Assembly (NCBI GenBank): GCA_011109175.1
Contig: RDEW01000072.1
Location: 1-64,000, forward strand
Reading direction: 5' to 3'
Source: Dicyema japonicum
Taxonomy: Eukaryota; Dicyemida; Rhombozoa; Dicyemidae
DNA length: 64,000 bases
Shown: positions 1 to 64,000 of the stretch, one piece after another
Layout: each line of letters begins with the position of its first letter
Numbering within the stretch: the first letter of the stretch is position 1
Made by a program: the position numbers and the translations under genes
The notes under the pieces: model-generated
What the model was told of the DNA's origin: nothing
Database searches by the model: none
What the model saw: only the letters and a program-made list of their open reading frames with translations

Positions 1-74
1 ACTCGACCCTTCATAATTCCCCCAAACAATTAACAAACTAATGATTAGTTAACTAATTCCGTTATTCTTTAATC

Positions 75-1154
75 CAGTGGTCCTATTCTATTTGAGAGCA
101 CAGAATCCTATCGACATTTTTCAATTTTATACTGAACCCTTATATAGTTTTTAACAATCTTCAGTATTTTACTAATATGTCGCGCGCACAACGCACAACT
201 GCGCAACAAATCATGTGTCAATCAATGTCAATTTTTTCTATTTTGTTGCCAACCTCGATAATATAAAAAATATAATACTAATTGTGAGATTGTTGAGGCT
301 GATATCTTTTAAGCTCTGTAATATTTGAGGGATAAACGCAGGTCTTCTTCCACATACAGTAGGTTCGCGCGTTTTTATGCTTTATATTTGTTAATGCAGA
401 ATATCCACTTTCACAGAGATAAGTCGTTGAAAACTGGACCAAATCCCTTAAAGATTTGTTTGGTAGAATAGGACATTTTTTTGATGATCAGCTAAACAAG
501 AATCAATATAAAACTGTAAATATTCCATTTTTAACGTTCTGTCACTTGAATCAAACGCAAGTTCATCTTCCTCTTAATGATAGCTCGTTTCCAGTAGTTT
601 CGTACTCAGCAAAAGGATTCCCCACCCTATCATAGAGTTCAACTGATATTGGTGGACAATAATTAACCAAAGTGGTTTAATATCATCAGACATATCCTTG
701 ATTCGTCTGCTCACAGAATTATTAGAAATAGGAATTAATTCAAGCACAGCGGCAGCAATTTCTCCAAACATTATCTTCACTACTTTTTTTTGCAGGTAAT
801 ATAACAGTTTTTGGCGAGAATTTTGGTAAAACGGGATGCTTGAACATTATTCTGGTCTAATTTCCAATTTTAAAATATTATTTTTTTCTTTGAAAGTTCA
901 GGGTTCTTGGTGGCGAAGTGACGTCTAAGATTCTTGGAACAATAGCACTTCACCGCAAACAAACAAAGTGGTAGAAGGCAATCCATTTGTCAGTCCATAT
1001 AACTTTTTCGATACGATCGAAATTTAAGATATGCACTGTCACAAGACTCCATTTAGACACGTGTGAATTAAATTAATTTGTTTCGAAAAATTATTCTTTG
1101 AAAAAAGAATAAAAAATATTTTGAACTTCGCGGTACCCAAATTGGGAAACACTG
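75..1154 (-). mobile_element. Internally deleted hAT transposon (ZBED5/SCAND3-like), copy 1
   Basis: Minus-strand translation shows a BED zinc finger (HFATKNPELSK context near 900-950), then a hAT N-terminal stretch (MFGEIAAAVLELIPISNNSV, SRRIKDMSDDIK). It passes directly to the far C-terminal dimerisation part (ISVELYDRVGNPFAEYE, then CESGYSALTNIK near 380-420). The DDE catalytic core between these is missing, so the element cannot encode a working transposase. The ends CAGTGG (75) and CACTG (to 1154) match hAT-type termini. Flanks CTTTAATC and ATCTAATC agree at 6 of 8 bases, as expected for an old 8-bp target duplication. Confidence 0.8.
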
Positions 1155-1764
1155 ATCTAATCATTCAATTTGAATTATTCAATAAGTAGTACTAGTTTGA
1201 TAAAATCTCAAATCAAAGTTTAACGAATACCTTTTTTGATTATTTGATAATTTGATTTTCTGAAAAACTAAAATTTAGATTATTTAAAAGTCATGATTAT
1301 TCTACGAATTCACTTGTTTATGGACATAACAAATCCCCTGGTCGAAAAAAGCTCGTGATCTTTATTTTAATCCCACATTGAGAGATAGATTTTTTAGAAA
1401 ACGTTAAATAGTATGAATTTTAAAAGCTTTTTCTCATCAATCCTTTGTTTATTACTTATGATATTGATCTTTTTCGAGTTTCTATCTGATTGAATTTCAC
1501 GAGAAAGAAAACATAGGGCTCTTCCATCCATAACGAAGTTAACATTATAGTTAGTCCAATAGATGTACGTCACTTCCTTACATTCATTTGATTAATACTT
1601 AGTTTAATAACCAGGTATATAACAAATACTTTTATATTTATTGAGATTTGCTACACCTAGTTTTAATTATAAAATATTTGGCAAAAGTATAAGTAACTTT
1701 TTGTTGTCGATGGACTAATGAACGTGTGAGTTACAAAAATTTCTGATCTCTCTATGTACATTCC
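1155..1764. other. Unassigned AT-rich part of the tandem unit (copy 1)
   Basis: No coding, RNA or transposon signature that I can recognise. The equivalents at 7835-8446 and 14607-15207 are strongly conserved between copies, which is explained by the tandem duplication alone. Confidence 0.5.
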
Positions 1765-2084
1765 AACTTAACATTCCAAGCATTTACGATACTTCTTAGT
1801 TTGACAAGTGACGCCGTCATCCTTGAATGCTTCACTGCGGAACCGGATTGTCTACAAATGGGTTAACAAAGGGTGATATGAAATTTCAAGTAGGATTTTT
1901 AGGGAAATAGTCTTCATGAGGTGATAATATCATATAAGTTACTAATTATACTTCGTCTCAGAGTTTGCTACGAAGGCAACCCTGTTTAAGGTCCTAGTGA
2001 GGAAGTCGGATGCCATATTTCTTTTTTCATTTGAATACCTTCGGCAGGAATGTACAGCAGCGAGATTCGAATCTAACCGTGAGG
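1765..2084. mobile_element. SINE fragments in opposite orientations, copy 1
   Basis: Two pieces of the tRNA-derived SINE that is better preserved at 46106-46427. A plus-strand body piece lies at about 1765-1856 (GTGACGCCGTCAT, then CACTGCGGAACCGGATTGTC). A minus-strand piece at 2041-2084 carries the tRNA B-box region (CAGCGAGATTCGAATC). About 180 nt of unassigned sequence separate them, so they look like two independent truncated insertions. Confidence 0.65.
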
Positions 2085-2347
2085 ATTTTTATAACGCCTT
2101 ATAACACTCACAACCACCTAATTACACTCCGTCACAATAAAACCACAGCCTGGGTATTTTCTGCTTTGGAACGATCTAAGCGAATTGGAAGGCTAAATTT
2201 GTTTATCTAGTCTGTATATACCGAAAAAGGTCAAAAGATAGCAATGCCTGATCAGGTATATCCATTTTTCACGGTTGGAATAATTCTCATCCTTTCCAGG
2301 TCCATGTATATCGCAGTTGTGGGGACCATCAGGTGGAGTAGAGATAG

Positions 2348-2430
2348 TCACAAGCCAATTATCCCTGTGGTAACTTTTCTGTCACCTTTAGCTTAAAGCT
2401 TTTAAAAGCAAAAGGATCGATAGGCCACGC
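2348..2430 (-). rRNA. 28S rRNA fragment, antisense, copy 1 (domain V scrap)
   Basis: The minus strand contains the near-universal large-subunit motif around GTTACCACAGGGATAA and TTGGCTTGTGA, preceded by GTGGCCTATCGATCCTTTTG. This is the peptidyl-transferase domain V neighbourhood of 28S rRNA in the order found in animal 28S. Only about 83 nt match; on both sides the sequence leaves the rRNA abruptly. It is a relic, not an rRNA gene. The stem sequence between the motifs (GCTTTTAAAAGCTTTAAGC) differs from common animal 28S, which fits a fast-evolving lineage. Confidence 0.85.
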
Positions 2431-2628
2431 CCTCTAGGTCAGTCAGGACCTATGGAATTTCAATTGTCCCTTACTTTTAACATGCCTTAATTTATTGCGA
2501 TGATATCAATTAATTAATGAATTAAGTTTAAAAATAATAATCTTGTTTATGACAAAATAGATATTTTATAATAAAAAAGCCAAAAAAGTAAAATAAGTAA
2601 GGTGATTATTAGTGGAGGTCACACTGTA
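2431..2628. other. Unassigned spacer in the tandem unit (copy 1)
   Basis: AT-rich sequence between the 28S scrap and the minus-strand coding remnant (counterparts 9111-9308 and 16476-17055). No feature recognised. Copy 3 has an extra block of about 393 nt here. Confidence 0.4.
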
Positions 2629-3535
2629 TTAGTATAATAAATTGTCCCCCAAAATATGCTGAGGGAACCATATCAGTTCACAGGAGGTCTCCAAGTTGGC
2701 AGTGACAAAGAATATGTAATTTAGTGTATTGTCGATGACACGTGAATAATAAAACAAAAATAATTCAAAATTCCCTCACAAAGCAATATGATTATTGAAA
2801 ACAAAACTAGTTTTTGGAGTGAATATTTGATAAAACACAATCTATAAAATAGATCGACAATAAAATAGATTTTTATGTTTCAAAGGTTTCAGTGATTCAA
2901 ATTGTGAAATATTTTGCCGAAACATAAGTAAATTAAAGTAAGTAGCGAAAGTTCACCATAAGTATATTTATTTACCACCAACCTCTTCAAGTAAGGAAAT
3001 TGGTAATTAACCGAAGGCCATGGTTACAATATTGTTATTTCCGCGAAAATTAAAATAAGGAAAAATTAACGTAGGACATATGATCACAACAACAATATTA
3101 CGAAAAAACGATATTCTGATTACCAATACATCACAAATGGAATCTTCTAGAATAGCCAATACTGACTGGAAGCCGAGATGATTAACCAGTGAATTTAAAA
3201 CGTGTGGATTAATTTGTAGTGACGAATCAAAAACTTGTTGTGTAATAATTAAAATCAGTGATAAAAGAATATTAAACGTGGTCTCCAGTTCGCAGTAGAA
3301 TGGACACTTTCTGAATTGGTTCAACTAAGAAAATATAGGAGAATTCCTTTATTGATCTCCTGACGACTTGATAGATCATCAGATGAGTCTCTTTCAATTT
3401 TTCATCCAAAGACAACAAACAATATCCACATAAAATGTTATCAATGTATTTCAGCAAAAATAGACCAAATAGAGTTTTGTATTTGAATAAGGATTTTTCA
3501 TTTGCTTCTCCACAGTGGAAAACTAAAATGGGCAT
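2629..3535 (-). pseudogene. Unidentified minus-strand coding remnant, copy 1
   Basis: Several overlapping minus-strand frames read like one protein broken by short introns and frameshifts. They give an 87-codon frame (3272-3535, including IDNILCGYCLLSLDEKLK and HLMIYQVVRRSIKEFSYIF), a 105-codon frame (3007-3324, including INPHVLNSLVNHLGFQ), and a C-terminal stretch that is open for 122 codons in copy 2 and ends at the TAA at 2629. Leu/Ile-rich helical segments suggest an alpha-helical or membrane-associated protein. I do not recognise the family. It may extend upstream toward 3860, where GDKYWLVTTDGLWGTDIVK can be read. Exon structure is unresolved. Confidence 0.4.
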
Positions 3536-4268
3536 AAATGTGAAGTTTTCCCCCCAATAATATTAGTCTTCAAGAAAGACCAAATATCTCACTAATTCAT
3601 CTACCTCTGAGCAGGATCCAAACACAATTTTGTAGTAGACAATTCAATGGGTGAGTTATCGCATCATCAAACTCTTACGCCAGCAACATTCGTCGATCTT
3701 CACAATATCAGTTCCCCATAAGCCGTCTGTAGTGACTAACCAATATTTGTCCCCCAGTCGCCTGCTCTCTAGGGTCTCAGAGTCTCCAAAGGTTCACAAT
3801 ACTAGAAAAACCATGGCAATATTCTTCATTCGAAAACCGATAATAATGAGGAATTCCATAAATAACTAAAAATCAAACAATCTCGGAAATAAAGTCAATA
3901 AAGTTGAAAATAATGGCAAACCAATATACTTGACTCATGTTGGCAATAATTATAAGGATGCATGTCTTGAAGTTGAAATAATGTTCTAATATTAAGTGGT
4001 AGACGTCATCAGTTCATCAATTTAAACGAATTCTGATTCCGCATATTGACATTATTTCAATTTCACTAAAACAGCTTTATTAAATTATTAGCAGCTTATT
4101 CTGTCAAATTTTAGAAATAAAGTTGCTACATATGCTCGCCCGTTTAATTTGAAAATAGCGTATTTATTACAGTATATAGTATTATATTAAGAGGAATACA
4201 AAAAGTAAATATGCCAAGGTGTAATAGATATTTATATTTTATTCGACTTCGGGTTCGCCACAATAAAA
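3536..4268. other. Unassigned stretch of the tandem unit (copy 1)
   Basis: Minus-strand codons near 3660-3860 (LESRRLGDKYWLVTTDG) hint at further exons of the neighbouring unidentified gene. The rest has no recognisable content. Counterparts: 10225-10983 and 18050-18787. Confidence 0.35.
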
Positions 4269-4901
4269 TTATTATTATTAGCAGTTCCAATAAAAAATAA
4301 AAAGTTTCCCTTGTGCCGTATTCCGAATTATCCTTTCCGTGAGTTTCGACAATGATCTTTTGTTGCCTGCTAGTTCTCTTAGGTCGTCCAGGCTTGTGTG
4401 GGATTAGATTGTACCCCATGCCGCGCAGCAGTAACTGATTGACAAAAGTATATATTGGTAGTAGAGATGATCTACTTTTCGGTGGAACCATCTCTTGTAG
4501 TATCCAAGTAGTGTTTTTACAAAGTATAATTTTCGCTGGAAGAGAGATTATGTTGCTCACATGTATTTTGTAGGTCATTAGTGGGTCATATGTGACCCCA
4601 GTATTTTGGTTAAATTTGTGGAGGGTATTGTTATTCCATTCAGGGTCAATGAAGGCGCCGAATTAGTCAATCTTCTGTTCGAAGGAAAAAATCATAGAGA
4701 ATGACTTTTCAGGACTTGTGTGTAGTTGGTTCTTTGTAAGCCAACAGTTCAGATTATCCAGTGAATCTTGAAAGCGGGTACCCGCTGTGTGGAATAATTG
4801 GTCTCTTGTTCCCAGGATTAAGTCGTCGCCGTAAGCAAGGAATAGGGTATCGTCGCAGCTGTAAGAAAGGCATGTCACGATGAATAAGTTAAATAGAATG
4901 G
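4269..4901 (-). mobile_element. LINE 3' part, antisense, copy 1
   Basis: Minus-strand reverse-transcriptase C-terminal region of an APE-type non-LTR element: a degenerate YGDDLIL active-site region (near 4820), FHTAGTRFQDSLDNLNCWL and NQLHTSPEKSFSMI, then a C-terminal tail (KPGRPKRTSRQQK). The 3' end is a (TAA)n tract, read as TTATTATTATTA at 4269-4280, as in the LINEs ending at 24399, 35756 and 37558. It is cut sharply at 4901, where a sense RT of another family begins. Confidence 0.8.
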
Positions 4902-5710
4902 AATGTCATTTTGAACCTTAACAAAAAAAGAATTGGAAAGGTCAAACCCGGGAAAGGAATCTTGCAAGGAGACTCACTCTCTCCCCAGCTGTTTACTCTG
5001 GTAATGGACTCACTAAGCCGAATATTAAATATAAAATTCCCGAAGATATGAATTGATCAGAGTGATCCGTCTATTGTGACATATGCGACTAACCATTTTC
5101 TTTTTATTGACGACCTGAAAATAAAAGCCGAATATGAAGATACTATTCTAATATGGTGGAGGAATATAGATGATTATATGGGTGTTGTTGGCTTTAAAAG
5201 AAACTGTGAAAAGTCTGCGACTAATCTGAAATGTGCCAAAGATACAAGTTATCTGGATGGTTGTGAGGGATATCGCTATCTTGGAGTGTTAGAAGATAAA
5301 GGGAGTAAGGTTATGAAAGACAAAGTTATGGAAAAAATTGCTGAAAATGTGAAAAGGATAGAGATGCTGGCGAATTCGAAATTAAACGCTATAAACTTGT
5401 TTAAAGCGATAAATGAATACGCACTCTTGCTATATAATTATTATATTGGGCGCACATCCAATCAATGACGATTAAAAAACTTTAGAGAGCATAATAATCG
5501 AGCATAGACATGGGCTGAAAGTTAATAGCTATGATGATGAGGTTACATGAGTGACTAATCATCTCATCTCTAACTCGGTGGTGACGTCGAAGAGGGAGCA
5601 AGAGAAACAGCTGTCTTGTCTAGTGATTTGCTTTCTTAAGTGGTATACTAGGGGAACAGTGAGGGTAATACAAAAAACCAATGCCCAAAAAGTAAGAGAA
5701 TTCAGCATGC
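4902..5710 (+). mobile_element. R2/NeSL-like LINE reverse-transcriptase fragment, copy 1
   Basis: Sense RT palm and C-terminal region: GILQGDSLSPQLFTLVMDSL near 4960-5010, a degenerate ATNHFLFIDDLK active-site motif (5088-5125), GFKRNCEKSATNLK and EGYRYLGVLEDKGS (about 5260-5310), then LNAINLFKAINEYALLLYNYYIG. The ILQGDSLSP and FYIDDLK-like motifs are typical of RLE-type (R2/NeSL-related) non-LTR elements and differ from the APE-type LINEs elsewhere in the window. The 5' part is missing and the palm is frameshifted near 5150. Confidence 0.75.
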
Positions 5711-5790
5711 ATAGTGTTAATTAATTACGATTGATTTTCTTTATTAGATTATTTTCTATATATAGCCAAAAATCTTATGATAAACGAAAA

Positions 5791-6669
5791 ATGAATATTT
5801 TAGTCATTTTGATGCTATCCGTTATAACAAGTAGATTTGTCTTTATGATTTAAGTATGTTACAACTCTTTTAATATTGGAAATCATGGATATATGATTTA
5901 TCCACATCTGACTAGAGTTCCAGATCCAACTTGTCACTACGGTTATCCAGTTATCATTAATGATGTTAATGAACTATTAGCTTTGATTAGTAAGTGATTT
6001 TATTATTTTATTAGATAAAATAGGTCAAGATTTTTGGATTCAAGGAAAGTTCGTTCAAGGAGGATTTTATTTAAATAATGGTACAAAGATGGTTTTTATA
6101 AATCACGAATTTTAGCCTTACGAATTTATTGGAGAGTATGACTCAGATTATTACTACATTGCTGTTAAGGCCTGTCAATTAAAGATGACTTTTCGATTCC
6201 GTATAGAATATTTAGTATTTGTATGCGAAATTGGTTCAAATTTATATTATTTTAGATTACCCTATTAATGCTACTAATGATTATGTGCGACCGCAAACTC
6301 TCTTTATTATCGGAGATCTATACCAAAGTATGCACAGCGAAACCACACCACTTATTATATACATAATGGGAGAGGATACATCGTCACTAATAAATATCAT
6401 AATTATACGCAATTGGGTCTTGCATGTGGACAATATAATGCTACTGTAGTTGAGATTAACGATGATCAGAAGAAAGAATTTATCTATAGTAACTTTATAA
6501 TAATTGTTCAGATATAATTGAGGCTGATTCATTTGTCGATGATAGACGTGGTTATTTAGATGACATTAAAATTATTGAGTATTGCTTTGGTGAAATTGTG
6601 GATTTGGGGTTTATGATATATTTTGTTCTGCAACATGTAGTATGTGAGACAGGTTGCTATAATATTTGA
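5791..6669 (+). pseudogene. Multi-intron gene for putative secreted protein, copy 1 (one frameshift)
   Basis: Six exons can be read with GT-AG introns of 22-25 nt: exons 5791-5830, 5855-5989, 6015-6091, 6116-6233, 6256-6488 and 6512-6669. Phases close perfectly except for one missing base in exon 5 near 6298-6310 (copy 2 has 234 nt there, this copy 233). The implied protein of 253 aa starts with a hydrophobic signal-like segment (MNILVILMLSVIT), followed by NHGYMIYPHLTRVPDPTC, aromatic-rich stretches and a Cys-containing C terminus (CETGCYNI). I do not recognise the family. The HGYMIYP-R pattern after the signal recalls the N terminus of lytic polysaccharide monooxygenases, but nothing else confirms that. 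Probably inactive unless the missing base is a sequencing error. Confidence 0.6.
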
Positions 6670-6817
6670 GTATAGATGAACAAACAATAGTCAATATGTT
6701 TGTCGGAAAAACACGATTTGATAATAATCCGAATATTACAACGACTCGACCCTTCATAATTCCCCCAAACAATTAACAAACTGATGATTAGTTAACTAAT
6801 TCCGTTATTCTTTAATC

Positions 6818-7834
6818 CAGTGGTCCCTATCTATTTGAGAGCAGAATCCTATCGACATTTTTCAATTTTATACGGAACCCTTATATAGTTTTTAACAATT
6901 TTCAGTATTTTACTAATATGTCGCGCGCACAACGCACAACTGCGCAACAAATCATGTGTCAATCAATGTCAATTTCTTCTAATTTGATTTGGCCTTGTCC
7001 TTGACAGTGATAAACGCAGGTCTTCTTCCACATACAGTAGGTTCGCGCGTGTTTATGCTTTATATTTGTTAATACAGAACATCCACTTTCACAGAGATAA
7101 GTCGTTGAAAACTGAACCAAATCCCTTAAAGCTTTGTTTGGCAGAATAGGATATTCTTTTTTGATGATCAGCTAAACAAGAATCAATATAAAACTGTAAA
7201 TATTCCATTTTTAACGTTCTGTCACTTGAAACAAACGCAAGTTCTTCTTCCTTTTAATGATAGCTCGTTTCCAGTAGTTTCGTACTCAGCAAAAGGATTC
7301 CCCACCCTATCATAGAGTTCAACTGATATTGGTGGAATAATTAACCAAAGTGTTTTAATATCATCAGACATATCCTTGATTCGTCTGCTCACAGAATTAT
7401 TAGAAATAGGAATTAATTCAAGCACAGCGGCAGCAATTTCTCCGAACATTATCTTCACTACTTTTTTTTGCAGGTAATATAACAGTTTTGGCGAGAATTT
7501 TGGTAAAACGGGATGCTTGAACATTATTCTGGTCTAATTTCCAATTTTAAAATATTATTTTTTTCTTTGAAAGTTCAGGGTGCTTGGTGGCGAAGTGACG
7601 TCTAAGATTCTTGGAACCATAGCACTTCACCGCAAACAAACAAAGTGGTAGAAGGCAATCCATGTCTCAGTCCATATAACTTTCTCGATACGATTGAAAT
7701 TTAAGATATGCACTGTCACAAGACTCCATTTAGACACGTGCGAATTAAATTAATTCGTTTCGAAAAATTATTCTTTTGAAAAAAGAATAAAAAATTAATT
7801 TTGAACTTCGCGGTACCCAGGTTGGGAAACACTG
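6818..7834 (-). mobile_element. Internally deleted hAT transposon, copy 2
   Basis: Same element as 75-1154, inherited with the tandem duplication. A 100-codon frame survives at 7222-7524 and spans the deletion junction: IPISNNSVSRRIKDMSDDIK is followed within a few codons by ISVELYDRVGNPFAEYE. In intact family members several hundred residues lie between these segments. Confidence 0.8.
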
Positions 7835-8446
7835 CTCTAATTATTCAATTTGAATTATTCAATAAGTAGTACTAGTTTGATAAAATCTCAAATCAAAGTT
7901 AAACGAATACCTTTTTTGATTATTTGATAATTTGATTTTCTGAAAAACTAAAATTTAGATTATTTAAAAGTCATGATTATTTTACGAATCCACTTGTTTA
8001 TGGACATAACAATTCTCCTGGTCGAAAAAAGCTCGTGATCTTTATTTTTAATCCCACATTGAGAGATAGATTTTTTAGAAAACGTTAAATAGTATGAATT
8101 TTAAAAGCTTTCTCTCATCAATCCTTGTTCATTACTTATGATATTGATCTTTTTCGAGTTTCTATCTGATTGAATTTCACGAGAAAGAAAGCATAGGGCT
8201 CTGCCATCCATAACGAAGTTAACATTATATAGTTAGTCCAATAGATGTACGTCACTTCCTTACCTTAATTTGATTAATACTTAGTTTAATAACCAGGTAT
8301 ATAACAAATACTTTTATATTTATTGAGATTTGCTACACCTAGTTTTAATTATAAAATATTTGGCAAAAGTATAACTAACTTTTAGTTGTCGATGGACTAA
8401 TGAACGTGTGAGTTACAGAAGTTTCTAATCTCTCTATTTAAATTCA

Positions 8447-8764
8447 ACTGAAGATTCCAAGCATTTACTATACTTCTTAGTTTGACGAGTGACGCCATCA
8501 TCCTTGAATGCCTCACTGCGGAACCGGATTGTCTACAACTGGTTTCCCAAGGGTGATATGAAATTTCAAGTAGGAGTTTTTGGGAAATAGTCTTCATGAG
8601 GTGATAATATCATATAAGTTACTAATTATACTTCGTCTCAGAGTTTGCTACGAAGGCAACCCTGTTTAAGGTCCTAGTGAGGAAGTCGGATGCCATATTT
8701 CTTTTTTCATTTGAATACCTTCGGCAGGAATGTACAGCAGCGAGATTCGAATCTAACCGTGAGG
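8447..8764. mobile_element. SINE fragments in opposite orientations, copy 2
   Basis: Tandem-array counterpart of 1765-2084: plus-strand SINE body at about 8447-8540 and minus-strand B-box piece at 8721-8764. Confidence 0.65.
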
Positions 8765-9027
8765 ATTTTTATGGCGCTTATAACACTCACAATCACCTAA
8801 TTACACTCCGTCACAATAAAACCACAGCCTAGGTATTTTCTGCTTTGGAACGATCTAAGCGAATTGGAAAGCTAAATTTGTTTATCTAGTCTGTATATAC
8901 CGGAAAAAGGTCAAGAGATAGCAATGTCTGATCAGGTATATCCATTTTTCACGGTTAGAATAATTCTCATCCTTTCCTGGTCCATCCATATCGCAGTTGT
9001 GGGGACCATCTGGTAGAGTAGAGATAG

Positions 9028-9110
9028 TCACAAGCCAATTATCCCTGTGGTAACTTTTCTGTCACCTTTAGCTTAAAGCTTTTAAAAGCAAAAGGATCGA
9101 TAGGCCACGC
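9028..9110 (-). rRNA. 28S rRNA fragment, antisense, copy 2
   Basis: Same 83-nt domain V scrap as 2348-2430, with no visible difference inside the matched part. Copy 3 of the tandem unit has unrelated sequence (15791-16475) at this position. Confidence 0.85.
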
Positions 9111-9308
9111 CCTCTAGGTCAGTCAGGACCTATGGAATTTCAATTGTCCCTTACTTTTAACATGCCTTAATTTATTGCGATGATATCAATTAATTAATGA
9201 ATTAAGTTTAAAAATAATAATCTTGTTTATGACAAAATGCATATTTTATAATAAAAAAGCCAAAAAAGTAAAATAAGTAAGGTGATTATTAGTGGAGGTC
9301 ACACTGTA

Positions 9309-10224
9309 TTAGTATAATAAATTGTCCCCCAAAATATGCTGAGGGAACCATATCAGTTCACAGGAGGTCTCCGAGTTGGCAGTGACAAAGAATATGTAAT
9401 TTAGTGTATTGTCGATGACACGTGAATAATAAAACAAAAATAATTCAAAATCCCCACAAAGCAATATGATTATTGAAAACAAAACTAGTGTTTGGAGTGA
9501 ATATTTGATAAAACACAATCTATAAAATGATAAAATAGATCGACAATAAAATAGATTTTTATGTTTCAAAGGTTTCAGTGATTCAAATTGTGAAATATTT
9601 TGCCGAAACATAAGTAAATTTAAAGTAAGTAGCGAAAGTTCACCATAAGTATGTTTATTTACCACCAACCTCTTCACGTAAAGAAATCGGTAATTAACGG
9701 AAGGCCATGGTTACAATATTGTTATTTCCGCGAAAATTAAAATAAGGAAAAATCAACGTAGGGAATATGCTCCAACGTAGGAATTACAGATAAACAATAT
9801 TCTGTTTACCAATACATCACAAATGGAATCTTCTAGAATAGCCAATACTGACTGGAAGCCGAGATGATTAACCAGTGAATATAAAACGTGTGGATTAATT
9901 TGTAGTGACGAATACAAAAACTTGTTGTTTAATAATTAAAATCAGTGATAAAGGAATATTAAACGTGGTCTTCAGTTCGCAGTAGAATGGACACTTTCTG
10001 AATTGGTTCCACTAAGAAAATATAGGAGAATTCCTTTATTGATCTCCTGACGACTTGATAGATCATCAGATGAGTCTCTTTCAATTTGTCATCAAAAGAC
10101 AACAAACAATATCCACATAAAATGTTATCAATGTATTTCAGCAAAAATAGACCAAATAGAGTTTTGTATATTTGAATATGGATTTTTCATTTGCTTCTCC
10201 ACAGTGGAAAACTAAAATAGGCAT
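9309..10224 (-). pseudogene. Unidentified minus-strand coding remnant, copy 2
   Basis: Counterpart of 2629-3535. Its last 122 codons (9309-9677) are uninterrupted here, containing SETSCELIWFPQHILGDNLLY at the C terminus, whereas copy 1 has indels there. The 5' part has its own indels. Different copies keep different parts open, which supports an ancestral coding sequence. Function unknown. Confidence 0.4.
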
Positions 10225-10983
10225 AAATGTGAAGTTTCCCCCCTCCCCCCAATAATATTAGTCTTCAAGAAAGACCAAACATCTCACTAATTCATCTCCC
10301 TCTGAGCAGGATCCAAACACAATTTTGTAGTAGACAATTCAATGGGTGAGTTATCGCATCATAAAACTCTCACGCCAGCAACACTCGTCGATCTTCCCAA
10401 TATCAGTTCCCCATGAGCCGTCCGTTGTGACTAACCAATTTTTGTCCCCCACTCGCCTGCTCTCTAGGGTCTCAGAGTCAAATAAAAAAATCATTCAATC
10501 TCCAAAGGTTCACAATACTAGAAAAACTATGGCAATATTCTCCAATCGAAAACCGATAATAATGAGGAATTCCATAAATACCTAAAAATCAAACAATCTC
10601 GGAAATAAAGTCAATAAATTGAAAATAATGGAAAACCAATATACTTGACTCATGTTGGCAATAATTATAAGGATGCATGTCTTGAAGTTGAAATAATGTT
10701 CGAATATTAAGTGCTAGACGTCATCAGTTCATCAATTTAAACGAATTCTGATTCCGCATATTGACATTATTTCAATTTCACTAAAACAGCTTTATTAAAT
10801 TATTAGCAGCTTATTCTGTCAAATCTTAGAAATAAACTTGTTATATATGCTCGCCCTTTTAATTTGAAAATATTGTATTTATTACAGCATATAATATTAT
10901 ATTATGAGGAATACAAAAAGTAAATATGCAGAGGTGTAACAGATATTTATATTTTATTCGACTTCGGGTTTGCCACAATAAAA

Positions 10984-11614
10984 TTATTATTATTAGCAGT
11001 CCCGATAAAAAATAAAAAGTTTCCCTTGTGCCGTATTCCGAATTATCCTTTCCGTGAGTTTCGACCATGATCTTTTGCTGCCTGCTAGTTCTCTTAGGTC
11101 GTCCATGGTTGTGTGGGATTAGTTTGTACTCCATGCCGCCCAGCAGTAACTGATTGACAAAAGTATGTATTGGTAGTAGAAATGATCTACTTTTGTGTGG
11201 AATTATCTCTTGTAGTATCCAAGTAGCGTTTTTACAAAGTATAATTTTCGCTGGAAGAGAGTTTATGTTGCTCACATGTTTGCTGAAGGTCATTAATGGG
11301 TCATATGTGACCCCCAGTATTTTGGTTAAATTTGTGGAGGGATTGTTATTCCATTCAGGGTCAATGAAGGCGCCGAATTAGTCAATCTTCTGTTCGAAGT
11401 AAAAATCATAGAGAATGACTTTTCAGGACTTGTGTGTAGTTGGTTCCTTGTAAGCCAACAGTTCAGGTTATCCAGTGAATCTTGAAAGCGGGTACCCGCT
11501 GTGTGGAATAATTGGTCTCTTGGTCACAGGATTAAATCGTCGATGTAATCAAAGAATAGGGTATTGTCGCAGCTGTAAGAAAGCATGTCACGATGAATAA
11601 GTTAAATAGAATGG
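10984..11614 (-). mobile_element. LINE 3' part, antisense, copy 2
   Basis: Counterpart of 4269-4901 with the same junction to the sense RT fragment at 11614/11615 and the same (TAA)n tail at its left end. Confidence 0.8.
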
Positions 11615-12425
11615 AATGTCATTTTGAACCTTAACAAAAAAAGAATTGGAAAGAACAAACTCGGGAGAGGAATCTTGCAAGGAGACTCACTCTCTCCCCA
11701 GCTGTTTACTCTCGTAATGGGCCCACTAAGCCGAATATTAAATATAAAATTCCCGAAGATATGTATTGATCAGAGTGATCCGTCTATTGTGACATATGCG
11801 ACTAACCATTTTCTTTTTATTGACGACCTGAAAATAATTGCCGAATATGAAGATACTATCCTAAAATGATGGAGGATATAGATGAATATCTGGGTGTTGT
11901 TGGCCTTAAAAGAAACTGTGAAAAGTCAGCAACTAATCTGAAATGTGCCAAAGATACAAGTTATCTGGATGGTTGTGAGGGATATCGCTATCTTGGGGTG
12001 TTAGAAGATAAAGGGAGTAAGGTTATGAAAGACAAAGTTATGGAAAAAATTGCTGAAAATGTGAAGAATAGAGATGCTGGCGAATTCGAAATTAAACGCT
12101 ATAAACTTGTTTAAAGCGATAAATGAATACGCACTTTTGCTATATAATTATTATATTGGGCGCACATCCAATCAATGACGATTAAAAAACTTTAGAGAGC
12201 ATAATAATCGAGCATAGACATGGGCTGAAAGTTAATAGCTATGATGATGAGGTTACATGAGTGACTAATCATCTTATCTCTAACTCGGTGGTGACGTCGA
12301 AGAGGAAGCAAAAGAAACAGCTGTCTTGTCTAGTGATTTGCTTTCTAAAGTGATATACAAGGGGAACAGTAGGGTAATATAAAAAACCAATGCCCAAAAA
12401 GGAGGAGAATTCAGCATGCATAGTG
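11615..12425 (+). mobile_element. R2/NeSL-like LINE reverse-transcriptase fragment, copy 2
   Basis: Counterpart of 4902-5710. Frames 11624-11869 and 11866-12114 together cover the palm (ILQGDSLSPQLFTLVMGPL, HFLFIDDLKIIAEYE) and thumb-adjacent part (GYRYLGVLEDKGSK), with a stop near 11869 and a frameshift near 12065. Confidence 0.75.
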
Positions 12426-12499
12426 TTAATTAATTACAATTGATTTTCTTTATTAGATTATTTTCTATATATAGCCAAAAATCTTATGATAAACGAAAA

Positions 12500-13381
12500 A
12501 TGAATATTTTAGTCATTTTGATGCAATCCATTATAGCAAGTAGATTTGTTTTTATGATTTAAGTATGTTACAACTCTTTTAATATTGGACATCATGGATA
12601 TATGATTTATCCACATCTGACTAGAGTTCCAGATCCAATTTGTAATTACGGTTATCCAGTTATCATTAATGATGTTGATGAACTTTTAGGTTTGATTAGT
12701 GAGTGATTTTATTATTTTAATAGATAAAATAGGTCAAGACTTTTGGATTCAAGGAAAGTTCGTTCAAGGAGAATTTTATTTAATTAATGGTACAAAGATG
12801 GTTTTTATAAATCACGAATTTTAGCCTTCACGAATTTAGTTGGAGAGTATGACTCAGATTATTATTACATTTCTGTTAAGGCCTGTCAATTAAAAATGAC
12901 TTTCCAATACCGTATAGAATATTTAGTATTTGTATGCGAAATTGGTATCAAAATATATTATTTTAGATTACCCTATTATTGCTACTAATGATTATGTGCG
13001 ACCGCAAACTTCTCTTATTTATCGGAGATCTATACCGAAGTATGCACAGCAAAACCACGCCACTTATTATATACATGATGGGAGAGGATACATCGTCACT
13101 AATAAATATCATAATTATACGCAATTGGGTCTTGCATGTGGACAATATCATGCTACTGTAGTTGAGATTTACGATGATCAAGAGAAAGAATTAATATATA
13201 GTAACTTTATAATAATTGTTCAGATATAATTGAAGCGGATTCATTTGTCGATGACAGACGTGGTTATTCAGATGACATTAAAATTATTGAGTATTGCTTT
13301 GGTGAAATTGTGGACTTGGGGTATATGAAATATTTTGTTCTGCAGCATGTAATATGTGAGACAGGTTGCTATAATATTTGA
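12500..13381 (+). pseudogene. Multi-intron gene for putative secreted protein, copy 2 (exon 4 damaged)
   Basis: Exons 12500-12539, 12564-12698, 12724-12800, 12825-12944, 12967-13200 and 13224-13381, separated by GT-AG introns of 24, 25, 24, 22 and 23 nt at the same places as copy 1. Exon 5, frameshifted in copy 1, is intact here and reads NHATYYIHDGRGYIVTNKYH and LGLACGQYHATVVEIYDDQ. Exon 4, open in copy 1, has two extra bases here (near 12829 and 12839) and is out of frame. The two copies are damaged in different exons, so the ancestor was an intact gene. Product unknown; a signal-like N terminus suggests secretion. Confidence 0.6.
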
Positions 13382-13529
13382 GTATAGATGAACAAACAAT
13401 AGTCAATATGTTTGTCGGAAAAACACGATTTGATAATAATCCGAATATTACAACGACTCGACCCTTCATAATTCCCCCAAACAATTAACAAACTAATGAT
13501 TAGTTAACTAATTCCGTTATTCTTTAATC

Positions 13530-14606
13530 CAGTGGTCCCTACCTATTTGAGAGCACTGAATCCTATCGACATTTTTCAATTTATACGGAACCCTTATATA
13601 GTTTTTAACAATTTATCAGTATTTACTAATATGTCGCGCGCACAACGCACAACCGAGCAACAAATCATGTGTCAATCAATGTCAATTTCTTCTAATTTGA
13701 TTTGAGGGATAAACGCAGGTCTTCTTCCACATACAGTAGGTTCGCGCGTTTTATGTTTTATATTTGTTAATGCAGAATATCCACTTTCACAGAGATAAGT
13801 CGTTGAAAACTGGACCAAATCCCTTAAAGCTTTGTTTGGCAGAATAGGACATTTTTTTGATGATCAGCTAAACAAGAATCAATATCAAACTTAAATATTC
13901 CATTTTTAACGTTCTGTCACTTGAATCAAACGCAAGTTTTTCTTCCTCTTAATGATAGCTCGTTTCCAGTAGTTTCGTACTCAGCAAAAGGATTCCCCAC
14001 CCTATCATAGAGTTCAACTGATATTGGTGGAAAATAATTAACCAAAGTGTTTAATATCATCAGACATATCCTTGATTCGTCTGTTTACAGAATTATTAGA
14101 AATAGGAATTAATTCAAGCACAGCGGCAGCAATTTCTCCGAACATTATCTTCACTACTTTTTTTTGCAGGTAAAATAACAGTTTTGGCAAGAGTATGTGA
14201 TTTCATATTTTAGCGACAATCTCAGCAAGAGCATAACTAGCATGTAGTGAGTTTTCGGTTTTTTTGAATTTTTGGTAAAACGGGATGCTTGAACATTATT
14301 CTGGTCTAATTTCCAATTTAAAAATATTATTTTTTTCTTGAAAGTTAAGGGTGCTTGGTGGCGAAGTGACGTCTAAGATTCTTGGAACCATAGTACTTCA
14401 CCGCAAACAAACAAAGTGGTAGAAGGCAATCCATGTCTCAGTCCATATAACTTTCTCGATACGATCGAAATTTATAGATATGCACTGTCACAAGACTCCA
14501 TTTAGACACGTGCGAATTAAATTAATTCGTTTCGAAAAATTATTCTTTTGAAAAAAGAATAAAAAAAATATTTTGAACTTCGCGGTACCCAGGTTGGGAA
14601 ACACTG
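13530..14606 (-). mobile_element. Internally deleted hAT transposon, copy 3
   Basis: Third inherited copy, more decayed. A private insertion of about 80 nt interrupts it near 14190-14270, just upstream of the IMFGEIAAAVLELIP block. Confidence 0.78.
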
Positions 14607-15207
14607 ATCTAATCATTCAATTTGAATTATTCAATAAGTAGTACTAGTTTGATAAAATCTCAAATCAAAGTTAAACGAATACCTTTTTTTCTTTTTGATA
14701 ATTTGATTTTCTGAAAAACTAAAATTTAGATTATTTAAAAGTCATGATTATTTTACGAATCCACTTGTTTATGGACATAACAAATCTCCTGGTCGAAAAA
14801 AGCTCGTGATCTTTATTTTTAATCCCACATTGAGAGATAGATTTTTCAGAAAACGTTAAATAGAATAATTTTAAAAGTTTCTCTCATCAATCCCTTGTTC
14901 ATTACTTATGATATTGATCTTTTTCGAGTTTCTATCTGATTGAATTTCACGAGAAAGAAAGCATAGGGCTCTGCCATCCATAACGAAGTTAACATTATAG
15001 TTAGTCCAATAGATGTACGTCACTTCCTTACCTTCATTTGATTAATACTTAGTTTAATAACCAGGTATATAACAAATACTTTTATATTTATTTACACCTA
15101 GTTTTAATTATAAAATATTTGGCAAAAGTATAAGTAACTTCTAGTTGTCGATGGACTAATGAACGTGTGAGTTACAGAAATTTCTGATCTCTCTATGTAC
15201 ATTCCAA

Positions 15208-15527
15208 CTGAACATTCCAAGTATTTACGATACTTCTTAGTTTGACGAGTGACGCCGTCATCCTTGAATGCCTCACTGCGGAACCGGATTGTCTACAACT
15301 GGGTTTCCCAAGGGTGATTTGAAATTTCAAGTGTGAGTTTTTGGGAAATAGTCTTCATGAGGTGATAATATCTATATAAGTTACTAATTATATTTCGTCT
15401 CACACAGTTTGTTACGAAGGCAACCCTGTTCAGGGTCGTAGTGAGGAAGTCAGATGTCATATTTCTTCTTTCATTTGAATACTTATGCAGGAATGTAAAC
15501 CAGCGAGATTCGAATCTAACCGTGAGG
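15208..15527. mobile_element. SINE fragments in opposite orientations, copy 3
   Basis: Tandem-array counterpart of 1765-2084: plus-strand SINE body at about 15208-15302 and minus-strand B-box piece near 15481-15527. Confidence 0.63.
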
Positions 15528-15790
15528 ATTTTTATGGCGCTTATAACACTCACAACCACCTAATTACACTCCGTCACAATAAAACCACAGCCAAGGTATT
15601 TTCTGCTTTGGAACGATTCTAAGCGAATTGGAAGGCTAAATTTGTTTATCTAGTCTGTATATACCGGAAAAAGGTCAAGAGATAGCAATGCCTGATCAGG
15701 TATATCCATTTTTCACGGTTGGAATAATTCTCATCCTTTCCAGGTCCATCCATATCGCAGTTGTGGGGACCATCAGGTGGAGTAGAGATA

Positions 15791-16475
15791 GTTCATTTTT
15801 AGAAGGTGGTCAAGCACTGAGCGTTTTCTAAGACAGAAGGATCACATGGCGTTTATTAGTATTCAAAGAGGGTGCGAACTTCGACCACGTAGGTGGCACT
15901 GTGAGAATCGACATATTTCTCTGACAACACTACTACTGTGCTACTTGGTTGACGGTTAAATTATTAATATTTGGAGAATTTTTTCCTAAATAAAATTGAG
16001 TATTCCAACGAAGCTTAGTCATGATTTGAAGCAAAATAAATAACGTTAATCATAGCAAGCAATTGTTCGAGTGTCTTAGATTCGAATGTCCTTAATTTTC
16101 TCCCACATTCACAACATTTTTGGAACACGGTTCATTCATACTGGCAGACTTTCTCAGACTACAGGTCTCGTTGAAACCAGATAATAAGACTAAGAGGTAT
16201 TGAAATTTTTTTATGCTTTTCTACGTTACGTCATTTTCACTGCTAATCCAAACTTTAATATTTTCTAAGCTTTAATCCAAGATACCCGATGTGGAGGCCA
16301 ACCCACGTGTCTAAAAATTAAAACTTAATTTTCGAATCCGACAGTATTATCACTTATTTTGCGTTTGGTAGAACTTGAAGAAATGGAATTGCTGACAGTA
16401 ACTATATAAGATGGAAAAGACGAAATTGAAGGATTTGGGAGTGGGACCCATCTAAACACTACTAGCCCTCTACGA
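15791..16475. other. Copy-3-specific block replacing the 28S scrap
   Basis: The copies agree up to GTGGAGTAGAGATAG and again from CAGTCAGGACCTATGG. Between these, copies 1 and 2 have about 95 nt including the 28S fragment, while copy 3 has about 685 nt of unrelated sequence with no recognisable coding content. Either the 28S scrap arrived in the ancestor of copies 1 and 2, or copy 3 lost it in a replacement event. Confidence 0.6.
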
Positions 16476-16581
16476 CAGTCAGGACCTATGGAATTTCAAT
16501 TGTCCCCCACTTTTAACATGCCTTAATTTATTGAGATGATATCAATTAATTAATGAATTAAGTTTAAAAATAATAATCTTG

Positions 16582-16974
16582 AAATCTCATTAATTATTCC
16601 AAGGAATAAACAATGTCCTCACCGTCTTCAATTAGGAAACCCATGAGTTTCGAGATCATTGATTTGAAATGGAGGCCTCGTTGAGATGGAAATGGATACT
16701 TCGCTAATATAAAGATGGAGGAGTACTTCGTTGAGAGTTGGTTAAGCTTCTATGACGCCCCCAAGTAACACTTCCTGGAATACTTGGTGCCGATTTCAAG
16801 TAGGTCAAAGAAAAATGAAACGTGGGGAACATTTGACGGCTTTAGAGAGGCAGAACATACAGTGGAAGGTTGACCCACTTAGTTTGATAGTTTCCACCTT
16901 CCGCACATGTAAAACTATAGCTGTTGTGGTTTTGCGTGTGTTGTTTTAATTCTGAGAGCCAATATTCATGACTT
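16582..16974. other. Copy-3-specific insertion, unidentified
   Basis: An extra block of about 393 nt between AATAATAATCTTG and TTTATGACAAA, which are adjacent in copies 1 and 2. It contains one 65-codon open frame (16752-16949) with no family signature. No terminal inverted repeats or obvious target duplication seen. Confidence 0.45.
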
Positions 16975-17055
16975 TTTATGACAAATAGATATTTTATAAT
17001 AAAAAAGCCAAAAAAGTAAAATAAGTAAGGTGATATTAGTGGAGGTCACACTGTA

Positions 17056-18049
17056 TTAGTATAATAAATTGTCCCCCAAAATATGGTGAGGGAACCATAT
17101 CAGGTCACGGGAGGTCTCCGAGTTGGCAGTGACAAAGAATATGTAATTTAGTGTATTGTCGATGACACGTGAATAATAAAACAAAAATAATTCAAGAATC
17201 CCCCACAAAGCAATATTAGCTGATTATTGAAAACAAAACTAGTTTTTGGAGTGAATATTTCGTGAATCACAATCGAATCGACAATAAAATAGATTTTTAT
17301 GCTCCAAAGGTTTCAGTGATTCAAATTGTGAAATATTTTGCCGAAACATAAGTAAATGTAAAATAAGTAGCAAAGAGGTCCCATAAGTATGCTCATTTAC
17401 CACCAACCTCTTCAAGTAAAGAAGACGGTAATTAACGGAAGGCCATGGTTACAATTATTGTTATTTCCGCGAAAATTAAAATAAGGAAAAATCAACGTAG
17501 GAAATATGCTCACAAAAACAATATTTACAGATAAACAATATTCTGTTTACCAATACATCACAAATGGAATCTTCTAGAATAACCAATACTGACTGGAAGC
17601 CGAGATATTAACCAGTGAATATAAAACGTGTGGATTAATTTGTAGTGACGAATACAAAACTTGTTTAATAATTAAAATCAGTGATAAAAGAATATTAAAC
17701 GTGGTCTTCAGTTCGCAGTAGAATGGACACTTTCTGAATTGGTTCACTAAGAAAATATAGGAGAAATCCTTTATTGATCTCCTAACGACTTGATAGATCA
17801 TCAGATGAGTCTCTTTCAATTTTTCATCAAAGGACAACAAACAATATCCACATAAAATTTTCTTAGCCACTTATAAATGCACTAAAATGAAAATGTAACC
17901 ATGTTAGTAGCGCAATTTGAAAAAAAATGCAAGCATCAGGCCATAATCAATGTATTTCAGCGAAAATAGACCAAATAGAAATTTTTTCTATTTGAACTAA
18001 GGATCATCTCTCATTCGCTTCTTCCACAGTAGAAATTTAAAATAGGCAT
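17056..18049 (-). pseudogene. Unidentified minus-strand coding remnant, copy 3
   Basis: Counterpart of 2629-3535. A 1-nt deletion near 17745 fuses two frames that are separate in copy 1, giving a 98-codon frame (17574-17870) that reads from CGYCLLSFDEKLKETHLMIY through to LQINPHVLYSLVN. An insertion of about 90 nt (near 17860-17950) interrupts the upstream part. Function unknown. Confidence 0.38.
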
Positions 18050-18787
18050 AAATGTGAAGTTTCCCCACCCCCAATAATATTAGTCTTCAAGAAAAGACTA
18101 AACATCTCACTAATTCATCTTCCTCTAAGCAAGATCCAAACATAATTTTGTAGTAGACAATTCAATGGGTGAGTTATCGCATCATAAAACTCTTACGCCA
18201 GCAACACTCGTCGATCTTCACAATATCAGTTCCCCATGAGCTGTCCGTTGTGACTAACGAATATTTGTCCCCACTCGCCTGCTCTCTAGGTCTCAGAGTT
18301 CTCCAAAGGTTCACAATACTAGAAAAACCATGGCAATATTCTCCAATCGAAAACCAATATTAATGAGGAATTCCACAAATAACAAAATCAAACAATATCG
18401 GAAATAAAGTCAATAAAGTTGACAATAATATAAAACCAATAAAATTGACTCATCTCTGCAATAAATATAGGGATACATGTCTTGAAGTTGAAATAATGTT
18501 CGAATATTAAGTGGTAGACGTCATCAGTTCATCAATTTAAACGAATTCTGATTCCGCATATTGACATTATTTCAAGTTCACTAAAACAGCTTTATTAAAT
18601 TATTAGCAGCTTATTCTGTCAAATTTTAGAAATAAAGTTGCTATAAGAATATGCTCGCCCGTTTAATTTGAAAATATTGTACTTATTACAGCTTATAAAA
18701 ATATTTCAAGAGCAATACAAAATGTGAATATGCCAAGGTATAACAGATATTTATATTTTATTCGACTTTAGGTTTGCCACAATAAAA

Positions 18788-21145
18788 TTATTATTAGCAG
18801 TCCCAATAAAAAATAAAGTTAAGTTTCCCTTGTGCCGTATTCCGAATATTTTATCGTAAGTTTCGACCATGATCTTTTGTTGCCTGCTAGTTCTCTTAGG
18901 TCGTCAGGTTGATGTGGGATTAGGTTAGTACTCTATGCCGCCCAGCAGTAACTGATTGTCGGAAGTATATATTGGTAGTAAAAATGATCTACTGTTGGGT
19001 GGAACCATCTCTTGTAGTATCCAAGTAGTGTTTTTACAAAGTATGATTTTCGCTGGTAAGAGGAGTTTATGTTGCTCACATATTTGCTGAAGGTCATTAG
19101 TGGGTCATATGTGACCCCAGTATTTTGGTTAAATTTGTGGAAGGATTGTTATTCCATTCAGGGTCAATGAAGGCGGCGAATTAGTCAATCTTCTGTAAAG
19201 ATCATAGAGCTGACTTTTCAGGACATGTGTGTAGTTGGTTCCTTGTAAGTCAACAGTTCAGGATATCCAGTGAATCTTATAAGCGGGTACCCACTGTGTA
19301 GATGCACTGACTCTTGTTCACAGGATTAAATCGTCGATGCAATCAAAGAATAGGATATCGTCGCAGCTGTAAGAAGGCATGTCACGAATGAATAAGTTGA
19401 ATAGAATGGGAGAAGGAGGATCCTTGCGGGACCCCGTTCAGTAGAAATTTTGTGATTGAAGATTTGAAATGGGAGATTACTTTTCCTCTTCGTCTGTTAA
19501 GGAAGTTAGGGTGCCAAATTTTCAGGTTGTTCGTAATATTAGAGCCACAGATCTTCCTAGTGAGCAGTTTCCTCGGTATTGAGTAAAAGCCTTCTTTATG
19601 TCAATGGAACATAATGGTCTTCTGATGACGAGGTTTGCGTTGAAGGCCTTCCTTGATGAATTTTGTCAGGCAGGTAAGGTGGGTAGTTATGGAACGAGCC
19701 TTCTTAAATCCATGTTCGAAGGAAGGATATGTCTGAGAGGTAAGGTTTAATCTGATCGAGAATGAGTTTATCCAGGATTTTGGAGATGGCACATAGGAGG
19801 GATATTGGTCTGTACGAAGTTGGTGAGTTCTTCGGCGTCTAGGTTTTAAGATGGACCGAAATGTGATAGTTTCCATAGAGTGAAAATCAAGTTCCTAATG
19901 ATGGAAAGGTTGTAAATTCTGGTCAAGATGGTGTAGGGGCCTATCTTAAGTACAATGGAGGGAATTCCATTTGGACCACTTGCGTAAGACGATTTCAGGT
20001 TTTGAATAGATTGGAAGGCTGTTTTTGGTTGTCTCGCGTTTTGGTTTTCCTGAGGATGTGGGTGGACCCCGAGTTTTCTGGTGTGGGATGAAGCTCAAGT
20101 AGGAGTAAAATTTTATGATCTTATTTAAAAAGTTCTTATTCTCTATGTCTTCGCATGGAGGCGGTGTCAAAGAATTTGTGAAGAGTATTCCTCATCTTCG
20201 GAAGGGAGGACTCTGTTTAAGGTGTACATAAAATTATTCCAGTCTCTTTCCTGTTCCATTTAGCCTTGTATCTGATCTCTCTATGACTCGGATCTTCGTC
20301 CTGATTTCCCAAGACTGTTTCTGTAGGCTTTTTAGGCAATTTCTTTACTTCGTAAGTGAGTCGTTGCGCGGAAAGGCTTCTTCGTGAAGTGGACTGGCTT
20401 TCTTTTGATAAAAGTCCTCATTCTCTCACGCAGCACACCATTAGAGTAGAGTAAAGCGTTTCGAGAGAGTTGAAGCTGTTAGGGTCAAAACCATGCAAGT
20501 TATGGTCACTTTAGTGTCGTATGATATTGACCAATTGATTAGGGCGGCAATTTCTAAGAAAGCAAGTGTCAGGTCGGGGGAGGAAGTTCTGTCGTTTGCT
20601 CTTTAGGGGGTTCTTATGTTGAATCTGGGATTGTTTAATTCTACAAGTTGTTTCAGCGTTAGCATTGTTAGGCATCCAAAGTTGGTTGAAATTGAAATTC
20701 CGATGTATTCAACGGGGTGGGGAAGTAGAGATGTGCTCTCTTAGGAAAGGGATTTCTTTCTTGATAAGAGTAATTACTCCACCTCCACGGCCTGAGAGGC
20801 GGTCACGTCGAATAATGTTGTAGCCTGGGAAGACAGGGGAGGGAGTGGAGGAAGATAGTTTTGTTTTTTGAAGTAGACAAATGTATGTGTCCTGTTTATT
20901 CAGAAGGTCTCTGAGCTCCAGGACCTTCCCGCTTATTCCGTTAATGTTTAGTTGTAAGAGGACGAGGGCTTTTGGTAGACCACGATTTGGGTTTATATCT
21001 CCGGAGAGCATCAGCAAAGCTTAGACCAAGTTGGGTAAGGCAGACCAATAGGGGGGCCGTCCAGTAAGGATAATCTTCTTGGATTGGAAAGGGTAGTATG
21101 TTTTTTTTGATTGTGAAGTAGACTCTACAACTTGCGCCACCAGAA
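18788..21145 (-). mobile_element. LINE, antisense, nearly full length (copy 3)
   Basis: Here the antisense LINE is not truncated. From right to left: a 5' region starting near 21145; a degenerate 2A-like stretch LSGDINPNRGLPK (about 20975-21010); an APE endonuclease N terminus (LQLNINGISGK, LSSSTPSPVFPGYNIIRRDR, GRGGGVITLI) at 20709-21000; a linker; RT fingers (FEHGFKKARSITTHLTCLTK near 19650-19720); a VPQG-type region (about 19420); then the palm and C-terminal region shared with copies 1 and 2. Many stops and frameshifts show it is dead. Confidence 0.82.
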
Positions 21146-22219
21146 ACAGCGAACCAGATGCGTGCATTTTCAAAAATCGAAATTATTATTTAAGAAATTT
21201 TAAACAAGATAGAATGACATGTTTAACTATTCAATAGGACTGTTCTCATGTGAGCACAAGACTTGAGGAGTTGTCTCAATAGGTTGCCAATGATGATATC
21301 CCAGTCGAGTGCTTGTGGCACATGTGACTATTAATCTTACTTTTAGATAGAATCTTCCATAAAAATTTGCGTCAAACTTGAGATATTCTATAAAAGTAGT
21401 TTTTAGCGGGAATATCAGATAAATATGCTTAACCCGGCATGCTGTCAGATGATATTTTCAAATCAAGATGGAGCCTCTTTGACCACGTGTTACGTCTAAA
21501 TGACTAGATCCCTGCAAATGTCGCAATGGAAAATTACTTCACACACATAGGAGCCGGATTCCGCGGAAGGTCAAAAAGACATTGAGGCTTACGGAGAGGA
21601 TGATGATTCGAATACGGCACAATAGAAACTTAACTAATTCTATGTTTTCTCGGGAGTGCTTATTAATAATAATATTCTATAAGATGAGCTTTACATCCAA
21701 AAAAGCTGAGATTTCAGAGCATGAGAGCGAATGCTAAGAAGGTTTAGTGAATGTTCGTTGGTCTTCTGATTTTAGAATATTTGGCTCAACTAGCACTTCA
21801 TCTTAGAAGACGGTTCATGTATGGTAACAGCTATATTGGGTATTTTGTGGGTTTATTTGAGATTCATTACTAAAATGTGTGTTGAAATGTCCAATTTGGC
21901 TGTTAAACACTTCCAATTGGTTCTTTTACACATATGCTTTATATTGACATACTGACTAGTTCTGCTAATTGGAAATCCACTAAAGAATTATAAGAAAGTC
22001 GGATAAACCCCCTTCAACAATCCTATTAAGTAAAGTACTCGAGATTTCTACGACCCTGGGACTAATTAGAGATAACTAAAAGTTTTGTGGAATTAATTAT
22101 ATTGATTAACATTTTTTAAAGACAAATTTTTCTATTAAACAACTCAGAGTACATAATTTGATAGTTACTTCAATCGGCGTCCACATTTCCCCCAAATTGC
22201 ATCTATACCATTTCAGGTT
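21146..22219. other. No recognisable features
   Basis: About 1.07 kb between the 5' end of the antisense LINE and the inverted repeat at 22220. No convincing coding frames, RNA genes or transposon termini seen. Confidence 0.4.
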
Positions 22220-22289
22220 TAAAGTGGGTGGTACTTACCAAAAACAAAGTGGTACTTGTAGGATATAGACGCGTAATATTTTATCAGTG
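22220..22289. repeat. Inverted repeat, left arm
   Basis: About 70 nt whose reverse complement recurs at 22840-22912: GATATAGACGCGTAATATT on the left faces AATATTACGCGTCTATATCC on the right. The outer part carries one to two units of the CAAAGTGGTACTT motif that is tandemly repeated in the right arm. Confidence 0.8.
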
Positions 22290-24399
22290 GCCCTTCTTAT
22301 TGTCTGGTCAGTGAAGTATGACACCAGGAGTGACCACAATCCAATATTTTTGGAGGTCAAAACGAGGTCACGGATAAAAGGACAATGCCCAACGATAACA
22401 AACTACAGCCTTGCGAATTGGAGAGGATTCAAGGAATACGTTGATAATTGTATTGGACTATTAAATTTCCTCACTTTTCCCTCAGTCGAACAATTAGTGA
22501 AATGGTTCAACTCCATTATAAACGCTGCGAAAAAAAAAGTACATTTCTATGGGGAGACAACCTACGTCATCAAAACGTTTCAACACAACGACGAAACATC
22601 TGATCAGAGAACGAAATAATCTAAAGATGGTAAAATCGCCAACAGAAAAGAACATCAGGAAAATACGAGAGCTGAACACAGAGATCGACAACAACATAAA
22701 GACAGAAAATGCAAATAGATGGACGAGACTATCGAAGGCTCTCTACAAAACCCCCCAATGCAGAGAGTATAGATGTGGATCTAAAACACCAAAAGATCCA
22801 CCCCAGAGAGAAAAGTCGAACTCTAAATAAAACCAGACACACTGATAAAATATTACGCGTCTATATCCTACAAGTACCACTTTGCTTATGGTAAGTACCA
22901 CTTTGCTTTTGATAAGTTCCACTTTGCTTTTGATAAGTTCCACTTTGCTTTTGGTAAGTTCCACTTTNCCAACAACTCAGAGGCCAAAGGACCAGACAAC
23001 ATAACCACATGTGAACTGAAGCACCTAGGCCATCGAGTCCTGGAACTATTAGCCTATATTTTCAACCTATCCATTAACACAAATACAATCTGTAATATGG
23101 AAGAAGTCTCTAATCAGACCTATCCGAAAACCCAACAAACCAATAGATTAACCATCTTCCTATCGCCCAATATCTATTCTGAGTCAGGTCTCAAGGATCC
23201 TTGAAAGGCTTGTTTTGAAAAAATACAAGACTCAATCTAATACCTCCGACCCAGCACGGATTCCGGGATAACCATTCGACAACAACACACCTTACAACCC
23301 TCACACGATTCATTGCGGAAGGATTTAACTCCTCCAAACTCCATCAGAGGACAGTACTTATATCCGTGGACATCACAAAATCGTTCGACTCTGTCCCTAG
23401 GGAACTCCTAACAAAGAAAATATGAAACCAACATCATCTGAACTTGAAACTTTGGCTTGGAAACTTTTTAAATGGAAGACGAGCACAAGTACTCTGCAAC
23501 AACATCAAATAAAAATCTCGCTACTTCCCAAATAGAGTCCCTCAAGGCTCCACACTATCACCCCAACTTTTCAATCTCTACATAAAGGACATGCCACAAA
23601 CCTGTAATGAAAACTTTCTAATCCTCTCTATACCGACGATATCATTCTTGCCTACAAGAACACAAGCATTCAATCAGCGAATCAGTCTGCTCAACAAATG
23701 CTTGACAACCTGGAACTATGGCTCTCGAAGCGGAGACTCGACACATCAGCAGCAAAGTCCTTTGTCACACTGTTTACCACCTACAAAAAACAGCTCTGTA
23801 TCGAACCAAAAGTCTTTATGAAGAACGAAGCTATCTCTATTAACAAAACACCGAAGATTCTTGGAGTAACCTTTGATCAGGGACTCACCTTTATCCGGCA
23901 TGTTGAAAACAAAATAACTTCTGCTCTGAAAAAATGAGAATTTTAAAAGTGCTCTCAAAAACACTTAGAGACCAAACTGGTTGCCTTGCCACGATTTATG
24001 AACAATTTATCCGACCAACGATGACGTATGCAAGTCCCTCGTGGGCAATGCAGATTTCACGATCTTCTCATTGAAACTATCGCAATCGAGGAGACTGCAA
24101 TAAGGTTAATTGGACCAGACACAAATCCAACCCATTGAAAATTTCTTAATTGAATTACAACGGAAACTCTTAAAGGAGGCTATTTTACCGAGCTGCCCTC
24201 TATTCCAAATACTATCAAATTATCTACAATCATACAGAAATTTTTAGACGATGTCATGTCTAATGAGAAGAGCTGTTCAGGATTATTGCCCTCGCCGGAC
24301 TTGTCCTCTCCCTTGTCGGTCTGAGATCACTTAGTTAGATGAGAACTTTTATTTCTTTCTCTTTGACTTAGTGATCCTGGGGGTAATAATAATAATAAC
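22290..24399 (+). mobile_element. LINE (APE-type), sense, 5'-truncated and interrupted
   Basis: Endonuclease C terminus (SVKYDTRSDHNPIFLEVKT at about 22307-22360), a basic linker (22549-22830), then after the inverted-repeat arm the RT from AKGPDNITT (about 22985) through QHGFR-like, VPQG-like, a degenerate YxDDI-type region (near 23630) and thumb (LGVTFDQGLTFIRHVENKI at 23860-23910). The 3' UTR (24290-24380) resembles that of the LINE ending at 35756 and finishes in (TAA)n at 24383-24399. Multiple frameshifts; inactive. Confidence 0.85.
22840..22968. repeat. Inverted repeat, right arm, with 21-bp tandem subrepeats
   Basis: Mirror of 22220-22289 followed by about 4.5 tandem units of a 21-mer (AAGTTCCACTTTGCTTTTGGT and variants, 22872-22968). 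The tract ends at an ambiguous base (n at 22968), so unit number may be wrong in the assembly. LINE coding sequence resumes immediately afterwards. Confidence 0.8.
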
Positions 24400-24825
24400 A
24401 CGAGAAGCAATTTAAAAAAATTAAGATTTTTAGTGAATCGGGACAACTAGATGAATTTATTGAGTGGAGAGAAAAGCCAAAACTAAAAAGAGATGCTCAA
24501 AGTCTCAGTTTCAAAGAATCCGTGGCCTACATCTACTATAAATGGTAGAGAGTTGCGATTCTTTTTTGAGGAAGCAGAATTAAAACTAAAATGCATTAAA
24601 GTTGTATATTTGTTGATTTAAATTAGGCTAAACATAATCTAAATCACTTTGGACGTAATAAATTATATAGTTTATTGTCACTTACCATTTATGGTGCAAC
24701 ACGTAGTGAAGTGGACACTGTGGTATTTAAATGTGTTTTTTGTCAGGTACATTATTAATTCTAACAATTTTAGTCTCAACATGACGTTAAACAACGCACT
24801 TTCCTCTGCTGGCCGCTAATTCATT
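24400..24825. other. No recognisable features
   Basis: AT-rich sequence between the LINE tail and the endonuclease-like fragment. Nothing assignable seen. Confidence 0.35.
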
Positions 24826-25224
24826 TTGAAGCTGACTGATCTCACTAGAAGAGATGACAAACGCCCCCACGGAATGACAACATCATCTTTTGCTAATGGT
24901 CGGAACCTGTTTTGGAATGCTACATGTGTTGATACATACTCTCCGAAGAATTTAGTCGCTTATGTCTCGGATCCAGGTCATGCGTCTAAGCAAGCCGAGG
25001 ATAAGAAAAGAAGAAAGTACCGAAGCATTTCGGATGATCATTTGTTTGTCCCATTTAGTGTTGAGACGTCAAAAATCCTTGTCCCACAAGTTAAAGACCT
25101 AGTTCATCTGATCGGCTCAATGATCCAAAGGGTCAACAAGAATCCAAGTGTGACTGGATGGCTTCGAGAGCGCATCTCAAAAGCTATTTCCAGAGGAAAC
25201 AGCCTGGCGATTCAAGCTCTTTAG
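24826..25224 (+). mobile_element. Retroelement-associated endonuclease-like C-terminal fragment
   Basis: Open for 132 codons. The pattern KRPHGMTTSSFANGRNLFWN, ATCVDTY, then AEDKKRRKYRSI and WLRERISKAISRGNSLAIQA matches a domain often found at the C terminus of invertebrate retroelement polyproteins, usually read as KRPDG...WDVTCPDT...KRxKY. The usual acidic residues at two positions are changed here (RPH for RPD, WN for WD), so the copy is probably catalytically dead. A second scrap of the domain lies antisense at about 40568-40690. The domain's chemistry is my inference from its PD-(D/E)xK-like spacing. Confidence 0.5.
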
Positions 25225-26457
25225 AATAAGTGTTCTTTTAACAGTTTAATATAAAATTAAATTTTTGTCATATTGTCACTACAACAAATTTTTGATCTCC
25301 TTGACCAACTCAGCAGGTGAAGATTATCACTGAGAAACCATGATGTCCGCGAGACCCAATGGCTCATCTAGTTTATCCTTATAGATATTGTGATGGACAA
25401 CACCGCGTCAATTATGATAAACATGGGAAACATTAAGACATTTATTAAAATCAACTCATTAAATGTTCTTTTAAAGAAAGGGCAGAATAATAAAAAATCG
25501 TCACTCTCATGAGTTCTCTAGTACAGTTGTTTGTATCTATGAGTAGATATTTTTATTTACTTCCAACAGTCTCAGGTATGTGAATTCATTGAAGATAAAA
25601 TCCAATTTAATAATATAAGGAATAATATATATTTTCCATATGTCAATCATCCTCAGTTTGAGAAAAAAGAGTACATCCACTTCTTATCTACTTCCATTAT
25701 TTGCAAGCACTCTTGGTGAGTAAAGTTCTATGATAGATATGTCTAACGACAATTCACAAGCAGAATTTTTAGTTTATTATGATGTACAACAATTGAGGTT
25801 TTTATTACTATGTTACTGTCACATATTTGCATTCTCATTAACAGACTGCATTTTACGAATCCACAGCTTTTTTGAATGTGATATCCCCTACTTGACGAAC
25901 AAAAGTAAATGAATAAATCTCACAACCTCCAACACAATCGTGATTGAGCATACTGCACTACTTTGTTGTTAACATTTCATTTTTTGGTTACAGCACGGAC
26001 ACCGCTTTGTATGTCCACATAAAAGTAGTTGTCTTGTAATGTTTCCATAATGAGGACACATCCACTTGAGGGCTATTAAAACACCAGATGGACGACTATG
26101 ATGGTATACTACACCAGCATAACTTTGTAGTTTGACGGAATGTTTAGAGCATAACGAATTCCCTCGTGAAGGAATCTCTTGAATATATATTATAATGTGT
26201 TAATGAGCATTAGTCCAATAGAGGGTCACTGCTTATAATCTATTAATTAATACTACAAGGAAGAGAATTAAAAATATCAAGGTCATAATTAAGGTCAATC
26301 AAAATAAAACTCAAATATTGTAATATAACTTATATTTTCCACCCACATTACTGTAAACCAGCCATTAGACCACGTGGTTGTTAAATCTAGTAAGAATGAG
26401 TAAATGAGCTATAAAACTCTTTGAATAACGAAATAATAATTGTTAGTAAAATATAAT
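25225..26457. other. Decayed stretch downstream of the RNF13-like gene
   Basis: Contains short open frames on both strands but no gene I can close. On the plus strand, 25509-25716 could read as exons (QVCEFIEDKIQFNNIRNNIY), ending at an in-frame TGA. On the minus strand, 25970-26125 resembles a damaged copy of the last RING exon of the adjacent gene (CGHTKRCPCCNQKM against VHRLCPLCKQDV), and 25330-25420 may be a further relic. This suggests old partial duplication of the RING exon. Confidence 0.35.
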
Positions 26458-27709
26458 CTACGGTTCTTCATTTGTGGATGTACTTTCTAGTAGAATGATA
26501 GTAGATGGAACAACTTCACTGTTGGTAGTAACAGGACACGTGGGTGTCATATCAACGGACACATTGGAAGTCAGACGATTGTTTGGTTCTAACACATCTT
26601 GTTTGCAAAGGGGACACAGTCTGTGGACTTTGATAAGCCAAGGATCAATGCATTTAACATGATATACTACCATTAAGAAATTAATTACTGTGTCTGCAGG
26701 GTAGTTCACGAACCTTAGTCCTTTCTGTAAACTCCTCCAAGCAGATAGCACAGCTGTCAAAATACTGATCTTCAACTAAAAACATTAAAGCAAATTAGCA
26801 AGGAAATGACTACTTCAAAGAGAAATAAAAATGACTAATTCAAAGAAATAAGAAAGAAAATGACTAAAACAATGGAAAAATGAAAAGAGCGGGAAATAAA
26901 GTAATTCTAATACTATAAAAATAAAAGGATAGGGAAAAATTATAAATACCTTTCATGTATAATATAACAGGCAGTTTCTTAATCTGTCTGGCGGGAAGTT
27001 TCGCCTTCCATTGTTCGTAGTAATAACGAATAAGCTTGGTGATCTAAAAGATTACACCACAACCCACCAGAAACGCTATAAAGACTAATATGCAAACGGC
27101 AACCACACAGGCGAACACAAATATATAATACTCAAACTGTGACCTTCCCTCTGGATCGGACATAACCCAATATCTAAAATCATAAATAAGAAAATATTTT
27201 AATAAATCAATAAGACAGACAAATTCGCGCTTAAACTATGCCAGACTAACTTAGTGCTGTTACTGTACATAAGTAGGTCCTTATAACCATAGTGTCCAAC
27301 CAAAAAAGACTGAATTTTCACCATGAAAGCATAGGGACTGTTAGAATGCATTTCAAATAGGTCCATGGAGTTGGGATCATAAATGATAGCCCCAACAAAC
27401 CCAGCCAACTGTGCGTTCAAGACCTACACGTAGGTTAGGTATAACCTTATCCAGAAAATCACAGTGGCCCCGTTCAATCAAGGAGATGGAATGATCGTTC
27501 AACTTATTGTAAGGGATTTTTGCACAAAAGTAGACGTCGGAAGGTATCACTAGTGATCCAACAACCTGAGTATAAGATGGACCGAAGGAAGCTGGTTGGG
27601 ACTTCACAATACTAAGAATAGTCCTATTCTCGTCGAAAATTGACAGATCACATATGCTGGTTGTTAAACACAGCAAAATTAGCAGATATAAACTCATAGC
27701 GGAAAACAC
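26458..27709 (-). CDS. PA-TM-RING E3 ubiquitin ligase, RNF13/RNF167-like
   Basis: Membrane-anchored E3 ubiquitin ligase of the Goliath/RNF13 family, which acts on endosomal or secretory membranes. Six exons, minus strand: 27709-27446, 27423-27221, 27173-27068, 27043-26950, 26775-26689, 26666-26458. Introns are 22, 47, 24, 174 and 22 nt, all GT-AG. Coding sum is 963 nt, 320 aa. Order: signal peptide (SLYLLILLCLTTSIC); PA domain ending in RGHCDFLDK joined across intron 1 to VLNAQLAGFVGAIIYDP; one transmembrane helix (FVFACVVAVCILVFIAFL); a basic linker (KLPARQIKKLP); RING-H2 with CAIC, CRHIYHVKC and CPLC, where the CRH-IYH junction is restored only by removing a 22-nt intron. No damage seen. 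Family is confident; which paralogue is not. Confidence 0.92.
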
Positions 27710-28129
27710 ACAATTAGGCCAATTTATTGAATCAAATTTTAATTATTTTTTTAAATTTAAAATCATTATTTTTAATATTCATTAAATAATTTAACTAAAT
27801 TTATTAATATTATCAATTATTTAATAAAATGTGAATTTGTCGGGAATTTAACTATAATAATTAAAATAGGTTACAGTCGGTTGTATGTTAATAGTATAAC
27901 TGTGGACTTGTGTAATATAATAATTGAAAATTAAGTTTCTAAAATTATAAATAATCGTGGTCACAATAATTTCATATTTCCTATTGAAATAATAACCACA
28001 ATACTGTAATTTGATATTTGAGGTTTTCATGTGGGTCATCTACTCTTGGAGACACTGCCTACAGTGGTAACTGACGACCCCCTTCTCTCCTTGGTATGCG
28101 ATTATTTTTTAGTTTTCTTAGTAGTGGCT
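27710..28129. other. AT-rich intergenic region upstream of the RNF13-like gene
   Basis: Very AT-rich, with no coding frame or transposon signature. It presumably holds the promoter of the minus-strand RNF13-like gene, but no defined motif is assignable. Confidence 0.4.
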
Positions 28130-29160
28130 ACAGAGCAAATGCAAGCTTACGTGCCCAGTTCTTTCTATTGATCCTCTGCAGAGATGTTGCGTAAAACCCT
28201 GGACCCACTGTTCGAAGGCTGAATGTCCTCCAAATAAGCATTAATGGGATTTCCAAGAAATGCAATATGAAGTACTTTCTATACAATTTTCTATGGACAT
28301 TGCACTCATCCAAGAGTCCAAGTTAACTCCAAAGTCTAATTGCCCTTGTTTTAATAACGATTCCATTATCTCCTCTGACCGTCTCTTTTCTGCAGCTGGG
28401 GGTGGACTTGTTATTCTTGTTAATGGGTCTATTCATTTTCCAATCATACGATTCCAATATGGAAGTTGTGTCTATCAAAGTAAATATCAATAATACCAGT
28501 TTCACATGTCAATTTACAAATCCACAGATTTCTTCGTGTCTTCCTAACTATACGTCGAAATTCCACTTTTTATATTGAGAACTGTATCTTAGTGGTGATT
28601 TTAATGATCATCCTGTCTGACTATTTTCTAGCAAACCTGATAAGCGTGGAGTGCAAATTATGTTTGATTTGGAGGATTAGATATTCTAAATGACCCTGTT
28701 CTACATACTCGTTGTGATTTACGTTCAGATCATTCTAATACTTCCCTCGATATCACACCCTGTTCTCAAAATATCGCCATCGATGCTCAATGTTATGTCC
28801 TTTATGACCTCCCGACATTATTAATCTTATTAAAGAACATAAAGAACACAGGAGAATCAAATGGATGAACACTGGCAAAGGAGAATCGAATATCTTTCTG
28901 AAATCAATAAGCGTATTGACATAATCTTAAAATACAATATCAACGAATGAAATGAAATTACTTCTACTCTAAATATTTATACTGGATCACATGTCTTTGG
29001 AGAACCTCAAGAAGATACACTCTATACAGATACCCGTTCGATCCTATTCTCTTTTTGAATGAGGCCCAATTGATGACTTTTATGTCTTCTCCCAATCGAG
29101 AGCGCCTTCCTTGTGTTCATTTAAACTCTGATCATAACTACACGAGGGCTTAGATCTTTA
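28130..29160 (+). mobile_element. LINE 5' part with 2A remnant and APE endonuclease
   Basis: Sense remains of an APE-type LINE. At 28171-28206 a frame reads ILCRDVA-stop-NPGP, a decayed 2A motif, followed by RRLNVLQISINGISKK, the usual start of the endonuclease. Then IDIALIQESK-like (28290-28325) and AAGGGLVILVNGSIHFPI (about 28395-28445). The remainder to about 29160 is badly frameshifted. A Tigger-like transposon begins at 29211. Confidence 0.72.
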
Positions 29161-29359
29161 ATGCATACTAAATCAATTGAATCAATTTGCTTAAAATTGT
29201 AAAATATAAGTACAGTAAAGTATCTCGAATTCGCCAATTATAACTAATAAATTCTCTAATCCGCCATTTTTTCTAACAAAATTTTTCGAATTTGCCAGAT
29301 TTTTTAATGAATCCACCATGTCTCTTAATTTAAAATAATTTTTTAAATAATTTTATAGG

Positions 29360-31615
29360 TAAATAAAAACCCTGAAGAGATTGATGACTTTTACACCAGT
29401 CTTTCTACCATCTTCTCCAAGTATGCTCTCTCAACATTAGTAATGATCGCAGGAGACCTAAATGCGAAAAATGGCAAGTTACGACCAATGAGACATTCAT
29501 GGGAAGGCACGGTAGGGGGAAAAGAATTCTCCTGGGAACCGTACTAGCTAACTTCTGTCAAACGAAGAACTTATTTGTGTACAATACAGCCTTCATGCAT
29601 CCAGCCAGACATAAATCAACGTGGTCGGGATATAGGGATTATACTTGATGCACGAGCTTATGATGGATCGATTATCGACCACAAAAAGGTTATTTCTAGA
29701 CTTTCTCTAAAGAGATTTATGATACTACAAAGATCGAAATTGGAAACACATTGGAACCACAGAGCCCAACTCTAGACGTTATAATTTGGAATCCTTAATC
29801 AGTCAAAAGGGGCCTAGATTTCAAAGAATATCTGGATACAGAACTAAAAAACATGCCTACAGATTTACCGCCCGGAAAATGATGGGATTTTGTAAAGAAG
29901 TCAATACACAAAGGAGCCAGCCTGCATCTATTGAAAGAACATGAAAAAATCCCATCGCACAATGACATGTACACGATGAAGGACCTTTCTAACAAAACCA
30001 TTTGGATGCTCTATCAAAATGCTGACGATTCGAACGTAAAATCAAAATTGGGGCTAGAAAAAAAGACTATCAAAGCAAAAATAATAAAAACTATACGTCA
30101 GCATAACAGAAATAGAACACTGGACCAGATTAAGAAGATAGAATCTCTCAAGGACAACGCTAAATTCTACGAGGCTGTTAAAAAGATAAAAGGAAAGAGA
30201 CTCCGTCAACCGATAATGATAAGAGATGACAAAGGAAAGCAGATTGTGGACCAAAAAGAAGTTGCGGTAATTATCGCTGCCCACTTTGGAAAGCTTTTCA
30301 ATCCAAGGAACGACAGTGTCTATAGTGTCTATCATTTTAGAACGAAGAAAATTGGACCAAGAAATCATACCATATGAAGTTGAACTTGCAAGTTCCAGAT
30401 TGAAAAACAACAGGATTCCTGTCCCCGACGGACTTGGTGGTGAATTCTTTAAATATGAAACCCAAAAACTTTATGAATGCATCGCTAGGATCCTGAATGA
30501 AATGTACTATTATGGTCACACGCTTACCCTGGGAGAAAGAATCTTGATAGCTGTACAAAAGAATAAACCTAAGAGTTAAGGTGGAGAACCTCCGTCCAGT
30601 CATATTAATAAATTCGGAAAATTCTGGTGAACATAACATTACAAATGGAAGGATGCCTAGATACTTTTCTGTCGCTATACCACAGCGGATTCCGAAAAGG
30701 AAGATCTACTTTTTATGGTCATACAAGTGGAGATCTGCGGCCGTTCGAAAGTTCAAAATGTCTACAACTATCCTCGGAATCGACATTTTGAGGGCCTTCG
30801 ACTCCGTCGACAGACGGATGCTAATACTGGTTCTGGGGAGTTTTCTAGACGCTTCTACTGTCAGAATGGCCACCACCCTCCTAGCTGATACTTGGTTCAC
30901 TGTAAAAGTCGGGAGAGCCTTGTCTCGCCGATTTGAGACGACTGTTGGCACTCCACAAGGAGATCCATTATCACCAATTTTTTTGGCATATACCTTGAAG
31001 CTGCTCTACGGGAGTCAAAACCGATAATGGGTGAAAAGACAAACATTATTGCGTATGCTTATGACGTAGACTTTATTTCAAATGACAAAATATCGCTCAC
31101 CCGCTTGTTGGAAGAAGTCCCTGGAAGACTAGCTGAATGGTACCTAACAGTAACTCCTGACAAGACTGAGGTAACTGAACTCAAGAGGGAAGAAACAAGG
31201 ACAGAGGAGTATTGGCGCAAGTGCAAAAAGCTTGGCTCCCTCCTTGGAGACCATGAAGACATTACAAGAAGGAAAACTTTAGCACAAACTGCTCTCTCTA
31301 GACTGAAACACACCTGGCTCCACAAAAAGGGTCTTGACATTATAACAAAAACTCGATTATACAACTCGTTAATGAAACCCATATTACTGTATAACGCTGG
31401 TACCTGGGCCTGCTCAAGAAATGAACTGAAGAGACTTAATGTGTTTCATAGAGACCAACTACGGCATATGATGTTCGAAAGAAGTGATACGAGGATGTCA
31501 TCTAATTTTCTTTATAAGAGGACGAAGACCTCAGAAATTTCTAATGAGATTCTAGATACACGAAGGAGGCTTTTCGGCCATATTCTGCGACTGGACCTAG
31601 ATGCCCCCGTGAACG
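29360..31615 (+). mobile_element. RTE-type LINE nested in the Tigger-like element
   Basis: Endonuclease middle (LSTLVMIAGDLNAKNGK, about 29430-29475), linker (29931-30377), RT (RMATTLLADTWFTVKVGR, TPQGDPLSPIFLAYTLK at 30950-30995; degenerate IIAYAYDVDFISN at 31047-31085, with YDVD for YADD), thumb (KLGSLLGDHEDITRRKTL), and a C terminus with LYNSLMKPILLYNAGTWACS and RRRLFGHILRLD. A 251-codon frame (31027-31782) is the longest in the window. This C-terminal pattern is typical of RTE-like endonuclease/RT elements. 5'-truncated. Confidence 0.82.
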
Positions 31616-31840
31616 TAAGGCTCCAGTTTTTCTCACTAATTCGTGTAGGGTTTAGAGGTGTCTGGGAAAGCCTTTGCAGAGCCTTACTGGCCATTTTTCG
31701 GAATGTATTGATTTTTCTATGTTCGCGTATGGTAGTTTGGTTTCCCATGCAGCACACCCGTAAGTTAGAGACGGTTGAATAAACTGCACATAGAGCGAGT
31801 CCACATTTGAGGTACACATATTCTTGGAGAAGATAGTTCT
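31616..31840 (-). mobile_element. LINE scrap of the 52-kb/62-kb family, antisense
   Basis: Matches the antisense LINE fragments at about 52250-52350 and 53858-53920 (CAGCACACCCGTAAGTTAGA, GAGCGAGTCCA). It sits between the RTE LINE and the Tigger C terminus, so it is a third insertion layer or a recombination scar. Confidence 0.65.
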
Positions 31841-32359
31841 TTAATATTCAAATGCTTCACACACGCAAAATGGATTCAAAAACATTGAAAATATAAATTA
31901 TGAAAACTCTGTTATTGAAAATACGAATATATTCTAGACAAAATGAACATAAGTGATCCTTTAGAAAAGATATTTTATATCGAAATTGACTACAATGAAA
32001 ATGAAGAACTTAATTTGAATGATACAAAGAAAATAGAACAAGAAATTGATAGTGAAGAACCCCTTGAAGAAAGTCAGAAAGGTGTAACTATTAGCGAGGC
32101 TTTTTTAGCCTTAAATAAATTATAAGAATTCTATAATCAAGAAGAATTCTTTAATGTCGAAAATCTTGAGTCTATTGAATAGCTTGGATCATCAATGATC
32201 CGAACTTTAAAAAGAAAAAAATCAATACTTAATATTTTTTATCTTATAAATAATTTTTTTTGATTTACATTATTAATGGATGAAAAAATCAATAAGTCTC
32301 TCGAATCAGCCAGATTTTGCCGATCCCCGAAATTGGCGGATTCGAGAGTCTTTACTGTA

Positions 32360-32749
32360 TTATTGATTATTATACACTTAACCACTACCAACCAAACTAT
32401 TTGGTAGCTGTTTGGTAAACGAGAGAGGTTGGATTGTTCACTACAAATGTAGGCAATTTTCAAATGTAAGCATTTCCCATCAATCAAACTGAAAAAAGAT
32501 TAGTCATAATTACATAACCACGTATGGTAATACTCTTCCATTATTTCCCCAATCTACACAATTGAGATTCTAACACCACTATTCTTTAATTCTTCATTTA
32601 ATCCACCAAGTTAGAAGAGACAAAGGGGTTATATTAGACATTTTCTAATACCTTACTACCAATCAGCTGTTTTTATTGGTTGGAAAATTGGATTGTTCTT
32701 ATATGAAGAATTATAAGTAATTTATTAGTATTGTTTTATCAGAATATTA
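32360..32749. other. Intergenic, no recognisable features
   Basis: AT-rich flank of the Tigger-like element. No gene or repeat recognised. Confidence 0.4.
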
Positions 32750-33067
32750 ATGTCTAATAAATCCCCCTATTTTGGAGTTGGTTTTCTGGTTACTCTATAT
32801 TATGCATGTTCACCCCGAAACACTAACAATGACGTCATCATCCTCCACTTGTTCCTGTCATGTGCTAGCTTCTGTAGTCCAGCTGAGCCTTCTCTGTGAA
32901 ACGTCACCTAATCTTGGAACTTATCATCCAGAAGTAGTGGTAGTAATGATGTTATTGATGAAACGGAACCTCGATTCTGTCTGATTGAGTGGGACATTAA
33001 GTTGTCAAAAGGAAACGATATTGCTTGTAATCGACCAGTGGCCTTCTCACAAGATCAGCACGAATAA
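32750..33067 (+). CDS. Possible small two-exon gene, unknown product
   Basis: An ATG at 32750 opens 146 nt, then a GT-AG intron of 36 nt (32896-32931), then 136 nt to a TAA at 33067; the frame closes at 93 codons. The N-terminal part has a hydrophobic segment (FGVGFLVTLYYAC), the second exon is acidic (NDVIDETEPRFCLIEWD). No family recognised. Only intron size and frame closure support it, and an alternative 70-codon frame overlaps (32772-32984), so treat it as a candidate. Confidence 0.28.
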
Positions 33068-33305
33068 ACAAATTAAAGTTATGTTTTTGTCATGTGTGTG
33101 AAGTACAATAGACCATGAATCTATGGCAAATATATAATCATTGTGGATATTATATTTAAGACTACATTTTATTTACTGAATAAATTATAATAATAACTTA
33201 AAAAAACCATAAAAACCACTAAAACGCCTAATTAGACCAAAAGTGTGTCTACGAACCCTCAAAGAAAACAAGATACTGGAGGGCAGACATCCTTAGATGA
33301 GTGCA

Positions 33306-33569
33306 TCAGATCTGCTTCTTCCGAGGACCGTGGACTTCATCTGTTTTGGTTGGAGGATAGTTCGGCATCTTTTTGCTTGCTCTGGACCAAAAAGATCCGG
33401 TCATGTTTTACTGGGCGTTTTTGACGATTGCCAGTTTTCTACATGTTTTTCGAAACTAAATATTTAATTAGTCTATCCATACATGAGATCCTTGAAATAT
33501 TAAACCTCCACTCCATTTTTTATTTTTTTGAAGGTTTTCTGCAACTGCAAAAACTGGATTTATGTCCAT
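33306..33569 (-). CDS. Possible small three-exon gene, unknown product
   Basis: Minus-strand exons 33569-33483, 33455-33412 and 33381-33306 with GT-AG introns of 27 and 30 nt give a closed 68-aa frame, basic and soluble-looking (KKWSGGLIFQGSH, then KKMPNYPPTKTDEVHGPRKK). No family recognised. Intron sizes match the confirmed genes here, but short frames arise by chance in AT-rich DNA, so confidence is low. Confidence 0.28.
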
Positions 33570-34749
33570 CCTCTGGTTATGTAAATATGTGTGCGATCTT
33601 GGGATGACTTTCTATCCTTGTCTACGATTGGAATACTGGGTACAGTTAATGTTATCCCTTACTCTGTATTATTAGCGACAAACATGTAATCGTGTACTCT
33701 ACAATTATATATTCCGCGCTCGGATGATCCTGTCAACAATCGTTTTCACCTCCCTATAAGACTCTACGGATCACTATGGTCTTCTTTTTCTTAGTGCTCT
33801 CTTTATCGGTCTCAGATCGCCAATACAAACTCCTCGATGTTTTCGGAGGTAATTAACTTAACAAAGTTCTATAATTGAAAATTTAGTAAAATTTGTGGTT
33901 TCTCATTATTGTACAGTCGACTGTGAAATAAAGTAAAAAAGGTTAGTTTTAATAATTTTATGACAGTCTCCATAACGAACAGTTGTGCAGCCTCAGTTCA
34001 GTAGTGGTGCATAATAGTTCCTTGTAGTATTCTCATTAATGTTGTAGTCCCTCAATGTTATTCATGTTTTGTGTAATTAAATCATTATGCTGATTACAAA
34101 ACATAGAAGTACCTTAGCTTACTGTCCTTCAAATATAAGTGGTAGTAAGCCTACATTACATCCGCTAATATTCCTCTCAGCTTGATATGGTGACTTTGCA
34201 CGTGTTAATTAGTTCCCGTTCATTTCTGCAGGTGTAACCATTTCCACAAGTGGGTTTCCTGGTTCTTTGCATAAGCGCAAAAAACCTGGAATTTAAATCT
34301 TATATGTCAAGTGGTAATACTCTAAAGATGAACATACACGATTTATGAAAGTTTTCTGTTCCGATCCCTTTATCCGGGAAAAGACTACACAATGGAGTCG
34401 ATATCTTGCATAAAGTATAGGCACGTGCGATAATTCAGTTACTTCAATAGGGAATTGTGAAAAATACATTATAATAATTCAAATATGTACACGTGGGTAT
34501 TTATACTGTACGTCATCCTATGGATAATTATAAACTTAGCCACGTGGATAATTACGTTGTAGAACTACTTTGTTACAGATTTAGACGTATTTCGATATTA
34601 TACAAACATGTCTGACATGGACACGTGGGTTACAGTGAGATGGATGCATTATTGAGGATACATTAACAACTCATTTGTCTCTTATTTACAAATACAGCAA
34701 TAAAGTCATTTCTTAAAAGCAAAGCCAATAAACAAACTTTACAAATTAA
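33570..34749. other. Intergenic region with a cluster of CACGTG palindromes
   Basis: No closed gene. CACGTG, the core E-box, occurs at about 34199, 34422, 34490, 34539 and 34622, with two more in or next to RPA3 (34755 and 34891). Several share extended context (CACGTGGGT, CACGTGGATAATTA). A signal-peptide-like start at 33775 (MVFFFLVLSLSVSD) cannot be extended into a convincing gene. Confidence 0.4.
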
Positions 34750-35171
34750 CTAAGCACGTGCGTAGTAGAACTGACTGTTGTCCACCAACATTCCCACAAC
34801 CTGGTCATACAGTTTAACATCTCAGTAAACACAATCATTACCAAATTTCTCGACATCTTCTCTGGGGAAAACTACATAATTATCACAGACCACGTGTCTC
34901 TCACTGCTGACTATTCCCCATAACTCAATAATGCCATCCAATGGTTCACTCAGCTGTGTGATCACACTAATATACTGGTTGTTGAAGTAAAACTGTGACG
35001 TCATAGTTGTCGGAGGTTTTCATAACGAATGATCTCTGATTAGCAGCAGTCTACAGTGAACATGTAAGGAATAACTCTAATCACGTTGCCTATTAGACAT
35101 ATCTGTTTGCCTATGAAATTGTCTATCATTGAGCCATTTATTCTGAAACGCGGTTCTGCCACCTCACTCAT
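34750..35171 (-). CDS. RPA3: Replication protein A 14 kDa subunit (RPA3)
   Basis: Smallest subunit of the RPA single-stranded-DNA-binding heterotrimer used in replication and repair. Minus-strand exons 35171-35076, 35050-34976, 34953-34842 and 34820-34750 with GT-AG introns of 25, 22 and 21 nt sum to 354 nt, 117 aa (human RPA3 is 121). OB-fold landmarks appear in order: RINGSMIDNFIGKQICLIG, NVIRTAANQRSFVMKTSDNY, LSEPLDGIIELWGIVSS, HVVCDNYVVF, and the C-terminal amphipathic helix EKFDVKLYDQVVGMLVDN that forms the trimer interface. Two introns break exactly at conserved positions, and the last 21-nt intron restores EKF-DVKLY. No defects. Confidence 0.9.
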
Positions 35172-35639
35172 TTTGAAAATTTGAAATTATAATTTAAAAA
35201 AAAAACAATAAGTAGAATTATAATATAAAATTATCAAAAAAAGATTATCAGTGAAAGTATCTACACTTGATACTCCTGTCTGGCCAAAGCTGCGTGGCAC
35301 CATGTAGTGCTATGTGACTAATTGGCTAAAAGTTTATCTTCTTTCCCTCTAATGGCGTCATTGGATCCACTTTACTAAAGAGACGCCCGATGTCCACTGG
35401 CGTCCCAAAGAATCTAATTATTTATTCCACCGTGAGACAATTTCGTTGTCCGGCTAAGAGTTCTAGAATCGACTTCAGCTCCCCAAACATTCTTCTGAAT
35501 CATTGATCTTGTGTGAAGGTTTTTATGAACTCATCAGGATTAAGGAATTAGTTAGTTTGGTTTCACCCTTGGTCTTTGGAATAATTTTATTTATTTATAT
35601 TGACTCCATTGGTAAAATGTTTGTGCGTTGAGAAGAGCA
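35172..35639. other. Intergenic upstream of RPA3, no recognisable features
   Basis: Probably contains the RPA3 promoter at its left end; no specific motif assignable. An A-rich run lies at about 35197-35205. Confidence 0.35.
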
Positions 35640-35756
35640 GTGCATGACTCTCCACTCCGCCTTCTCGTCCTCTCCCTCGTCGGTCTGGAATCACTTAGTT
35701 AGTGAGAACTCTTATTTCTTTCTCTTTGACCCAGTGATCCTGGGGTTATAATAATA
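35640..35756 (+). mobile_element. LINE 3' UTR fragment ending in (TAA)n
   Basis: Very similar to 24290-24399: CGTCCTCTCCCTCGTCGGTC, then CTTATTTCTTTCTCTTTGAC and GTGATCCTGGGG, then TAATAATAA. It represents a severely 5'-truncated LINE insertion. The same 3' UTR resembles the tail attached to the SINE at 38912-39406. Confidence 0.8.
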
Positions 35757-37558
35757 ATCCACTTATGAAGATTGTGAAAACTCTTGCGTCTAAAANTGAA
35801 ATACGACTCAAAAACAAAGAAAATAATTATGGAAAGAAACACCCTTAAGAGAATGACACATCGATCACGAAAGGTCATTAATCGAATCAGGCCACTAAAC
35901 ATTCTGATCACGAAAAGCACGAACAATACCCGAAGGTAGAAACTCATGCGAATCTCTGTTGCCATGAATAATCATCCCTTAATTTCCAACATGTGGAAGA
36001 TGTTGAGGCGTCTTAAGAACCCAGATTACGAAGATAACAAAGAACAATCCAAGCTCAATCTGAATAAATTTATGAAACATTGTATCCGATTCAGTCACAT
36101 TCCTTATAAAAAGATTACACTCAACCGAAAATAAAGAGAAAGCCTTCCAAAATGCCCCTACTGACTTATTTTCTTCCTAAAGATGCATCCAAATAAATAT
36201 TAAATCAGAAAAAAACAAACTCATGTGGATCAGACGGAACTCTTCTTATTCTCCTGAAACACTTGGGCCCAGCATCAATAATTGCATTGACAATCATCTA
36301 CAACACATCGCTAAACATAAATACCCTACCGACTTTATGGAAACTATCAAAAAATTCGTTCAATATTGAAACCGGGAAGACCGAAGAACGATCCCGGCTC
36401 TTACACAACAGTTTCCTTTATATGTGTTTGTCGAGGATCCTGGAGAAACTGGTCCTAAAACATATTCGCTTTTCTCTCCCACAACCTACATTCCAACATG
36501 GCTTCAAGGAAGGATTATCAACAACCTCCTTCCTAACAACATTAATGAAGTTCATAACTGAAAGACACAAGAACAAACCAAAACAGGAAAAATCGGTCAT
36601 ATGTACAATTCAAAAAGCATTCGACTCTGTAAGGAAGATCCTCATACAAAAATTATTTTGACAAAAATTGATGCAACACTAAAGTTATGGATAGCAAATT
36701 TCTTAAGTGGACGCCGAGGGAAAGTGTCCGTCGGAAACAAGAGTTCCAGATCGAGATTATTTTCCCAATGGTGTACCCCAGGGATTTCCTTTGTCACCAA
36801 TCTTCTTTAATTTGTTTTTGAATGATCTCCCGTACCTATGAATAATAATGACATGCTACTTTCCTATGCCGATGACATAGTTGTCGCATCTAGGGACGTA
36901 AATGTCGAACATGCTAAAGAAAGACTACAAGGAATACTAAATAACATATATGGATGGTTGTGCGAAAATCGATTAAATGCATGTTCCGAACAGTCAGCAG
37001 TCACTCTATTTACTTAGAATGGAAAGATGGGACGCAAACAATTGATGTCACGTTAAATGGAGTACCTATACTACAAAAGAAATTACAGAAGATACTGCGA
37101 GTAACTTTTGATACTTTCCTCTGCTTCTCAGCCCATGTGGAATTATCATATCAACCTGTGCAAAAAGATCAATTTTGTAACTGTGGAGGAATTTATCCGC
37201 CAGGTATCGGGACCCTCTACAAGCTGTATGTCTAACCAACAATAGGCTATGCATGTGCTGCATTGGGATCTAACCTGTCGGCAACGAACCTAACAAAAAA
37301 TTCAAGAGATCCTGTCAAGAGCAATAAAATTACTGGAAAAATATACAGAAATTGCCCCAGAGCACTCGAGTCTATCATAGAGGCAACTGGAGGAAATTTC
37401 AGAAGAGGAGGGAGAAAAGACCCCCGTCCGTATAGAAAATGTGTGGGATCACTGTCGGAGCATCGAGAAAAAATGGCCCGATTATTGAGAGATGCCGGGA
37501 TCACCTGAATAATAGTTAGTGGTTACGGTGTTTCTTTGGCTTAAATAATAATAATAAT
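35757..37558 (+). mobile_element. LINE (APE-type), sense, 5'-truncated
   Basis: Linker and RT: SNMWKMLRRLKN (about 35985-36020), FQHGFKEGLSTTSFLTTLMK (about 36490-36550), degenerate QKAFDSV region, NNDMLLSYADDIVVASRDVN with an intact YADD (about 36843-36895), LKILR-type thumb. The 3' end is (TAA)n at 37541-37555. An ambiguous base lies at 35796. Several frameshifts. Confidence 0.85.
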
Positions 37559-40200
37559 GTGGTTCGCCTTATCTGGTGGCACCAGATACAAGTAAAAAAT
37601 TGTATCCACAAAGGACCAGTTGTCAACAACCATCCGGAGGAGTTCCTTTTGGACGGCACTTCCTACACATTCGTGCACTTTTTCGGTGTAGACTCATCAT
37701 CTCAGATGTTGAAATGAATCCAGGACCAAAGTCTTTAAAGATGCTTAGCCTGAACATTAACGGACTCAGAGGTAAGGCATCCGAACTGAGTTTATATTTG
37801 GAGAGGAATAAATTTGATATCTGACATGTACAGAGACCAAGCTTTCTGGGAATTCCACTACTCCTAAATTTACCGGTTTCAATGTATTGAGAGTCGATCG
37901 ACAATCGGGCCGAGGTGGGGGACTATTGACCCTTGTCAGGAGAGGCATTATGTTCGATAAACACTTCTCCATATTCAGGAATCTGATAGAAGACGTATAC
38001 ATAGAAGTTATTGGGATCTCGGTACAGACCTCTCAGACTATTATTATCGCCAACGTCTATGTTCCCCTCCAGGTTCCTGTGCAAAAGGGTTTTCAGGAAT
38101 TTGTCTGCCGTAGATATGATGGAAAACTTGTTGGTGTCAGGGGATTTTGATGCCAAACACCATTCATGGTATGAGAAATAATTTCCAGACACATAGGGAT
38201 TTCATATTATTTCCCAATTAGAAAATCTTTCCATTATGAAAGACCCAAATAGGAATACACGAACCCCGAATAATAACAAGGATTCGGTTACATCGCCGGA
38301 TTTTATGTTAACCACGGCTTGCTCCGCTTATTTGATGGTGGGTAAACTATGACTTACGGAGAGACCATAATCCCATTCTGATCAAGATCAATTGTACACC
38401 AATGACGCAGTCAAAACACGTCATTTTAATGACAATATTAATGCTGACTGTACAGGATTCAGAAGATACGTGGATTCGTCTTTATTGAATTTCAATCCGA
38501 ATAATTTCAACTCAATTGATAGAGCAGTCTATCACTTTAATAAGGTGATTCTGGAAGGGAGAAAACTATTTGTTAGAAAAAGAATCTTGAAACACACCAA
38601 GAAGAAACATGATGCTAGCATAATCAAACTAATAAAAGAAAGGAATTGTCTCAAACGTAAAAAGCACCTAACAAAACGTGATACTAATAGAATCCGTGCA
38701 CTGGACATGGAGATGAACAAAAGACAAAGCTTCTTCAAAAAACAAAACTGGGCCGAATTTCTAATGCTATGAAAGAAAATAGTTCACTTACCAAGATGTG
38801 GAAGATGCTGCGAATTGTCGAAAACGCTGAAAACAAAATCGAGGGAAACCGTGAACAGGAGATAGACCTGAATAAATTTATCAAACCTTGTGTGAGAATA
38901 AGCTATTCCAATTTATTTTTATTTATTTATTTTAATAACCCCGGGAACACCGAGAAAGAAAGACAAAAGAGTCAGACAGTTAGGTGATCCCAGTCCTCGC
39001 AATCACTTGTGCCATTCGACGTCTGTGATCCTCTATCGTCCCCACTACTTTCCGGAAGAGCCTTTCCAATAATAATAATAATAGCCTTTTCACGAGAATT
39101 CCAATAATAATAATAGCCTTTTCACGAGAGCCGTAATATTTATAGCATAGGCAAGACACACACTTTATTTAAATAAAGAATAGTTAATTTTAACGAATGA
39201 TCTTCACTTCTTTTTTTATTTTTCTTGTGTGTGGGTCCTTTCTAGACAATCCAGTTACGCAGTGAGTATCCACTGATGGCGGCGTCACTCGTCAAACCCT
39301 TTTGGCATCCTAGATGCGTGGAACCTTACACCAATTGAATAGCAGCGAGAATCGAACTCGTAACCTAAGTCACTTTAGCCCGACACCTAACCACTATGCC
39401 ACCCTCTAAGCCATTCCAAAGCATGAATATTCCTACACACAACAAGTCGAAACCGAAAAGGAGGCTTCCTACAATGTATTTTCTACCGGGCAATGTCACT
39501 TTGGAGATCTATCGAACAAAGAACACACATTCCTGTGGACCGGACGAAATCCCGGTTATTCTGTTGAATAGGATGGGCACAATGGGCGTATCTTTACTAA
39601 ATACATCATCAACTACTCAATCAACTACATCTGTATTCCCGCAAAATAGAAACTTTCGAATATTCATCCAATACTGAAGTTTGGAAAACCAAAGAGGACC
39701 CGGCTTCTTACAGGCATTTTGTTGCGCTTGTGCGTCCAGACAAGAATCCTAGAAAGGATGATTATGACACTCACACGACATTCCCTCCCAGATGCCAGAT
39801 TTCAGCAGGTTCCAAAAAGGGACGATCAACTATCACACACCTAAATACATTAAAGAAGTTCATAGAGATAGCCTAAACAAATGACCGAGAAAGAAAAAGA
39901 CGATTATATGCTCAATTGATATCCAGAAGACTTTTAAAGGATTATGGGACAAATCCATCTCTAAGGTTGATCAGATTTGAATCTTCAAATGAAGAGCTAA
40001 GTAAAATTACTCAAATTTTGTCTAACAACCGAATAGAGGTTTATTTAATTTTTTATCACAGACTAAGGCAAGATCAGGAGAATTGAAAATAGTCAACATG
40101 AATCGAGTCAAGAAAATATAGACTTTAAAAAAATTCTTGATTTTTGATTAGAAACCAATTAATGTTGATTTCATGAATAAACACATTCCTGAGTACAAAA
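37559..40200 (+). mobile_element. LINE with intact 2A motif, endonuclease and RT, sense
   Basis: Begins directly after the (TAA)n tail of the preceding LINE. An 82-codon frame (37576-37824) contains LIISDVEMNPGP at 37696-37728, a perfect D-V/I-E-x-NPGP 2A consensus, then LKMLSLNINGLRGKASELSL, the endonuclease start. Endonuclease continues (GRGGGLLTLVRRGI, 37910-37950; IIANVYVP, 38041-38065), then linker (38392-38772) and RT (HSCGPDEIPVILL at 39523-39560), decaying to about 40200. A SINE-bearing insertion splits the RT start (38912-39406). Inactive overall. Confidence 0.85.
38912..39406 (-). mobile_element. SINE with LINE-like 3' tail, inserted antisense in the LINE
   Basis: Flanked by a 13-bp target duplication, TAAGCTATTCCAA (38899-38911) and TAAGCCATTCCAA (39407-39419). 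Read on the minus strand: tRNA-derived head with B box (GAGTTCGATTCTC, near 39350), conserved body (GACGCCGCCATCAGTGG), GGCTCTCGTGAAAAGGCTAT near 39060-39125 with a duplicated piece, then a segment (about 38925-39040) like the LINE 3' UTR: CTGGGATCACCTAACTG, CTTTCTTTCTCGGTG, CCGGGGTTATTAAAATAA. The tail thus resembles the autonomous LINE. Confidence 0.82.
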
Positions 40201-40254
40201 GCTTTTTTTTAATTTCATAGAAAATGAGAGTTCGGATGATCTTTTTCCGGAGTG

Positions 40255-40490
40255 CGGAAAAAAAGTCAAGTCGTCTTTTTTTAGTTTATATCGCATTTTT
40301 GTGATACTACTAGCATCTTTTAATTTTTAAAAATTTTTTCAATACTTGATTTTTTTTCCGCTTGACTTTTTTTCTATTTTTGAAAATTTTTCCCTTATAA
40401 ATTTTCGAAATTTAGCGCAAAATGGAAAAAAAGTCAAGTCCGCTAACGAAATCACGGACTTGACTTTTTTTCCGCGCTTTGGTATAATCG
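40255..40490. repeat. MULE left terminal inverted repeat
   Basis: Contains at least five copies, direct or inverted, of GGAAAAAAAGTCAAG, plus AAATTTTCGAAATTTAGCGC. Pairs with 42000-42230. Confidence 0.88.
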
Positions 40491-40849
40491 CTTTGACTAA
40501 ATCAATTTAAGAATTTCAAGGTAATAATAAAATTTTTTTTTATTATCAAATGAATAAAAATTAAATTAAGGCATGGCCATGCTATTTCCCCTAACAATAG
40601 CCAACGAGATACGTTCTCGGAACCAACTAGTCTCTCGCGATCCTTGGTCACAGCTTGAATCATGGAGCCGATCTTACAAACCAACTCATCTGCTTGGGGG
40701 CCAAGGATTCCTAATATAATAAAATTGACTAAACTTTTTTTCGCTTTGGTTTAATCTTTTTGACTTAATCAATATACGGATTTTAAGTTGAATTTCCCAA
40801 AGAAGGAATTTCTCACAATCACGAATTTGACGAAAGTCAAATAAAACTG

Positions 40850-41680
40850 ATGAAATTGTGCAACGAAGCAAAACTTATTGCTAAAACGAGTCAAGAAAAT
40901 CCCTTACAAATCTATTCAAAGGTTGTGTCTCAATGTGAAACAGCAACCAGAATTATTCTCCCTTCTGCAGATTCTTTCAAGAGAACACTAAGGAATCAAC
41001 GCTTGTCTCTACATATTCCAAAAAATATTTTCGATCTCGGACATATTCCATTTTGTCTTGAAACTATTATGGCAGACTTTGAAGATTCGGTATTTCGAGC
41101 TGTCCTTGCAGTATTTGGGAGACAAATACATATTAGAGGATGTTATTTCATCTAAGACAGTCAACCTGGAGAAAAATTCAAGAATTGCATCTAGTAAAAC
41201 AATATAAAGAAAATATTAATTTTAACATTTTTTGCGCAATGATAGACGCTCTTGTTTTTACCCATTCAAGATATGGAAGAAGGAATAGAATTCCTAATGA
41301 ATAATATGCCAGAAAATGTTCCAAATCAAAATATATATTAGATTATTTTGATAGAACATATGTTCGCGGTTATTATCGTTGCTTAAATGATCAAGAAAAC
41401 CCCTTAGCTGATAGAATACAGCACATTGTTCCATTGTTTCCTCCAAATTTATGGAATGTGTATGAAGCTACACTCATTAATAAACAAAGAACAAATAACT
41501 ATTGTGAAGGGTGGAACAATAAATTATACAATTTGACGGGATATCGTCATCCATCGATATGGAATATTATATCGTCATTCCAAAAAGAAGAAAAAATGAA
41601 GAAAACTATTATTGACCAGGATTCCTTTGGAAAAAGAATTTCAACAAGAACAAATCAAAAAAACGATTGATGGACAAAAA
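40850..41680 (+). pseudogene. MULE transposase remnant
   Basis: A plus-strand frame with FEDSVFRAVLAVFGRQIHIR then GCYF (about 41080-41152), followed after a frameshift by DYFDRTYVRGYYR (about 41341-41380) and LFPPNLWNVYEATLINKQRT then NNYCEGWNNKLYNLTGYRHP (41434-41550). This is the D...GC-FH...WNVY...RTNN-CEGWN...HPSIW series of MULE transposases of the FLYWCH-associated type. The N-terminal catalytic part is lost and several frameshifts are present. Confidence 0.85.
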
Positions 41681-41999
41681 AACTTTTAAATATATGTCTG
41701 GATAGACAGGACGGAAAAAAACAGTAGGAGAAGCCCTAAAAGCAATTGCATGGAATATTAAATATTCTTTTGATTCACGTTAAATAAAAATCATATGTTT
41801 ATAACATTTTAAAAAATTTTAAAAGTAGAAAAAATCTGTTTTATTTTTAGAATTTATTTCCACCACGTGTAGTTTTAGTTGTGGCGGGACATTTTAATGC
41901 ATTAACATTAGCCAGAATTAACTATTTAAATAATTTGTTATTCTAAACTCCCTTACTTTAAAATGAAACGATCATGAATAAAAATCTTAATTTATAAAC

Positions 42000-42273
42000 G
42001 GAAAAAAAGTCAAGTCCGTTAACGAAATTACGGACTTGACTTTTTTTCCGTTTTGCGCTAAATTTCGAAAATTTATAAGGGAAAAATTTTCAAAAATGGA
42101 AAAAAAGTCAAGCGGAAAAAAAGTCAAGTATTGAAAAAATTTTTAAAAATTAAAAGATGCTAGTAGTATCACACAAATGCGATATAAACTAAAAAAAGAC
42201 AACTTGACTTTTTTTCCGCTTACGGACTTGACTTTTTTTCCGCTTGACCTTTTTTCCACTTGACTTTTTTTCC
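42000..42273. repeat. MULE right terminal inverted repeat
   Basis: Mirror image of the left TIR. It carries at least eight copies of the 15-mer, the last four in tandem inverted orientation (CTTGACTTTTTTTCC, 42206-42273), extending beyond the part that pairs with the left arm. Confidence 0.88.
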
Positions 42274-43860
42274 TACAACCATTTAGGACCCATGACATTT
42301 CTCAATTCCTTGAGCGCAGCTTCGAGGTAAACAATAAATATAATTGAGGACAAGGAATCTCCTTGTGGAGTGCCCATGTTGGTACTGAAACTCTTCGAAT
42401 GCTTTGTTCCTATTCTCACGGATAGGTCAGTTTCGGAAAGTAATAAACTTATTAGTCTCAGGCAGTCCTCATCAAGCAGTTCCTTTAGAACAATCATGAG
42501 TTTTTCTCTATTGATGCTGTCAAAAACCTTCGTTAGATCAATTCCTAGGATGTAGATTACTTTCGTGTATTTTTGACATATTGATGTGAGCCATCGATGA
42601 CTCCACCAATATCTGAGGTTGATCTTCCACTTCTAAACCCACTTTGACTTAGGGAAAGGTATTTTTCCACTGGCTTTCGTATACGGTTAAGCACTATGAT
42701 CGATAAGGTTTTCCTGATAACTGACAATAGAATAATAGGTCTTAGTCCGTCCAACGACCCTTCTTTTTTCCCAGGTTTATGTATTGGAATTAAGACTCCA
42801 TGTCCCAAAGGAAGTGGACAGTGAAGTTCCATCGACTCATTTAAAATATTCGTGATTATATTCCCAACAGTAACCGGGGCATGTTTTAGTAACTCACACG
42901 GAATGCCATCATAACCAGCCGTCCGATTTCCCTTTAGATGCATAAATGCATCGGTTACTTCCTTTATTGTAATTTTGTTTGTAAGGGGTCTCGGATATCC
43001 AATAAATTTAGGTACATTCATCCCTTCAGATTTAAACAACGACTCGAAGTGTCTAGCAATATAATTTGCTTTATCCTCAGGGTTTTGAAGATATTGACCT
43101 TCGTCGTCATAGACTTTCAGTGGTTTCTTTGCAGTTCCTCGTGTAAGTAGTCTAACAGCAGAGAACATTCGTCTTCCATACTGACAGTTTTCGATTTCAG
43201 TTGCTTTATCGTCCAAATATTTGTGCCAAAGGATATTTGATCGTCTTTATCAGATGCGATATTTGATTGCGTTTTCTCCTTAATGCACATTTATTCGAAT
43301 TTGAACTTCCCAGTTTCGAACGTATTTCTTTCTGCTGCTCAGACAATTCTCGAATTATGGGGTCATGAATCATTCGTCTATTTTGTTCTTTTTCCTGGTA
43401 TCCAACAGTCTCTATCGCCGACAGTTTTAGAATATCCAAGATCTTCCCGAGGTCAGTCGAGGGGGTGCCACTGGGTTCAACTCCACGTAAACGTTTAGAG
43501 ACATTTTGTTAGTATCTCTTTTGCCAAGCGTCAAAAGTCAACATTTCCACAGCCAAACGTCTATTTAGAGGTGTGCTTTTCCTTCTTGATTGCCTCAATT
43601 CCGTAGTATCGTTTGAGATTTAATCTGGCCACCGTTAGCTTATGGTCACTGTCAGTAGTGGTTCCTCCATAACTCCTAGAGTCAGACAGAAGTCTCTTCA
43701 AGGAGATAGGGCAGATAATGTAGTCTATTTGGTTGAATATGAACGTATGTTCGTCTTTGGACCTTCTTATGCCAACCCAAGTAGTTCTATGTTTTGCTGG
43801 ATGTTTAAAAGTGGTATTGCATAAATACAGATTTGATGAATTACAAAAATCCATGAGTGA
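42274..43860 (-). mobile_element. RTE-type LINE, antisense, truncated by the MULE
   Basis: Minus-strand endonuclease C terminus (TTWVGIRRSKDEHTFIFNQI, GGTTTDSDHKLTVARLNLKR, 43561-43854), linker (43206-43439), RT with LKGNRTAGYDGIPCELLK, LRPIILLSVIRKTLSIIVLN, LSQSGFRSGRSTSDI (42557-43216) and GTPQGDSLSSIIFIVYLEAA (about 42300-42375). The YADD region and C terminus are missing because the MULE starts at 42273. Frame breaks near 43216 and 42560. Confidence 0.85.
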
Positions 43861-44940
43861 TTTAATCCTGTTAAATTAGTTTTTTATTCATAAATGTTAT
43901 GATTATAAAGATTTTATTTTTTATAGCGGTAAACCTACATTTCTAGCGTGATTTATTGCATGGAAGATTATTTTGTTGCAATGGCTTCTTACAAGGGTTT
44001 TGTGAAAGATTGCGTTGAATATCAAACTTTAAAAGATGCTTTGCATGATAAATTTTCCGAAAATCTTATATAGGCTTGTAAAGAAGATAGAGAATTTTCC
44101 CATTATCAATGACAGGTATTGTAAATTTGCAATAATTTTAGACTGTATCTTAAATCAACTGATTCCAAGTTAGTCATATCCCTGGATAATGAAACCGAAA
44201 TGGAGCATGTTGCGAAATCGTTGCACGAGTTTTCACACGGAGGAATCAATAAAATTGAGTATGAATGTCGACAAAGATACTTCACTCTAAAGAATGAGAT
44301 TATCAGAAAAGTTATTCGAAATTGTGAAGTCTGCAAATTTTCGCGTCCTTTAAAAGTTCGTGATTTTTTATAATTGTAGATTGGAGATATAAATCACCAT
44401 GTGTTTGCTTCTTCTCCAAATGAACGTTTTCAGGTAGATCTAATAGACCTGAAAAAATTTTCAACATTAAATGAAAATTTCAAATGGACTTTAACGGTCA
44501 TTGACATATATAGTAGGTTGGATTTTTTAATTTATTGATTCGCTTTTGTATGACCACTCTATAATAAGTCTGGTAAAGATGTATGTGAAAACTTAAGATC
44601 TTTGTTCCGCCTGAATGGGCCATGTAAATTTCTTCAGTCGGACAAAGGTTCTGAATTTAAAAATCAAGAAATAACAAAACATTGCGAAGATTTTAACATT
44701 ACCAAATTCACGAAAGGCCTAACAATCCACGATCAAAAAGAATTGTCGAAAGATTTAATCATACGATCACGAGGAAGTTGTCAAAAATAATGGATAACAG
44801 TTGCGAAGAGATTCAATTTCGAAATTAAATCGATTGAAGAAAATTCGAATTATTACAAAGCTATGAACAGGAAAATGAATGTTCATAATAGTAGATATAC
44901 TTTTAATCGACTGTATTAATGAGTAAACTAAAAAAGTTAC
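43861..44940 (+). pseudogene. KRBA2-like DDE integrase gene with a short intron
   Basis: Plus-strand reading shows an H2C2 zinc-binding integrase N terminus (HEFSHGGINKIEYECRQRYF and VIRNCEVCKFSRP, 44220-44350) and, after a GT-AG intron of 24 nt (44356-44379), the catalytic core: SPNERFQVDLIDLKKF (first Asp, about 44416-44460) and CKFLQSDKGSEFKN (second Asp, 44626-44665). The third acidic residue is not clear. Stops near 44520-44550 suggest a damaged second intron. The family resembles Ginger/KRBA2-type integrases derived from LTR elements. No LTRs or TIRs seen. Confidence 0.72.
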
Positions 44941-45293
44941 TTAAATTTAATTTTTTGTAGTTAATAAATCATTCATAAAATTAATTGAAGTTAATCTTGG
45001 TTAGATTAATGCAACAGGCAGCTGAAGACATAATGTTGGATTGTAACTAACGACTGGCTTAAACAAACAATAATAAACAAGCTAAGAAATATAAAACGAT
45101 CTGAAAGCCGTGAAGAAAACATTGGCATCTGGTGACAATCTGGACTCACTGAAGAACCTAGTTAAGAACAGAAGAGCTTGGAGCAAGCTAACTAATTCTC
45201 TTTTACTTTTTTGCTGCATTTAAATATTATGGCTCTCGTGAAAGTGCTAATAATAATAAAAACATGTAGTCAAAAACACATCATTTATCAAAG
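44941..45293. other. Spacer with a SINE 3' scrap
   Basis: Mostly unassigned. At about 45222-45262 the SINE 3' end TATTATGGCTCTCGTGAAAG followed by TAATAATAATAA is recognisable, a heavily 5'-truncated plus-strand copy. Confidence 0.55.
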
Positions 45294-45988
45294 TCATTCA
45301 GATCTTTTTTGCTTAGCATAAGTAATACAGTCCCCGAATAAGTCTGAAAAATATTTAATGGACTGAATTGAGTCATCGTTGGCGGGGATTTGATAGCTCA
45401 CATAAGAGGAATCCGTCCGGAGTGTCAATCACGGACACTGTAGGAATCATGTATTCGGAACATTGGCGGATTGCTGGGTGAGACAGAGGGCTCGACATGG
45501 ACAAAAAGACACAAAGGTCAGGAAATCGAACATACTTGGACTTGAAGATAACTGACGGTTCACTGAAGGTTCTGGAGCTCCACGTTCGGCAATGAGCGTA
45601 CTCACCACAGGCCTTGGCCATTCTCTCCACAATGTGGACTGCAAAAGGATTATCGCAAAAAAACAGAATTATTCCTTCTCTGAAGGCCACGTGAGAAACC
45701 ACGTTGAGGGAATCAATTGTCATATTACGTGCAATGTTCAGGTCGATGATATCAATTCCACATCTCTCTCCTAATATAAACCATTCGTTTGATCTGTTTC
45801 TCAACCGGCTATCGTGACCCATGTGAGTCCGGGCTTTCACCATGTCGGATATCCGCACTCTGTCGGCTACTTTGAAGTAATCTTCGATTTCGAGTGGATT
45901 GTTGATTGCTAATATTAATATTTTACTTACAATTTGCAATTCGAATATTGGAGAGGGCACGCCAGAAAAAATTAGCTGGAGACCTCAT
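45294..45988 (-). CDS. MRPS2: Mitochondrial ribosomal protein S2 (uS2m), with an apparent frameshift
   Basis: Small-subunit protein uS2m of the mitochondrial ribosome. Exon 1 45988-45931, a 22-nt GT-AG intron (45930-45909), then exon 2. The sequence reads ISDMVKARTHMGHDSRLRNR, CGIDIIDLNIA, VVSHVAFREGIILFFCDNPF, YVRFPDLCVFLSM, SHPAIRQCSEYMIPTVSVID, all in the uS2 order (H-x-G core, PDL, HP-I-E, IP-x-x-VDT). Straight reading stops at 45373 after DTPDGFLLCELSN. The other frame gives the expected tail, SYQIPANDDS and then CITYAKQKRSE, ending at 45294. The fault is one extra base between about 45405 and 45417, so either an assembly error, a recent lesion or +1 frameshifting. Family assignment is secure. 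Confidence 0.88.
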
Positions 45989-46105
45989 TAAATTAATTTA
46001 AAAAATCATTTAAAAATTAAATAATGATTAATATTTCTCGTATAAAATTATTTTTAAACAATAAAATTTATGGAGACACTTTAGTCACGAAATGTCCTGA
46101 GGCAG

Positions 46106-46427
46106 CCGGGTGGCTTAGTGGTTAGGTGTCGGGCTTAAGTGGCTTTGGCTACGAGTTCGAATCTCGCTGCTGTTCACCTGGCGGAAGGTTCCACGCATCT
46201 ACGATGCAGAAAGGGTTTGACGAGTGACGCCGTCATCAGTGAATACTCACTGCGGAACTGGATTGTCTAGAAGGACACTCGCACAAGAAAAAAAAAAAAG
46301 AAGTGAAGATCATTCCTTGGTTCTACGATTAGTTAAAATTAACTGTTCTTTACTTAAATAAAGTGTGTGTCCTGCCTATGCGGAGCTATAAATACTATGG
46401 CTCTCGTGAAAAGGCTTTATTATTATT
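46106..46427 (+). mobile_element. tRNA-derived SINE, full-length copy
   Basis: Best-preserved copy in the window. Head GCCGGGTGGCTTAGTGGTTA (A box) and GAGTTCGAATCTC (B box); body TTCCACGCATCTACGATGC, GACGCCGTCATCAGTG and CACTGCGGAACTGGATTGTC; an A-rich run near 46290; AAATAAAGTGTGTGTCC; then CTATGGCTCTCGTGAAAAGG and a (TTA)n tail. Flanked by a 14-bp target duplication, ATGTCCTGAGGCAG (46092-46105) and ATGTCCTGAGGTAG (46428-46441). The head keeps internal pol III promoter boxes but does not fold as a tRNA (no acceptor-stem pairing). Confidence 0.9.
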
Positions 46428-46679
46428 ATGTCCTGAGGTAGTAATAATAATCACGAAATGTAAATGCGGATTACCTCTCGCCCCACTCTCACTATCGATT
46501 CAAAATAAAATTTAATAAATGTGCCTGATTATAACTAACTTAAAAGTTTTGACTTTAAAAAAGAAGGTTGATTTTGAATCGCCCCTTTTTTGGGCTATTT
46601 TTCTGATCAGGGGGGCGATTCATGATTGTCTTGAAATTGTCATATGAAATTTAGATTCCATCATTGATTTTTTAAAATT

Positions 46680-47215
46680 ACAAGAAGAATTTGATTTGTT
46701 TAATTCCTGCAAAATTTATAGGAAAAATATTTTTTTATTTGAATTGGATTTTTGAAAAATTTGATGAAGTTTCATTGACACTACAAGGGGATTATATTAA
46801 TTTAATTAATTACAAAATAATTATTAATACGCTCATTGAAAAAGTTGTTTTTTACAATCTAGCTTGATTAAAAAAATTTTGAATTTCTAGATTCTTTATG
46901 ATGATACTTTTGATGACAACAATTTAAAAATTTACGAATTTCACTTGAATCTTTGGCCCGAGATTTGAAAAAAAAGATTTTCCAACTTGATAAATTTAAA
47001 ATTTTCAGATTGGATGATTAATCCTTATGTACCAGTTCCGTATGATTGTGACGAAGAATTTCAAGAATGAATTGAATTGAAAAATGAAGAACTCAAATTA
47101 AATTCAATAGTAAACGTTTCACAATTCTGGAGATCTAATTTAATGAAGATAAAAGTTTCAAAATTATGGGAAAAATGACTCAAATCATTTATGTTTTCCG
47201 ACTTCATATTGTGTA
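46680..47215 (+). mobile_element. hAT transposase C-terminal remnant (SCAND3-like)
   Basis: Decayed plus-strand frames: WMINPYVPVPYDCDEEFQE, KNEELKLNSIVNVSQFWRSN (about 47010-47140), then a frameshifted KLWEK...FPTSYCVE (about 47150-47215), the FW...LW...FPSSYLVE signature of hAT dimerisation regions. Upstream sequence to 46680 has only weak traces. Confidence 0.6.
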
Positions 47216-47540
47216 GAAAGAAAAAGCCATGAGAATTTCACATTATAGAAAGTTTTTTCAACATGAGTACACATTGAGTGGTATCAGCTATGTTGATTAT
47301 TTGCGTTATTTGGGTGTCTATTTTGGATGTAGAGGATATTATGTTGAAGGTGTCAAAATGAAAAAGAAAAAGGCTTACCAAGCACTTCTGTGTCTACAAA
47401 AACTCAATTTGATGGAGACGTTTATCTTTATTTTTGAAAGAATTATTCTGCCCTCTCTTGTCTACGGATGTGAAGTATGGTATTTTTCGCCCAATAGAGA
47501 CGAGCAAGATGGCAATCATGCTGGCCCTTCATAAAAGGAA
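47216..47540 (+). mobile_element. LINE RT C-terminal fragment, sense
   Basis: A 101-codon frame with VDYLRYLGVYFGCRGYYVEG, KKKAYQALLCLQKLNL, ERIILPSLVYGCEVWYFSPN: the RT thumb and the LPSLLYGCEVW box common at the C terminus of non-LTR RTs. Joins directly to the hAT scrap on its left. Confidence 0.75.
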
Positions 47541-47727
47541 CGTGAAACCACTAGATGGGGAGGAGGAATCCTTGATCAAGTCAGTAAGGAGCGTGGTAGT
47601 GTAACGGATTAAGGGTTTTCTCCTGAGGACCAAAGTGGATGACACGTTCATTCAGAAGATACTGTGAAGCTAAAGGGGGTAAAACTGCGAAAGAATCTTA
47701 ATAACGTAATCCCTCATAACTATCGTT

Positions 47728-47960
47728 ATAATAATAGCCTTTTCACGAGAGCCATAATATTTATATCTCTGCATAGGCAAGACACACTTTATTTAAGTAA
47801 AAAAAAGTTTTTTTCCATTGATGACGGCGTCACTCGTCAAACCCTTTTAGCATCGTAGATGCGTGGAACCTTCCACCAGGTGAACAGCAGCGAGAATCGA
47901 ACCCGTAACCTAAGTCACTTTAGCCCGACACCTAACCACTATGCCACCCTTCTAGCTATC
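47728..47960 (-). mobile_element. SINE, antisense, internally deleted
   Basis: Minus-strand copy with tail AATAATAGCCTTTTCACGAG at its left end, body piece TGATGACGGCGTCACTCGTC, B box (CGAGAATCGAACCCG) and A-box region (CCTAACCACTATGCCACCC) at the right end. The central A-rich part is shortened relative to 46106-46427. Confidence 0.85.
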
Positions 47961-48756
47961 TCTATGTCTTGGTTTTTAATAAAAAATTTGACAGAAAAAT
48001 TTCTCCGGAATCACTATAGGATGTTCATTGCAAAGGAATGACGTTAGGGCATACTGAGCCCAACACTGTCTGGAAATTGATAAAACAATTAAACGAGTAA
48101 CGGATCTGATATTATACTATCTGGATAATTTTGTTAGAAAAATATACTCAAGAAACGATAACGTTGTCCCTATTCCATGGCACATCAAGAAATTTTGTTA
48201 AAAAAAGAACCTAGGACTGGACCGCTTAGCCTTGTCTCACAAAATCGGCGAACTACAAAGCAGTTGTCGGAACAATTCTAAAGTTGGAATGAGAACTCTC
48301 AACTATGGAAGCTATACAAACACAATCCCTCATTCTGGAAGGTATACCAAAGAGTGAGGAACCCAGAGTCAATCGCAAACAAGATTGTGTTCAAGAAACC
48401 GGATGGCACCTACTATGCTGAAGAAGAAACACCTCTAGTTTTTGAGACACGATATTTGAAGTGGACGATAATGTCATCGTGGAGATTACTTATTACTAGA
48501 GTAACAAAAATCAATAAAGTCAATTTCAATTCAGAGTTAGACTTTAGTCTAAAAAGAATGATTAATTTAAAAAAATGTAAAAAAAGGTTTCTATAAAAAG
48601 TTTTTTAGGTCAATTAGTTCAACTTTTTAAATTTTAGGTCAATTTTTAAATAAAAATTTAAATAATTTAAATAATATAATTAATTATATCATAATTTTAA
48701 GCATCAAAATAAATTTAAAATAATCGGCGTGACATTTCGGTCTTATTGTCTAAACC
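47961..48756. other. Unassigned, possible LINE debris
   Basis: An 80-codon plus-strand frame (48354-48596) contains NKIVFKKPDGTYYAEEETPL, which I cannot place. Very AT-rich from 48590 on. Confidence 0.3.
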
Positions 48757-49355
48757 AGGGGTTCTCAATCTTTTTAGCTCAAGGGCCAAATCGATAATTA
48801 AGAGTATCTTTGCGGGCCGCACAAAAAATATATTATTTGATTAAAGAAAAAGGCTTTATTACGTAATAAGAGAATCAATGTGAGACTTGATTTTGCTTGT
48901 GTCTACTATTTTATCGAAACGAGGAGTAAAGTTCGAAGACGATGTACGTAAAAGTTGAATTAGGTGTTCATCAGTAAATCGATTTCGATACTTACTTTAT
49001 ATTCGCTAAGTTTACTGAAAAGAGCTTCACATGCATACGTTGATCCGAAGACTGATGCATTTTTTTGAACATTTGACCAAGTTCGGATATTTCCATTGTG
49101 GAATTCGACTCCAAAAATACAATAGTTCATTTGACTTAAATAGCGCGGTAAGTTGTAAATCTGCCTGCATTTCAATTAGCTCCAGCTGATATACATATGG
49201 AGCGGTTGCAGCATCTATTTCCATAGGTGACGAAAATATTTTCATAATAGGTAGAGCTTTTTTAAAAACATTAAATCGTGTTTCGAATTCATCGATTAAG
49301 TCAATAATAACAGAGGTATATTTTTCATATGATCCATCTTCTCTGTGATTCACTT
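48757..49355 (-). mobile_element. hAT transposase C-terminal remnant (GTF2IRD2-like)
   Basis: Minus-strand frame (49027-49353): EFETRFNVFKKALPIMKIFS, YVYQLELIEMQADLQLTALF, PQWKYPNLVKCSKKCISL, then FGSTYACEALFSKLSEYKVS (in the 48960-49175 frame), the hAT dimerisation signature with TY-CE--FS. The left end (about 48757) reads CAGGGGTTCTCAATCTTTTT, a typical hAT terminal inverted repeat start, and GGGCCGCACAAAAAA follows. Confidence 0.82.
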
Positions 49356-49397
49356 GCTAAAGATAAACCTACAACTTTAAGAGTTTGTCTACTACTT

Positions 49398-50060
49398 TTA
49401 GAGTTTAAGAGTTTGTCCCTGTGATTTGTTGATTGTCATTGCGAAACTCAACTTCAATGAAACTTGTAGTCTCTTAAATCTAAATGGTAATTCATCCGAA
49501 TTTATTGGAATTCTTGGAATATAAACGTCTTCTCTTTTATTTCGCCCCGTTAATATCGTTGCTTCTATAATATTAGACATCAAATTTTTTACTGCCAATC
49601 TTGTACCATTACATAACCTTGGAGATTCTAGATTTCGTAGTAGAACAACTGGCGCTCCTACTTTTAATTTTGAAGTATGATGAGGCATCCCTGACGGTTC
49701 TAAAGAATTTAGAAATTCACAGGATATTCACATGCTGATTCTTGATCCATAATTACATCAACAGATTTATAAACCGGGTAATTTAATAAGCAAGTCTAAG
49801 TTAATATTTTGTACTTCATCATTTATGGTGCTAGTATAGCTCTTTCCCGAAGCCAGTCGAAACGCGTGTAGTTTCCTGTAGATCTGGATACACAAAAGTC
49901 AATAAATTTTCTGGGCTGTGTACATTTATACTAATTCTTCAGGAAGTTGTACCTTTAAATCTTCTGAATTTTTTCGAGTGCTCCATTCCCTCCCTACATT
50001 TAAAAGTACCTTAGCAAAGGTATTCGTTTCTGACTTGTTTTGTGCATGAATATTTACATC
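49398..50060 (-). mobile_element. Helitron helicase (Pif1-like) C-terminal remnant
   Basis: Minus-strand frame 49398-49688: PHHTSKLKVGAPVVLLRNLE, LCNGTRLAVKNLMSNIIEAT, KREDVYIPRIPINSDELPFR, FKRLQVSLKLSFAMTINKSQ then GQTL. Upstream, in broken frames, YKSVDVIMDQESACEYPVNF, LNSLEPSGMP and RERAILAP. This is the Pif1-type helicase end of Helitron Rep/Hel proteins. No Rep domain or Helitron termini seen. Confidence 0.88.
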
Positions 50061-50384
50061 TAAACTTAAGTCCACAAATACGATGATTTCACACATGCAT
50101 TTAATTCATCTGCTGTTTTATCTATTGTTAATTTTTGGTTATTTAAAGTTCTGTAAAAATGAGAGGCGTTTATTTTTTGTGAATATCTATAATGAGTAAT
50201 GTTGGAAATTCAAAATTTGCACAATTGGTAACTAATTAACATGATTTTTATTTTCAGAATGGCATGTATTATTCAGAAATGGTATTTATACATAAAACAT
50301 TGGTCAAATTAATAAATTTCTATTTTAAATCATAAAAAAATAATTTTTTTCAGCAGAATTTATATTACCTCATGAATATCCTAT
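50061..50384. other. Unassigned AT-rich sequence
   Basis: Possibly more decayed Helitron sequence; nothing specific recognised. Confidence 0.3.
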
Positions 50385-50720
50385 TTAAGTTTTTTTTTTA
50401 AATTTCAATTTTCTCAGTAACAGATCAATGGAAGAGGTCGAATCATCTTATTTTCCAATGAATCTCTTTTTAAACTTTTTTAGAATTTTAATTTTCTATG
50501 TGACCGATCTATTGAAGAGGTCGAATCATCTTATTTTGAAGTGAATCTCTTTTTTTAAAACTTTTTTAGAATTGTTAATGTTCTAAGGAATCGATCTAGT
50601 GAAAAACTCGAATCATCTTTTTTTCAATGAATCTTTTTTTAACTCTTTTTAGAATTTTATTTTTAATGGACTGATCTCTTGAAGACGTTGAATTATCTTA
50701 TTTTGCAATTATCTTTGGCA
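50385..50720. repeat. Degenerate tandem repeat, about 80-85 bp units
   Basis: Four imperfect units, each with GTCGAATCATCTTATTTT (or a variant) followed by AATGAATCTCTTTTT, then TTTTTAGAATTTT, then a GATCTATTGAAGA-like segment. No coding potential. It lies just upstream of a (GACA)n microsatellite. Confidence 0.75.
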
Positions 50721-50749
50721 TATCTTGTTTAGCTATATAAGTGCGCACG

Positions 50750-50778
50750 GCGACAGACAGACAGACAGACTGACAGAC
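50750..50778. repeat. (GACA)n microsatellite
   Basis: CGACAGACAGACAGACAGAC with one interruption, followed by TTATTCTTTTATTATATAGA. About 29 nt. Confidence 0.9.
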
Positions 50779-50819
50779 AACTTATTCTTTTATTATATAG
50801 ATAGGTCCTTCCAAATAAT

Positions 50820-51590
50820 TCCAACAAACGTTTTTCCAAAAATTACGGGGGAAACAAAAAAATCAACGGACCCTGGAGAAAATATTCTTCAGAAATAAGA
50901 AAAATAGTGATGATGGCGTTGCTGCATCATATAAACATCGCTTTACTTATCGCCAAGTCGGGGAAACCACACACAATTATGGAGGAACTGATAATCCCAT
51001 CAATTCATTAAGAACTGAAAACAGTAATGCACCAACCTTCCAAGAATATTAAGTCGATTTCGCTTAGCAACAATTCGATACAGAGACGTATTGATGATAT
51101 CGCTTTCGATGTTGAAAACGATCTTTGTTAAAAATACTGAAAAATACGGAATTCAGTCTACTGTTAGATGAGTCAATACTTTTTGGAAATGACACATTAT
51201 TGCTTGCATTTGTACGTTTTGTCAAGAATGGTTGAATTATGCAGGAATTACTTTTTGCTCGAAAGCATGAAACTGATACAAGCGGGAAATCAATGTTCGA
51301 CAAAGTGCATGAATTTCTCTGCCTTAAAGATATACAATTAACACATATAGTTGCATGTGCAACTGATGGGGCATTTTCAATGATTGGTCGCTATTACGGT
51401 TTTATGGCATACTTAAAACAACATGTACCAAATGTAATGACGATTCATTGTGTGATCCAACGACAGCTTTTGGTTGGTAAAAATACAAATGAGCGTCTAC
51501 ATGACTCTCTCAATACAGTTATTTCTGCTATTAAAAAAATAAATTAAATTCACGTCTTTTTCGAGAGCTATGTATTGAAAACGATGAAGA
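50820..51590 (+). mobile_element. hAT transposase core remnant (ZBED5/SCAND3-like), sense
   Basis: A 102-codon frame (51239-51547) reads MQELLFARKHETDTSGKSMF, THIVACATDGAFSMIGRYYG (catalytic D in CTDGA, Gly-rich) and NVMTIHCVIQRQLLVGKNTN (the HC-IHR box). Broken upstream frames contain EFSLLLDES, the first catalytic Asp region. This is the catalytic core absent from the internally deleted hAT copies at the start of the window. Truncated at about 51600 by a SINE. Confidence 0.85.
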
Positions 51591-51622
51591 TTCTATACGA
51601 CTATTAATACTATTAATACATA

Positions 51623-51895
51623 GCAGGGTGGCATAGTGGTTAGGTGTCGGGCTTAAGTAGCTTAGGCACATCTACGATGCCAAAAGGGCTTGACGATTGA
51701 CGACGTCATCAGTGGATACTCACTCGGAACTGGATTGTCTAAAAAAGACCCACACACAAGAAAAAGAATAAGTGAAAATCATTCCTTGTTCTACAATTAG
51801 TTAAAATTAACTTTCTTTACTTAAATAAAGTGTGAGTCTTGCCTATGCAAAGCTATAAATATTATGGCTCTCGTGAAAAGGCTATTATATTAATA
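51623..51895 (+). mobile_element. SINE, sense, B-box region deleted
   Basis: Head GGTGGCATAGTGGTTAGGTG, then a deletion removing the B box and start of the body, resuming at CACATCTACGATGCC; GACGACGTCATCAGTGG; tail TATTATGGCTCTCGTGAAAA and GGCTATTATATTAATAA. A short flanking repeat, ATTAATACATA on the left and ATTAATAATACATA on the right, suggests the target duplication. Confidence 0.85.
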
Positions 51896-52249
51896 ATACA
51901 TACTAAAGTACGTTAGTTCTCAAAGAGAGATTGTTTGGCGCGGATTTTCTCTCTTTTCAGCACCTATTAGAGTGGCATCATGTGATCCACCTGTCTAGGT
52001 GACGCCCAGTGCCAGGCCGGCACGAAAAAGGATCATTTGCTCTTCCCCACTACACTGGAGGAGTTTCAACAACTGTATGTAATGGACGTTAAATTTGAAC
52101 TTAATATAATTAAAAACCAAAAATCACCGACAAATTAATAACTACCGGCCGCGTCGAGTAGCCATCTCATTCTTGCTCGTGTTCTTCCCTGGTTCCAACG
52201 AATTTTCGGATTAGGCGGGGGTTTCTAATTGGAGGGTAGGTAAACTCCT
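51896..52249. other. No recognisable features
   Basis: About 350 nt between the SINE and the antisense LINE array, with locally higher GC. Nothing assigned. Confidence 0.35.
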
Positions 52250-53857
52250 GTTTTCCTCACTAGTTCTCAAAAGGTGTGGGTTTAGAGGAGTCCAAGAAAA
52301 CCATTGCAAAGCCTTACTGACCATTTTTTGGAAGGTATTGATTTTTTCAATATTCCTGTTTGATGACGTTGTCGATGTGCTTGCTGAAGGTCAAGAGTGG
52401 GTCGTAAGTTACGCACAGTATCTTGACCGAGTTGGTCGTGGGGATTGAGTTTTTATTTATGGTTACACATGGAGCGGAGTTTTCAATCTTCTGTTTGTTA
52501 TGAAAATTGTTGTATAAGACTTTTCGGGAATGTATGTAGAATGTTCTTAACGAGCCAACAGTTCATATCGTCCAATGAAGCTTGTATCCGGTAAACAGCA
52601 GTATTAACGCACCTGACTTTGACTGGGATGATTATATCATCCACACATGTCAGATCCAGAGTATCGTCATTTGTAAGGAAGGATATATCATTTAAGAATA
52701 GGTTGAATAGGTGTGGTGAAAGTGGAAATTTTTGAGGGACCCCATTTGGGAGGAAATTGGTCACTTATCTAGTTTTCCAGCAGTTACTATTCCACTTCTT
52801 CCATTTAAGAAATTTGCGATCCAGATTTTCAGGTAGTTTGGAATTTTTGACGTAGAGATCTTCCTTATCAAAAGCTTTCTTGGAGCAGTGTCGAAAGCTT
52901 TTTCTATATCGATGGAGCATAACAAAGACTTCTGATGAGGTTTGCGCTTTAGTCCATCCTGATGAAATTTGTAAGGCATGTAAGATGCGTTTCTGTAAAA
53001 TGTCCTTTTCTGAATCTGTGTTGAAAAAGTGCATCAGGAAAGTATGGTTTGACTCTTGACTATATTCTGTACGTTCTCCACAGAGTAGACAATAGGGGAG
53101 GTGGCTCTTTTAGGTTTTGAGGGCTAGGATGGACCTTCGAATTTCTTCTTTGGGATGAAACTCGTGGAGGAGTAGTACTTCATAATTTTGTTTCTTGTTT
53201 TCCATTTCATTACGTGTGGCCGGGTTGTCAGCGTTAATAAAGCTTCTTAGTGTTTTTCACATTTTTGTAGGGGAGTTCTGCTTGTTTAGATTGGACATGA
53301 GGTTTTTACAAACTTTCTGCTTTTTTGCATTGTTCCTGATCTCTCTTTCTAATGTACGAATTCTCAATCTTGTTTCCCAGGATTGTTTTTTGGAGGCTTT
53401 TTATGAATTTTCTTTCTTTTATGATTTGATCGGCTCTGGGGGAAGACGTATTTCTTGAGGTCAGTGGCCTTCTTTTAATATTAATTTTCATTTCTTCGCG
53501 TACCACTCTATTAAAATAGTGTAGTGCTTTATCGATGGAGTTGAAATTGAATAAATGAAAGTCAAGTTGATCATAGTCGACGAAATTTGAGAACTTTTGC
53601 TAGTCGACATTTTTTTTGTCAGTAAATAAAACAGGTTTCTATACAAATTGACACTCTTTCTTCAAACGTAATCATAACTGGATTATGTTCACTGTTGGTC
53701 TCGTATAGCACTGTCCATTTTGTTAATATTGCGATGTTTGATAAGACAAGAGTGAGATCGGTCATTCGCTCTGTGGGAGTCCTTGTATTGAATGTAGGGT
53801 TATCTAATATTATCTGGTCATCCAGATTTGATAACAATTGGTTTCCTCTGACATCCA
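52250..53857 (-). mobile_element. LINE fragment unit 1 of a head-to-tail array, antisense
   Basis: Minus strand: endonuclease C terminus (LSNIAILTKWTVLYETNSEH, NPVMITFE, 53619-53861), linker (53306-53506), RT with HQDGLKRKPHQKSLLCSIDI then EKAFDT (52761-52979), NGVPQKFPLSPHLFNLFLND and LDLTCVDDIIIPVK, a YADD changed to CVDD (52498-52764). The fragment lacks both the endonuclease start and the 3' tail. It joins unit 2 at 53857/53858. Confidence 0.85.
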
Positions 53858-55082
53858 GCACACCCGTAAATTAGAGACGGTTGAATATACTGCATGTAGT
53901 GCGAGTCCAAATTTGAGTTGAAACACCCATTATCAAGAAATGTTTTAACAAAATTTATCTTTCGTTGTGCCGAAGAGATGACGTTGTCGATGTGCTTGCT
54001 GAAAATCAAAAGTGGGTCGTAAGTTACGCACAGTATCTTGACCCAGTTGGTCGTGGGGATTGAGTTTTTATTTATGGTTACACATATAGCGGAGTTTTCA
54101 ATCTTCTGTTTGTTATGAAAATTGTTGTATAAGACTTTTCGGGAATGTATGTAGAATGTTCTTAACGAGCCAACAGTTCATATCGTCCGATGAAGCTTGT
54201 ATCCGGTAAACAGCAGTATTAACGCACTTGACTTTGACTGCGATGATTATATCATCCGCATATGTCAGAACCATAGTATCGTCATTTGTAAGGGAGGACA
54301 TATCATTTAAGAATAGGTTGAATAGGTGTGGTGAAAGTGGAGATTTTTGAGGGACCCCATTTGGAAGGAACTTGGTCACTTATCTAGTTTTCCAGCAGTT
54401 ACTATTCCTCTTCTTCCATTTAAGAAATTTGCGATCCAGATTTTCAGGTAGTTTGTAATTTTTGACGTAGACATCTTCCTTATCAAAAGCTTTCTTGGAG
54501 CAGTGTCGAAAGCTTTTTCTATATCGATGGAGCATAACAAAGACTTCTGATGAGGTTTGCGCTTTAGTCCATCCTAGATAAAATTTGTAGGGAATTTAAA
54601 ATGCGTTTCTGTGGAGTTTCCTTTTCTGAATCCGTGTTGAAAAAGTGCATCAGGAAGGTATGGTTTGACCCTTGACCATATTCTGTACGTTCTCCACAGA
54701 GAGGACAATCGGGGAGGTGGCTCTTTCAGGTTTTGAGGGCTAGGATGGATGGATTTTCGAATTTCTTCTGTGGGATGAAACTCGTGGAGGAGTAGTAGTT
54801 CATAATTTTGTTCTTGTTTTCCATTTCATTACGTGTGGCCGGGTTGTCAGCGTTAATAAAGCTTCTAAGTGTTTTTCACATTTTTGTAGGGGAGTTCTGC
54901 TTGTTTAGATTGGACATGAGGTTTTTACAAACTTTCTCTTGCTTTTTTGCATTGTTCCTGATCTCTCTTTCTAATGTACGATTCTCAATCTTGTTTCCCA
55001 GGATTGTTTTTGGAGGCTTTTTAGGTAATTTCTTTCTTTTATGATTTGATCGGCTCTCGGGGAAGACGTATTTCTTGAGGTC
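53858..55082 (-). mobile_element. LINE fragment unit 2, antisense, cut at 55082
   Basis: Starts with the C-terminal RT segment (YMQYIQPSLIYGCAG, 53860-53900), then KHIDNVISSAQRKINFVKTF, NGVPQKSPLSPHLFNLFLND and an intact YADD region, TYADDIIIAVKVK (54113-54379). Nearly identical to the unit at 61691-63283. Ends abruptly at 55082 in the linker; unrelated sequence follows. Confidence 0.85.
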
Positions 55083-55224
55083 AAAATGACGTTAAAACCA
55101 CATGACGTTAAAATTTCACTTAATGTGAAAATATAATTTGCTGATATTAATTTAATCAATGTATTATTTTTTAAAATTAATTTCGACAAAGTCACTTATT
55201 TCTGCTATTATGTCGAATTGACCT
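55083..55224. other. Junction sequence after the LINE array
   Basis: Short AT-rich junction containing two copies of ATGACGTTAAAA. No feature assigned. Confidence 0.4.
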
Positions 55225-55720
55225 TTATTTTGTAGGAACAGGAAAGAATTACTCCAATTTCCACGTCTCAACGGTCTTAAAGACTTTCTTTCTGAAGATA
55301 AATTCGAAATTTATATTGAACATTTGATCACTCTTCAATAAGATATGAAGGGACGTTTCAAAGATTTATGTCAACTCAAAGTTCCAGATTGGGTAATAGA
55401 CGCCTTTCAGAATGTAGATGACTTTGAATCTTGTAGTCAAGAAGAACTAATTATGTTAAAAATACGATTTTGAAATTAAACCCACTTATAAACACTTGTC
55501 GTTTCAAGATTTTTGGTTACAAAAAGATATTCCTGAAAAATTTTTATGGAAAAAATCAAAATTGTTTTTTATTGCTTTCCCTACTTCTTATTTTATTGAG
55601 AGAGGCTTCTTACCAAAAAGAGAATCCGCTTGGACATTGTTGAAAGAGGAGATCTACGAATTAGGCTTACAAACATGAACTTAAATATTGAGTATCTTGT
55701 GTCTAACTTTTTGCAACATC
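55225..55720 (+). mobile_element. hAT transposase C-terminal remnant (SCAND3/FAM200-like)
   Basis: Broken plus-strand frames: ELLQFPRLNGLKDFLSEDKF, FKDLCQLKVPDWVIDAFQNV, then a 60-codon frame (55496-55678) HLSFQDFWLQ, FIAFPTSYFIERGFLPKRES. DWVI-PF, FW and FPTSYF-ERGF are landmarks of the C terminus of SCAND3/FAM200-type hAT transposases. Confidence 0.8.
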
Positions 55721-55769
55721 ATTTTTCAGATTAATTATTAATTTTTTTTTATTTCCAACTCGTTACCAT

Positions 55770-55960
55770 ATAGGTTTCCCCGGTGGGCGATATTTTTTAA
55801 AAATTTGTTAAAGGGAACGATGACCTGAATATGTTTGGGAACCCTTGGACTACATCGTCCGCAGTGGAACGATCATTTTCGATTCTTAACAAAATCTTAT
55901 CCAAGGATAGGAATTTTAAACCGGATAATGTAAAATATTATTAATTGTGAATAACTCGAT
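55770..55960 (+). mobile_element. Second hAT dimerisation-domain scrap
   Basis: Plus-strand reading MFGNPWTTSSAVERSFSILN then KILSKDRNFKPDNVKYY: the hAT dimerisation motif (VERSFS-L...L...RNF--DNV). It belongs to a different hAT lineage from its neighbour at 55225. Confidence 0.7.
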
Positions 55961-56129
55961 AAACGATGATTAAAATTACTTTAAATTTTCATAAGCGTAG
56001 TTTATATATGAAAATAAAGTTGTCACTAATATTTTTAGGTCAATTTTTAAAATTTTAAGATCATTAAATTGACTTTTTAAAGTCAATTTTTATTTTTTTA
56101 GTCAATAAAAATGTTGCCCTACTTATTAC
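55961..56129. other. AT-rich spacer
   Basis: No feature recognised. Confidence 0.4.
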
Positions 56130-57800
56130 TAACCATTGTTGGAGAAAACAGCAAAGACCTCTCTAGAAGACCTAAAGATAGCAATAAGAGCTGTCAAGAA
56201 TAAAGCTCCGGGTAGTGATTTCATCAAATATTGGATGTTCAAAGAAGGCTTAGAAATTTTATTCGTAGTTCTCAAAGATATGTTCAACGCATGCATCAAA
56301 ATTAGTCATGTTCCACACGAATGAAAGAAGACTATTGTACGGATGGTAGCGAAGACAGAGAGACCGAAGAATGATCCTGCTAACTACCGTCCGATCAGTC
56401 TAATTCGGTCAATTTCTAAAATTATGGAAAAATTGTCTTCTGGAAAAATAAGACAGTTGAAAAAAAGACTATCTCAGGAATGATCAATTGGATTTTCTCC
56501 CAACACGGTCATGCGGTGATTGCTTATTTCATCTCAACTCCGAGTTATGCAAAGCCAGAGAATCCAAATGTTTCCTGAATGCCATATGTCTCGAAATGTT
56601 TCCTGTATATTAACCACGGAGCCATAATCGGTCAGTTATCTCGGATGGGAAACCCAAAAGAACTAGTGAATTGGGTGAAAGTGTACCTAAAGGAAGAAAC
56701 TCCTATGTTAGATTCGGACGCTATTTTTTAAATATGATATTATTGAAGAGAGGAATCCCACAAGGATCAATTTTGAGCCCTCTATTGTTTAATGTTCTAA
56801 TGGCCAGTTTCCCGTCTCCGAGTACACAAAGTACGAGATAACTGATATATGCAGACCACGTCCAACTGTCTGATGTATCGAAATCGAGCATGGTCTCAGA
56901 GAGGAGACTTAATGTGTACATGGAAGAGATAAAAGACTGGTGCGATCTTCATTGGTTAAAACTGTCAGAAAAAAGATCTAACGCAACGAGGTTCTTCTGT
57001 TGGAATGGTAAAAAAATAAAAAAGGCTCCGTATGCGGAATCAACATTGTGAGCTCCCTGAAGTATCTCGGAATAGCTTTTGAGAAATTTGTGAGCATATT
57101 GTGCGATTTAAATTCAAGAGGTCGTAGGAGATCTTGTGCAATCAAAAAAGACATTATTTGTCAAGTGGTAGATGACTGCAATGCGCTCAAAATAGTGTGA
57201 AAAGTTCATAGATATAAAGGGATTCCTGGATTCAATACTGTCGTGGAAAAATGTTTCAAGACAATTCTGAAGCATATAGTAAAAGTTTTTTGTCTCTAAT
57301 TTTACTAAAGATGAGCTCGAATTTAATTTTTCGAGGGTCAATTTGAATTCACACCTGTGGAGATCCTGTCACGATTATTGAAAAATTTGGTACTTCCTCC
57401 TTTTTAAATCTTCAACAGTGCTCGCTTCGGAAATCGCAAGAAATTACAAGACTGACTAGTTTTCTAGCCGATCTCCGTTGAGACGTCTAACATTATTCAC
57501 TCTAGCACGTCTGAGTTTATCAGGTCAATCGTACGGCTTGCGGAAAAGCGGAAGGGTGAACCTAGAATGACGCGATGGTTTTTCCAGAACGTTGGGCTTA
57601 CGATTATAAGAGGTAGCTCCCATTGCGTATTTCCATATTGTTTTTGAGACATTACCAGCACTTAAAAACTAGAAAATGCAGACGACCTAGACTTCATCCG
57701 AAAAATCGCCTTCTCAAGGAAAGCGTGGAGGAATCTAACGTGAAAAATTGTCCACGGTGTTGCAGAAGCGACTAGATAACTTTCTTTTAGTTGCGTTTTG
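56130..57800 (+). mobile_element. LINE (RT) of a further APE-type family, sense
   Basis: RT start LEDLKIAIRAVKNKAPGSDF (56159-56220), NYRPISLIRSISKIMEK (about 56380-56430), then a frameshifted palm, LNSRGRRRSCAIKK and a C-terminal conserved piece ADDLDFIRKIAFSRKAWRNL (about 57680-57740), like the DR-AWR tail of non-LTR RTs. Heavily decayed, with many stops. Confidence 0.7.
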
Positions 57801-58024
57801 CAAAATAATAACTCCCATTACGTTATCAATGCCTCCAGGCCATAATGAACAAATAACCGACAAATAATTGCAAAATTGGAAAACAATTTTATCAATGTTG
57901 ACAATCTGCGAAGAAAATTCATTCTATATGGCTTAAAAAGAGATAACAAAGATTACTTGACCTAAACTGGGAAATAAAGCTTCAAAACACACAAAAAATA
58001 AAAAATCCATCATATAAATAACTC
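57801..58024. other. 3' flank of HSD17B7, no recognisable features
   Basis: AT-rich. It may contain the polyadenylation region of the minus-strand gene. Confidence 0.35.
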
Positions 58025-59204
58025 TTAGTCAATTGTTACAGAGTACAGGAACTGTTCAAGAATTGAGTAGTATTTCAAAGCGTCATTACGAAATGAGGAG
58101 TCTTCGTTCTAAGAAAGTTAACAAGAAAATCATATACACAAATCTTCAGCACAGAAACTGAACCGGCGATGCTAGTTGAGCAGTGATACTTGGCGGAAAA
58201 GTCCCATGTGTCAACATTCTTATCTACAGACAAATATTTGAGCATCTGAGCAGCGTTCTCAGGAGACATCGTCAACTCAGGAACTAGAGGTCTCATCTGC
58301 TCACAACCAATCCCTTACCAAGCACAGAATAGGATGGAAAAGGGACCAAAATGACATTGGCATTATTCCCAAGGTCATCGGCGTCACAACCATTCCAGGA
58401 TTTCCAACAACAGAAAATATGTTCTAAGAATGCGATTCAGTGAAAAACCAACATGGGATTCACGGAAATGCAAGTTAATAGCGGTACTCAATAGGTCCAC
58501 GGCATATTTGGAGGCGGAGTACGGTTGTCGGCTGAAAATATTACTTAAACCAACGTGTTTTCAAATTGGATGTCGTTGAAAGCAAATTCACTTTTGTTGG
58601 CATTCGAAGAAGATGTCCAGACTATTCTCGAAAGTTCATCTCCTCCCATGAGATCCACAAGGGAAAGGATTAGCTGAAAATGACCAAAAACGTTTGTGGC
58701 AAAAATCTCCCGCATACCGTCGGATGTTAACCGGTCTTCCTGACAGAGGAGACCGTGGCCAGTCGAAAACATGTTAAAAACGTCACTTTTTAATAAAATA
58801 GAGTTACCGAGAAAATAAAGTTTTAAAAAAGTAGCTCCATACAACATGACAAGTTCCCATGACTCCGGCGTTACAAATAAGAACATCCACGTGCCCAAGT
58901 CTAGGGAATGATCATAAGATACTTTTGCTTTATTTCCTGAGATGCTTTCAGAATTGAATTAAGTGAACTAATATCCATTAAAATGAGATCAAAGTAGCAG
59001 TTTGTAAATTTTTCTTTTAACGAATTGAGGGCCTGGAGACCACGAGCCTCATTTCTGCAAGCCAATATTAAATGCAAAGGAGAGCATGTATCAGAAAGAA
59101 GTTCTGCAGTTGAATAACCAATTCCACTTAATTTTAATTAATTTACTTTACCTGTTTGCTCCTGTTATTACTACCCTCATTAAAAACGCACTTTGAAATG
59201 ACAT
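58025..59204 (-). CDS. HSD17B7: 3-keto-steroid reductase / 17-beta-HSD type 7
   Basis: NADPH-dependent short-chain dehydrogenase that reduces the 3-keto group in post-squalene sterol synthesis (and 17-keto steroids in vertebrates), ER-associated in animals. Eight minus-strand exons: 59204-59152, 59126-58923, 58900-58808, 58785-58555, 58531-58453, 58423-58319, 58296-58138, 58108-58025. Seven GT-AG introns are 25, 22, 22, 23, 29, 22 and 29 nt. Total 1008 nt, 335 aa (human 341). Seen: cofactor motif TGANSGIG, restored across intron 1; CNAG; the family-specific KTLFSRDVFNMFSTGHGLL and EIFATNVFGHFQLILSL; RIVWTSSSNANKSEF; catalytic YSASK, with its Ser in WTSS; VVGNPGMVVT. An inner ATG at 59180 (MRVVITGAN) matches the usual start and is an alternative. 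No lesions. Confidence 0.92.
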
Positions 59205-59500
59205 TTATTTATTTAAATTTATTAAATAACTCTAAATCATAAATTAAGTATATATTGTAGCTATTATATTTCTACCATCCTACCCTAGTTAGTTAGTTAG
59301 TTAAGTAACCCCAGCCTCACTAACTTGTAGAAGGCCAGCAGCTATTAAGTAGGACGCAGCAGATGTTGGTCTTTTTCATAGATCGGTCAGTTCCGGCATT
59401 GTGGAGAAACGCCAATTCATGACATTGAAATAGGTGATTTGTTGTAAGCACGTGGAGCTTTCAAAAGGGGCAGAGTATATCATATATGGGTGGTGCCCAC
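59205..59500. other. 5' flank of HSD17B7
   Basis: Short AT-rich upstream stretch with a (TTAG)n microsatellite near 59287-59303. Presumed promoter region; no motif assignable. Confidence 0.4.
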
Positions 59501-60180
59501 ATCGTAGACGAGACAGGTCTACTGTATGAATATTTTCGATAATTTCCTTAGTGAAAGAATTGAATTATGGTCCGAGTGTAGGTCATATACAATTCTCTCA
59601 AGATATCGCCGAAGATAGTGATGGAGAACATAGTGTGAGGTCAGGTGATGTATTAGAGTGTCCAGATCTGGAAACTGTTCGAGTGTGTGATTTCCTGTCA
59701 TTGAGGATAACTAATTGTTCTAGTTGAGAGAGGACTTGAAACCCCCTCTCGTTACTCTTTTAACAATTGAGTAGTCTTTGTAGTGTGGAAGCGATGAGTT
59801 TCTTAATAGTTTCGTTTCCTGTAGCATGGCAATATTAATTTTTGTGGGAAGTAGAAATGCAAACGTTCATTTGATTTGTGTGTGAGGCCGTTTATGTTGA
59901 ATTGCATGATATTGAGAAATTTCCCGTTCTTATAGGGGCCGGGATTCTGTTCGATGTCCCCAGCAAGGATTAGGAGTAGCCAATCCGATCTTTGGGAGCG
60001 AAAGCTACGCGCCGCTCAATAGCCGCCATCATCCAGTCCGAATTCCCAGAGGTCGTTGAAAAAGCTGACAGGGGAATAATTGTGGTTCTTTTAGTTGCCA
60101 GAATAATTGTGGTTCTTTTAGTTGATGCTGGTATCCAATTTTCTCCGCGTGAAGGTGAACCACATCGAAAACTGACCAAC
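59501..60180 (-). mobile_element. LINE 5' end with 2A motif and endonuclease start, antisense
   Basis: Minus strand: 5' coding part (59970-60179), then in a shifted frame LLILAGDIEQNPGP at 59976-59935, a perfect 2A motif (GDIExNPGP), followed by FLNIMQFNINGLTHKSNERL, the endonuclease start. A later endonuclease piece (LHSDHNSILSL) is read at 59519-59701. Truncated and frameshifted. Confidence 0.82.
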
Positions 60181-60419
60181 TAACTACCCTCATCAATTCA
60201 ATGTCGAAGTCTTCATTACAAAGGAATGGCCGCGGATTCTTCAGGTTCTGCTAAAAACAAGATAATCCACTATATTCAGCTGTGGTGCTATCTGAAAATG
60301 AACTAACTTTCCTCAGACATCCGTCTCCCATCGAAATCCTGTGTAGTCACAAGCGCTGACACTTCCTGGGAGGTGGTGCCTCATCTACCCGGAAGAAACC
60401 CCTAGCCCACCGCAAGAAA
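60181..60419. other. Unassigned spacer between divergent LINE 5' ends
   Basis: Probably the 5' untranslated or N-terminal part of the sense LINE that follows; no 2A motif can be read here. Confidence 0.35.
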
Positions 60420-61690
60420 CGGACCACGGTTCTACAACTAAATGTCAACGGAGTAAGGGGAAAATATTGGAAATGCGCTCTCTCCTGGTGGAACTGAAGA
60501 TCGACGTGGCTTTGATTCAAGAGACGAAATTTCCTATAAACTGTCCTACCCAGGTGTTCCCTGGATACAAGTCAATACGGACTGACCAGAAGGGGAAGCA
60601 GGGTGGTGGCCTAATCATTTTATATCGGAAAGACCTTAAATGTGTGGACATCACTTTAGTGGCGAAGAATATCTTGGGAGACGATAATGTTACTGAAGTC
60701 AATGCAGTCTCACTTGGAACAATGTGCCCCCACTTGGTTCTTGGTCGAATTTATCTACTTTGGATTCCTTGAACGATGTGATCATTGGTGGGATATCAAC
60801 GCCAAACACCCTCTATAGCTGGAAGTCAACCGTCCGATTCAAGAAGAAGAGTAATACTTTCGCAGACATGACCTTTCACGGTCATGAATGACCCGTCGAA
60901 ACATACGAGAACCCCCTTCAGGGAGTCAGACCAACTAACTTCTCCAGACATCACGCTTTGTTCTCCCAGCCTGGCGGCAATATCAACCTGGTCAGTCACT
61001 TACAATTCAATAAGTGATCACAATACTATCCTTTCGAAGATCAAGAGAGAAACGTTAACTAGGATGAGGTCCTCAGAACAATTCAACTACAAACGAGCAT
61101 AATGAATACTTTACCGTACACATACTGACAACCTACTGTAGTACCTGGATGACATTACGTCCTTGTAAAAAGTAGTCGCTTATATTAAGTCGCAATATCT
61201 TGGATGCGAGATCATATCTGTACCTAAACACCACCCTAACTACGCCAGGGGATATGGCAGGGCGGCATTAATCAAGTAAAAAACGAACTCAAAAAGTCTG
61301 GCCGATTAACTATTGAAGATATGCTTAGATGGAACTAAAAAACAAGGAGGTAAAAGCACAAATATCGAGATGTAAGCATGTGTTCTCCTCGTTGAATAGA
61401 AATAGGCCCACTACTGAAATTTGGAAGACCATCTGAGACGCCTCAATAGATGATGAAAGATCGTTAGGTGGATCACAGCCAAAATGACTTAAATAACTTA
61501 ATAAAATACAACGTACAATATGTGTAAATATCCATAAGGACCATACGAAGTCGGATGTACCCCCGAAATATCTCAGTAAACCGAAAAAGGAACAGGATGT
61601 GATTCACTTCACTGAAAACGACGTGAGAAATGTATTTAAACCCATTAAAACAACCTATTCTAATGGACCAGATAAGAAACAAAATGATCT
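60420..61690 (+). mobile_element. LINE endonuclease and RT start, sense
   Basis: TTVLQLNVNGV (about 60428-60455), LEMRSLLVELKIDVALIQET, CPTQVFPGYKSIRTDQKGKQ then GGGLIIL (60467-60640), endonuclease C terminus YNSISDHNTILSKI (about 61000-61045), then linker, and an RT entry SNGPDK near 61660. Cut at about 61690 by the LINE array unit. Confidence 0.78.
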
Positions 61691-63283
61691 TTTGCATGTA
61701 GAGCGAGTCCAAATTTGAGTTGAAACAACATTATATTGTCCAAGGAGTGTTTTAACAAAATTTATCTTTCGTTGTGCCGAAGAGATGACGTTGTCGATGT
61801 GCTTGCTGAAAATCAAAAGTGGGTCGTAAGTTACGCACAGTATCTTGACCCAGTTGGTCGTGGGGATTGATTTTTATTTATGGTTACACATAGAGCGGAG
61901 TTTCTCAATCTTCTGTTTGTTATGAAAATTGTTGTATAAGACTTTTCGGCAATGTATGTAGAATGTTCTTAACGAGCCAACAGTTCATATCGTCCGATGA
62001 AGCTTGTATCCGGTAAACAGCAGTATTAACGCACTTGACTTTGACTGCGATGATTATATCATCCGCATATGTCAGAACCATAGTATCGTCATTTGTAAGG
62101 GAGGACATATCATTTAAGAATAGGTTGAATAGGTGTGGTGAAAGTGGAGATTTTTGAGGGACCCCATTTGGAAGGAACTTGGTCACTTATCTAGTTTTCC
62201 AGCAGTTACTATTCCTCTTCTTCCATTTAAGAAATTTGCGATCCAGATTTTCAGGTAGTTTGTAATTTTTGACGTAGACATCTTCCTTATCAAAAGCTTT
62301 CTTGGAGCAGTGTCGAAAGCTTTTTCTATATCGATGGAGCATAACAAAGACTTCTGATGAGGTTTGCGCTTTAGTCCATCCTAGATGAAATTTGTAAGGC
62401 ATGTAAGATGAGTTTCTGTGGAGTGTCCTTTTCTGAATCCGTGTTGAAAAAGTGCATCAGGAAGGTATGGTTTGACCCTTGACCATATTCTGTACGTTCT
62501 CCACAGAGAGGACAATCGGGGAGGTGGCTCTTTTAGGTTTTGAGGGCTAGGATGGATGGACCTTCGAATTTCTTCTGTGGGATGAAACTCGTGGAGGAGT
62601 AGTACTTCATAATTTTGTTTCTTGTTTTCCATTTCATCACGTGTGGCCGGGTTGTCAGCGTTAATAAAGCTTCTAAGTGTTTTTCACATTTTTGTAGGGG
62701 AGTTCTGCTTGTTTAGATTGGACATGAGGTTTTTACAAACTTTCTCTTGCTTCTTTGCATTGTTCCTGATCTCTCTTTCTAATGTACGATTTCTCAATCT
62801 TGTTTCCCAGGATTGTTTTTTGGAGGCTTTTTAGGTAATTTCTTTCTTTTATGAGTAGATCGGCTCTGGGGAAGACGTATTTCTTGAGGTCAGTGGCCTT
62901 CTTTTAATATTAATTTTCATTTCTTCGCGTACCACTCTATTAAAATAGTGTAGTGCTTTATCGATGGAGTTGAAATTGGATAAATGAAAGTCAAGTTGAT
63001 AATAGTCGACAAAATTTGAGAACTTTTGCCAGTCGACATTTTTGTAGTCAGTAAATAAAACAGGTTTCTTTACAAATTGACACTCTTCCTTCAAACGTAA
63101 TCATAACGGGATTATGGTCACTGCTGGTCTCGTATAGCACTGTTCATTTTGTTAATATTGCGATGTTTGATAAGACAAGAGTGAGATCGGTCATTCTCTT
63201 TGTGGGGAGTCCTTGTATTGAATGTAGGGTTGTCTAATATTATCAGGTCATCCAGATTTGATAACAATTGGTTTCCTCTGACA
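61691..63283 (-). mobile_element. LINE fragment unit 3, antisense
   Basis: Nearly identical to 53858-55082 over the shared length: the RT palm frame 61920-62186 (NGVPQKSPLSPHLFNLFLND, TYADDIIIAVKVK) differs from 54113-54379 at a single residue. It continues through linker (SRNTSSPEPIYS, 62849-63094) to the endonuclease C terminus, then joins unit 4 at the same junction sequence (CTCTGACATCCAGCACACCC) as units 1 and 2. Confidence 0.87.
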
Positions 63284-64000
63284 TCCAGCACACCCGTAAA
63301 TTAGAGACGGTTGAATATACTGCATGTAGAGCGAGTCCAAATTTGAGTTGAAACACCCATTATCAAGGAGTGTTTTAACAAAATTTATCTTTCGTTGTGC
63401 CGAAGAGATGACGTTGTCGATGTGCTTGCTGAAGGTCAAGAGTGGGTCGTAAGTTACGCACAGTATCTTGACCGAGTTGGTCGTGGGGATTGAGTTTTTA
63501 TTTATGGTTACACATGGAGCGGAGTTTTCAATCTTCTGTTTGTTATGAAAATTGTTGTATAAGACTTTTCGGGAATGTATGTAGAATGTTCTTAACGAGC
63601 CAACAGTTCATATCGTCCAATGAAGCTTGTATCCGGTAAACAGCAGTATTAACGCACTTGACTTTGACTGCGATGATTATATCATCCGCATATGTCAGAA
63701 TCAGAGTATCGTCATTTGTAAGGGAGGACATATCATTTAAGAATTGGTTGAATAGGTGTGGTGAAAGTGGAGATCTTTGAGGGACCCCATTTGGAAGGAA
63801 CTTGGTCACTGATCTAGTTTTCCAGCAGTTACTATTCCTCTTCTTCCATTTAAGAAATTTGCGATCCAGATTTTCAGGTAGTTTGGAATTTTTGACGTAG
63901 AGATCTTCCTTATCAAAAGCTCTCTTGGAGCAGTGTCGAAAGCTTTTTCTATATCGATGGAGCATAACAAAGACTTCTGATGAGGTTTGCGCTTTAGTCC
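63284..64000 (-). mobile_element. LINE fragment unit 4, antisense, runs off the window
   Basis: Begins with the C-terminal RT segment (LYMQYIQPSLIYGCAG), then a 140-codon palm frame (63543-63965) with VPQRSPLSPHLFNQFLNDM and LTYADDIIIAVKVKCVN. Continues beyond 64000. Confidence 0.87.

Follow-up and report, generated by a model that had tools for sequence, protein, structure and literature searches.

Ultra-short introns are already known from dicyemids. Sixteen introns of Dicyema acuticephalum were reported with a mean length of 26.2 nt (Aruga 2007, PMC2222250), and 41 introns of the same species with a mean of 24.93 nt and 69.89% A+T (Table 2 of PMC2483917). The median intron of Dicyema sp. 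was given as 27 nt, with about two thirds below 30 nt, and introns of the orthonectid Intoshia as longer, with a median of 57 (Zverkov 2019, PMC6543705). An earlier note on the DNA studied here had pointed to dicyemid introns of such size in print, and these means (24.9-26.2 nt) and this median (27 nt) bear it out. For Dicyema japonicum, Lu 2019 (PMC6736024) reported a genome with an estimated size of 65 Mb and an assembly of 67.5 Mb, a GC content of 36.7%, 6.2 introns per gene and a mean intron of 38.2.

Here we describe the introns of four genes in a 64,000-nucleotide stretch of DNA (the window) and of conserved genes elsewhere in the same genome. The genome (64.67 Mb, with a window GC of 0.356) fits the published D. 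japonicum values (PMC6736024). Size, GC and intron length together make a dicyemid the most likely source; a different animal of reduced organisation, for instance a relative of the orthonectids or an unknown parasitic spiralian, is improbable. Its short introns resemble those of D. acuticephalum in their apparently spliceosomal nature, their weak 5' sites and their location in ordinary animal genes (PMC2222250, PMC2483917), and differ in mean length (23.5 nt here against 24.93-26.2 nt). The 2008 survey of D. acuticephalum, which looked for motifs of the C-T-R-A-Y type, reported no branch signal (PMC2483917), whereas a weak branch-like signal is detectable here. PMC6543705 and PMC6736024 present genome-wide predictions that include long introns, whereas our sample is drawn from few conserved genes.

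Similar introns are reported outside animals. In Paramecium, more than 95% of introns measure 20-34 nt, introns that can be translated through are selected against, and those of a length divisible by three carry in-frame stops (PMC11334263, PMC5014332); the present genome appears to share these features, but it belongs to an animal that uses all three standard stop codons, and it has no clear deficit of divisible-by-three lengths. The Bigelowiella natans nucleomorph, a vestigial algal nucleus, likewise has spliceosomal introns close to a size floor, but at 18-21 nt (PMC2222250), so that the earlier description of the window introns as near the lower physical limit was overstated. Yarrowia and Trichomonas place the branch site a few nt before the AG, without a polypyrimidine tract (PMC2483917), much as is proposed here; they are intron-poor with a strong consensus, whereas our sampled genes hold many introns with a weak one.

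Intron-containing genes of the window

All 16 introns listed in the earlier note were found in the window with the lengths given there, each on the minus strand and bounded by GT...AG (Table 1). Splicing recovered the expected families, with Pfam matches for all four products: Rep_fac-A_3 for RPA3 (56.5 bits), adh_short for HSD17B7 (88.1 bits), Ribosomal_S2 for MRPS2 (60.3 bits), and PA (37.9) and RING-H2 (50.0) for the RNF13-like protein, in which a putative signal peptide and membrane helix were read by eye. Motifs expected across one RNF13-like and one HSD17B7 junction were restored (Table 1), and spliced RPA3 aligned with human RPA14 gap-free at all three junctions.

The reading frames of RPA3 and HSD17B7 closed as claimed, over 354 and 1008 nt without internal stops. 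That of RNF13-like, given previously as 963 nt, begins with the ATG at 27697 and is 951 nt long, and position 27709 is not an ATG; a 77-nt GT-AG reading of its second intron (27174-27250) closes the frame equally. MRPS2, described as running down to 45294, meets a stop already at 45373. What by eye appears to be its conserved C-terminal segment lies in another frame past a one-base break, and no intron would fit there.

Table 1. Genes and introns of the window, with positions counted from its first nucleotide
Feature	Position	Strand	Length	Remarks
RNF13-like gene	26458..27697	-	CDS 951 nt	5 introns; PA and RING-H2 domains
RNF13-like intron 1	27424..27445	-	22 nt	
RNF13-like intron 2	27174..27220	-	47 nt	borders uncertain
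RNF13-like intron 3	27044..27067	-	24 nt	
RNF13-like intron 4	26776..26949	-	174 nt	
RNF13-like intron 5	26667..26688	-	22 nt	within RING domain; CRH-IYH restored
RPA3 (RPA14) gene	34750..35171	-	CDS 354 nt	3 introns
RPA3 intron 1	35051..35075	-	25 nt	
RPA3 intron 2	34954..34975	-	22 nt	
RPA3 intron 3	34821..34841	-	21 nt	
MRPS2 (uS2m) gene	45373..45988	-		to first stop
MRPS2 intron	45909..45930	-	22 nt	upstream of conserved part; basis is reading frame alone
HSD17B7-like short-chain dehydrogenase gene	58025..59204	-	CDS 1008 nt	7 introns
HSD17B7 intron 1	59127..59151	-	25 nt	TGANS-GIG restored
HSD17B7 intron 2	58901..58922	-	22 nt	
HSD17B7 intron 3	58786..58807	-	22 nt	
HSD17B7 intron 4	58532..58554	-	23 nt	
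HSD17B7 intron 5	58424..58452	-	29 nt	
HSD17B7 intron 6	58297..58318	-	22 nt	
HSD17B7 intron 7	58109..58137	-	29 nt	

Short introns across the genome

Introns were called by protein-guided spliced alignment; a codon-model gene finder, applied to the window and 15 loci, was underpowered and was dropped. The resulting sample of 153 GT-AG introns of 20-30 nt in 27 genes strongly supports the earlier proposal that ultra-short introns are a trait of this genome. Within this size range the mean length was 23.53 nt (sd 1.68), and 130 of the 153 introns measured 22-25 nt. The earlier emphasis on exactly 22 nt suits 7 of the 16 window introns and was overstated for the wider sample, in which 23 nt was the commonest length (51/153) and 22 nt accounted for 28/153. 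The excess of 22-nt introns in the window (7/14 short introns against 21/139 elsewhere, Fisher p 0.005) is that of four genes. Outside 20-30 nt there were 40 more segments, comprising 38 aligner calls and the window's introns of 47 and 174 nt, many of which resemble artefacts at unconserved ends. CCT4 was at most 51% identical to any protein among the best 120 of 5144.

Prp8 introns, aligned against eight outside proteins, measured 20-26 nt in 30 of 31 cases. Pfam exon coordinates, which do not depend on the aligner, separated neighbouring exons by 20-28 nt in 33 of 36 pairs, restricted to pairs with close coordinates (rows: chaperonin 40/40, kinesin 65/70, U2AF 3/32). The chaperonin and kinesin profiles included the genome's own predicted proteins, and borders derived from them are therefore less independent than those of Prp8 and actin.

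Among 18 dinucleotide pairs tried as intron borders in Prp8, GT-AG scored best (10565). The 17 decoy pairs scored 3462-10053 with more spread lengths, and the closest of them were A/T-only borders, which can fall within the same A+T-rich introns. The 5' site was weak, with GT followed mostly by A/T, A/T. Intron interiors were A+T-rich, those of Prp8 being almost devoid of C and G, and A+T content separated 132 true introns from 642 exonic GT-AG pairs of the same size with an AUC of 0.887 (0.996 for Prp8). Depletion of such same-size pairs within exons was not found (0.0680 against 0.0626-0.0667 at other spacings).

Could the removed segments instead be assembly indels, frameshifts or pseudogene scars bridged by GT...AG by chance? 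Single-base frame breaks do seem to exist, in MRPS2 near 45373 and in Prp8 at one site aligned with a forced gap of 11 nt. However, borders, size class and composition are common to 153 separate segments, decoy borders fit Prp8 worse, and RPA3 and Prp8 regain gap-free alignment to conserved proteins when the segments are removed, which makes such an origin extremely improbable. The short introns are very probably ordinary spliceosomal introns, shrunk close to the minimum size for their own spliceosome, as judged from sequence.

A putative branch site and in-frame stops

The introns carry a weak branch-like signal, T-N-A-Y, which may represent the branch site. The motif, with its A at -10 to -6, occurred in 103/153 introns against 60.0 ± 5.8 in shuffles (0/2000), and T-N-A emerged unprompted in an unanchored EM analysis of 73 introns (log-likelihood 21.9 against 6.9-12.1 for four shuffled sets). 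Measured from the intron start, the A peaked at 16-17 nt, and measured from the end at 7-8 nt; the signal was placed in introns of 20-24 nt. Within the band +15 to +17, which was picked after the peak was seen, the A was found in 8/10 introns of 20-21 nt against 2.3 expected (0/1500); no placed signal was found there in introns of 25 nt (6/22 against 5.8 expected) or 26-30 nt (3/13 against 2.7). Over all lengths, enrichment was equal at +15 to +17 (80/153) and -9 to -7 (84/153), so that a 5' anchor is favoured by the ten shortest introns only; the band +12 to +14 was also somewhat enriched (58/153 against 39.5). Kinesin introns were poorly separated by the motif (AUC 0.611).

Introns of a length divisible by three contained an in-frame stop in 35/40 cases against 26.8 ± 2.3 expected (5/4000), and the other two length classes were at expectation (20/42 against 21.9, and 25/57 against 24.6). 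Lengths divisible by three were not clearly short in number (40/139 introns outside the window). Because missed stop-free introns of this class would bias the stop test, six clusters of at least five unaligned residues were checked for them, which gave one 33-nt candidate. By eye, two of the six clusters held a 22-nt GT-AG segment missed by the aligner and lying outside the 153.

Both the T-N-A-Y signal and the stop excess might be by-products of A+T composition, with no placed branch site at all. This would agree with the report of no branch signature in 41 D. acuticephalum introns (PMC2483917), with the lack of a placed signal once introns reach 25 nt, and with Prp8, where the motif is not restricted to the 3' band and is just as common further upstream (25/30 at -15 to -11). 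Against it, the shuffles that fall so far below the observed count preserve the composition of each intron, the chaperonin introns, which are less A+T-rich, show a strong signal (47/59 against 19.4), and the stop excess is limited to the divisible-by-three class. We consider a purely compositional origin unlikely, though not negligibly so, and retain T-N-A-Y as a weak candidate branch signal.

Spliceosomal RNAs and proteins

Searching the genome with Rfam models gave 22 places above cut-off for U2 and 9 for U6; the recognition segments were GTAGTA in 10/10 U2 loci read and ACAGAGA in 9/10 U6 loci. None of the 11 matches to U1 reached the Rfam cut-off of 69.5, the best scoring 69.0, and the 5'-end recognition segment of U1, ACTTACCTGG, was kept in 9/10 loci read. 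Prp8 is well conserved, with 76% identity to fish Prp8 over the draft, and U2AF65-like exons were found with a score under that model's cut-off.

Genes were also found for U12 RNA (85.4 bits against a cut-off of 53) and U6atac RNA (37.0 against 33), which suggests that the minor spliceosome probably persists in this genome. A TATCCTT 5' site together with a CCTTRAC branch site in one short intron had no exact match in 92 loci and the window. One chaperonin intron begins GTATCCT and is without the CCTTRAC branch site. Within an open-access library, mention of dicyemids together with snRNAs or a minor spliceosome came up only in PMC2483917, and nothing joined dicyemids with nonsense-mediated decay.

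Discussion

What is new here is the evidence for a weak, placed branch-site signal, and for the retention of RNAs of both splicing machineries. Recognition may proceed by intron definition, in which all 23 nt count and the paired sites are read jointly with the A+T richness, and the branch site would bind U2 in the usual manner. The size floor would be set by the roughly 15 nt that separate the 5' site from the branch, plus the few nt to the AG. The stretch from branch to AG leaves no room for a tract, so U2AF would either use T-rich sequence at another place or have no role. Translation-dependent decay may clear introns left unspliced, and would then account for the stops found in divisible-by-three introns.

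We put these elements together tentatively, as a real possibility that is slightly doubtful as a whole: dicyemid-type introns would keep a branch site about 15 nt past the 5' splice site, and intron size near 22-23 nt would be fixed by that distance and not by total length; the minor spliceosome would be kept and, as U12 and U6atac remain in the genome, minor introns may be ultra-short too; and translation-dependent decay would back up error-prone recognition.

This animal, in which Prp8 and the snRNAs are conserved while introns measure 23 nt, offers a natural test of minimum intron length and of what the spliceosome must see. Should the branch A have to sit some 15 nt away from the 5' site, spliceosome structures and reporter assays would be given a direct prediction. 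Genomes of this kind will be misread by gene finders and RNA mappers set to a larger minimum intron.

Introns of the four window genes

Three-frame reading and scripted splicing of the window (positions 1–64000 of contig C188, GC 0.356; searched assembly, 64,672,829 bases in 191 contigs) reproduced all 16 intron lengths listed in the earlier note for the RNF13-like, RPA3, MRPS2 and HSD17B7 genes, all of which lie on the minus strand. Fourteen are 21–29 nt; the other two are 47 nt (RNF13-like), for which 77 nt is an equally possible reading, and 174 nt, which looks real. Splicing closed the frames of RPA3 (354 nt) and HSD17B7 (1008 nt) exactly, as had been claimed; that of the RNF13-like gene also closes, at 951 nt, since the ATG lies 12 nt downstream of the start noted previously. 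In MRPS2, a stop at 45373 ends the frame. Past an apparent one-base frame break, seen by eye, a segment which we take to be the conserved C-terminal part resumes in another frame; the break may stem from assembly error, polymorphism or decay.

The spliced proteins matched Pfam Rep_fac-A_3 (RPA3, 56.5 bits), adh_short (HSD17B7, 88.1 bits), Ribosomal_S2 (MRPS2, 60.3 bits), and PA and RING-H2 (RNF13-like). The window's contig was absent from the 22 matches of an unspliced whole-genome adh_short search (19 of 28 candidates scored). RPA3 aligned with human RPA14 without gaps at its three junctions, and HSD17B7 matched solved short-chain dehydrogenases mainly in the first 100–180 residues. The window uS2m aligned with mammalian uS2m over residues 21–183; the MRPS2 intron lies just before this part, so that the reading frame is its one support.

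The window also contains reverse transcriptase (RVT_1) fragments, probable retroelement remains between genes, two similar open frames that probably represent copies of a single repeat, and two tandem arrays.

Locations of individual features
Feature	Contig or window	Positions	Remark
MRPS2 frame break	window	45290-45400	
RVT_1 fragment	window	30581-31024	under curated cut-off
RVT_1 fragment	window	42560-43216	under curated cut-off
RVT_1 fragment	window	63546-63965	
144-aa open frame	window	4144-4578	Pfam scan without match
144-aa open frame	window	10859-11293	
Tandem array	window	50394-50709	83-nt unit x 3.8
Tandem array	window	22872-22967	21-nt unit x 4.6
Prp8 locus L047	C87	1213001-1223000	frame break at about profile column 1087
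Actin pair, equal scores	C94	965106-966273; 1001667-1002834	
Actin pair, equal scores	C137	1183609-1184823; 1197299-1198513	
Chaperonin C53A	C53	262144-266529	
U12 locus L040	C68	163471-163599	85.4 bits, cut-off 53
U6atac locus L092	C34	237761-237858	37.0, cut-off 33

The length class in Prp8 and other genes

Prp8 was chosen for its high conservation, to provide an outside test. The draft protein matched Prp8 of many eukaryotes (the first listed 76% identical), and a C-terminal piece of the draft retrieved human Prp8. A spliced aligner, run with eight outside Prp8 proteins, a flat cost per GT-AG intron and lengths of 10–1500 nt allowed, placed 31 introns, 30 of them 20–26 nt. The odd call, of 11 nt, marks an apparent one-base frame break, which by eye lies within a T run of an otherwise open frame. 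Among 18 border pairs tried, GT-AG scored 10565, versus 3462–10053 for the 17 others, all with a wider length spread than GT-AG. The borders of the top decoy, TA...AT (10053, lengths 10–28), can fall within the same A+T-rich segments as GT-AG introns.

As an aligner-free check, intron lengths were read from the Pfam coordinates of neighboring exon matches, using only model coordinates at most six positions apart (40 of 40 chaperonin, 65 of 70 kinesin and 3 of 32 U2AF rows). This gave 20–28 nt for 33 of 36 exon pairs, the remaining three being −1, 1 and 46.

With nine chaperonin genes, five actin or actin-related loci and eight kinesin loci added, the sample grew to 27 genes with 153 distinct introns of 20–30 nt. 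Their lengths average 23.53 nt (sd 1.68) and are most often 23 nt (51), followed by 24 (29), 22 (28) and 25 nt (22). The repeated length of exactly 22 nt reported earlier thus holds in the window, but the class in the genome sample is 22–25 nt. Forty segments fell outside 20–30 nt: the two window introns of 47 and 174 nt, and 38 aligner calls, 11 of which are shorter than 20 nt. Many, at unconserved protein ends, are probably wrong; one 49-nt kinesin intron looks real. Outside references alone gave an intron list identical to the final one in six of nine chaperonin genes. The kinesin profile came from this genome only, so the independent part comprises Prp8, CCT4 and the actins. Actin genes are strongly multiplied in this genome; the members of one gene pair are inverted relative to each other, and those of another share an orientation.

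Ultra-short introns of dicyemids have been published before: for 16 introns with a mean of 26.2 nt in 2007 (PMC2222250), for 40 genes in Ogino 2010 (cited in PMC6543705), and with a median of 27 (PMC6543705) and a mean of 38.2 (PMC6736024) in 2019. The finding as first given is thus already known in kind. Attribution of the genome to a dicyemid is based on fit rather than a direct match. The additions here are a branch-like signal and its spacing, minor snRNAs and a stop bias, for which searches of an open-access library found no dicyemid report (subscription papers were outside the search).

Splice signals

A or T predominates at +3 and +4, and G occupies +5 in 21 of 103 introns counted by column. 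The match to CAG/GTAAGT averaged 4.92 of 9 over 153 introns, versus the 3.95 given by composition alone, and this implies weak U1 pairing, in agreement with the dicyemid 5' site described in PMC2483917 as the 'weakest known' (0.5 bits). The same paper found no branch signature in dicyemid introns.

Unanchored EM on 73 introns recovered T-N-A, with Y favored next. In 103 of 153 introns a T-N-A-Y placed its A at −10 to −6, versus 60.0 ± 5.8 in per-intron shuffles (0/2000); the neighboring band, −15 to −11, gave 73 versus 60.4 (38/2000). In Prp8, the motif was in the 3' band in 24 of 30 introns and upstream of it in 25 of 30. The A lies most often at +16 (27%) and +17 (18%) or, counted from the end, at −7 (25%) and −8 (16%). 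In 20–21 nt introns it lay at +15 to +17, a band picked after the peak was seen, in 8 of 10 (2.3 expected, 0/1500), and at −9 to −7 in 4 of 10 (2.2 expected, 229/1500), which suggests that the rigid distance is that from 5' site to branch. Against this reading stand the Prp8 counts, the late choice of the band, and the lack of a placed signal in 25-nt introns (+15 to +17, 6/22 versus 5.8 expected) or longer ones (3/13 versus 2.7). Also against it, over all lengths the anchors were equal (+15 to +17, 80/153; −9 to −7, 84/153), and +12 to +14 was enriched too (58/153 versus 39.5).

Exons of 23 non-window genes held 642 GT-AG pairs of 20–26 nt, compared with 132 true introns; no depletion of such pairs was found in these exons. 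The AUC for telling the two apart by A+T content alone was 0.887 (0.996 in Prp8, 0.904 in chaperonins, 0.858 in kinesins and 0.793 in actins). It was 0.758 for the branch-like motif by itself and 0.943 for a hand-weighted sum, not cross-validated, that combined A+T content, the motif and the border bases.

In-frame stops

A retained stop-free intron whose length is divisible by three would be read through in translation. Among introns outside the window, in-frame stops were present in 35 of 40 of this class, versus 26.8 ± 2.3 (5/4000) in shuffles keeping phase and three end bases; the other two length classes were at expectation (20/42 versus 21.9; 25/57 versus 24.6). A search of six unaligned inserts for missed stop-free introns gave one 33-nt candidate. 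This bias is indirect evidence that unspliced messages may be decayed in this organism. The pattern is that described for Paramecium and other eukaryotes in PMC11334263 and PMC5014332.

Spliceosome RNAs and proteins

U2 matched 25 places (22 above the Rfam cut-off), U6 10 (nine above) and U1 11 (none above; best 69.0 versus 69.5). Among ten loci read for each, GTAGTA was present in 10 of 10 for U2, ACAGAGA in 9 of 10 for U6, and the U1 5' end ACTTACCTGG in 9 of 10 (L029-L038); two U1, one U2 and one U6 copies were aligned. The U1 body is divergent, all ten loci being under the cut-off yet mostly keeping the 5' end. The introns implied by U2AF65-like exons on contig C114 measure 22 and 23 nt; all of these exons are under the model's whole-protein cut-off.

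One U12 and one U6atac match were found, and from these genes the minor spliceosome is probably retained. A look through 92 loci and the window gave no minor introns. A 23-nt intron of chaperonin C53A, GTATCCTCACAATTTCACTTTAG, has a minor-type-like 5' end without a minor branch site, and is possibly a converted minor intron.

Neither Prp8 nor the examined RNA segments showed any oddity, and the simplest reading is thus a standard spliceosome acting on whole tiny introns. The weak 5' site would be met by U1, then U6, and U2 would sit at T-N-A-Y about 15 nt on, with the AG a few nt past the branch. That gap would be too small for a polypyrimidine tract, and upstream T-rich sequence may serve instead.
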